Shown here piece after piece: positions 1 to 64,000 of a stretch of DNA of 64,000 nt. This stretch comes from Nereocystis luetkeana (taxonomy: Eukaryota; Sar; Phaeophyceae; Laminariales; Laminariaceae). The first letter of the stretch is position 1. Each line of letters opens with the position of its first letter. The notes beneath the pieces are model-generated. The model worked only from the letters and a program-made list of their open reading frames with translations. It searched no databases and had not been told where the DNA came from. The translations under genes were made by a program, and so were the position numbers. Location of the stretch: assembly GCA_031213475.1 (NCBI GenBank), contig JARUPZ010000025.1:3546077-3610076 (forward strand), read 5' to 3'.

Positions 1-49
1 GCGCAACACGCCTGAGGCGCGTGTTGCAAAAAACTGCGACATACGCGCA

Positions 50-440
50 AACATATGCCCAGAAACCAAGTAGCAAAGTGCGTTTAAACGCCTCCCGAAC
101 CTCGAAAAGGTGTGTATCGGGATCAGGACCTGATTTTATTTTGTTTCACTATATAGGCGAATAGAAAAAAAGCCGGAAAACAAAATTTCGTGCCCGGCGA
201 ATAAAAAAAGAGGGGGCTCAAAAACATTTCCGCCGAAGGCGAATTTGAATAACACTGTTTAAGAAACAAAATCGCCTACGGCAAACATAACAGGCCGCAA
301 CTTGTTTTCGGGCAAGCGGCCAGAAACGTTTCGCGCCCAAAATCGCGTGTCGTTGCTGTGCACAACCAGAGGCCCTCTGCGGTTGTTGCGGAAAACGGCG
401 AATACGTATTTTGAACAAAATGATCCGCCAGCGCAAAAGC
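50..440. repeat. Edge repeat, inverted partner at 63050-63390
   Basis: A moderately GC-rich block whose reverse complement recurs at 63050-63390. Shared stretches include the segment around a GTTTAAACGC core near 85 and the blocks around CAAAATCGCGTGT at 340 and TTGCGGAAAACGG at 385. I see no credible coding potential: the short ORFs on the minus strand are not related to anything I recognise. It is probably an undescribed dispersed repeat. Position and length are approximate. Confidence 0.6.
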
Positions 441-579
441 GCAACTGCAGATTAAATCCCTGGTTTTAATAGCTGTACCACCACGCATCCATCCCTGGGG
501 TCGTTTCCATACGTGTACATACGCGTAGCCGTACAAGTACCGGTCTTCTCACAAGAAACCTGACATCGGACATCGGGCA

Positions 580-985
580 TGGCCGTGCAAATATGTCATA
601 TTTCGTATAATAGCTGTGCAGGTGATACCTACTGAGCTATAGGGGTTAACGACCGATCGATTACCCAGCCCAGGGTAGTCCTTATAACACTCTCCCCCGC
701 TCTGAACGGTGGGATCTTTGGGGCGTCAGAACCGTATACATACGTCCGTACGCTGACCTACCCGCTTCGTTTCATCACCTGGGGAACCAGGGAGATGTGT
801 TTTCGGTAGGCGCGCGGAAGCGTTTCGATGAATGGACGTTCGAAGCGAGGTTCGAACCCGTGACCTGGACGCCGTCAAACGTGAGGGCACTACGTACCTA
901 CTGAGCTATAGAGGTATAAAAGATCGACCGGTTACCCAGCCCAGGGTAGCCCTCATTGCGTATCCCTTCGCTCAGTCCTCCGTAT
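580..985 (-). mobile_element. SINE-3, tRNA-derived, dimeric
   Basis: Read on the minus strand, the sequence contains a pol III type-2 promoter. There is a box A (TAGCTCAGTAGG) near 895-910 and a box B (GGTTCGAACC) near 850-860, spaced as in a tRNA. The motif CCCTGGGCTGGGTAA plus an A-box-like segment occurs a second time near 610-690, so the unit looks dimeric: head, about 200-bp body, second head. A matching copy lies at 34140-34525 and a single-head copy at 30118-30260. A genuine tRNA is unlikely because no clean acceptor stem is visible. Confidence 0.65.
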
Positions 986-1094
986 GTAACTGTAAGTGTT
1001 TCTCCTATTTCATCTTGATTCTTAGCGCTACGCTTTTCCTTCCTTCTATCCTTCTTCTCTTTACGTAGATTTGTCTTCCTTTGTTCTTGTTATT

Positions 1095-1345
1095 CTTTGT
1101 TTCCTTTCGTTTCTCTCTTTCATAGAATGTGTATGTCGTGCGTGTCGCCCTCCAGCATGATGACTTCGTATCGCGTTGCCCACGGCTGCGCTTACTATTT
1201 ATACTTACGTGGCAGCGTAGTATCTCTGTGGCGTAGCTTTGTGACCACAGAACTTGTATCTCTCCTAGGATTGAAGAATCGGCACGGACACTGGTTGTGC
1301 TGGATATCGACGGGTGGAAAGAACGGTTTAACGTGAATTGAAGAA
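1095..1345 (+). mobile_element. LINE-F1 3'-end fragment
   Basis: This matches the last part of the LINE-F1 3' UTR seen at 17430-17990. It includes the conserved block running from GTGGCGTAGCTTTGTG to GTCGACGGGTGGAAAG and the terminal GGTTTAACGTGAA. It is 5'-truncated and non-coding. The pyrimidine-rich segment just upstream (960-1095) also belongs to this UTR. Confidence 0.6.
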
Positions 1346-1654
1346 GACACTCATACACCCTTTCTTCTACTTCTGTCTTGTACGCCTCGAAATTCTCTAA
1401 TAACACCATCCCTTCTTGGTTCCCTCGCGCGTAGAATCTTTCCATACGTCTTCAATCACCGATACGCTATATCCCACCTTATTCCAGCTCGCCCTTTTGT
1501 ACCTTCCATACAGCTCTGGTATCATCTATGGCTGGCAGCTCCTTACTTTAAATTGCCATTTAAGCTTCATAATGATATGTTTTCTTGAGTGGGTACATTC
1601 CCAGTTCTCCCTTTAATGCTGTGTATTACTCGTCGTGCTTGAGCATCTTAGGAT

Positions 1655-1944
<290 letters not shown>

Positions 1945-1999
1945 TATAGTACTATTAATCGTACTTTGATGTTGTTGTCTTCACATTAAATCGTCCGTC

Positions 2000-2085
2000 T
2001 TTCTACCCAGCTTCATCAGTACACCCACAGTGCCCGTCCTGATTCCCTATCCTAGAGAGATACTGATTCAGTGGTCACAGACTGT
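2000..2085 (-). mobile_element. LINE-F1 3'-end fragment (short)
   Basis: This resembles the reverse complement of the conserved 130-bp terminal block of LINE-F1 (TTCTACCC, then CCTAGAGAGATAC, then GTGGTCACA). It is degraded and truncated. Confidence 0.45.
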
Positions 2086-2154
2086 GAGACAGAGGAAGAC
2101 CAAAAAATAAAACCAAATCGCAAATTCAAGTGTCAAGCAAGTGAAATGTCTGCG

Positions 2155-4690
2155 TGCCGGGTACGAGAACACAACACAAGCAAGACCGGGAAAATAAGAA
2201 CAGACGATAAAACAAAACAAAAAAAAATCTGAAATAAAAAAAAGAGAAAAAAACAGAATACAAACGACGCAAGGACTTCAGAAAGGTTGCTAGACGGAAA
2301 GCATACGTACTCAGGAAGGGCAGGTATCTGCTGCGCGGACGAAGCAACACGAAAGAGAGGGAGATGCCGGCAAAAGTCTGTAAGAGCTAGTCGAACCGAT
2401 ACCTAGCCACCCGATCTATCGTTTCGTTTCTGCATTCGTCGACAGCTTAATCGGTACAGCTGCCCCTCCCCCCTCCCCCCCCCTCCCCTTGTCGCCGTTC
2501 TTGGCGTCCTTTGCTGCTTGGCGCAGCCGGCTCTTCTGTGCTTCGTCTCTGTGCCACCTCGCCATGAAACAGTCCGCCGCTTCGACGACCCCCCGGTACC
2601 ACGTCCCGCTCTTGTTAGCCGCCCCCGGCCATGACAACGTCTCTACTCCGAACAGCGGGGGGGAGCTTTCCGTGGACCTCTCGGTAGCTTGAAAAGCCCG
2701 GAGGTCGTCCGCTAGGCATTGGGGCCAGTTCTTTTCCGGTCGGCCTCGTCCTGGGTTCTCCCCACCAGCCATCGTCCCAAACATCACCCGGCGGGTCAGT
2801 CGCTCATTGGTCGTCCGCTGTACGGCCCCCGCAAAGAGGAGGCGTCGTTTGCGGATGGTCGTCTCAACGCTCTCGCATTGTGCCTTTTTGAGGGCCTTGG
2901 CGTACGACATGAGGTGGCCAGTGCGTTGCCGGCGCTGGAAGCCAATGATCCGCAAGAGAAGCTTGTGGTGTGCCGTTCTGAGCTCAGCGAAGTGCTCCTG
3001 ACCAAGAGTCCACGTCATGCACCGGTACAGCAGGGTCTCCATCACCTCGGTCTTTAGCATGCGCACTTTTAGAGTGAGCGGGGCATCCTCCATATCATAC
3101 ACTTTCTTTTGAACCGAGTGTAGCATGCCCATGCGAGTCGGATCCGTCGCATGATCTCTGTGGCATAACGTCAGCGCTTGCGACGACAAGACCGCCCAGG
3201 CACAAAACCTGCATCGTCTGCCTGTATCTCTGTCCCGCTGCTTCGATGACGAGCGGTGAGGTCCGGGGTGCCTGATTCGGTGTCCGCAGCAGCATGGTCT
3301 CCATTTTCTTTTCAGATACGGTGAGGCCCGCTGCTCCGAAAACGGTCACAATGACGGTCATCCTTTTCGCAAGGCCTTCCGCCGACTTGGACACAATGCC
3401 TACATCGTCGGCGTACAGCATACCCCACACTGCCCTCCGTACGTAAGTTAGTGGGTCAACCTTCACCCCGTCCTCGCCGAGGTCCTCCTCGAGGTGAACT
3501 AAGTCCCTCAAAATATCTGGGTCTTCACTGAAGCGTATCAGCACGGCGTGTATCACAGCAGCGAAGAAGATACCAGGTATTGAACAGAAGTGGTGACAAG
3601 AAACATCCTTGCCGCAGCCCCTGAGTGACGTCGAACCATTCCGAGTGCTCGCCGTCATACGTACGCACGCGGGCTCGCATGCCTTCGTGGAACTGGCTGA
3701 TAACGGTGAGCATCTTCTCTGGTACGCCGAAGCGTGCGAGCACCACCCACAGCAGCTCACGGTCGACGGAGTCATATGCTTTCTGGAGGTCCATGAAGCA
3801 CACATATGTACAGGGGGGGGGTTCTAGCTCGTCCGAGTTCTTGCAGTCGGCGCACAACGAACAACATGTCGACCGTTGATCGTGCTCGGCGGAAGCCGCA
3901 CTGTTCCTCGGGGAGTATCCCTTTGGCCTCGCAGTAGTTACCCAGGCGGGACGCGACCATTTTCAGCAAAACTTTGCCTGAATGGGCAACAAGCGAAATC
4001 CCTCTGTAATTGTTGCAATCAGAGCGATCCTTCTTTTTATGGAGGACCTTAATGGTCGCATCTTTCCACTGCTGGGGGACGTCACCCGTTCTCCACACGT
4101 TGACAAGTAGGTTGTGAAAGTACCGGTGAACTCGGGGTGGTCGATTTTCAGTAACTCGGCCGGAAGGGGGTCTCGTCCCACCGCTTTCCAGTTTGGCATA
4201 CCCCGAATTACCGCCGTCATATCATCCATGGTCGGTTCATCTCCAAGCGATGGTGCCAACGGCCGTTGTGGAAATAGGGCACTATTGGTTGAGTCAAGGT
4301 TAGACGACTCCGTGGTCAGGAGGGTGCCGAAAAACCTCGCCCACCGTTCAAGAATGCGCACCTTGTCCGTTAGTAGCGTGCCCTCCTCGTCCCGGATGAG
4401 CTGTTCGCTTCTCGCCTTTCGACCGTCCAACCCCACCGTGGCCTTCGAGTGTTCGTAGAAACCCCGCTGGTCGTTGTCGGCGAGCAGTCTCTCCGTTTCA
4501 GCGAGGTACTCTTCGAAGTAGGCGCGCAAAACGCTGCATCAGTCGCCCTTCGTAGATTCGCGCACGCCGTCCTCAGCGTCTTCCACGCGGCTTTGTCACT
4601 TTTGATGCGCATGACTCGTCGGGCATCCTCCCTCGCATCCCATGGTAGTTGTATGGCGGCTGAGGTTTCCAGTATCAGTATGATTAATAG
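2155..4690 (-). pseudogene. LINE-F2 non-LTR retrotransposon, 5'-truncated, RT broken
   Basis: On the minus strand the fragments line up in order with LINE-F1. From 4612 to 3963 comes the linker between endonuclease and RT. RT motif A ([14 protein letters not shown]) follows at about 3800-3760, motif B (QGLRQGC) at about 3610 and the catalytic YADD box at about 3420-3410 (MLYADDVGIVSK). A C-terminal region runs to 2416. The reading frame jumps several times, so it cannot encode one protein. The endonuclease is absent, which fits ordinary 5' truncation near 4690. The 3' UTR (about 2155-2416) is shared with the copy at 28438-29490, which defines a family separate from LINE-F1. The intact RT would copy the element's own RNA at a nicked target. 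Confidence 0.85.
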
Positions 4691-4837
4691 TAGTAATATT
4701 ATATAGTTACCTGGTATGAAATAGTACGTACTGCTGTATAGTACTACCTGGTACCTCTGGTATTAATTATGGTGCATAGGGAATGATGGCTTGGGGCTTG
4801 GGCCACAAAAAGAGGTCAGCTTTTCTAGCCCTTTCCA

Positions 4838-4929
4838 GGAAGGACTGCAGTGACGTTTTGGGGACAAACTACTGAAGAGTTTTTGGGTGGTTTGTCGTTT
4901 GTCCCCAAAACGGGGCTGCAGTCCTTTAG
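4838..4929. mobile_element. PAL-B palindromic element
   Basis: Two inverted arms (GGACTGCAG...TTTTGGGGACAAAC and GTTTGTCCCCAAAACGGGG...CTGCAGTCC) surround a short centre. The element is about 92 bp. It belongs to the PAL-B family, described in full at 62384-62480. Confidence 0.7.
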
Positions 4930-5195
4930 CGACTGATGACTTCATTCATTATGAATAGAAATTAGAAAACAACAAGCAGCTGAGAGATTGCAAAGTTGAG
5001 TGTCGACCGATCGGTTGAACTCACAGCTGATGAGGTGCTTGTGAATAATAGTTTTTTTAGGGGCGAAAAGGCTGTGAGGTCCAGGATTTGATCGAAACTT
5101 AAATTTTCAAGCTGTGTGTGAGAGTGTGCAGTGATACTTCGATCGCGCGTACCATGTACCAGGTACGTGTTGCTTTATTTGGCCTCACGGAGGGT

Positions 5196-5515
5196 TGTTG
5201 TTGTTGTTGTTGTTGTTCTCACATTAACTCACAATACAATGCAGTCCGTGGTCGCAGGACAGGCTCCAATAACTCTGGAGTGGAAGAAATACCTCAAGTA
5301 AAACAGAGGCAAAAACAAAAAACAAGCATACGCACTCCACCACTGCGGACACCAGGGAAGCAAAAAGGAGACTATTCATAGCAGACAAAAACCTAAAAAA
5401 GAAGATGAAGCGAAGCAAAAAAACAAAGCAAAACAAAAACAGCAGAAGCAGATAGCAAAACGCAAAAAAAGGCAAAACGGACCATACTAATTTTAACAAA
5501 GACACAAAGAGGTAA
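5196..5515 (-). mobile_element. LINE-F3 3' end, 5'-truncated, with (AAC)n tail
   Basis: This is closely similar to 10170-10590, where the same non-coding sequence follows the RT-distal coding region of a LINE. On the minus strand the copy ends in about eight AAC repeats (the TTG run at 5196-5218). A 3' microsatellite tail of this kind is typical of non-LTR elements that do not use poly(A). Only the A-rich 3' UTR is present. Confidence 0.6.
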
Positions 5516-5841
5516 AAAAAAAAAAAAAAAAAGGAACAAAAAAGTAGGGGTAAACAGCAGCAGTGTATACTCTGTTTACAAGCGGTGGTGTTTTTGTTAT
5601 TTTTTCCTTTTTTCCAGCTCGTTCTTTTTCAAGTGTTGGCCACACCCCTCGCCTGCGGGGGAGATTGTTTCTTCTAGTTTTTGCTTTCATTTTTTTTTTT
5701 GCTTTGTTCTCTTTCGATTTCTGATTTGTCTACCTTGCCTTGTTTTTACTTGCTCTTTGATTGTTTCCGTTCGTTTCTCTATTTCATAGAATGTGTATGT
5801 CGTGTATCTAGTATTTTATTATTCATTTATATATTTATTTA

Positions 5842-6174
5842 TTTCTCATCCCATTCATTATCTTCGCACACCTTCTTCTCTCGCTCTCCTTCCCACTCGT
5901 AACTCAGATCCGGGGTCACATAGCAGGCTCTTATCCCCCCTTCCCGCTACGGTACGTGCCTTCATTTTTATCGCGAGAAGATTTCAGCCTTTTCTTCCCT
6001 CGTCGACTCGCATCCAATTGTCAATTGTCTATACCCACGCTGCAAGGCGCTCTCAACAATTGAATCCCTTTTTTTATTTTTGCAAATAGAGTCAAAGTCC
6101 GATCCACCTGGGGCTCGAACCCATGACTCAAGCAAGAAGAATTCGAGGTTAACCACTTGAACCACCGGGGCGAT
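5842..6174 (-). mobile_element. SINE-1, tRNA-derived
   Basis: On the minus strand there is a box A-like TGGTTCAAGTGG and a box B GGGTTCGAGCC, followed by a body of about 250 bp. The body contains GCAAGGCGCTCTC, TCGACGAGGGAAG and ends at GAATGGGATGAG. Full-length relatives are at 12042-12372 (minus) and 17520-17855 (plus). The element lies within the LINE-F1 3' UTR copy 5560-6365. Confidence 0.75.
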
Positions 6175-6215
6175 GATGACATGGCATTGCATTGCTCACT
6201 GCTGTGCTTACTGCA

Positions 6216-6238
6216 TACCAGGTACCAGGTACCTGGTA
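6216..6238. other. Triple TA-CCWGG-TA micro-insertion
   Basis: TA, CCAGG, TA, CCAGG, TA, CCTGG, TA are stacked in a row. The same place in the LINE-F1 copy at 17500-17508 has a single TACCTGGTA, and the copy near 11990 has none. Each event appears to insert CCWGG and duplicate TA. Confidence 0.7.
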
Positions 6239-6481
6239 CGTAGCAACGTAGTATCTCTGTGGCGTAGCTTTGTGACCACAGAACTTGTATCTCTTCTAGG
6301 ATTGAAGAATCGGAACGGACACTGGTTGTGCTTGATGTCGACGGGTAGAAAGAACACACACACAAGTTTTAGTCCGTAGAGTGCGCATGTGCGTACTCGT
6401 ACGAGTGTGGGCTACGTACGAGTTTTTTTTTTTTTTTTCATTCTTGAAGCTTCGTAAAGTAACTTTCTTGCGTAAAAAGAG

Positions 6482-6497
6482 TACCAGGTACCAGGTA
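6482..6497. other. Double TA-CCAGG-TA micro-insertion
   Basis: Two tandem CCAGG units are separated and flanked by TA. No empty-site comparator was found for this locus. Confidence 0.55.
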
Positions 6498-6989
6498 ACT
6501 TTTGTTTATTTTTATAAGTAACCCCTGGGCAAAAATTATTAAGACCGTTTATAATACAAACCCATATCGAACCGCGTCTTAAATTTCCGGCCGTGATGCC
6601 AAGCGTTTCTAAACTCTGGGTTCGGAAGGCACTACGATATTTACGTGTCAGCACCGCTGAGTTGTTGTGCTGATGTATATAGAGCCTGACTACCGCTCTA
6701 GATGCTATTAAGGTGCTTCCGGCCAGGCGATTCTCTGATGTATGTAGAGCCTGGGTACCGCTGTAGAGGCTAGGTGTTTCCCGCCAAGCGATTCTCGCAG
6801 CTGCTGCACGTTTCTTCCACTACCTTACTCGGAGAACGGCTGCTCACCTGCGGTTCCCCACTATAGAGGTCTCTCTGCCGGGGCGCCGTCGCGTGATGGC
6901 CCAATGTTGGGCTCCCCCGGCTTTCCGCTTGATCGACCTAGGGGGAAAGGAGGAAAGGGCACTCGAGTAAGAAATCAAGTGGTGGTCGT

Positions 6990-7070
6990 CGCTGTTGCTG
7001 CTGCTGTTGTTGTTGTTGTTGTTGTTGTTGTTGCTGTTGCTGTTGCTGTTGCTGTTGTTGTTGTCGTCGT
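6990..7070. repeat. Trinucleotide repeat (GTT/GCT)n
   Basis: About 75 bp of alternating GTT and GCT triplets. It creates leucine, valine or threonine/asparagine runs in several frames, with no supporting domain in any of them. Confidence 0.85.
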
Positions 7071-7429
7071 TGGGCCAGCGAGCTCGCGCAGGTGGTGGTG
7101 ATGAGCTCGTTCTAGCGGGCTGGAACGAGAGGTGCAACGCACCGACCGCACTAGCCAGGCTGCTCGGCACTCCCGGCGTACGGCCTCGGGTTTCGAATTG
7201 TACCCCGAGGTACGAATACGTGAATGAATACGTAATACGAACAAAGAATATCTACTGGAATATCTAATACTGGAATACCAGGTACAACCAGTATACCAGG
7301 TATTGACTTTTGTGAGTGTTATTATTCATAGTGGTCCCCAGTAGTAATCATTGCAATTAATTTCATCATTTATTTTCAAACCAATCGATATACCTATTTA
7401 ATACGCATGTCCTATATATAACCATTTGA

Positions 7430-7512
7430 GGTTTGCAGTCGAGTCTCGTTTTTTTAGGAACCAGTCAAATTGAGTAATTCGTCCGAAAAGCGGGACTGCA
7501 GTCCTAGAAGGG
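7430..7512. mobile_element. PAL-B element, diverged
   Basis: The left arm is weak (TTTGCAGTC...CTCGTTTTT). The right arm is clear (AAAAGCGGGACTGCAGTCCT). It is probably an old copy. Confidence 0.45.
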
Positions 7513-7578
7513 CAAACAAGGAATTACTACTGTACATCTATTACGCAGCTTGCAAAGTTGAGTACCTGGTATCAACTA

Positions 7579-7683
7579 TTACGGGGGACCATAGTAAATA
7601 GGACCAAATATCGATAGTAAAAAAAACAAAATATATTATTTTTCAAATTTAACGTAGGTTCTATTTTATATGGTCCCCCGTAA
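7579..7683. mobile_element. PAL-A palindromic MITE
   Basis: The left end TTACGGGGGACCATAG and right end TATGGTCCCCCGTAA form terminal inverted repeats. TA flanks both sides, consistent with a TA target duplication. The interior is A/T-rich with no ORF. Confidence 0.85.
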
Positions 7684-7954
7684 TATATGGTCGGTCGAAC
7701 TTCATAGCTGACGTATCTCATAATTTTATAATTGTATAAAAATAAAAATTAATAGAATACGCGCGAACGGCTCATCATACAACATGTGAACTCAATTCGT
7801 AAGTAGTTCCTGTAGAAACACTACTACCTGGTACTTCGTAATTTGTGTACATCCCCTATCATCCTAAAAGCGAAATATAGAACAGGCGTATTTAAGCAGC
7901 TCGCCAAAAGTTGAGTATCATCTAATGAATCAGTCGAACTCACATGGAGAACCT

Positions 7955-8150
7955 GGCTATGCTGCTCGTTGCATTGCCCACACTGCTGTGCTTATTACCG
8001 CACACGTGGCAACGTAGTATCTCTGTGGCGTAGCTTTGTGACCACAGAATTTGTATCTCTTCTGGGATTGAAGAATCGGCACGGACGGACGCTGGTTGTC
8101 CTGCATGTCGACGGGTAGAAAGAACGGTTTAATGTGAAGAACATACACAC
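7955..8150 (+). mobile_element. LINE-F1 3'-end fragment
   Basis: The terminal block of LINE-F1 is present: GCATTGCCCACACTG, then GTGGCGTAGCTTTGTG, ending in GGTTTAATGTGAAGAAC and ACACACAC. It is adjacent to another partial copy of the upstream UTR at 8165-8560. Confidence 0.65.
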
Positions 8151-8164
8151 ACCCTCGTACCGCA

Positions 8165-8560
8165 CAGTCGAACTAACAGGGAGAACCTGGCTATGCTGCT
8201 CCTATTAAAATATCACAAACTAACTGCTGCCGCTACCTGGAGGGTGCTTTGTGCTTTGGTTTGCCTGTTATTTTCCCTTCGTTCGTTGCCCTACAGTCTG
8301 TTTACAAGTATTAATAGTGGCGTTTTCTTTTTTTCTTTTTTTCCAGCTCGTACTTTTTTAGTGTCTGCCACATCGCCTGCGGGGGGGCACAACATTTTGT
8401 TTCTTCTATTTTTTATTTTTCTCCTCTTCTCTTTCAATAATTTGTCTTCTTCATGTCTTCATTTTTGTTTTTTTTCCTTTCGTTTTTCTATAGGATAAAA
8501 TGTGTTATGTCGGGCCAGTCGTATCCGGTACGATGACATGGCATTGCATTGCCCACTACT
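8165..8560 (+). mobile_element. LINE-F1 3' UTR fragment (pyrimidine-rich part)
   Basis: The segment begins with AACCTGGCTATGCTGCTC, runs through CTGCCGCTACCTGGAG and a long T/C-rich stretch, and ends at GATGACATGGCATTGC. This copy carries TATTAATA at 8309-8316, where the related copy near 18244 has a bare TA. Confidence 0.65.
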
Positions 8561-8579
8561 GATGTAGTACGCCGGATCT

Positions 8580-9470
8580 TATGCAAAAAAAAAATGGGTG
8601 ATTATGTGACTGTTTACTTTACGGAGGCTTCGGGGTATCTGGTCCCATATCTGATCAGATTTTATCAAAATCACGTCTTATGGGGCCTGTTTGGTGGGAA
8701 AAAGGTTCCTCCGAGATTTTATCACTCCTGAAATTCCATGAAATAAATGTTTTTTTTTGGCAGCCTTTTCTGATCAACTCTGAAAGTAATAAATTTTGCC
8801 TTTGTACGAGACCTCGGTGGCATTATACAATTTTGTTTAGGTTATAGACTGGGTTCATGACGGGTCACGGCGCTACATGCTTGGTTACGCTTGTACACAG
8901 CTGGGCTCCAGCACTTGTGCATCGACCACCACGGAGAGGGAGGGCATCAGTACCTTGGCCACCATCGTGTCCCTTGCGGCCGCCCAACTGCAGCAGCTCT
9001 AGGCAAAACAACTTTGGAAACGAATAGGACGAGACTACAGCAGCAGTATCAAAACAATCTAACGGTATTTTTCTGACTACGACCGCCGAAAGTAGCTCAT
9101 GCTCCGCGAAGGCGAGAGCTCCTTGCTGGTCCAGCGACTAGCAAACCCCTTACGCAGCTCCCCAGGGGGTTCCACATTCCGCTGCTCCCTTCGAGGAGCT
9201 GTTGGTGAAGGTTGATCGCCCAACCCGGCGTAAGCGACTCTCGTGCGTGTCGTGGTCCACGTGGAGTTCAAAATGTCGGTTGTGTTCTGTTTTTTTAGTT
9301 CTCCCATGAAATAAAACCAAAATCACGATAAGACGGCACATGACGCACCGACCTGGTGTGGATTTTTGCCGTAGGAAAATCCGACTTCCTGCCTTTTTCA
9401 ATCACTCAAAACAAATTGCGTAAGACCCAGCCGAAGTCGTGGCAACATTTTTTATTTTTTTTCATCATCA
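8580..9470. other. No recognised feature
   Basis: About 890 bp in which I find no gene, RNA or known repeat. A few ORFs of 60-83 codons are present but carry no motif and no codon pattern that would single them out. Confidence 0.5.
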
Positions 9471-9480
9471 CTTCCACTTT

Positions 9481-9800
9481 TTAGGCTAACTCGTAGGAGG
9501 TTTTACCCTCGACGACCTTCTTCTGGACAAGCCGTGGTCACAGGTAGGTGTCTACCCTTCTCCCCCCCGGTACGTGCCTTTATTTTTTATCGCACGTGGG
9601 GTTCAGCATTCCCACTGCTCGTCGATGTTCATCGAATGTAGTAGCTAACTCACGCTCTCGTGCTTTCCGCTAATCAATTTTTTTCGTGCAAGAAAAAACC
9701 CTTTTACGAGCATGCTCTCGGCGAGACTTGAACCCACTAAATTGATCTTGATAGATAGGCGCGCGGACCACCTACGAAGCCACCGGGGACGCCGGTCATT
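9481..9800 (-). mobile_element. SINE-2, tRNA-derived
   Basis: On the minus strand a tRNA-like head with box B GGGTTCAAGTC is followed by a body ending in CTCCTACGAGTTAG. The same unit, in plus orientation, is at 59099-59415. The body shares GGCACGT and GGGGGAGAAGGG with SINE-1, so the two families are probably related. Confidence 0.65.
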
Positions 9801-9950
9801 GTATCTCTGTGGCGTAGCTTTTTGTGACCACAGTAGAACTTGTTCTGTGTTGCATCTTGTAGGATGATTATTGAAGAATCGGCACGGACACTGCTTGTTG
9901 TGCTGGATGTCTCGACGGGTAGAAATAACGGTTTAATGTGAGGAACACAC
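9790..9950 (+). mobile_element. LINE-F1 3'-end fragment, degraded
   Basis: The GTGGCGTAGC and GGTTTAATGTGAGG blocks of the LINE-F1 terminus are recognisable. Several small insertions separate them. Confidence 0.5.
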
Positions 9951-10004
9951 ACAGCTGACCGAGAGTCTGCACCCCAATACTACTCTTATTATTATTACCA
10001 TGGT

Positions 10005-10075
10005 ATATTATTATGCTTGCCTTCCGACAATATACCAGGTAGCGTGGATGCCATTCCAATAACCACCAAATATCC
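10005..10075. repeat. Short repeat, second copy at 35225-35285
   Basis: The block from ATGCTTGCCTTC to GATGCCATTCCAATA occurs at both places. Here it carries TACCAGGTA at 10033-10041, where the other copy has a simple TA at 35256-35257. Confidence 0.65.
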
Positions 10076-10169
10076 TTCCGTAGAACAGCAGTATTCCTCA
10101 TACGATTCTCTGCCAGCCGTTTCCCAATTTCCATTCCCCACAATCACTTGACCTTTAGCAATATCCTTG

Positions 10170-11360
10170 TCGTTGTTGTTCTCACATTAACTCATCGCCA
10201 CAATGCAATGCAGTCCGTGGTCGCAGGACAGGCTCCAATAACTCTGGAGTGGAAGAAATACCTCGGTGGTAAAACAGAGGCATACACAAACAAACAAGCG
10301 TCCGCATTCCACCACGAAGGACACCAGGGAAGCAAAAAGGAGACTAATAGACAAAAAACTAAAAAAAGAAGATGAAGCGAGGCGAAAAAACAGAAGCAGA
10401 TAGCAAAACGTAAAAAAGGCAAAACGGGAGATACAAACAGAGACACAAAGAGGTACAAACGGGAAAGAAAGATAGATAAAAATAAAAAAGAAGGGACAAA
10501 AAGGGACAGACACGGGCGGGGGAGAAAAAAAATACGAAAGGCAGGGACTGGAGCATACAGACACGCAAAGTTGCCCAGGTGGAACCATGCTATTAATAGT
10601 TTCCTAGGTCCCAAAGAAGGGAGTGCATCATGACGATGATGGCCATAACCAGGCTTCAGTCTGTTAGGCAGACCGCCTCCTCCCCCCTCCCCCCCCCCCC
10701 CCCCCATTTCCCCTCGTCCCCCTTTCGCTCCCCCCCTCTTCCCTGCCATTCTGCGCACGCGCGTTGGCGCCAACGGTTGAGGTCGTGGTTGCAGTTGCAT
10801 CTATCCTATTATTATGCCGTTCTGCCTATCTATGCCTCCTTCTCATCTTTATGCCATTTCCGCATGATGAAGGCCTCCGCCCCTTCCTCGACCCGTCAGA
10901 ACCATCTGCCGGCTTTCTGTGCTGCCTCGCACCACCCTTCGAGCTTGATGCCGATATCCTAGAGGTCCTCCTCAAGGTACCTCATCCAGTCCCATTCCTG
11001 TCCTCCGGAGTAATCCTTACCCCCAACCATCTCCCCAAACATCACCCTCTTCGGCAGACGCTCCTCTCACATGCGTGTCACAAAGCCCGCAAACAAAAGC
11101 CTACGTCTGCGTACTGACGTCTCAACGCTCTCAGAGTTTGTCCTGAGAAGCGCGCTAGCATAGATAGGATAGAATGTATGTGGTCTTCGCGCTTTCGTTT
11201 TCGCCAGCCGATGCATTGGAGGAGCATCTTGTGGTGGACCTCCCGTAGCCTACCGTAATCAGTTTTGCTCGGGCTCCTAGTAACGCAACCGTAGAGCAAC
11301 GTTGCGATCACCTCGGCTCTCAGCTTCCGCACCTTCAGGCGTAGGCGCACACCCGGGCTG
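10170..11360 (-). pseudogene. LINE-F3 3' part: RT-distal coding remnant plus 3' UTR
   Basis: The minus-strand ORF at 11350-11078 carries the segment that follows the RT core in these LINEs: LKVRKLRAEVIATLLYGC, then LREVHHKMLLQCIGW. It is homologous in layout to LINE-F1 16045-16200 but clearly diverged, so a separate family. Toward 10590 the coding region is broken. A 3' UTR of about 400 bp runs on to 10170 and is duplicated at 5196-5515. The RT catalytic core is absent (5' truncation). Confidence 0.7.
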
Positions 11361-11529
11361 TCTTATATTTCCATCTTATACCGCCCGAAGCATGACCACA
11401 TTGTGCCCTCTGGAATCGACGCACCTATTCCTCATCAACAGTCCATCGAATGAGAAATCCAGCCCAAACTACAGTAAGTACATAGATAGATAGCTGCCTG
11501 TCTGTTCTGCCGGTTGTTATTGGATACTG

Positions 11530-11850
11530 TCTATCTATGTTTCTACTCGTACCACAAACTGCTGCCGTTTCCTGGAGGGGGTTGTGTGCTTTGTGCTTCG
11601 GTTGCCTGTTATTTTCACTTGGTTCTTATTTTTACTCTACTATTTATAAGTAGTGGTGGTGTTTTGGTTTCCTCATTTTTTTCAAGTAGTGCCTGCCACA
11701 TCCCCTGCGGGGAGGCACGATCGTCGGTTTTTTCTTTTTTATACGAGTATATTCGTATATACCTGGTATATATATATATTTCGATTTGTTTTCGTTGTTT
11801 TTATTCTTATTTGCTTTCTTTGGTGTTCTATCTACCATAGACTGTGTGTG
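11530..11850 (+). mobile_element. LINE-F1 3' UTR fragment
   Basis: This is the pyrimidine-rich UTR block, from ACCACAAACTGCTGCCG to TTCTATCTACCATAGA. It includes the conserved CTGCGGGGAGGCACGA segment and an AT-rich expansion with TACCTGGTA at 11760-11768. Confidence 0.6.
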
Positions 11851-12745
11851 TGTTCTTCACATTAAACCGTTCTTTCTACCCGTCGACATCCAGCACAACC
11901 AGTGTCCGTGCCGATTCTCCAATCCTAGAAGAGATACAAGTTATGTGGTCACAAAGCTACGCCACAGAGATACTACGTTGCCTGCCACGTGTGCAGTAGG
12001 CACCGCTGTGGGCAATGCAAAGCCATGTCATCATACTCGCTTCGCTCATCCCATTCATTATCTTCGCACACCTTCTTCTCTCTCTCCTTCCCACTCGTAA
12101 CTCAGATCCGGGGTCACATAGCAGGCTCTTCTACCCCCTTCCCGCTACGGTGCGTGCTATCATTTTTATCGCGAGAAGATTTCAGCCTTTTCTTCCCTCG
12201 TCGACTCGCATCGAATTGTGCCTACCCATGCTGCAAGGCGCTCTCAACAATTGAATCATTTTTTACTTTATTTTTGCAAATAAAGTCAAAGTCCGGCCCA
12301 CCTGGGGCTCGAACCCAGGACTCAAACACAAGCAGAATTCGAGGTTAACCACTTGAACCACCGGGGCGACCGGCATACTAGATACGACAGGCACGACATA
12401 CACAATCTATGAAATAGTGAAACAATCAAAGAGAAAACAAAAACAAAGTAGACAAATCGAAAGAGACAAAGAAAAAAAAAAAGCAAAAACTAGGAGAAAC
12501 AATCTGCCGTGCCCCCCCCCCGCAGGCGAGGCGGCCAACACTTGAAAAAGAACGAGCTGGAAAAAAGAAAAAAAATAACTTAAACACCACTGCCTGTAAC
12601 AGAGTGAGACAAAGAACCAAGGAAAAAAAAAACAAAAGGAAAATAACGAAGGGGAAATAACAGGCAGACCAAAGCCCAAAGCACCTTCCAGGTGGCGGCA
12701 GCAGTTTGTGGTACGGGTAGCATAGCCAGGTTCTCCCTACTACTG
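11850..12745 (-). mobile_element. LINE-F1 3'-end copy, minus strand, split by SINE-1
   Basis: In reverse orientation it has the terminal block (11850-12040), an inserted SINE-1 (12042-12372) and the pyrimidine-rich block (12375-12745). The flanks of the SINE read AGTATG on both sides, a candidate 6-bp target duplication. Confidence 0.65.
12042..12372 (-). mobile_element. SINE-1, tRNA-derived
   Basis: Full-length copy with box B GGGTTCGAGCC near 12300-12320 and the same body and 3' end as 5842-6174. It is inserted in a LINE-F1 3' UTR. Confidence 0.75.
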
Positions 12746-12865
12746 TGGTGTAGCTTTGTGACCACAGAACTTGTATCTCTTCTAGGATTGAAGAATCGGC
12801 ACGGACACTGGTTGTGCTGGATGTCGACGGGTGGAAAGAACGGTTTGATGTTAAGAACACACACA
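12745..12865 (+). mobile_element. LINE-F1 terminal fragment
   Basis: The last 120 bp of LINE-F1, in plus orientation, end in GATGTTAAGAACACACACAC immediately upstream of the full-length copy. Confidence 0.6.
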
Positions 12866-13005
12866 CTCGACCAGGTACTGCTTCGGCCTGCCCCGTCCTT
12901 GGGGTGGGCCGAGGAAGTCCGCCAGGACCTGCAGCGGTCTAGCTACAGTCACACGAACATCGAGCTTCGGACTAGGTAGGTAGGGAACCTTGCGCGGTCC
13001 GGCTG

Positions 13006-16000
13006 GTGGCCTGCTCGCTTGAAGGACCGCGTGGGGTGGTGGTGATGTTTTTTCTTCTTAACCCCGACGCCGAGGAGTTCATCCCTGAGGCGGGACGGGT
13101 ACATCACCACAGCAGAGAGCGCTACGTGGGCAGCCGGTGGAGTGGAGAGGCTGGCCACAGCGTGGGTATGCATGCACGACAGGAAGGATGGGAGTGTCGG
13201 GGTGGGTTGGGACGGCTGCACCCAGCCAACGGAAACCAAGGTGCGTACCGGGCTACGAAACGGAGAGCCACTTTCGCCATAGAGAAGAAAAAGAAACAAA
13301 AGAAGAAAAAAAGGAGGCGGGGACGAGCCTCACGTCGCCTGGCAGAGAAAGCAGCACGCGAGGCTCATAAGAGACAGAAGGAGGCACTTGTGGCGGTAGC
13401 GACCTACAATGTGCGCACCCTGGCTGTGAAGGGGAAGAACGGGTACGGACATGACGAGCGTGTACTGGCGAAGGGACGGCAACTCGGCTGTGACTTCATT
13501 GGCCTGCAGGAAACTCGGAGGTCCGGCAGCACGACGTTCCGTGCGGCAGGGTATCGTGTTTTCTGTTCAGGACAGGAAACAACAGCCACCAGGCAAGGGC
13601 TGTACGGAGTAAGCCTAGCTGTCAAGGAATCGTTGTGCAGTAAGTCTGTGTATACTCATCAGTTCGTTGACGAGCGGCTAATGTCTATGCGCTTTGAGCT
13701 GGCTGGCAAATGCGAGGCAGTCAATTTCGTCGTGGCGTATGCTCCAACTGATTGTACCAAGGACGCCGAACTGAAACGTATTTTCTGGCAGACGCTGGAG
13801 TACTTGGTGTAAAAACTCCCGACGAAAGAGTGTCTGTTTGTACTGATGGATGCTAACGCGCGAACTGGACAGAGGAAGGAAGGGTGCGGTGATGATGAAA
13901 ACAGAGTGCTGGGAGCGTATGGACGTGATGTTCGTAACGATAATGGCAGACGGCTCCTGTCGTTCGCCACCAATAATTGCAAGTTAGCTCTCACCAACAC
14001 GTTTTTCAGCACGCGCAAGGGTGGGATATCGCATACTCACAACGGCACCGGCCCGAATGACCGTAAGCGGATCGACTACATCCTAACCCGCCAAGTCCAT
14101 CGACCTAGAGTACAAGATGCGAAAGTCGTCCCACAGCCTCCTGCCCCAGCTAAGGCTGACTCAGACCACAGCATCTTGTATAATATCAAAGTCCGACTCG
14201 GTGGTCATTTTGCGCCCAACAGACAAATACGTAGACCTACAAAACGCCGAGAGTTCGACAGGCAGCTTTTTATGTCCGATGGAAAGTGTCGTGAACGAGT
14301 AGTCTCCAGGATCAACTCCACTCTCAACCAGCCTATCCAACCCCGTAATACGTCTGGTATGGTTGAGTTTTTCACTACGGCTGTTATTGATGCGGTCGAA
14401 AAAGAGGTACCACCCCCTGCACGTCGCCACCGCAGACATGGATGGTGTGAGTCTGCCGAAACCTTGGCCGCATTCATACCAGCATGGACAGCGAGGGAGG
14501 ATGCACGACAGTTCTTGCGTGTCCACCCCCGGGACAGAACCGCGTGGAAGACCCTGAGATCTGCGTGTGCGAACCTGCAGAAGGTGATTGCCGCAGGACT
14601 GCATGCGTACTTCGAAGCGTACCTTGCCGAAACCGAACGACTCCTAGCGAACAACGACCAGAGAGGCTTTTACAAGCACCTTAAGAGTACGGTAGGATTG
14701 GAAGAGACCAAAGCGAGGAACGAACAGTTCATTAGGGACGAGGATGGCACGATCTTACGGGATAAGGTGCGAATTCGTGAACGATGGGCGGGGTTTTACC
14801 ACAAGCTCTTGAACACGAAGTCGCCGAAACTCGATCCCACGATCATCGACCTCTTGCCACCGCGACCGCCTAAACTGTCGCTTGAAGATGAACCATCCAT
14901 AGACGAGATGACAGAAGCACTTAAGGGGATGTCAAATTGGAAAGCTGTCGGGCCAGATGGTCTCCCGGTCGAACTCCTAAAAATCGACCACCCGGCATTC
15001 GCCCAGCGCTTTCACAATATCCTTGTCAATGTTTGGTTAACAGGAGAAGTCCCTCAGCAATGGAAAGATGCGATCATCAAGGTCCTTCACAAAAAGAAGG
15101 ATCGAACTGACTGCAACAACTATAGAGGGGTTTCGCTTGTTGCCCACGCAGGCAAAGTGTTGTTGAAAATCATCGCGTCCCGCCTCAGCAACTACTGCGA
15201 GACCGAGGAACTACTCCCCGAGGAACAGTGCGGCTTCCGCCCCGCACGATCAACGATTGATATGTTGTTCGTCGTGCGCCGGCTGCAAGAGCTCGGACGA
15301 CAGAGGAAAATCCCCTTATACGTGTGCTTCATCGATCTGCAGAAAGCGTACGACTCTGTCGACCGAGAGCTGTTGTTATGGAAGGTACTCACAAGCTTTG
15401 GCGTACCAACCAAGATTAGATGCTGAGAATTATCCGTAATTTCCGCGATGGCATGCGGGCTCGCGTGCGCACTGATGACGGCGAGCTCTCGGAATGGTTT
15501 GATGTCACGCAGGGGCTGCGGCAAGGCTGTGTACTATCACCGTTGCTGTTCAACGTGTTCTTCGCTGCTGCGTTACACGTCGTACTAGTACGCTTCAGCC
15601 AAGACGAAGTCATTGTAGGAGATTTGGTCCAACTCTGTGAAGCTGGAGAAGTTCGAACAGGGAAGGAGGAGCCATTGGCGTGCGTGCGAAGGTCTGTATG
15701 GGGCATGTTGTACGCCGATGATGCAGAAATTGTCTCGAAGTCGGCTGAAGGCCTCGCGAAATGATGGCAGTCATCGTGACCGTCTTCGAAGCAGCAGGCC
15801 TCACGGTGTCGGAAAAGAAGACTGAGACAATGGTCCTACAAACACCAGACCAGACAACCCTCGCACCACCGCTCGTCATCGAAGCGGCAGGCCAGAGGTA
15901 TAAGCAGACGACCCAGTTCTTATACCTAGGCGGCGTTATCCACGAAAACGCTGCGCTCTCGCTCGAAATCGACCGACGGATCCGCCTCATGCGAGCATGC

Positions 16001-16720
16001 CTCAAACGGTTCGGCCCGGAGTTGTATGATAGGACGGCCGCCCCCCTTAGCCTTAAAGTCCGAATGCTGAAGGCCGAGGTGATTCAGACCCTGATGTACG
16101 GGTGTGTGACGTGGACCCTCAGAGCGGAACACTTTGCCGAGCTTCGAACGGCTCACCACCAAGTCCTGTTGCGAGTCATTGCCTCCCACCGCCGACTTCG
16201 TACTGACCATGCCACCCTCTCGTACGCGAAGGCCCTCAAGATGACACGTTGCGAGAGCATCGAAACGACCATTTGTAAACGGCGGCTCTTCTTTGCGGGT
16301 GGCGTGGCACGGCAAAGCAAGAAGCGATTACCCAGTCGGGTAATGTTCGGGACGATAGCTGGTGGGGAGAACCCGAGACCAGGCGGACAGTGTAAGACTT
16401 GGTATAGATGCATAGTCGAAGACCTTAGGGAGTTCCGAGCCACCGAAGGGTCAACGGAAGTTACCCCCTTGGTGTTTGGAGTTGAGACCGCGTTGTGGTC
16501 CACTGCAGCCAAAAAGGCGGGGAAGTGGTACCGGGGGATCCTTGAAGCAGCCGAACGGTTCATGGTGAGGTGGCACGAGGCTGAGGCTAAGATGAGTAGG
16601 CAGCGCCACGCATCCGCCGTGGATGGTGTCCAAGGGAACGGGGATGGATGGGGCAACAGGAGAAGTGGCAGAAAGCCCGACCAAGGGAATGCGGAGAGGG
16701 GGGGGGAACAGGAGGGGTAG
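13006..16720 (+). pseudogene. LINE-F1 endonuclease-reverse transcriptase ORF, three disablements
   Basis: A lysine-rich N-terminus (to about 13390) is followed by an endonuclease/exonuclease/phosphatase domain. It starts at VATYNVRTL, with QETRRSG at about 13510, DANAR at 13847, RIDYIL at 14068 and SDHSI at 14160. Next come a linker and an RVT_1 reverse transcriptase with [15 protein letters not shown] at about 15330, [15 protein letters not shown] at about 15510 and the catalytic YADD at about 15711. A C-terminal region ends at 16720. Breaks are an in-frame TAA at 13810-13812, a frameshift near 15410-15420 and a 1-bp frameshift near 15755-15762. With these removed the product would be about 1,230 residues. 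The endonuclease nicks the target and the RT copies the element RNA. The domain order resembles RTE-like elements, but I cannot assign the clade. Confidence 0.9.
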
Positions 16721-17519
16721 AAGGGAAACGGCGGTAAACGAAAGTAGGAAGGGGATGGCAGGGTAGCAAGGCACCAAGTCGACTAGGAAGAAGAACATGA
16801 CCATACTACTAGTGCTACCAACTGGTGCAGCTGGTTCGAACGTGGTCTTCCCTTGTCTTCTCTTTTTGTTTTGTTTTTTTCTTTTTTGCGTTGACTCTCC
16901 GTGATTTTCATTTTATTTTATTTTATTCTCTTCCTTTTTTTATTGATAAGCCGAACTGAAGGAGCCGTGTGGTGTGGTTGGATGACGAACCTGCTCTGCT
17001 CGTTTCGTATTGTCTGACGCCAAGGGGCTGGGCATAGTTGACGAAGGCAGGGCGGAGACGGCAGTCTGGGTAGCAAGGTACCAGGCGGATTAGCAGGGAG
17101 AACCTGGCTATACTACTCGTACCACAAACTGCTGCCGCCACCTGGAATGTGTTTTGGGCTTTGGTCTGCCTGTTAGTTTCCCTTTGTTATTTTTCCTTTG
17201 TTTTTTTTTTCCTTGGTTGTTCGTCTTGCTTTGTTTACAAGCAATGGTGCTTTTGATATTTTTTTCTCTTCTTTCAGCTCGTTCTTTTTCAAGTGTTGGC
17301 CACCTCGCCTGCGGGGGGGGGGGCACGACAGATTGTTTCTCTTAGTTTTTGCTTTCTCTTCTTTTTGCTTTTTGTCTTTCGATTTGTCTACGATTTTTGT
17401 TTTTGTTTCCTCTTTGATTGTTTCCTTTCGTTCCTCTATTTCATAGAAAGTAGTATGATGGCATGGCATTGCATTTTGCCCACTGCTGTGCTTACTGCAT
17501 ACCTGGTACGTGGCAACGT

Positions 17520-17855
17520 AATGCCGGTCGCCCCGGTGGTTCAAGTGGTTAACCTCGAATTCTACTTGTTTGAGTCGTGGGTTCGAGCCCCAGGTGGGTC
17601 GGACTTTGACTTTATTTGCGAAAATAAAAATAAAAAAGGATTCAATTGTTGAGAGCGCCTTGCAGCGTGGGTAGGCACAATTCGATGCGAGTCGACGAGG
17701 GACGAAAAGGCTGAAATCTTCTCACGATAAAAATGAAGGCACGTACCGTAGCGGGAAGGGGGGAGAAGGGCCTGCTATGTGACCCCGGATCTGAGTTACG
17801 AGTTGGAAGGAGAGAGAGAAGAAGATGGGCGAAGATAATAAATGGGATGAGCAAA
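17520..17855 (+). mobile_element. SINE-1, tRNA-derived, plus strand
   Basis: The head begins at GCCCCGGTGGTTCAAG. Box A is TGGTTCAAGTGG, box B is GGGTTCGAGCC at about 17579, and the body ends at AAATGGGATGAG. It sits in the LINE-F1 3' UTR at a different position from the two other SINE-1 insertions. It is the best-oriented reference copy. Confidence 0.8.
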
Positions 17856-18000
17856 AGAAGTATCTCTGTGGCGTAGCTTTGTGACCACAGAACTTGTATT
17901 TCTTCTAGTATTGGAGAATCGGCACGGACACTGGTTGTTGTGCTGGATGTCGACGGGTAGAAAGGACGGTTTAATGTGGAGAACACACACGTACGTGTCA

Positions 18001-19055
18001 TTATACTAGATACGACAGGCACGGCATACACATTCTAGGAAATAGAGAAACGAAAGGAAACAATAAACAATCAGAGAGAAAAAATAAGCAAAGAAGACAG
18101 AGAAGAAGAAGAGAAAAAAAAAAAAATTAAAGAAAAAATAGACGAAACAATCTGTCGTCCCCCCCCCCCCCCTCAGGCGAGGTGGCCAACGCTTCATAAA
18201 GAACAAGCTGGGAAAAAAAGAAACAAATAGCAAAAAACACCACTACTTGTAAACAGACTAAGACAAAAAACCAAGGAAAAAAATATCAAAGGGAAAACAA
18301 CAGGTAGACCAAAGCCCAAAGCGCCCTCCAGGTGGCGGCAGCAGTTTGTGGTACGAGTAGTATAGCCAGGTTATCTCTACTAATCCGCCTGGTACCTTGC
18401 TACCCAGACTGCCGTCTCCACCCTGCTTTCGTCAACTATGCCCAGCCCCTTGGCGTCAGACAATACGAAACGAGCAGAGCAGATTCGTCATCCAACCACG
18501 CCACACGACTCCTTCGATATGGCTTGTCAATCACATACTCCGTACTATATATATAGAGGAATGAAATGAAAATCACGGAGAATCAGCGCAAGAAAGAAAA
18601 AAACAAAACAAAAAGGGAAGACAAGGGGAGACCACGTTCGAACCAGCTGCACCAGTTGGTGGCACTATTAATAGTAGCATGGTCATGTTCTACTTCATAT
18701 AATAGACGGCCTGGTGCCTTGCTACCCTGTCTGCCATCCCCTTCCTACTTTCGTCTACCGCAGTTTCCCTTCTACTCCTGCCCCCCCCCCCCTCTCCGCA
18801 TTCCCTTGGTCGGGTTTTCTGCCACTTCTCCTCCCCCCCATTCCCTTGGGCACCATCCACAGCGGATGCGTGGCGCTGCCTATACTCATCTCAGCCTCAG
18901 CCTCGTCCCACCTCACCATGAACCGTTCGGCTGCTTCAAGGATCCCCCGGTACCACTTCCCCGCCTTTTCGGTTGCAGTGGACCACAACGCGGTCTCAAC
19001 TCCAAACACCGAGGGGGCGGCTTCCGTTGACCCTTCGGTGGAGTTGGGCACACAC
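18001..19055 (-). mobile_element. LINE-F1 3' part, inverted relative to 16440-17465
   Basis: In reverse orientation this carries the end of the LINE ORF (STEAAPSVFGVETALWS at about 19000-19040), the A/T-rich UTR and the pyrimidine-rich UTR. It pairs with 16440-17465 as an inverted repeat of about 1 kb arms around a 540-bp spacer. It carries TATTAATA at 18666-18673, where the plus copy has TA at 16810. Confidence 0.75.
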
Positions 19056-19680
19056 GATGGAAAAATCTAATATCACCCGATAGCAGCAACACGCCCTCCA
19101 CGGCAGCAGACCAGAATTTTCTGAAGGCCGGGTCTCTAAACCCCGAAGCCGCCGCGGCCTCGAGCGAACCCTGTAAAAAAGCAGAAGTAGAGTGGCGGTC
19201 GCGCCACCTACCTACTACTGCTGCTGCTGCTGTTGCTGCTGGCCATCAGCAGCAGAACCAACAGCTTGATTGAGGAAAAACTGCAACGAACGGGTGAACT
19301 ACGAGCTTCGTAAGTCGAAAAGCCGGCCAGGGCGTACATACATGCGCTAATATTCGAGACGAACATGTCAATTAAAATATTGAAATACACACTGGTACAC
19401 ATTATTTTTCAAACTTTGAAGTATTTTATTCATGGCTTCGAGTGGGGATGCTGTGTTGATAAAATATGACCATCCACTACTATGGCTTTCAACTTGCTTC
19501 AAGATGTTTCGGGAGCAGCTTGTTGATGGAATATATATGTTGAATACACAGTCATATGATTATATATAGTGATTAGCTATGTATGTATGTCACTCACCGA
19601 TGACTGCTGTTGTTGTCCACAAATATTTTGCGTTTAAGTAAATATATACCCGAGTCCGGCAGCATCGAAGTGGCCCAAAA
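19056..19680. other. No recognised feature
   Basis: AT-rich DNA with a short CTG run near 19217-19240. I see no gene, RNA or repeat shared with the rest of the window. Confidence 0.5.
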
Positions 19681-19689
19681 TTAACCAAA

Positions 19690-19865
19690 AAATGTGTTCT
19701 ATTTTATAATAATAGTGAAGCCAAATCGCGTAAAAGCACGCCTCCGGCGGGGCGCCTCCAGCAGGGCTCCCTCGACAGCCGGGGGGGGGCGGTGGTCGCG
19801 GCTGGGGCCTCGCCGCGGCACCAGTGTACTGTTTGGACCCAGTGTACCGGCTGCTAACAACGCAG
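19690..19865. repeat. GC-rich repeat, second copy at 44800-44950
   Basis: Both copies start with GTGAAGCCAAA(A)TCGCGT, pass through a GC-rich centre (GGGCGCCTCC or GGGCACCTCC), and include a CAGTGTACTG or GAGTGCACTG motif before CCAGTGT. About 150 bp is shared. The function is unknown and there is no ORF worth calling. Confidence 0.6.
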
Positions 19866-20084
19866 CCACTACCCAACCCTATCGATCTGCCGATCGGTTG
19901 AACTCACAGCTGACGTACTTTTTTAGTTTTTTTATTAAAACGAATCGTGTCGACGCAGACCACAATGTCGAGTACGGACAGCAGTTTTGATTATATCTTC
20001 TATGATAAGGAGGCGGGAAAAAAAAATGAAGGGTTCGTGTTGGCAGTCCAATTTTGTGGGGAAACACTAAATTTAATCAGAATT

Positions 20085-20130
20085 ATTGAGTTGTTAGTCT
20101 CCAAAACGGGACTGCAGTTTTGAAAGGGTT
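20085..20130. mobile_element. PAL-B half element
   Basis: Only one arm is visible (CCAAAACGGGACTGCAG, then GAAAGGGTT). It is probably truncated by, or adjacent to, the PAL-C copy that follows. Confidence 0.4.
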
Positions 20131-20142
20131 CGTTCTTTCAGG

Positions 20143-20392
20143 AGGCGTTCTACGATAGATACAGGTTCGCCCTAACTTTTTTATGAGGCTCCTCATCATT
20201 CAAGGAGCTCCATACCTCACCCGAAAACTGACTTCAGCTAGAATTAAATTGCATCCCGATGAATTCTCCCATGGCCCAAGTAAGTGTACTTGTTCGAAAC
20301 AAGATTGGCATTCCGACGATTTTGGGTTAAGGAACCCCGTCATCCAGAAAACATGTCAGCGGAAATGTACTACCTCTATCGTAGAACGCGTC
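20143..20392. mobile_element. PAL-C palindromic element
   Basis: About 250 bp with terminal inverted repeats around GCGTTCTACGATAGA and TCTATCGTAGAACGC. Inside are GAGGCTCCTCA, TTGCATCCCGATGAA and TTCGAAACAAGATTGG, all also present at 26308, 30446 and 31393. No ORF of note is present, so it is a non-autonomous DNA element. Confidence 0.7.
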
Positions 20393-20515
20393 TCAGCCCG
20401 TCGACATCCAGCACAACAACCCGGTGTCCGTGCCGATCATTGAATCCTAGAGAGATACAGGCTCTTCTTACCTGTCTGTGGTCACAAAACTACGCCACAG
20501 AGATGCTGCACTGTT
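20385..20515 (-). mobile_element. LINE-F1 terminal fragment
   Basis: Reverse complement of the terminal block (GTCGACATCCAGCACAAC to CTACGCCACAGAGAT), with a small insertion near 20460. Confidence 0.5.
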
Positions 20516-20769
20516 ATGCAGTAAAACAGAGTACAGTAGTATTAATAGTGTCAATATAAAGTACAGCAACAACAGCAGCAGCATAGACGATTCACTAATA
20601 ATGTAATGGCAAGTCATCGTACTGGATACGATAGGGCCGACATCATCATTCAACGAAAGAAGAAGAGTGAAAACGAAAGAAACTGAACAAAAATAGATAG
20701 ATGGAAAAAGAAAACACAAATTCATGGGTTCATAAGTAGTCAGATGCCAGCATAATATATATATGGAGT

Positions 20770-20930
20770 GTTTATTGTGTCTTTCACATTAAAACCGTTA
20801 GTTCTACCCATCGATTGTCCAGCACAACAACCAGTCAGTGTCCGTGACGATTCTTCGATCCAGCTCGAAGAGAGTTGCCAGTTGTGTGGTCACAAAACCT
20901 CCTACGCCACATCAGAGGCACTACATTTAT
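20770..20930 (-). mobile_element. LINE-F1 terminal fragment
   Basis: Another degraded reverse copy (CACATTAAAACCGTT, then CAGCACAACAACCAG, then TGGTCACAAAAC). Confidence 0.45.
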
Positions 20931-21089
20931 CTGTTAGCCAGTGATGAATCAGAGTGGGCAGCGCAATTGCCACGTTCGTTCATGATCCTGGATATATATT
21001 TATCTTGTCTCTGTTTTCGTCATACTGGTACGCTATTTGTAGGTAGTATCAAGTGTGTTTTCTGCACATTAAACGGTGGTGGTGCTGTT

Positions 21090-21188
21090 TTACCCTTTCA
21101 GTACCGCACTCCCACAAGTAAGTGGGGACAAAGTACTCAAATTACAAATAAATTGTCCCCAATACGGGACTGCGGTCCTAAAGGGGTG
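21090..21188. mobile_element. PAL-B palindromic element
   Basis: The arms ACCCTTTCAGTACCGCA and GACTGCGGTCCTAAAGGGGT, with inner GGGGACAA/TTGTCCCC, form an imperfect hairpin. Confidence 0.65.
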
Positions 21189-21195
21189 AAGGCTC

Positions 21196-21410
21196 GTTCG
21201 TTTCAAGTGTCTGCCACTTCTTCTCCTGAGGGGAAGCACTACATATTTTTCTGTTGTTTTTCCTTTCCCCTGTTTCTCTTTGATTTGTTTCTGTGTTTTT
21301 TGTTTGTTTTTTTTTCGACTCCTTTTGTTTCAACTCGCTTTCACAGAATGTAAGCGCGTGTCGTGCCTGTTGTATCTAGTATGATGAGCGAACGTGGCAT
21401 CGCCAAACCG
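21196..21410 (+). mobile_element. LINE-F1 3' UTR fragment
   Basis: Pyrimidine-rich UTR segment from TCAAGTGTCTGCCAC to GTATCTAGTATGATGAG. It provides an unoccupied version of the site where SINE-1 inserted at 12042-12372. Confidence 0.55.
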
Positions 21411-21819
21411 AAGAACAAAGCACCCTCCAGGTAGCCGCGGCAGTTTGTGGTACGAGTGGCACCGTCGGGTTCTCTCTACTGGGCTGTCTGGTTCCTTGCA
21501 GCCCTGTCTACCGTCTCCGTCCTGCGTTCGTCAGCCATGCCCCACCCCCGGATAAGGTGCGTCAGACAATACGAAACAAGCGAAGCAGGCTCGCCATCCA
21601 CCCAGCCACGCCACACGACTCCTTTCGTAAGGACAAGAAGAACGGGAGATAAGGTAAGAAAATGAAACTCACGGAGGATCAAGCGCAAAAAGAGAAACTA
21701 AACCAAAGGAGGACGGCGTTCGAACCAGCTGCAGCAGTTGGCGGCACGAGTAGCATAGATAGACGGCTCCTGCTCCTCTGTTCCGACTACTCCAGCATCA
21801 TTGAGTTGAACCATATCAA

Positions 21820-23290
21820 TCAGTGGCGATGGCTTCGTCTTTGCTAAAGCGTACCTGTACGACGAGTAACGCGGCAGCGAAGAACACCTTGAGCAGTATC
21901 GGTGATAGCACGCAACCTTGTCGGAGCCCCTGCGTGACTTCAAACCATTCCGAGTGTGCTCGCCGTCGTCCGTACGCACGCGAGCTCGCATGCCGTCGTG
22001 GAAATTTGCGGATAATTGTAAGCAAAGATGTCGGTTGAAAGTCAAGTTTTGGCCTGTCAACGCCAACAAAAAACTGAGTCTACTAGTTCTAGTGCCGGAT
22101 CTCCTTGACAGATTGGCTGTCAAGCGGTTCAAAGTCTGTCAACCGACATCTTTTATTGTAAGCAGCTTCATTGGTACGCCAGAGCGTGTGAGTACGTTAC
22201 ACGGCTGCTCTCGGTCGACAGAGTCGTATCACGCTTTCTGCAGATCGATAAAGCACACGTGCAGACGAATCTTCCTCTGTCGTCCGAGCTCTTGCAACCG
22301 GCGCTCGACCAACATATTAGTCGTTGGTCGTATGGGGCGGAAACCGCATTGCTCCTCAAGTAGTAATCCCTCGGTCTCACAGTAGTAGTAGTTGCCAAGG
22401 CGGCACACGACGAATGCCAACAACACGTTGCCTGCGTGGGCAACAAGCGAGATCCCTGTGTAGTTGTTACCGTCAGTTCGGTCCTTCTTTTGTGAAGGTC
22501 CTTGATGACCGCCTATTTCCGTTGCTGGGGAACTCCCCCTGTTAGCTAAACAATGACAAGGATGTCAAGCATGTTGTGAAAGCACCGGGCGAATGCGGGG
22601 TCGTTGATTTTAGGACTTCGGGCGGGAGGCCATCCGGCCCAACAGCTTCCCAAACTGGCATGCCCTTGAGTGCTTCCGTCATCGCGTTCAAAGATGGTTC
22701 ATCTCCGAGCGACAGTTGAAGCCTCGCGGCGGCAAGAGGTCGATGATCGTGGGGTCGAGTTTCAGCGATTTCGTGTTCGAGAGTTTGTGGTAGAACCCCG
22801 CCATGGTTCACGAATTCGCACCTTATCCCGCAACGGCGCGCCATCGTCGTCCCTATTAAACTGCTCGTTCCTCGCTTTAGCACCTTCCAGTCCAACGTGC
22901 TTTTCAGGTGCTCTTAAAATTCCCTCTGTTCATTGTTCGCTAGAAGCCGTTCGGTGGCAGCGAGGTACTCCTCGAGGTACGCATGCAGTCGTGCATCAAT
23001 CACCTTCTGAAAAGTCCGCGCACGCAGATCTCCGTGTCATACACGCGCTTCTATCCCGGGGATTGTCGCGCAAGAATTGTGGTGCATCTTCCCTCGCTGC
23101 CCATGCTAATATGAATGTGGCCAAGGTTTCGGCAGACTCACACCATCCATGTATGTCTGCGGTGGCGGCGTGGATGGATGGGGGTAGTACCTCGTTTTCG
23201 ACCGCATCAATAATCCCCGTAAAACCTCAACCATGCCAGACGACTACGGGGCTGGGTAAGCTGGTTGAGAGTGGAAACGACCCTCGCAGC
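21820..23290 (-). pseudogene. LINE-F1 copy 2: linker and RT remnant
   Basis: Minus-strand fragments match the LINE-F1 protein: EEQCGFRPIRPT, then HVCFIDLQKA at about 22240-22270, and [18 protein letters not shown] at about 21900-21950. The frame breaks repeatedly and a 131-bp MITE interrupts it at 22024-22154. The YADD box is not present, so this copy is dead. Confidence 0.75.
22024..22154. mobile_element. MULE-type MITE with 9-10 bp target duplication
   Basis: The terminal inverted repeats AAAGATGTCGGTTGA and TCAACCGACATCTTT flank about 100 bp. ATTGTAAGC occurs immediately left (22015-22023) and right (22155-22163), a 9-10 bp direct duplication. Comparison with the other LINE-F1 copies shows the host sequence uninterrupted there. 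Target duplications of 9-11 bp are characteristic of Mutator-like elements. The TIR is short for that superfamily. Confidence 0.8.
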
Positions 23291-23415
23291 TAGACGCGCT
23301 CTGCGATAGAGATATTATTAGAATATTTTCGTAAGTTTTTTTTTCTGAATGACGGGGCTCCCCAACCCAAAATCGTTGCAATGCCAGTCTTGTTTCAGAA
23401 AGTGGTGTATATTGT
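23291..23415. mobile_element. PAL-C fragment
   Basis: GCTCTGCGATAGAG to GCCAGTCTTGTTTC, nearly identical to 26308-26410, including the same junction with the LINE linker. This indicates a duplication and not a second insertion. Confidence 0.6.
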
Positions 23416-23558
23416 TTACGGTATACTTCGAATTACATTGTCAGTACCGTTTTCTGAGTCGTGGGAGAGAGAGAGATTCCTCTGTAGCTTCCTGCAAATC
23501 CCTGACTATCTCGACCACCCTATTTTACCGGATATCTCCTTCTCTCCCTACGATGATA

Positions 23559-24960
23559 TCAGCCGGGTTCCAAACTAGTACGGCCTACAGTTGTCTCGCA
23601 TGACCAACCCTCCGAACGATGTTGTGCCATTTGTCTCCCGCAACAGCGAGGTAGCGTGAGACTACTGTTTTCCGTACTCTTAATAGTGTTCATTTCCTCC
23701 CCAAAATTGTTCCCTCGCCCGGCTGTCTCTCCTTCGCCACATTTTAACACCGCTAGCTTAAGTGACGCCCTTGTGGAGACTTCTATGTTATTCCGCGTGT
23801 ACGCCTTGTACGCGTCGTATCTCCACCTCCCTCATCTCTGGATCACTCGTTCCGGTATGTCTCCCCATGCCGCGAGTGTGGTCGCTCCTCCGATACGCAA
23901 CGAGTGCAGGGCGAACTCCTCGGGATTCCGACCAGACTTCGCCACTACCTCCTCGATTTCGCGGAGAGCACGGCCGTACCTAACCGCTCTTACAGTCTTG
24001 CCACATCGATACGCGGAAAAGGGAAACCTGGTCGGGCAAACCAGGAAAGCATGGCATCAACCCCAACGAAAGGGCAACGGCCTCGCCGTCCGCCCTAAAG
24101 GATGACCTCGGCCCCCGCACTTCGTTTCGAGTCCGCACGCTCACGCTTTCCGTTCTGTTCCTGGCCACCTTCGTGCCCTTCACACCGCACCTCTATCTTG
24201 TCGACCTGTTGCCATCGCGCGATTCCTAACTGTGTGCCGTCGGCGCAAACCGCGACGTCACCCCGCGTTGGGCAGTGGATGGGATGCACCGCCCCCGAAT
24301 CGGCGGCGAATATTTCGTCCGATCTCGTCATCAGGAAGTAACTCAGGCCTAACCACAACCACAAAACCTTCTCCTCCGGGCCCCACGCCGGAATGAGGGA
24401 TCCCCCGCGAGAAGCATGTCGAAAGATACCGGTAGGCGAACGCGTCGTGGCAATACGGCCGTCCCGTGGGCGCGTGCAATACCTCTGAGCGCGCACTGAA
24501 CCGCGGGGGGCGTGAGTGGTAGCTCCACTCCCAACCGCAATCTCAATGCAAAGACTGGACTGCCGCGAATTCACCGGAACTCGTATTCGCTAGGTCACCT
24601 TCTGACGCGCAACACCACGTGGCAAACTCCATCAACGCCCAGGCCGTGCAACTGCCCGAATCACTCGCCGCCGAAACCTCCTGACAACCCATCAACCTGC
24701 GAAACGTACTCCAAGATCGACGACCAGTCTCGTACGTGCGCCTAGTCGAGCTCGCAACTGAACCCCCGACGTACTGGATGCCAATCGGTCGGTACAGAGA
24801 GCCGCTCCCGTCTTCCCCAGGCACTGCTCCCGCCAATCGATGTCGGGCCGGAGCGCGTGAAGGTTGGAAGCGATAGTGGATCGACCCCATGGAGACACAC
24901 CGTCCGCCAAAACATTCGCAACGCCACGCACGTTTTGTCCCGGAAGCACCAGCCACTACG
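23559..24960 (-). pseudogene. Tyrosine recombinase of the DIRS-like element
   Basis: On the minus strand the N-terminal SAM-like domain is seen at about 24758-24700 (SVASSTRRTYETGRRSW). The first catalytic-region block YFLMTRSDEIFAAD is at about 24340-24300, the HxxR block LHSLRIGGATTLAA at about 23900-23860 and GRWRYDAYKAYTR at about 23830-23790, where a Tyr is the expected nucleophile. An in-frame TGA at 23832-23834 separates the last two blocks, and frames shift between the earlier ones. The protein would cut and rejoin a circular intermediate at its target. This copy is inactive. Confidence 0.75.
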
Positions 24961-25376
24961 CATCTCTAGGCGACCCAAGTTTTCGCATCAGCGCGCCCAC
25001 CCTCCCTCAGCTCGCGTCCTGCCCGGTATCGATTGGCCCAGTGAACGGCCGACGTATGGTCGATTTATGGTCGATTTAGGATACTCTCGCCGGCATATTG
25101 GGGCGCTACCTTGGCCTCTGCTGTGAACGCCGACGCCATGACCACCATAGCCAGAAATTCCAAGACGTTGATAGACAAGTCATCTCTCACGTGTGACCGG
25201 AGGCGGTCCTGGGTGTCGGCCTCGAAATCGACCCTCCACCGCCGCCCTGTCTCCAGACAAAAAAAAAAACCATCGCGTCCCCTGGAGCGTCGCTGATGAG
25301 CGTACGCGAGTGGGTTTGCGAAAAACCACTCAGCAACGGGGCGTACAGAGTGTCTGCCCCTCCCGGGCCTATCGCC

Positions 25377-25909
25377 TCAGCTACCATCAGCCGCCAAAAC
25401 GAGAGATCGGCGTGGAACTCGCCACGGAGACGAACGCGCGACCGACCCGACCCCAGGCGATCGCCCCCCTGCCGGACCCCGGACTCCCTTGTGCCAGGCC
25501 TGTACGGGGAGCATGCCTAATTGCTTCCGCATGCGCCTCACGAAAGGAACTCCCGGTCGCACGACTTCGCACACGTTCAAGAACTTTCCCGTCAACGAAC
25601 GCAACTCGGATTCTGAAGCGTCGCGGAGGTCCTCTGGCCACTGCGCGAGCAACTCGCGAAGCTGGCCAAACTTTTCTTGCGGAAGAGAAACCGTCGTCGC
25701 TACGGTATCGAGCAAGCACCCCATCTTTACTCCCCCAGCTGCGTGTGCCACGAGGACGCCTTCACCGGCGCCAACAGGGGCGGGTCGCTCGCTTGCCGTT
25801 CGCCGAGGAGGCGGCCATGGTCGGGCCCCATGCTCTGTGACGCCCGCCCGCATCGGTCACCTGAAAGGGAACACCGTGGCTCTACCAGAACTGCGTCGCC
25901 TACGTGCAT
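25377..25909 (-). pseudogene. RT/RNase H remnant of the DIRS-like element
   Basis: VGDAVLVE at about 25895 sits where the RT catalytic box (usually YVDD) belongs. Here it reads HVGD, so the first aspartate appears lost. Downstream, CLLDTVATTVSLPQEKFG, LRELLAQWPEDL, then LTGKFLNVCEVVRPG followed by RRM are typical of the RT-RNase H junction in DIRS and related elements. The reading frame changes between the catalytic box and this block. Confidence 0.65.
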
Positions 25910-26307
25910 GCCACCGTACTTTTCAGGTGCTTATAAAATTCCCTCAGTTCGTTGTTCGCTAGGTTTCGTTCGGTGTCTGTGACGTACTCTTCGAGGTACG
26001 CATGCAGTCGTGCGGGAATCGCAGTCTGCAGGTTCGCACACGCACATCTCCGTGTCATGCACACGCTTCTATCCCGGGGATGGGCACGCAAGGATTGTCG
26101 TGCATCCTCCCTCGCTGCCCACGCTAATATGAATGCGGCCAAGGTTTCGGCAGACTCACACCATCCATGTATGTCTGCGGTGGCGACGTGGAAGGGGTCG
26201 TACGTCGTTTTCGGCCGCATCAATAATCCCCGTAAAACCTCAACCATGTCAGACGAATACGGGGCTGGGTAAGCTGGTTGAGAGTGGAAACGACCCTCGC
26301 GGCTAGA

Positions 26308-26690
26308 CGCGCTCTGCGATAGAGGTATTATTAGCACGTTTTCGCTGGGGGGGGGGGGTTCTGAATGACGGGGCTCCTTAACCCAAAATCGTTGCGATGC
26401 CAGTCTTGTTTCGAAATATGGCGTTTTTTGTATACTTGGGCCATGGGGATATTCATCGGGGACGCAATTTGAGTTTGGCCGACGTCAGTGTTCGGGTGAC
26501 TTACTACGAGTATGAAGCTCCTCAAGTGAGGGGCTTCGGAACAATTAGGGTGAGGCACTCTTACGGGGGACCATGGTAAATAGGAACAAACATCGTTAGT
26601 GAAAGGAGCGAAATATAAAGGTATTTGTGTGTACCGTAGGTCCTTTTTATATGGTCCCCCGTAATAGTGTCGTAGAACATCTCGCGACGA
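26308..26690. mobile_element. PAL-C element with PAL-A nested inside
   Basis: PAL-C from GCGCTCTGCGATAGAGG to GTCGTAGAACATCTCGCG. PAL-A is inserted within the terminal CTCTATCGTAGAAC motif. The whole is inserted in the LINE-F1 linker (copy 2). Confidence 0.7.
26561..26667. mobile_element. PAL-A palindromic MITE (nested)
   Basis: TTACGGGGGACCATGG to ATATGGTCCCCCGTAA with TA on the right flank. The left flank TC is a one-base departure from TA. Confidence 0.85.
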
Positions 26691-27892
26691 TACGTTTCTT
26701 TGGACATAAAAAGTGCCTGTCGAACTCTCGGTGTTTTCGGGGTTTTGGTGTTTGTCTATTGGGTGCTAAGTGACCACTGAGTCCGACGTTGATGTACAAG
26801 ATGTTGTGGCCGGAATCGGCCTAACCTAAAGACGGAGGCTGTGGGACAACTTTAACATCGTGTGCTCTAGGCCGATGGGCTTGACGTGTGAGAATGTAGT
26901 CGGTCCGCTTACGGTCATTCGGACTGGTGCAGTTGTGTGTATAAAAATTCGCGTGCTGATTAACGTGTTGGTGAGAACTAACTTGCAATTATGGCGAGCG
27001 ACAGAAGTAGTTTGGCATTGTCGTTGGGAACATCACGTTCAAATGCTCCAAACACTCTACTTTCATCATCACCGCACCCTTCTATTCTCTGCCCGGTTCG
27101 CGCGTTGGCATTCAACAGTAGTACAAACAGTCTCTCTTTCGTCGTAATCTGTTCCGCTAAGTCCTCCAGCTTCTGCCAGAGAAAACGTATCAGCTCGGCG
27201 TCCTTGGTGCAATCAGTTTGAGCATACGCAACGACGAGATAAGCTTCCTCGCATTTACCAGCCAGCGCAAGGCGAGCAGACTTAAATAAGCCGTTCGTCG
27301 ATATACTGGTGTTTGTACACAGACTTACTGCACAACAATCCCTTGACAGCTAGACCTACTCCGTACAGTCCCTTGCCTGTCAGCTGTTTTTTCCAGACCT
27401 GAACAAAAACGCGATACCCTGCCGCACGGAACGTCTTGCTGCCGGACCTCCGAGTTTCCTGGGGGTCAATGAAGTCACACCCGAGTTGCTGGCCCTTCGC
27501 CAGTACACGCTCGTCATGTCCGTACCTGTTCTTCCCCTTTACGGCCAGGGTGAGCACATTGCAGGTCGCTAAGTGCCTCCTTCTGTCTCTTACGTGCCTC
27601 ACCTGTCGCTTTCTTTACGAGCCCACGTGAAGCTCGCCCCCGCCTCCTTTCTTGCTTCTTTTGTTTATTTTTCTTCTCTATGACGAATGTGGCTCTCCGT
27701 TTCATAGCCCGGTACGCGCCTTGGTTTCCGTTGGCTGGGTGCAGCAGTCCCAACCAACGCCGACACTCCCGTCCTTCCTGTCGTCCATGCGTGCCTACGC
27801 TGTGGCCAGCCTCTCCACTCCCCCGACTGCCCATGTAGCGCTCTCTGATGTCGTAATGCGTTGGGATTGAGAAAAAAACGCATCACCACCAC
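26690..27892 (-). pseudogene. LINE-F1 copy 2: endonuclease domain remnant
   Basis: On the minus strand, the basic N-terminus (KKNKQKKQERRRGRASRG at about 27730) and endonuclease blocks LAVKGKNRYGHDERVLAKG at about 27550 and QETRRSGSKTFRAAGYRVF at about 27460 match LINE-F1. The RIDYIL-equivalent region lies near 26900. It is broken by frameshifts. Confidence 0.75.
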
Positions 27893-27959
27893 CCCACGAG
27901 GCCCTTAAAGTGAACAGGCCACCAGCCAGACCGCGCAGGGTTTCCCCTCTATCCAGGGT

Positions 27960-28345
27960 TCTACTCTATTTCACTTTTTTGTGGCATGCCGTGGCATTGC
28001 CCTGGTACTACCCACGGCATACCATGGCCTCCCCAAGGCATCCCATGGCGATTGCAAAGGATTCCATGGTACGCCATGGGGGGTACCGTGGCACCACCAA
28101 GGCAACCCCCGCGGCAACTGCCATAGCATTCCCCACGGTACTCCTTGGCAACCCCACGGCATGCCATCGCAACCCCCACGGCATCCCAACTTCCACGGCG
28201 CCTAGGTTAGGGTTAGGGTTAGGGTTCCATGGTATGCCGTGGAGGTCCGTGGAAGGTTCCGTGGTATGACGTGGAAGGTTTTGCCGCAGCTGGTGCCACG
28301 GCAATGCCACGGCATGTCGCCAAACAAAGGACAATAATGTGCATC
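27960..28345. repeat. Degenerate CCATGG/GGCATGCC repeat array in LINE 5' UTR
   Basis: About 385 bp built from short palindromic words (CCATGG, GGCATGCC, CCACGGC) in no fixed period. It lies between two parts of the LINE-F1 copy 2 5' UTR that are contiguous in the copy at 12875-13030, so it looks inserted or locally expanded. Confidence 0.7.
28205..28227 (+). repeat. Interstitial TTAGGG tract (3-4 units)
   Basis: GGTTAGGGTTAGGGTTAGGG lies inside the CCATGG-rich array. The telomere-type hexamer is used by many eukaryotes including brown algae. Internal tracts can mark break repair by telomerase or end fusion. Confidence 0.8.
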
Positions 28346-28437
28346 CCTCCCAGCCCGAGGCTCGACGCCCGTGTGACTGTCGCTTGGCCGTTGCAGGTCC
28401 TGGCGGACTCCCTCGGCCCACCCCAAGGACGAACGGG

Positions 28438-29490
28438 GGGTGCGGGTACGAGAACACAACGCAAGCAACACCAGAAAGTAGAAACGAAACGACAAATGCA
28501 CTGAAAAAAAATCCTGATGCGGAAACGGAATACAAAAAACGTGAGGAGATCAGAAAGGCTGCTGCTAATATTATCATTAGAAGGAAAGCGTACTTACTCA
28601 GGAAGGGCAAATAGCTGCTGCACGGACAAAGCACCACAAAGGAGAGGAAGGTACCGGCATAAGGACGATGGGGGGGGGGGAAGGGAAAGGAAGGGAGAGA
28701 CAGGGCAAACACACATTAAGGAAGAGAGAAGTGGGGGAAAGAGATAATCTTATTCCAGGCGGTGATAGAAACACGGGTGCCCGTCTCTGCTAGAAAATTG
28801 ATTCGAACACCTCTAGACACACCCTTTGCCTTCCACTTCCTACTCCCGGCAATAGCGGTGTCAAGTGACAGTATTCCCGCTGTCACCCCCCCCCCCCCCC
28901 CCCTGTGTCGTCGAACAAATCAGCAAGAAGCAAACTAAAACTTTTGTTATTCATAAAATTCAAGGGCTAGTCGAACCGACACCTAGCCACCCGATCTATC
29001 ATTCATTGCGTTTCTGCATTCGTTGGCAGCTACTCGTATTGTATGAGTACCACTGCCCCTCCCCTCCGCCAACCCCCAACCCCTTGTCGCCGCTATTGGC
29101 GTCCTCAGGTAGCGTGGCGCAGCCGGCTTCTCTGCGCCTCGCCCCTGTGCCACCTCGCCATGAAATCAGTCGGCCGCTTCGACGACCCCCCCCGGTAGCA
29201 CTTCCCGCTCTTCTCAGCCGCCCTCGACCAAAACACCGTATCTACTCCGGACAGCAAAGGAGAGCTTCCCGTGGACCCTTCGGTGGCTTGAAAAACTCTG
29301 ATGTCGCCTGGTAGACATTGGGTCCACCCATTTCGTTTCTGGTCGACCTGGGCCTGGGTTCTCCCCACCAGCCGACGTCCCAAACATCACCGGACGAGTC
29401 AGCCGCTCATTGTTCGTCCGCTGTACGGCCCCCGCGAAGAGGAGGGGCGTCGTTTGCGGGTGGTCGTCTCAACATTATCTGCGAAAAACT
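28438..29490 (-). pseudogene. LINE-F2 3' end, 5'-truncated
   Basis: The end of the coding region (29490-29105: EKNWPQCLAD-like GDIRVFQATEGSTGSSP, then FWSRAAEKSGKCYRG) and the 3' UTR (29100-28440) match 2155-2900. A C/G tract near 28890 and a 28665-28680 G run interrupt it. A 12-bp ATATTATCATTA is present after a TA at about 28569, where the other copy has only TA. Confidence 0.7.
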
Positions 29491-29608
29491 ATCATACCGT
29501 CCAAAAAATATGTTATAAAACACGTAAAGTACGCACTGGTATACCCCGCAATAATTGCAAAAATAATTGCGTTTTTTTTTCAACACCATCGTACGTACAT
29601 AAGATGCG

Positions 29609-29706
29609 TTAACCCTTTTAGGACCCCAGTCCCGTTTTGGGGACAAACTACTTATAATTAGACTGGTTTGTCCCCACATATGGGAGTGCGGTTCTAAAAG
29701 GGTTAA
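29609..29706. mobile_element. PAL-B palindromic element
   Basis: GTTAACCCTTTTAGGAC at the left and TTCTAAAAGGGTTAAC at the right, with TTTTGGGGACAAAC/GTTTGTCCCC inner arms. The GTTAAC ends are perfectly inverted. Confidence 0.8.
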
Positions 29707-30117
29707 CATTAAAATAACGCAAAAAGCCAGAAAGCCAATGACACCACGTATGCTTTTATGCATACCTACCGCGAGTTACCTAACAAAATTCGGCATTCAA
29801 AAAGAATGCTCGGAAGGGAGGGGTGGGAAGGAACAATCCCCGCCGGCAAAAAAAACAAAACGCTTGAGAAACACACAATAAACTACTGAGGCCTTCCTGT
29901 GCAATGTACCTGGTATGGTTTTTGTGGAACTTCAACAATTTTTCGACTAAGGGAGTATGGTGATCCGGACCCTGATTTAACGACAGAAACAGCACCAATG
30001 TTGGTGTTCTCAGTCGTCCACGTACCAGGTGTGAGCGAGTGGCCGCCCAGCAGTATGGGTAGAATCGCGTCCGTCTGCGCTCGCGCCGTGCCTCTCCTCG
30101 CATATTGTGCTGACATG

Positions 30118-30260
30118 TTAGAAGGAATACGGTGGGCTGGGTAATCGATCGATCGTGTTTCCCCTTGTAGCTCAATACGTAACACCTTCACACTTGGCGT
30201 CGACGGCAGGGGAGCAGGGTGATCGAAGACCGTCTCGCGCAATGAGAGTGTGTTGGCGGG
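30118..30260 (+). mobile_element. SINE-3 fragment, single tRNA-like head
   Basis: GGGCTGGGTAATCGATCGAT, then CCCCTTGTAGCTCAATACG and AACACCTTCAC align with the heads at 34140-34525. Box B is degraded (GGGTGATCGAAG). Confidence 0.5.
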
Positions 30261-30445
30261 CAGTGTCAAGAAGCGCCGCAAAATCAAAAAGCCCGAGAAG
30301 AAACGCCAGCTCCGCTGTGAATCGCGATTTTGGTTGTACAAGAGGCGTCGTCTAGGGTAATGGTGCCCCCGACGAGGCAGGGGCCGTGTACTGACAGAGC
30401 GAGGGAGGGATCGATACTAGATGCGACAGCCAAAACCTCGGGGCT

Positions 30446-30690
30446 GACGCGTTCTACGATAAAGGTAGCATATTTCCGCTAAAAAAAGTTCTGATCACGG
30501 GCTTCCTTACCCTAAAATCGTCGGATAGCAAATCTTGTTTCGAAAAATGGCGTTGCTTTATACTAGCCATGGGATTATCCATCGGGATGCAATTTGATTG
30601 CTGGCTGAAGTCAGTATTCGGGTGAGGTATGGAGCTCCTCAAGTGAGGAGCCTCAGAAAAATTAGATTGAACCTCTATCGTAAAACGTCT
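30446..30690. mobile_element. PAL-C palindromic element
   Basis: GACGCGTTCTACGATAAAGG to CCTCTATCGTAAAACGTC, with the same inner blocks as 20143-20392 in the opposite orientation. Confidence 0.75.
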
Positions 30691-30769
30691 CGACTGTATA
30701 ACCCCCCGATCAACCGGTAGCCGTTGCTGTAACCCACCACTTTTTACGGTCGAACTTCGCCTCTGAGGT

Positions 30770-30890
30770 ACCTGTCGACATCGAGCACAACAACCAGTGT
30801 CGGTACCGATTCTTCAATCCTAGAAGAGGCACAAGCTCTGTGGTCACAAAACTACGCCACAGAGATACTACGCTGTTATCGGTAAGCAGT
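30770..30890 (-). mobile_element. LINE-F1 terminal fragment
   Basis: GTCGACATCGAGCACAAC, then CTTCAATCCTAGAAGAG and ACTACGCCACAGAGATA in reverse orientation. Confidence 0.55.
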
Positions 30891-30934
30891 GTAGACAATG
30901 CAATGGCATACATGGTAGCAGCAGAATCTATGGT

Positions 30935-31250
30935 GACGTGGCACGAGAAAGAGGCTGAGGCTGAACAGGCAGCGCCGCGCATCCGCCGTGGGTGGTGCCC
31001 AAGGGAATGGGGGAAGGGGGGGGCAACAGGAAAAGTGGTAGGAAAACCCGTCCAAGGGAACGGGGGAAAGGGGGGCAACAGGAGAGGTAGAAGGGAAACA
31101 GCTGTCGAGAAAAGTAGGAAGGAGGGCACAGACAGGGTAGCAAGGCACCAGGCTAGTAGGTGGAACAGGTCTATGCTATACTCGTGCCGCCAGCTGCTGC
31201 AGCTGGTTCGAACGTCGTCTTCTTTCGTTGCCTTTTTTCTTTTCGCGCTC
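30935..31250 (+). mobile_element. LINE-F1 coding-end and 3' UTR fragment
   Basis: Matches 16570-16880: GGTGACGTGGCACGAG, the GGGGGGCAACAGG repeats, GGGTAGCAAGGCACCA and CAGCTGGTTCGAACG. Confidence 0.6.
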
Positions 31251-31392
31251 TGTTATTGATGCTACTAGTATGTTATATAATATGTCCAACGCTGCGTAGA
31301 CAGCAACGTTATGTTATCATGCTCGTAGATCTGCGGGTATCGACCTGGGCATGTTAGGGCGACGACGCACGTGTATGGCCAAGTCCTAACGA

Positions 31393-31655
31393 GGCGTTCT
31401 ACGATAGAGGTTCACGTTTCGTTTTTTAAGAGGCTCCTCACTTAAAAGAGCTCCATACCTCAACCACAAACTGACGTGAGAAAAAAACAAATTGCAACCC
31501 CATGAATAATCCTGTGGGCCAAGTATTCAAAAACTTCATTTTTCGAAACAAGATTGGCATTCATTCCGACGATTTTGGGTGAGGGGATCCCCGTCATTCA
31601 GAAAAAAATATAGAAGAAATGTGCTACCTCTATCGTAGAACCCGTCTGACATTGT
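31393..31655. mobile_element. PAL-C palindromic element
   Basis: GAGGCGTTCTACGATAGAGG to CCTCTATCGTAGAACCCGTC, with the same inner motifs. About 263 bp. Confidence 0.75.
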
Positions 31656-31885
31656 GTTGCAGGGTTAGTGCAAGCACGGTTCACGGCGTAGCATAATACT
31701 GCTGCGCCAGGGCCGGACGAGATCGCGCAGAAACACTACGCTAAGGCGTGTGCACGTTCGTGGTTTCCCAGTTAGCACTGTGTTACGCTGTGTTACGGCG
31801 TTAACGTGATCGCTCCTCCTGTGCTAACGCTACGTTAGCATGTGCCCACGTACGTCCCTGCGTTAGGCCCCATCGCGTAGATAAG
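31656..31885. other. No recognised feature
   Basis: Unassigned DNA with repeated GTTAGC and GTTACG words near 31770-31840. No gene or RNA seen. Confidence 0.4.
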
Positions 31886-31887
31886 TG

Positions 31888-32264
31888 TTACCGGAGTGAT
31901 ACGTTGTCCGAGGTGTGCAATATTGTAAGCATCTCGATTGGTACCTCAGAGCGTGTGATTACCTCACACAGCAGCTCTCGGTCGACAGAGTCGTGCGCTT
32001 TCTGCAGATCGATGAAGCACGTGTACAGGGAACTTTCCTCTGTCGTCCGGGCTCTTGAAACCTGCACACGGTGAGCAGCATGTATGTCGACCGTTGATTG
32101 TGCGAGGCGAAAGCGCACTGCCCCTCCGGGAGTGTTCCCTCGACCTCGCAGCAGTTGCTAGGGCGGGACGCGACGGCTTGCAGCAACACTTTGCCTGCGT
32201 GGGCAACAAGCGGAAAACCTCTGTCGTTGTTGCACTGAGCAACTTCCATGGGAAATTTCATCAA
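31888..32264 (-). pseudogene. LINE RT fragment
   Basis: On the minus strand it has LVAHAGKVLLQAVASR, a CGFR-like AFAS block, then [17 protein letters not shown] at about 32010-31970. This is RT from just before motif A to just after it, with two frame changes. Most similar in layout to LINE-F1/F2. Confidence 0.75.
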
Positions 32265-32760
32265 CTCCTATGATATGGAAGCAAAGGAAATTCCATTAAA
32301 GTCTAATTTACTTCCATGGAAGTTATATAAGCTTCCATGGAATCTGCCTCCATGGGATATTCCACCAATTTCCCTACTGGCAAAAGTAACTGTGCCCTGC
32401 TCTCGCTTGGTGCCATGACCCCGCAATGGGCCCTTCGCATTCGGCACCCTGCTCCGACCCAAACGGTGCAGACATATAGTTAGCCCTGCGCAGGAGCCGC
32501 CGGGGGGGCGCCAGTCCTCCTTGTCCCAGGAATCATGGAAGTAAACACACTTCTTCTGTGATGATAGCAAAAATACTTCTAATCAAATAAATTTAGCTCC
32601 CATCGAACTGACACATTCACGTACCGCCATGGAAGTTAAAACACTTTGGAATCCATGGGAGGGAGTGAACACTCATCCGATGGAACGAAAATAATTCACA
32701 TGGAAGTATACGTAATGGTTCTTCCACTTTATTTCCATGGCAGGAAGGGAAGCTGTGGTG
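32240..32760. repeat. TTCCATGGAA-rich region
   Basis: At least ten occurrences of (C)TTCCATGG(AA) or close variants at irregular spacing (for example 32247, 32316, 32333, 32346), on both sides of a GC-rich patch at 32400-32510. It resembles decayed inverted repeats. No ORF is convincing. Confidence 0.5.
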
Positions 32761-33055
32761 GACGACGACGATGGTGATAATATCCAAAAAGATGATTATT
32801 CGCAACGATATTTGTTCAGGTACGCCCCCCGTGAAACACTGGATCTATCTGCCCAAGTCGCCCAAGACGGGTGAAATGAGTCTGATGTCAGATTGACAAA
32901 TCGAGCGCCGCGACGAACAAGCCCGCCGCATGCCGCAGGCCGCTGGATGGAGCGAATGTTTTCAAGCAAGATGCACGAACCTCAGTCGCCTTGATGATTT
33001 TTTTTTGCAAATAATTCACACATCGTACATTCATTCGTCTTTCTTTGGTATTTAT

Positions 33056-33157
33056 TTACCCTTTTAGGACTGCAGTCTCGTTTTGGGGGCAATTTGGGAG
33101 CAAATAACTTGAAGTTTGAGTGGTTTGTCCCCATAAACGGGGCTGCGGTTCTTAACA
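33056..33157. mobile_element. PAL-B palindromic element
   Basis: ACCCTTTTAGGACTGCAGTC at the left, CGGGGCTGCGGTTCTTAA at the right, with a small insertion in the left inner arm. Confidence 0.7.
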
Positions 33158-33404
33158 CGAATAATGTAGGACGTGCGAAAACGAATTACAGTAGTAGTTA
33201 CTAAGTAGACGAACCTAAGACGTGCTGAGACAAGAATTAATTTAAGATGTATGTGTGGAGGTTCAAAAAGTCGGAATGATACGAGAATACTCATCGTGTA
33301 TGCCAGTGTATTGATGTATGCTTTACTCTCAAAGCATTACAACAACCGTAACGGTAACTCCTGAGTATATACTCGGACGGATTGTATAATATACTGTGGT
33401 ACTA

Positions 33405-33509
33405 TTATCGGGGCCGTTGTTAGCAGGACCAAATATTATCGGTAAAAATTGCGAAATATATAGGTTTTTGTGTCAACCGTAGGTCCTACTTAAAACGGTC
33501 CCCCGTAAT
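33405..33509. mobile_element. PAL-A MITE
   Basis: Left end diverged (TTATCGGGGCCGTTG), right end intact (GGTCCCCCGTAA). TA flanks on both sides. Confidence 0.75.
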
Positions 33510-33633
33510 AGGTATATACTGCTGTAGTAATATAGTACCAGGCACGGCATCACCAACAACAATGCGGAGAAGGCTGCTGAAATACTACAATAATATCCTA
33601 CTATTTGTGCTTCTACTTTTTACTTCAAAGTAC

Positions 33634-33742
33634 TATCACAGGGGACCATAGTAAATAGGACCTACGGCACACACAAAAACCTGTATATTTGGCTATTTTT
33701 ACCAACAGTATTTGGTCCTGTTTATTATGGCCCCCCGTAATA
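33634..33742. mobile_element. PAL-A MITE
   Basis: Left end TCACAGGGGACCATAG, right end TATGGCCCCCCGTAA. TA flanks. Core orientation is opposite to the copy at 33405. Confidence 0.8.
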
Positions 33743-34139
33743 GTATCACTACAGCTGCCGCCGTTTATGGTTACATGAACACTGCAAAGCATTGATTGGA
33801 GGAGGGGTGACGTCATCCATCGTTTAGGTATATATTATTATAGTGTTCTGTGTGTTGGGCTGGGGAATAGGGAGCCGGGATCGACGCCGTCAGTGCCAAG
33901 GCCAACGCGAGAGAGCGCAAGCGGTACTTCGCTAGCTAGGGTGGTCGTATGTGGGCTGGGAAGAAGAAGCAATGGTGTGTGCGGTACAATAACACCGCGG
34001 GATTGGTGCGTGCGGTGTAGCGCGAAATTTGTTTGTGGTTTCGTCGGGGTGGGCGTGCGCTGTGTGCTGTATGGTGTGGTGCGATCGCAAATAAATGTCG
34101 AATATAAAGGGCGAAAAAACGTCCTCCTGCAACTCCGGG

Positions 34140-34525
34140 GGACAAGGAAACATATCGGGGAAACTGTGAAGGTGTTACCTGCTGAGCTATAGGGGTAAAA
34201 TATCGATCGATTACCCAGCCCAGGGTCATCCTTATAACACTCTCCCCCCCTTCGAAAGGCGGGGTCTTTGGGGCGTCGGAATCGTATTCGTCTGTACGCT
34301 GACCTACCCGCTTCGTTTTATTTCCTGGGGATCCAGGGAGATGTGTGTGTGTGTGTGTGTGTGTGTGTTTTTAGGTGTGCACGCGCAAGCGTTTCTGTAA
34401 AAGCAACGTTCGAAGTCGGGTTCGAACCCGTGACCTTGACGACGTCAAAGGTGAAGGTGTTACCTGCTGAGAAATAGGGGTAAAAGATCGATCAATTACC
34501 CAGCCCAGGGTAGTCCTTATTATGA
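34140..34525 (-). mobile_element. SINE-3, dimeric tRNA-derived
   Basis: Two head segments (34170-34230 and 34415-34520) share CCCTGGGCTGGGTAAT and an A-box-like AGCTCAGCAGG or TTCTCAGCAGG. Box B GGGTTCGAACC is at about 34418. A (TG)n tract at 34346-34368 expands the body. Same structure as 580-985. Confidence 0.65.
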
Positions 34526-34560
34526 CAAAACGCTAAAATCAAGGGTTCGAAAGGCGACTA

Positions 34561-34680
34561 TTATTGGGGACCATATTAAATAGGATCTACGGTACACACC
34601 AAAACCTATACTTCGAAGTATGTTTCGCTATTTTTACTGGCAAGATTCGGCCCTATTTACCCTAGTAGTCCCCCGTAATA
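34561..34680. mobile_element. PAL-A MITE
   Basis: TTATTGGGGACCATATT to CCTAGTAGTCCCCCGTAA with TA flanks. The longest and one of the more diverged copies. Confidence 0.75.
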
Positions 34681-35317
34681 TATTAATGGGAGTCATTAAT
34701 GTATCTCCTAGTCGTCTCGTTGTTTCCCCACAGCTCGCTGCGGTCGTGGCAGCCCTGTAAGACTCCCTAAGCTGCACCTCGGAGCATTTTAAGATGAGTC
34801 TACTGTAAGACGTGCGAAGATTCAACGTAGAGAGTAAGACGGGTCTCTCTTCGAAAAACGGATCAAGTCAATTGTCAAAGGCATCCGTGGGTTCTCTTCG
34901 TTTCGTGTATCGCGCTGCCGCTCGACTGTCCATCGCCCGTTCGCCGCTCGGCAATACGTCGGCGGCCATAGATAGGCCGCCTCCGTCGATCGCCCGCCGT
35001 CGCTCGCTACGTCGCTCGCTACTTTAAACTCGCCGCCGTCGCCACCTCTGTTGTCCAAAGTATCACGCCTCCAGCTCACCAGGTACAACTACAACTGAAC
35101 TGCAACAACAACAGTTTAAAGAGTAGTCGTTCCTGAGCAACTGGAACGAATCATGATTCGTGAACATTTGTGACAAGATATCGCGATACGAGACATTTCA
35201 TGTCTTCTTGTTGTACCAGGTATATCATTATTAGTATGCTTGCCTTCTGACAAAATAGCGTAGATGCCATTCCAATACAAACCGAATGTATATCATTCGA
35301 ACTACTCTCATGTTTCT

Positions 35318-35432
35318 ATTACGGGGGACCATAGTTAACAGGACCTGTGGTATACATAAAAACCTACCAGTATAAATTTAACCATTTGTACTAACAATAT
35401 TATGTCCTATTAACTATGATCCCCCCGTAATA
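35318..35432. mobile_element. PAL-A MITE
   Basis: Intact ends with TA flanks on both sides. The interior contains TACCAGTA at 35365-35372, where most copies have TA. Confidence 0.85.
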
Positions 35433-35539
35433 TTATTATCTGCGACGTATTGGCGCGGGGGGGGGGGGGGGGGGGGGGTTCCCTGGCGTGGTACGAGAGC
35501 CGCGGCACCAGCCGCTGACTCGCGTTGCCTATCATTTTG

Positions 35540-36420
35540 TCAGTACCCGGACGGCAGAGCCCATGACTTTGTATCATTAATCCCGTCTGTTGTGAGCAAA
35601 ACAGGCATCTCACGTGAACTTTAGCGATACTACGCATCTTATGACTACTGCGGTAGTACAACTCGGACAGATCATGATCTGCCTGTAGATCATTCAGTTC
35701 CTCGCCTGCCGTCGGGAGCGGTCGGGTGGTTACAAGATCTGCAAGGTACAGATCCAACCCAAGAAACATGCGGTAGATCCTGCGGGCTATGTGCGGGCCC
35801 CACCCGGCAAAACGAGAAAAGTAGCGGCGGGGGAAGTCAGCCGCGTCGCCAAACCCCCTCTGACCCGTGGCGCTGCCGGCCAAGGCTGCGGTAAGGGGGG
35901 AAGGAACTGTCATTTGCCCTACAGTCAATCCCGGTCTCGGGCGATGGGCGCCAGTGGCTTTGTAACCCCGCTCAAAAAAGGTCTCAAAAGTAATATTCCC
36001 ACGCCTATTAATAGGACAAGTGATGATATATCTGTAGGTCGTCTAGTTCCTCGTCTGCCGTTGTGAGGGGTAGTGTAGGATCTGTGTAGCAGGCAGATAA
36101 TGATCTATATAATATGTCTACAGATAGATCATCTAGTTCCTCGCCTACCGTTGTGAGAGTTGGTGCGGGATATATCTGTATAGTACAGTTCCAACCCAGG
36201 AAGCATGCGCTACCATGGATCATGTGGATAGTGCGGGCCACATCCGCCTACGTGAGCTGCTATGTACAGTAGCTAGATCATACAGATCAGGCATAGATAT
36301 GTATGCCCTGAAATATCTAGATCAACAAGTCGGAATGATCTGTACATGATCTGTAGATGATCTGTGTGTGAATGATATGTAGATGGTCTCCCCGAGGCGT
36401 GAATATTAATATTTCCACGG
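35540..36420. repeat. AGATC-rich dispersed repeat
   Basis: Clusters of GATCTGTAGAT, AGATCATCTAG and a recurrent block (GGATCCAACCCAAGAAACATGC or similar, then GGTGAGG). Related blocks are at 43000-43230, 56455-56770, 58065-58720 and 63440-63620. A G tract lies at 35456-35478. No coding region recognised. Confidence 0.6.
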
Positions 36421-36429
36421 CGGCACATA

Positions 36430-37520
36430 CTGTCTGAATCGAACAAAACACTACTACTCTTATACAGTACCTGGTAGTCAACAAGCCCATGGATAGATGA
36501 CGGCCTTCCACAGCCGTTGTCTTGCCAGCGCGCGGGCCGGCGGGTGTAAGCGTGCTGAGGACCCCATCCTCTCTGCCAAAAAAGTATCGGAAGTCACATA
36601 TACGTCTCATGATTTCCTGCATTCTGCAGCGTCACATTTAGTTGTCTCCTCAAGACGGGAGGTACAGTAGTATATCCGGCATGAGGCGATACAAAACCCG
36701 CACAGCAGTACGTCGTATTAGGCTCATTCTTATCGGAGAGCGTTTTTTTCCCATAATTTCCAAAGTTTGGAAATAATAGGAGATATGTTTCAATATACGG
36801 AGGCGTTCTGTCACTATTCGTGAAATTCTCCAGATCCAAAAATATCAAGTTCGTTAACATTCCAATATTTGGGGGGAAAAAACACACACACACAGGAAAA
36901 TATGGAAGATTGAAAAATTGCGCGAAACAAAAATATCGAAAATTTGGAGAAAAAAAGCTCTCCGATAAGAATGACCCTAAAACGGTACTCGCGCTATCGA
37001 CGTCAATAGCGCCAAGAAAAAAAACGGCGGAAATCCTCGGTCTTACAGCTAGCCGTTGTTTTCATTTCTTCCAACTTATTTTTGTACACGTGTACGTATG
37101 TATTATAAATCCAGTCTTCTGACCAGCCACGAGGAGATAAGTCTCACGGGCTTTTACGGGCGAGACAGCCTCATCATGGGTGGTCAAGACTTTCACTTGG
37201 CGCGCACACGTCTCGGCGAAAACTGGGGCCGAGAGGCCGGGGTGCGGCTCGCCGCGTGTCTGATATTTGTTTTCAGCGCCGCGCGCCATTTTTTTACCTC
37301 GAGCTCCTCGAAAAAAACTATGCGGCCTGCTATACCTTCTCGCGGTTGTGCGGAAAGAAACGTACTGGGGTTTGCCTCGCCGCCCAGGCGAAAATGCTTT
37401 CGAGTGTTTTTTTCGCCGCGGGCGACACTGTAGGGGAGGGGGAGGGGGGGAGGCGGGTCGTGTTCGTTGTCGAAGGCGAATGTTGACGCGTGCTGCGGTT
37501 TGGGCAGCACCTACAGTACG
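36430..37520. other. No recognised feature
   Basis: Contains a duplicated phrase (TCTCCGATAAGAATGA at about 36958 and its reverse complement at about 36723) forming a loose inverted pair about 230 bp apart. ORFs of about 100 codons show no motif. Confidence 0.4.
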
Positions 37521-37529
37521 TACCTGGCA

Positions 37530-37641
37530 TTACGGGGGGCCATAGTTAACAGGACCAAATATTGTTAGTAAAAATGGATAAACATATACTGGTAGGTTTT
37601 TATGTATACCATAGGTCCTGATAACTATGGCCCCCCGTAAT
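37530..37641. mobile_element. PAL-A MITE
   Basis: TTACGGGGGGCCATAG to CTATGGCCCCCCGTAA. The interior has TACTGGTA at 37587-37594, the reverse complement of the insertion in the copy at 35318 and at the same position. Confidence 0.85.
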
Positions 37642-38038
37642 AGTAAGTACGTCCAATTCTAAGGCTCTACGTTTGAGGAGCTCCATCCTGTATACTGCTG
37701 TAGTACTATTAGTAAGTCAAAACTGAATTTTGGCAAAATGTGCTGGGCTACCCCGAAGACAATCCCTTTCTCTATTACATACAGTAGGTAGGCGTAAGTA
37801 ACGCCTACAACACAAAAGAGATAGATAGTGGGTGCTCGGTGACCCGACGAGCTCCTGCTGTAGCGTAAAACCGGTTGCCCCCTTAGCACCGTTCGACACG
37901 CGCCTCTTCAGCCGGCCACGAAGCAAACTGCAGCACCCAAAATATTTTACTTATTTTTCGGAGGTAAATTTGCCTGGAGCCATGCCGAATATTCAACAAA
38001 TTCCCAGGAAATTCCTGGGACCATGTGTGTGTTTAAAA

Positions 38039-56161
<18,123 letters not shown>

Positions 56162-56454
56162 GTCGGGAAGGCCGGAGAGGGCCGGGGCTCCTGATCCTGG
56201 CGGCCCCTGGGGGGCACGGAGCGCCTCCAACCCCGCTTCCGCGGTCGGGGAGCCCGCCCGGCGGACGCTTTTAGCCCTATACAGCCGTGGGTGGGGTGCC
56301 AAAACATAAGACGGAGCGTGGAAACAAAAAAGACGACGCGAAAAATGAAAAAAAAAAACACACACACACAATCAAAAAGTACCTGGTATTAATAGCTACG
56401 TAGCGACCAAGAGAAAAAAACAGGGTATGAAACAAAAAAAAAACTGCACGCCTC

Positions 56455-56770
56455 GGACAGATAATCTACAGATCATCTACAGATCATCTACAGATCATCT
56501 TCAGACCATTCCCACTCGTATCATCCACCTGGTAGATATTTCTAGCCAAGATCTATTTCCGCGCTCGTATGATCTAGATGATGTCGCCGGGTGGGAACCC
56601 GTGTGATCTGTACAAGGGGAATAAGATCTACAGTAGTATCACATGTTTCCTGGGTTGGATCTGTGCTGTACAGATCCTGCAGGACCTCTAAATGCGGCAG
56701 GTGGTGAACTAGATATATTATCTACAGTAGATCATGATCTATCTGACCTGATTCGGCCAAGGCGTGAAAT
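56455..56770. repeat. AGATC-rich dispersed repeat
   Basis: GATCATCTACA repeats (56460-56510), then the CCTGGGTTGGATCTG, CAGATCCTGCAGG and GTGGTGAACTAGAT block shared with 35740, 43100 and 63480. Confidence 0.65.
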
Positions 56771-56892
56771 TAATAAATAATTAAAATAGGAGACAAGGAG
56801 AAAAGCGGATCGAAACAGAAAACAACAGGAGGTGAGGGGACATGTCTAACTAGAAAGAGGGAGAGAGAGACTCGTAAAAAAACGTAGAAACG

Positions 56893-57000
56893 ACTACGGG
56901 GGACCATAGTTAATAGGACCAAATATTGTTAGTGAAAAATTTCAAGTATATAGGTTTTTGTGTACACCATAGGTCCTAATAACTATGGTCCCCCGTAGTA
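56893..57000. mobile_element. PAL-A MITE
   Basis: CTACGGGGGACCATAG to CTATGGTCCCCCGTAG. The terminal base pair is C/G instead of T/A on both sides, still perfectly inverted. Confidence 0.85.
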
Positions 57001-58064
57001 GGGAAAAATACAAGGGAAAAACAAAACGCACCAAAGCATGATGGCATGTGAATAACAGTCCGGGAGTGCGGGGGTATGTATGCGCCAGCCGACTATACCG
57101 GCAATAACCATAGCGGCAACCGGCACTGATTACTCCGCACACTGCAGCTCTGGTGAATATCATCTGTGCACAGTGACTCCATAGGCGCTAAAAATAGAAA
57201 AACCGGCAATACAGAGGGGGAACCAGCAACATAACCGGCATTGTAGAGGGGAAACCGGCAATGTAGAGCGGAAACCGGCGCTATCGAGGGATATCTGCTG
57301 TGTGAACATCCCAACGGTCCTCACATGTTGTCCACAGAGTGGCGTACAAATGAGCGGCGCGAACCCGAGCATAACCAGGCCTGGACTGGATTTCTGCTGA
57401 CCGACCGCAAACACACACTCAGGGGGTATTCCGTACCTATGTGAACCTCCCCCGAGCTTGCTTCACAGCTGCCATGTTTTCGTTCCTCTCTAAACTCGTC
57501 GTTAGGGCGATCGAAATATCACACACAAAACCTTGCAAGGATGGGTTTCCACGAAATCTTCGAGATCTCACGGCCGTCGTTTTTTTTTTTTCAAAAATGA
57601 ATAACACGGAGCAGTGACCGGTCCCTCTATAGTGCCGTTATGCGCCAGCCAAAAACACCGGCACAATAGCGCCGACGATACCCGCAACAACTATGGCGGC
57701 AACCCGCACCATTCTGCACACTGACACTCTTGTTGATCCGATCTGTGCCAGGCGATTTCACAGACACTAGATATATCGATCAACCGGCTCTTATCACAGT
57801 CCACCGGCACTAAAGAGGGACCACTGCTGTCTGCGAATGATGGGCATCGGATGACAAATCGGCTTCAACACGATTTGTCTCCACAAAAACGATAAATCAA
57901 AATCGATTCGTAACCCGGTACACGTATGGTACGGTTTCGTCAGCCGATATTATATCATACGTCGATTTGTTTCGCTTCAGTAGCCAGCGCGAAAAACAAG
58001 GGGATGGGACGCTCGCAGGAGGAAAAAATCGTTCGACGCGCTACATCAAACGTTCTACACCTCG

Positions 58065-58470
58065 AACAAATAATGATTTATAGATAGATCATCTACAGAT
58101 AGGTAATCTACAGATAGATCATCTGCAGATAGATCATCCACACATAAATCATATACAGCTATACTTCGTATCATCTACAGATAGATCATCTACAGATAGA
58201 TAATCTACAGATAGATATTCTACAGATAGATCATCTGCAGATAGATCATTACACATAAATCATATACAGCTATACTTCGTATCGTCTACAGATAGATCAT
58301 CTACAGATAGATCATCTACAGATATAGATCATCTACAGATAGATCATCTGCAGATAGATCGTCTACATATAGATCATCTACAGATAGAAAATCTACAGAA
58401 CTTTATATATATATATATATATATATATCTACAGGTAGATCATCTACAGATAGAGCATGATCTAGATCAT
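58065..58470 (+). repeat. ATAGATCATCTACAG tandem repeat
   Basis: About 22 units of 14-17 bp (ATAGATCATCTACAG and variants), with a larger duplicated block that includes ACACATAAATCATATACAGC (58140 and 58250). An (AT)n tract sits at 58404-58428. Confidence 0.9.
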
Positions 58471-58720
58471 CTAGCAGTTCCTCACCTGCCGTGTGAGAGG
58501 TTGCGCAGGATTTGCCTTATAGGGAAAATCCAAACGTGTGCTAACTATGGCAATTGTATACGGGTCCCACGCCGCAACATGAGCTAGATACATCCTTCAG
58601 ATCAGGGACCTATCTGATATATCTTCCCTGAAAGGTCTAGATCCGTAGATGATCTGTAGATGATCTGCAGGTCATTTACCCATCCGAGGTGCGTGAGTGT
58701 GAAACGTGACAGATGTCGAT
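58470..58720. repeat. AGATC-rich dispersed repeat (flank of tandem array)
   Basis: GTTCCTCACCTGCCGTG, GATTTGCC and GATCTGTAGATGATCTG correspond to 36040-36400. Confidence 0.55.
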
Positions 58721-59098
58721 ACAATGCTGTGTGAAAATCGTAGCGAAACTTTCGCGACGATACGATGAGGTAGACCTAACTTTTTACGAGCTTCGGCACT
58801 CAATAGCTCCGTAAACTTCCCACATTAAGAGCCGTGACGTGGCTGACCCTAAATATACGTATATACACATATTAGTATATGCACATATATAAGATAAGTC
58901 GCCAACTACTTCTTAGCTGGCTAGGTATTACAGTTACTTCGCGTGCGATCTTTGCGGTTTTTTTTTTCGGAAGTCTGCGTTTTTGTATCTGACAGGAGCG
59001 CACCTGTGGTGGCTCGGGTTGGGAAAAAAAATAAAAAACAAAATAAAAAACAAACCGACAATTTCGTGAGTTTGGCTCACTTCGCCACACCGACGTAG

Positions 59099-59415
59099 CA
59101 CATGGCGGCTTGATAGGTGGTCCGCGAGCCTATCAAGATCAATTTCATGGGTTCGAGTATCACCGAGTGCGTGCTCCTAGGGACTTACTTTTTCTTGCAT
59201 ACAAAAAAAATGATTAGCGGAAAGCGCGAAAGCGTGCGCTAGCTGCAAGCAATGAAAATCGAGTAGCAGTGGGATTGCTGAACCTTACGAAAGACAAAAA
59301 ATAAAGGCACGTGCCCAAGGGGGGGAGAAGGGTCAACACCTGTGACCAGACCACGGCATGTCCAAAAGATCGCTGAGGGCAAAAACTCCTACGAGTTAGG
59401 CTGGAAATTAAGTGC
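59099..59415 (+). mobile_element. SINE-2, tRNA-derived
   Basis: GGCGGCTTGATAGGTGG (box A region) and ATGGGTTCGAGTATC (box B) are followed by the same body as 9481-9800 and end at CTACGAGTTAGGCTGG. Confidence 0.7.
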
Positions 59416-59724
59416 TTCAAATATATATATATTATATATACTGCTATATTTTATATATAAATATTATATATATATACCTGGTATATATTAATTACTAGCC
59501 GTGTTGCTGTTGTTGTTGCTGTTGGTGTTGCTGTTATCATATTACCTCATGTCCAATTTATCGATAGAAGTCTAGCGAATTTACGCCCCCTACAAAACTG
59601 TTTTGTAACTGCGCACCACAAATGGGCTGATTACTGGGCAGAAAAAAAATCGACGCGACTCGATCGGGGAAGTAAATGCTGAATTGTTCCCGCGAAAAAA
59701 ATCAAGGCATGTACCTGCTATGGC

Positions 59725-60030
59725 GGGGGGGGGGGGGGGAGGGGGGGGGGAGGGGGGGGGGAGGGGGGGGGGAGGGGGGGGGGAGGGGGGGGGGCGGCGG
59801 CTCGATAGGAGAGATGTACTCGATCTCATGCATGGCAGTAGGCGTATGAACATGGACCCTTGCATCCTACAATGCCGAAATGCACCATGCCGGGTTTTCC
59901 CCGACCAGGCAACAGACATTGCTTGCACCAATGCGCGAAGCGAAACGTGAGGTGTTGGGGCGAGTCGCGTGAAGGGTGAGCTGCATCCTACTAAGAACCG
60001 CTTGTGAGGTGGATTTGCGTATGGATGACA
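59725..60030 (-). mobile_element. CT element (SINE-like), long C tail
   Basis: G tracts (59725-59793), then CTCGATAGGAGAGATG, CATGCATGGCAGTAGG and GCATCCTACTAAGAACC in reverse. Its C tail is the longest seen, about 70 bp with single A interruptions (on the + strand). Confidence 0.65.
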
Positions 60031-60042
60031 GCTTAAATGAGT

Positions 60043-60122
60043 AGTGGGGGGGGGGGGGGGGGGGGGGGCGCTACGTGACCCCTGGTTTGAATCACTACTA
60101 GGAGGGAGGGGGGGGGGGGGGG
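60043..60122 (+). repeat. G tracts
   Basis: Two G runs (60043-60069 and 60108-60122) around a 35-bp spacer. Confidence 0.85.
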
Positions 60123-60559
60123 TAAGAAGAGCGAGAGCAATAAATGGGATGGGGAAGAAAAAAGGCCCAGTTGAGGAGCTGCATCACACAGGAATAGCTC
60201 GGCCAGAAAGCGCTACCTCTGTCCGCGGCAAGTGAAACAAAAAGCAACAAAAATATTTTTTTGGGGGGGGGTTCTTCCCGCCGCGCCAGAACCAACAAAA
60301 AATGGTTGACAAACGATCGAACAACGAAGTGCCGTGATTACAGCGAAGAAGAGCGGGGGTCGAAACGAACAGGAAACCGTCATCAGAGACGGGAAAAAAA
60401 AAAGAAAAAAAAAAAAAAGAAAAAAGGGAGAGACCCCAAAGAATACATGAGACACGACCACAAAAGGAAAGAAACTGAGAAACAAAAAAAATACCAGATG
60501 GCCATGGGACCCGTCAACAGCAGTATGCTGCAAACCGACTGGCTTCATGTCCAGGGCCC

Positions 60560-60922
60560 GCGGGGAATCGCCATAACGACAACCTCCATAACCATACCCA
60601 TAACCATCACTACCCCTATCAGTTATCCGTTATCACCAGCACCATCACAATCACAACCATGCACAGCCTCCACCACCGCCACCCCCCACCGCTGCTACCT
60701 CCAGCACCATCGCCGACATCACCGACCCCACTGTACCCAACACTCTCGCCGACATCACCGACATCACCGCCACCCCCTCCACTACCATCACCACCCCTAC
60801 AACACTACCCCCACCACCTCCACCTCGACCTTCCCCTCCATCTCTGCCAACACCATCGCTACAACACTGCCACCAACAACACCATCACCACCACCACCAC
60901 CACCACCACCACCACCACCACT
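60560..60922 (+). repeat. CCA-rich low-complexity DNA ending in (CCA)n
   Basis: CAT/CAC/CCA-rich, ending in about 12 CCA units, interrupted at 60923 by PAL-A and continuing at 61114. Confidence 0.8.
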
Positions 60923-61113
60923 ATTACGGGCGACCATAGTTAATAGGACCAAATATTGGTAGTAAAAATGGGTAATATATAGGCTTTCATGTATACCATA
61001 GGTCCTATTAACTACCTGGCGTAGTCAATAGGACCAAATACTGTTGGTAAAAATGGGTAATATATAGGCTTTCTTATATAACATAGGTCCTATTAACTAT
61101 GGCCCCCCGTAAT
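60923..61113. mobile_element. Tandem pair of PAL-A elements in a (CCA)n array
   Basis: Two PAL-A copies in the same orientation share a compressed junction (TATTAACTACCTGGCGTAG at about 61009). The outer ends TTACGGGCGACCATAG and CTATGGCCCCCCGTAA are flanked by TA, and the (ACC)n sequence resumes on the right. The target was ACCACTACCACC-like. Confidence 0.8.
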
Positions 61114-61434
61114 ACCACCACCACCAAAACCACCAACACCAACACCAACACCTCAAACACCAACATCACCAACACCTCCACCACAAACAACAACAACAAC
61201 AACCTTCACCACCAACCGCACCAACAACAACCTCACCTTCCAACGTTGGCAACCCTAGCCTCCCGAGCCTTACGTCGCTTTTCTCTCATCTCCGCTCTAG
61301 CAATCGCGCGCTCTTCGTGTGATAATTTACTGCCACCGCTGCTACCGCCACCGCCGATGATGCCAGTGTTTGGGAGGGGAGAGAGAGGGTGGGGGGGGAG
61401 AGGAGCGGGGGAGGGAAGGGGGGGGGAGGGGGGG

Positions 61435-61500
61435 GCGTACTAATTTGTTGCTTGCCTCAAGTCATTTGACCATTGACCACGCATCCCTTTCGAGGCGCGG
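61435..61500 (-). mobile_element. LINE-F4 3'-terminal fragment
   Basis: GTACTAATTTGTTGCTTGCC to TTTCGAGGCG between G tracts. Confidence 0.7.
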
Positions 61501-61504
61501 GGGG

Positions 61505-61940
61505 GGCGGCGGGTATTCATTGTCATGCAATGGCCGCAGTCGTATGTCCATAGATTCTTGCATCCCTGCAATGCCGGGACGGAGCACGTCGGGTTTTCAC
61601 CGACCAGGCCGACATTGCTTGCATGCACCAAGCCCGAAGCGAAACGTGAGGTGTCTGTCCGGCGAGTCGCACGAAGGATGAGTTGCATCCTCTCTCTACT
61701 AGGAACCGCTTTTCGAGGTGGGATTTCTTGCACTGGACGACAGGTTCGATTCAAGTGTTCGCTCGTTTTCTGGTGTGGTCACTTCAAGCGAAATCGATGA
61801 GCTATACACCATGAAACTGCCTCGTGGGTGCCTCACCGTATACACGCTGCCTGGTGCGTGGGACGACAATGCCCCCTGTGACAGAGTTGAGGTTCTCCAC
61901 CCCGCACAAATGATCGAGCTCGACCTCCAACCATGGTGAT
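61505..61940 (-). mobile_element. CT element (SINE-like), longest copy
   Basis: From TATTCATTGTCATGC through GTAGTCGTATGTCC-like sequence, GGATGAGTTGCATCC and CTCGTGGGTGCCTCACC to AAATGATCGAGCTCGACC. About 435 bp, which sets the minimum family length. No ORF and no clear pol III boxes. Confidence 0.65.
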
Positions 61941-62383
61941 CGCCAACGTAAATATACATATATACGTTGGCTGTCGAGCTCACGCAGTGATTCGTGTGTT
62001 TTACGCCGTCGTTGCCCACCGGCAACCGCCAACCCAACCTCTCCACAACATACCAGGTGCCAGCCATGTACATACATCGCACCTGGTGTACACACACATA
62101 CCTGGTGCATGATATAAAGTATAAATGAAGCATAGCGCCAGGCACATTCTACGCATTTTCCTCGAGTGTCTTTAGGGTCGATCGTAACGAGGAGTGATTT
62201 TTCAGTTTTTTTCGGTATTTCCCCGAAATTTCGGCATTTTCCTATTAGGAAAAAACGGAGAAATACCGAAATTTCGTGAAAATACTGAAATAAACCTAAA
62301 AAAACAGTCCTCGTTAAGATCGACCCTTAGAACCCGGACTACAATCTAGGAGATGTGTACCACATGGACGCAGCATGGCACCA

Positions 62384-62480
62384 TTAACCCTTTTAGAACC
62401 GCAGTCCCGTTTTGGGGACAAACCAGTCTAATTTCAAGTAGTTTGTCCCCAAAACGGGACTGCGGTTCTAAAGGGGTTAA
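62384..62480. mobile_element. PAL-B palindromic element (best copy)
   Basis: TTAACCCTTTTAGAACCGCA with GTCCCGTTTTGGGGAC, a centre of about 20 bp, then the near-perfect inverse GTCCCCAAAACGGGAC and TGCGGTTCTAAAGGGGTTAA. The arms are 40 bp with two or three mismatches, so the whole element can fold into one hairpin. Possible TTAA or TA target, not provable here. Confidence 0.85.
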
Positions 62481-62747
62481 CGCAGTACCTCAGTCGGCTC
62501 AAAGAAACCACCCCAGGTGATACTTATTTCGCGTGTTGTTGTTTTTTTATCACCCAGGGTGATACTTATTTCGCGTGTTGTTTCTTTATCACCCAGGGTA
62601 GTTTCCTCCTTGGTCGGGTGGTGCGTAACGAATGTCGATGACTGCTGTGGGGGCATGCTTTATTATTCGAGTCTTGTTTTGTTGACCACCGGGGGGGGAG
62701 ATTTCTTGTGTTGGGGGGGGGGGGGGGATAAGGAGGGGGGTGATAGT

Positions 62748-62860
62748 ATTACGGGGGGCCATAGTTAACAGGACCCATGGTATACACAAAAACCTACCAG
62801 GTATATATTTACCTATTTTTACGAACAATATTTGGTGTTATTTACCATGGTCCCCCGTAC
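62748..62860. mobile_element. PAL-A MITE
   Basis: TTACGGGGGGCCATAG to CCATGGTCCCCCGTAC, TA flanks. TACCAGGTA at 62795-62803 replaces an internal TA. Confidence 0.85.
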
Positions 62861-63049
62861 TAGTACGGCGTGTAAGAATTGGTACACTTGACGCACCCAC
62901 TCAGGCAGCAGAGGGGGGTGATAACAAGGGGGGGTGATATTCGACATGAACGCAGCATGGTACGGTCTTACTGCATTGAGTAGTGCATCCATTAAGGCTG
63001 CGAAGTGGGTAGGTAGACTTATCGTGTGTAGATCAGGGATAAAAACAGC

Positions 63050-63390
63050 CTATTGCGCTGACGCATCATTTTGGTCAAAATGACCGTTTTCCGCAACAGC
63101 CGCGGAGGGCCTGTGCAACACGCGATTTTCGGGCGAACAAAGTTTTGGGGCGCAAGCCCAAAAAAATGTTGCGCCCTTTTTTTGGAGAAAAATAGAAACA
63201 CTGTTTTTCAAATTCGCCTTTGGCGAAAAACAAAATGGGGCCCATTTTTTAATTGGCCGAAGGCTTTTTTTTAGGCCCTTTTTTTTTATAGAACAAAATA
63301 AATTTAGGTTCTGATCCCGATACACGCCTTTTCGAGGTTCGGGAGGCGTTTAAACGCACTTTGTTACTAGGTTTTCGGTCTAACCATATT
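63050..63390. repeat. Edge repeat, inverted partner of 50-440
   Basis: The reverse complement contains CGCAACA, AAAATCGCGTGTTG, TTGCGGAAAACGG and the GTTTAAACGC core in the same order as the left edge of the window. Confidence 0.6.
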
Positions 63391-63439
63391 ATATATATAC
63401 CAGGTGTAAATAAATAGCTCATGTTGCTGGAGATGCGAG

Positions 63440-63620
63440 CCGTATATATATATACATACCTGCATGATTCAGCAGGGCATGGCTTCCTGGGTTGGGTCTT
63501 GTCACTCAACAGGTCCTGCACAACAACTCAAAGCCGTAGGTGAGGATCCGCAGATGATCTGTCTGTATCAGTAGATGATCTGTTCTACCTGCTGTAGTGA
63601 GGTACGAAGGCTAGGGCTGT
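63440..63620. repeat. AGATC-rich dispersed repeat
   Basis: CTTCCTGGGTTGGGTCTTG, CAGGTCCTGCACAAC and GATGATCTGTC. Confidence 0.55.
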
Positions 63621-63839
63621 CAGTTGGCTGGCCGTAAGTCATTGATTAGGGCGTTTTTATCCGAGTTTTTGTTTTATTTTTATTTTCAGGATTTCCAGAA
63701 TTTCCATTTTGTTTTTTTCGCACGATGTACAGCAGAAGACAACGATTTAGACCACGATCGTGGTGACGATTTAGACCCACGATCCGGACGAAACATCAAG
63801 ATCATGACCTGACGTAGATGACGATTCGGATCACGGTCG

Positions 63840-63946
63840 ATTACGGGGGACCATAGTAAACAGGACCAAACACTGTTAGTAAAAATAGCGAAATATATAG
63901 TTTTTTGTGTCTACCGTAGGTTCTATTTATTATGGCCCCCCGTAGT
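63840..63946. mobile_element. PAL-A MITE
   Basis: TTACGGGGGACCATAG to TATGGCCCCCCGTAG, TA on the right and GA on the left. Confidence 0.85.
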
Positions 63947-64000
63947 AGTGTAGATGGCGCGAATAAGATCATGATGTAGATGGCCCGTTAAGATCACGAT

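Follow-up and report, generated by a model that had tools for sequence, protein, structure and literature searches.

Excision of Sleeping Beauty and Tc1/mariner transposons leaves the footprint TAC(A/T)GTA, whose A or T center is what one mismatch between annealed tails would be expected to give. In the available portions of the cited papers, the remnant is given as 2 to 4 bp for Tc1/mariner elements (PMC7913693) and as 0 to 4 bp for the pogo-type transposon Passer (PMC9976928). The available portion of a third paper describes footprints of Stowaway MITEs and the plant mariner Osmar5 as TA flanked, with 2 to 4 bp on one side and 1 to 2 bp on the other, totals between the TAs reaching 6 bp, and cases in which a later element had landed next to an earlier scar (PMC1925063). 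The motif TACCWGGTA, found in a 64-kb stretch of the Nereocystis luetkeana genome (the window), resembles the Sleeping Beauty and Tc1/mariner footprint in its TA on both sides, its A/T center, its palindromic TA target preference, and what reads as a short, near-palindromic end remnant. It differs in its number (182,395 genomic copies) and in length, as the remnant would be 5 nt if it came from one annealed tail; as far as the same portions go, the 5 bp between the TAs exceed the 2 to 4 bp given for one annealed tail (PMC7913693) and would fall within the totals of 2 to 4 plus 1 to 2 bp (PMC1925063) if both sides left bases in unequal number. Stowaway and Osmar5 scars share the TA-flanked remnants of element ends, but as described in that portion they vary from case to case, whereas one product dominates the genome here. 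Two TA-flanked, Stowaway-like inverted-repeat families, PAL-A and a 77-bp GAACCGCAGT element, are present in the same genome; unlike them, the CCWGG insertion has neither internal sequence nor an inverted repeat beyond itself, and at TA plus 5 bp it is not a MITE, which would have inverted repeats, a length of tens to hundreds of bases, and sequence of its own inside.

Twenty-five exact copies of TACCWGGTA were counted in the window (12 A centered and 13 T centered), along with one S-centered counterpart. These occupied just 22 places, since three stood in tandem at 6216 and two at 6482. The first-pass annotation had estimated about two dozen copies against roughly 0.5 expected, in agreement with this count, with a strand-symmetrized order-3 formula (0.57), and with order-3 simulation (mean, 0.47; maximum, 3 in 100 simulated windows); it had copies starting at 4708, where they do occur, but the first lies before that, at 3571. 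The motif also stood far above an order-5 background (mean, 4.1; maximum, 10 in 100 simulated windows), a model that had partly learned the motif, all models having been trained on the sequence being tested. Across the 465-Mb genome, 182,395 copies were found versus 1,744 of a reversed-pattern control, a mean spacing of 2.55 kb. The sample analyzed further, about 282 kb or 0.06% of the genome, included an unselected part, 20 stretches of 10 kb with 77 sites (one per 2.6 kb), and loci L010 to L017, chosen for motif presence; L014 and L015 were dropped for overlap with L013, and L001 to L009 were left out. The sample contained 113 W-centered sites versus 2.7 expected and versus 12 S-centered sites, which confirms the A/T center proposed earlier; removal of the 1,223-base overlap between L016 and L017 in the final run left 280,831 bases and still 113 sites. 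The observation is real and far exceeds the window in scale.

Among loci with a paralogue in the 280,831 bases, a paralogue with a length deficit of exactly 7 bp, or of a multiple of 7 bp, was found for 7 of 10 motif loci and for 7 of 245 control TA-N5-TA loci, drawn from all 1,021 such loci; the first run, with 800 of 1,024 control loci, gave 7 of 10 and 6 of 193. An exact 7-bp difference was not seen for the other three motif loci with a paralogue. Counted as pairs, 56 of 84 differed by 7 bp, and 51 of these 56 derived from three PAL-A copies, so that loci, not pairs, are the fair basis for counting; of the four pairs at L021 3808, just one showed the exact difference. In a catalogue of indels between paralogues, TA plus CCWGG had seven entries, the most among 7-bp words and tied with one other 7-mer, with at least one CCWGG place entered twice and the printed cases of the other 7-mer coming from one repeat context. 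As judged by filled and empty paralogues against controls, TACCWGGTA is a micro-insertion at TA, as the first-pass annotation had proposed, and TA was found on both sides of it, as in Tc1/mariner (IS630) footprints. Motif flanks were diverse, host repeats were unrelated to each other, and 94 of 104 arrays were without any paralogue within the sample; most copies, judging by this context, do not belong to a longer repeat, which also bears out the earlier view.

The palindromic MITE PAL-A (18 copies in the window) showed both filled and empty states; all coordinates refer to the + strand. At its site A, the insert was absent in 26 of 33 copies, TACCAGGTA was intact in two, and decayed A-centered and T-centered forms were found in one copy each, while site B was filled in 1 of 33 copies, namely, at 40891. 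The site A insertion TACCAGGTA at 62795..62803 lies in the copy at 62746..62859 and was lacking from 17 of 25 aligned paralogues, which were exactly 7 bp shorter; the same held for 17 of 18 paralogues of the site B insertion TACCTGGTA in a PAL-A arm at 40891..40899. Both had been reported earlier against shorter copies, and both stood. The sequence at 41254..41262, previously taken for the motif, reads TACCTGGTG, one base off, and is listed as a decayed site A insertion. A TACCTGGTA insertion at 7563..7571 adjoins a PAL-A copy. A short CTATTAATA motif looks like the outer ends of PAL-A joined together, so that remnants of this end-joined kind may exist for another family as well.

Outside PAL-A, the TACCAGGTA insertion at 10033..10041 had a sole paralogue near 35256 that was 7 bp shorter with an empty TA, exactly as first described. 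All three paralogues of the TACCAGGTA insertion in a LINE-like repeat at 3571..3579 were net 7 bp shorter, the gap in these alignments being split and the TA not retained. A triple array with shared TAs (CCAGG-CCAGG-CCTGG, 6216..6238) exceeded two of its five paralogues by 21 bp and the other three by 15 or 17 bp. The place homologous to this array carries a single TACCTGGTA unit at 17500..17508; the bare site near 11990 with which it had been paired reads CA, not TA, and has further small gaps nearby. Exact motif search also identified a double array (CCAGG-CCAGG, 6482..6497); TACCAGGTA at 5157..5165, 7276..7284, 7294..7302, 35214..35222, and 55332..55340; and TACCTGGTA at 4708..4716, 4745..4753, 7825..7833, 11760..11768, 29907..29915, 36468..36476, 53932..53940, 56380..56388, and, within an AT tract, 59475..59483.

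The target sites favored W at −7, A at −6, and R at −1: T occurred at position −1 in 13 of 210 flanks, A occurred at −6 in 109 of 210, and TA was present at −7 in 56 of 210 versus 15.7 expected. This shared preference is palindromic around TA, as for DNA transposases and as is characteristic of Tc1/mariner (IS630) elements. An existing insertion offers, at its edge, a favored target for another. Single units made up 98 of 105 arrays, and the eight adjacent pairs seen compare with 4.7 to 9.5 predicted under independent insertion with the target preference, which was learned from the same arrays. Mixed centers were found in 5 of 15 distinct adjacent pairs. Joint products other than TACCWGGTA were few. 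One-mismatch relatives of the motif were in clear excess, which fits decay of inserted copies and corresponds to roughly 6% divergence if all insertions are of a single age.

No CCWGG-bounded element was found in the 282-kb sample, which is 0.06% of the genome, and none of 4,645 repeat alignments had both edges at CCWGG; single CCWGG edges numbered 32 on the left and 3 on the right, and the 13 distinct alignments printed included PAL-A and other repeats. Inverted TACCWGG...CCWGGTA pairs of ≤6 kb with inner sequences matching within 3 of 11 bases numbered 11, most of them tandem arrays or neighbors of arrays. The first-pass annotation had seen no CCAGG...CCTGG ends in the window. One such inverted pair does exist (17079-18394), but it lies inside longer inverted LINE arms (16942-17221 and 18252-18531) and is not an element boundary, because similarity continues beyond both TAs. 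Two pairs with 8 of 11 inner matches (55332-56534 and L034 1682-2538) were taken as chance by judgment rather than by formal test, and TACCTGG-15-CCAGGTA, at one place in the overlapping loci L016 and L017, was rejected as a candidate because it is probably a pair of neighboring insertions that have decayed. A search of the genome's own sequence for DDE_3 (PF13358) gave no match among 30 candidates scored. Membership of the insertion in Tc1/mariner is not claimed, since no donor was found in the part of the genome covered.

With moderate confidence, TACCWGGTA is read as a scar left behind by a DNA transposon of the cut-and-paste type, one that inserted at and duplicated TA. In favor of this reading count the exact 7-bp differences between paralogues, the filled and empty PAL-A copies, the palindromic target preference, the number of adjacent pairs and their mixed centers, the W center, the scarcity of other joint products, and the TA-flanked inverted-repeat families of this genome. 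We infer both the former presence of this element at the sites and the manner in which the joint formed, so that the mismatch resolution suggested in the first-pass annotation is a proposal and its interpretation is supported in part. On excision, bases of the element ends would remain between the two TAs. In the likeliest version, both ends would begin with CCAGG or CCTGG, the outer strand would be cut five bases inside each, and the two 5-nt tails would pair at four of five positions before the host joined them and repaired the A:A or T:T mismatch at the center. Alternatively, an element with the ends CCA...TGG could have left three bases of one end and two of the opposite end, which would yield identical letters and need no 5-nt stagger. 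Of the two, joining of a 5-nt overhang over a single mismatch at its center is the best fit; the 3-plus-2 join accounts less readily for the uniformity. If the joint is one annealed tail of 5 nt, the transposase stagger would be wider than the available portions of the cited papers describe. Provided that they are excision scars, the insertions would form a countable record, in a single genome, of about 180,000 excision events of one transposon type; the rate of excision, the choice of target, and the outcome of end joining could then be measured historically.

Several points weigh against the scar reading: a 5-nt remnant per end, above the 1 to 4 or 2 to 4 bp described in the available portions of the cited papers; a product more uniform than the mixed scars described there; the absence of a CCWGG-bounded element in 282 kb and of repeat alignments with both edges at CCWGG; the lack of a DDE_3 match among 30 candidates scored; the great excess of scars over surviving donors that this reading requires; the three of 10 motif loci with no exact 7-bp difference; and the origin of 51 of the 56 pairs in three PAL-A copies. 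The absence of a donor from the 282 kb, the very uniform product, the enormous copy number, and the favored target at each insertion edge would suit an enzyme that adds TACCWGG directly at TA with no long element ever present. Examples would be a tiny duplex, derived from element ends, that a transposase or recombinase joins in, or a repair activity that copies a fixed template. We consider this unlikely, as ordinary transposition already accounts for the target preference and W center and a sample of 0.06% of the genome tests donor absence weakly; we know of no enzyme that performs such a reaction. Similarly doubtful is donor-free micro-transposition, in which an enzyme with a palindromic target preference of its own would insert the invariable seven bases TACCWGG at TA again and again; such a unit would be the shortest, and among the most numerous, of self-repeating insertions in a eukaryotic genome, and a donor that never existed would mean a new way of inserting DNA. 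Whether as an excision scar or as a direct insertion, a dispersed 7-bp insert that would shift a reading frame is found every 2.55 kb on average.

Repeated internal collapse of very short CCWGG-ended palindromic MITEs, by hairpin deletion at replication rather than transposase excision, could draw on the short palindromic MITEs of this genome and on the likeness of CTATTAATA to joined outer PAL-A ends. It should, however, give varied lengths, whereas few products besides the 9-mer were seen, and longer intermediates were not recognized in 282 kb; we regard it as improbable. Some protein-binding sites share the palindromic form and high frequency of the motif, but a functional site kept or spread by selection without insertion is very unlikely given copies that are 7-bp insertions relative to paralogues, lie within unrelated repeats, and show the one-mismatch excess that decay would give. 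Several copies share one PAL-A position and may have been inherited within a subfamily; membership in a longer conserved repeat, tandem repetition, or misassembly is nonetheless scarcely credible as the general explanation, against diverse flanks, the lack of a sampled paralogue for 94 of 104 arrays, 98 of 105 single-unit arrays, and 182,395 copies.

In viral contigs, the PAL-A core pattern was found zero times, and the raw count of tandem-motif stretches was nine. Scar words of the resident MITEs (2 to 5 nt) had their largest excesses in TACTATTA (56 versus 12) and TAACCCTA (19 versus 3.3).

Exact copies of TACCWGGTA numbered 25 in the window (12 A centered and 13 T centered), in agreement with the first-pass annotation, which had counted about two dozen against roughly 0.5 expected by chance; an order-3 Markov formula gives 0.57. 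The enrichment held against simulated Markov backgrounds (100 windows per order), which contained a mean of 0.47 and a maximum of 3 copies at order 3 and a mean of 4.1 and a maximum of 10 at order 5. The 25 copies fall at 22 places, including one triple and one double array in which neighboring units have TAs in common. TA stood on both sides of CCWGG in 25 of 166 cases in the window, with the next most frequent flank pair found 5 times. Across the whole assembly (465,085,209 bases, 1,987 contigs), the motif occurred 182,395 times, or once per 2.55 kb, versus 1,744 occurrences of the reversed pattern. A sample of this genome, composed of one 10-kb stretch from each of 20 contigs (C1 to C20), loci carrying the motif pattern, and the window, contained 113 motif sites in 282,054 bases once two overlapping loci were dropped, and still 113 in 280,831 bases after a further overlap of 1,223 bases was removed. 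The 20 unselected stretches alone contained 77 sites (one per 2.6 kb). In a screen of the sample for 8- to 12-mers in varied flanking sequence, the top 8-, 9-, and 10-mers were the motif or extended forms of it, which also ranked among the leading 11- and 12-mers. Among TA-N5-TA words, the motif had 113 copies; the next word not made up of A and T only was TAGGWCCTA, a word of the palindromic MITE PAL-A, with 18.

Comparison with paralogues bore out the proposal that the motif is a micro-insertion at TA. Flanks were sufficient for 104 arrays. Ten of them could be compared with a sampled paralogue, and 7 of these loci had one or more paralogues shorter by 7 bp or an exact multiple of 7 bp. Such a difference was found at 7 of the 245 other TA-N5-TA sites with a paralogue (1,021 controls; 6 of 193 in a first run with 800 controls). 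Counted by pairs, 56 of 84 motif paralogues differed by 7 bp, but the locus count is the fair unit, because 51 of these 56 pairs come from three PAL-A loci. The remaining three loci included one with a difference of 8 bp and two in AT-rich simple sequence. The alignment gap was split at the insertion at position 3571, and the difference was exactly 7 bp in only one of four pairs at position 3808 of sampled locus L021.

Among 33 aligned PAL-A copies, the position termed site A was without an insertion in 26, held TACCAGGTA in 2, and held decayed forms in 2 others, one A centered and one T centered. Two copies (35316 to 35429 and 37530 to 37643) had a 6-bp version with CCAG, TACCAGTA, and one had a 10-bp palindromic insert of another kind. 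At a second position, the copy at 40807 alone had an insertion. Inheritance within a PAL-A subfamily is a possible source of the shared insertions; sequence differences among the filled copies themselves favor separate insertions at a preferred TA. The PAL-A copy at 34558 to 34678 has TACTTCGAAGTA where other copies hold CCWGG.

Relative to other TAs, array flanks were biased (chi-square, 3 df each) at positions -6 (86; A favored), -7 (70; A or T favored), -1 (49; A or G favored, T avoided), -2 (27; T favored), and -3 (20; A favored). A further TA at -7 was present in 56 of 210 flanks versus 15.7 expected, and TA pairs spaced 7 bp apart were not unusual in general. The five bases between this TA and the array were mostly unlike CCWGG, so these flanks are not merely older, decayed units. 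The 105 usable arrays included 98 single, 6 double, and 1 triple. Independent insertion with this target preference, which was learned from the very arrays tested, predicted 4.7 to 9.5 adjacent pairs, and 8 were seen. Centers were the same in 10 of 15 distinct adjacent pairs and mixed in 5, with no clear departure from equality; the mixed pairs argue against tandem duplication as the sole source.

The sampled copies were uniform. W-centered sites outnumbered S-centered sites 113 to 12, and one-mismatch relatives exceeded expectation by about 64, versus 110 intact copies, a divergence of roughly 6% if all copies had one age. Other joint products were few beside CCWGG: TACCAGTA was seen 30 times (13.7 expected), TACAGGTA 16 times (8.7), TACCGGTA 14 times (4.2), TACCAGGGTA 8 times (0.7), and TACCATGGTA 3 times (0.5), and TACCWGGCCWGGTA was absent from the sample.

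In the simplest account, for which we infer both the element and the manner of joint formation, a TA-inserting transposon would excise and leave end bases between duplicated TAs. Both ends might start with CCAGG (or CCTGG), in which case 5-nt tails would anneal through four of their five bases, leaving a central mismatch that would resolve to A or T. Alternatively, with ends CCA...TGG, three bases kept on one side and two on the other would give the same letters; joins of two plus two (TACCGGTA) and three plus three (TACCATGGTA) were few, and this version must therefore explain a near-exclusive three-plus-two join. The copy number would not be absurd for a transposon: at assumed rates, about 1,000 copies each excising once per 100,000 generations would need about 18 million generations.

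The first-pass annotation was right that the window contains no element with CCAGG...CCTGG ends, although a strong inverted pair is present at 17079 to 18394; this candidate donor was rejected, as it sits within longer inverted arms. None of the inverted TACCWGG pairs in the 282 kb fit as an element, none of 4,645 repeat alignments in the sample had CCWGG at both edges, and a PF13358 profile search of the assembly gave no match (30 candidates scored). By our estimate, a donor of several thousand copies might show in the sample, and one of a few hundred would not.

In its working, the CCWGG insertion, a putative excision scar, resembles scars of the Tc1/mariner type, a likeness of behavior rather than an assignment to that family. 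The remnant here is 5 bp between TAs, versus scars given in the available text of the respective articles as 2 to 4 bp for Tc1/mariner and 0 to 3 bp for the zebrafish element ZB (PMC7913693), 0 to 4 bp for the pogo-type element Passer (PMC9976928), and, for Stowaway, 2 to 4 bp of one end plus 1 to 2 of the other, with 1 to 4 bp for Osmar5 (PMC1925063). Five base pairs would be too long for a single annealed tail of 2 to 4 bp and would lie within the Stowaway totals if the two ends contributed unequally. Almost 12,000 Mariner-Tc1 copies, the majority nonautonomous, are described for Ectocarpus in a paper whose main text, as available, does not contain the words footprint or MITE (PMC12477816). 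Among the papers listed by the literature searches, no title or abstract opening reported bulk scars of this kind.

Other repeats were also found. A second dispersed short motif, CTATTAATA, occurred in the sample with diverse flanks (in the window at 1665, 8309, 10591, 18666, 20540, 36006, 40133, 40505, 43169, 56387, and other positions), and its core, TATTAATA, had 68 sites versus 6.5 expected. CTATTAATAG is identical to the two PAL-A termini (CTATTA...TAATAG) fused at a common TA and may thus be a PAL-A scar or an empty PAL-A target. TAC(A/T)GTA, the classical Sleeping Beauty-type scar, was found 102 times in the sample versus 44 expected, a 2.3-fold excess. A 77-bp TA-flanked MITE with ends GAACCGCAGTCCCGTT (62394 to 62470) had more copies in sampled loci L022 and L023. 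The window also contains a (TAG)n array (1656 to 1944; about 96 units), a tandem repeat with 68.7 copies of a 29-bp unit (51688 to 53677), and LINE-type reading frames (13006 to 16720) with endonuclease-like (13006 to 13812) and reverse transcriptase (13846 to 15426) matches, the latter at 45% identity with the brown alga Ascophyllum nodosum, the sole named organism in the 120 of 912 matches listed.
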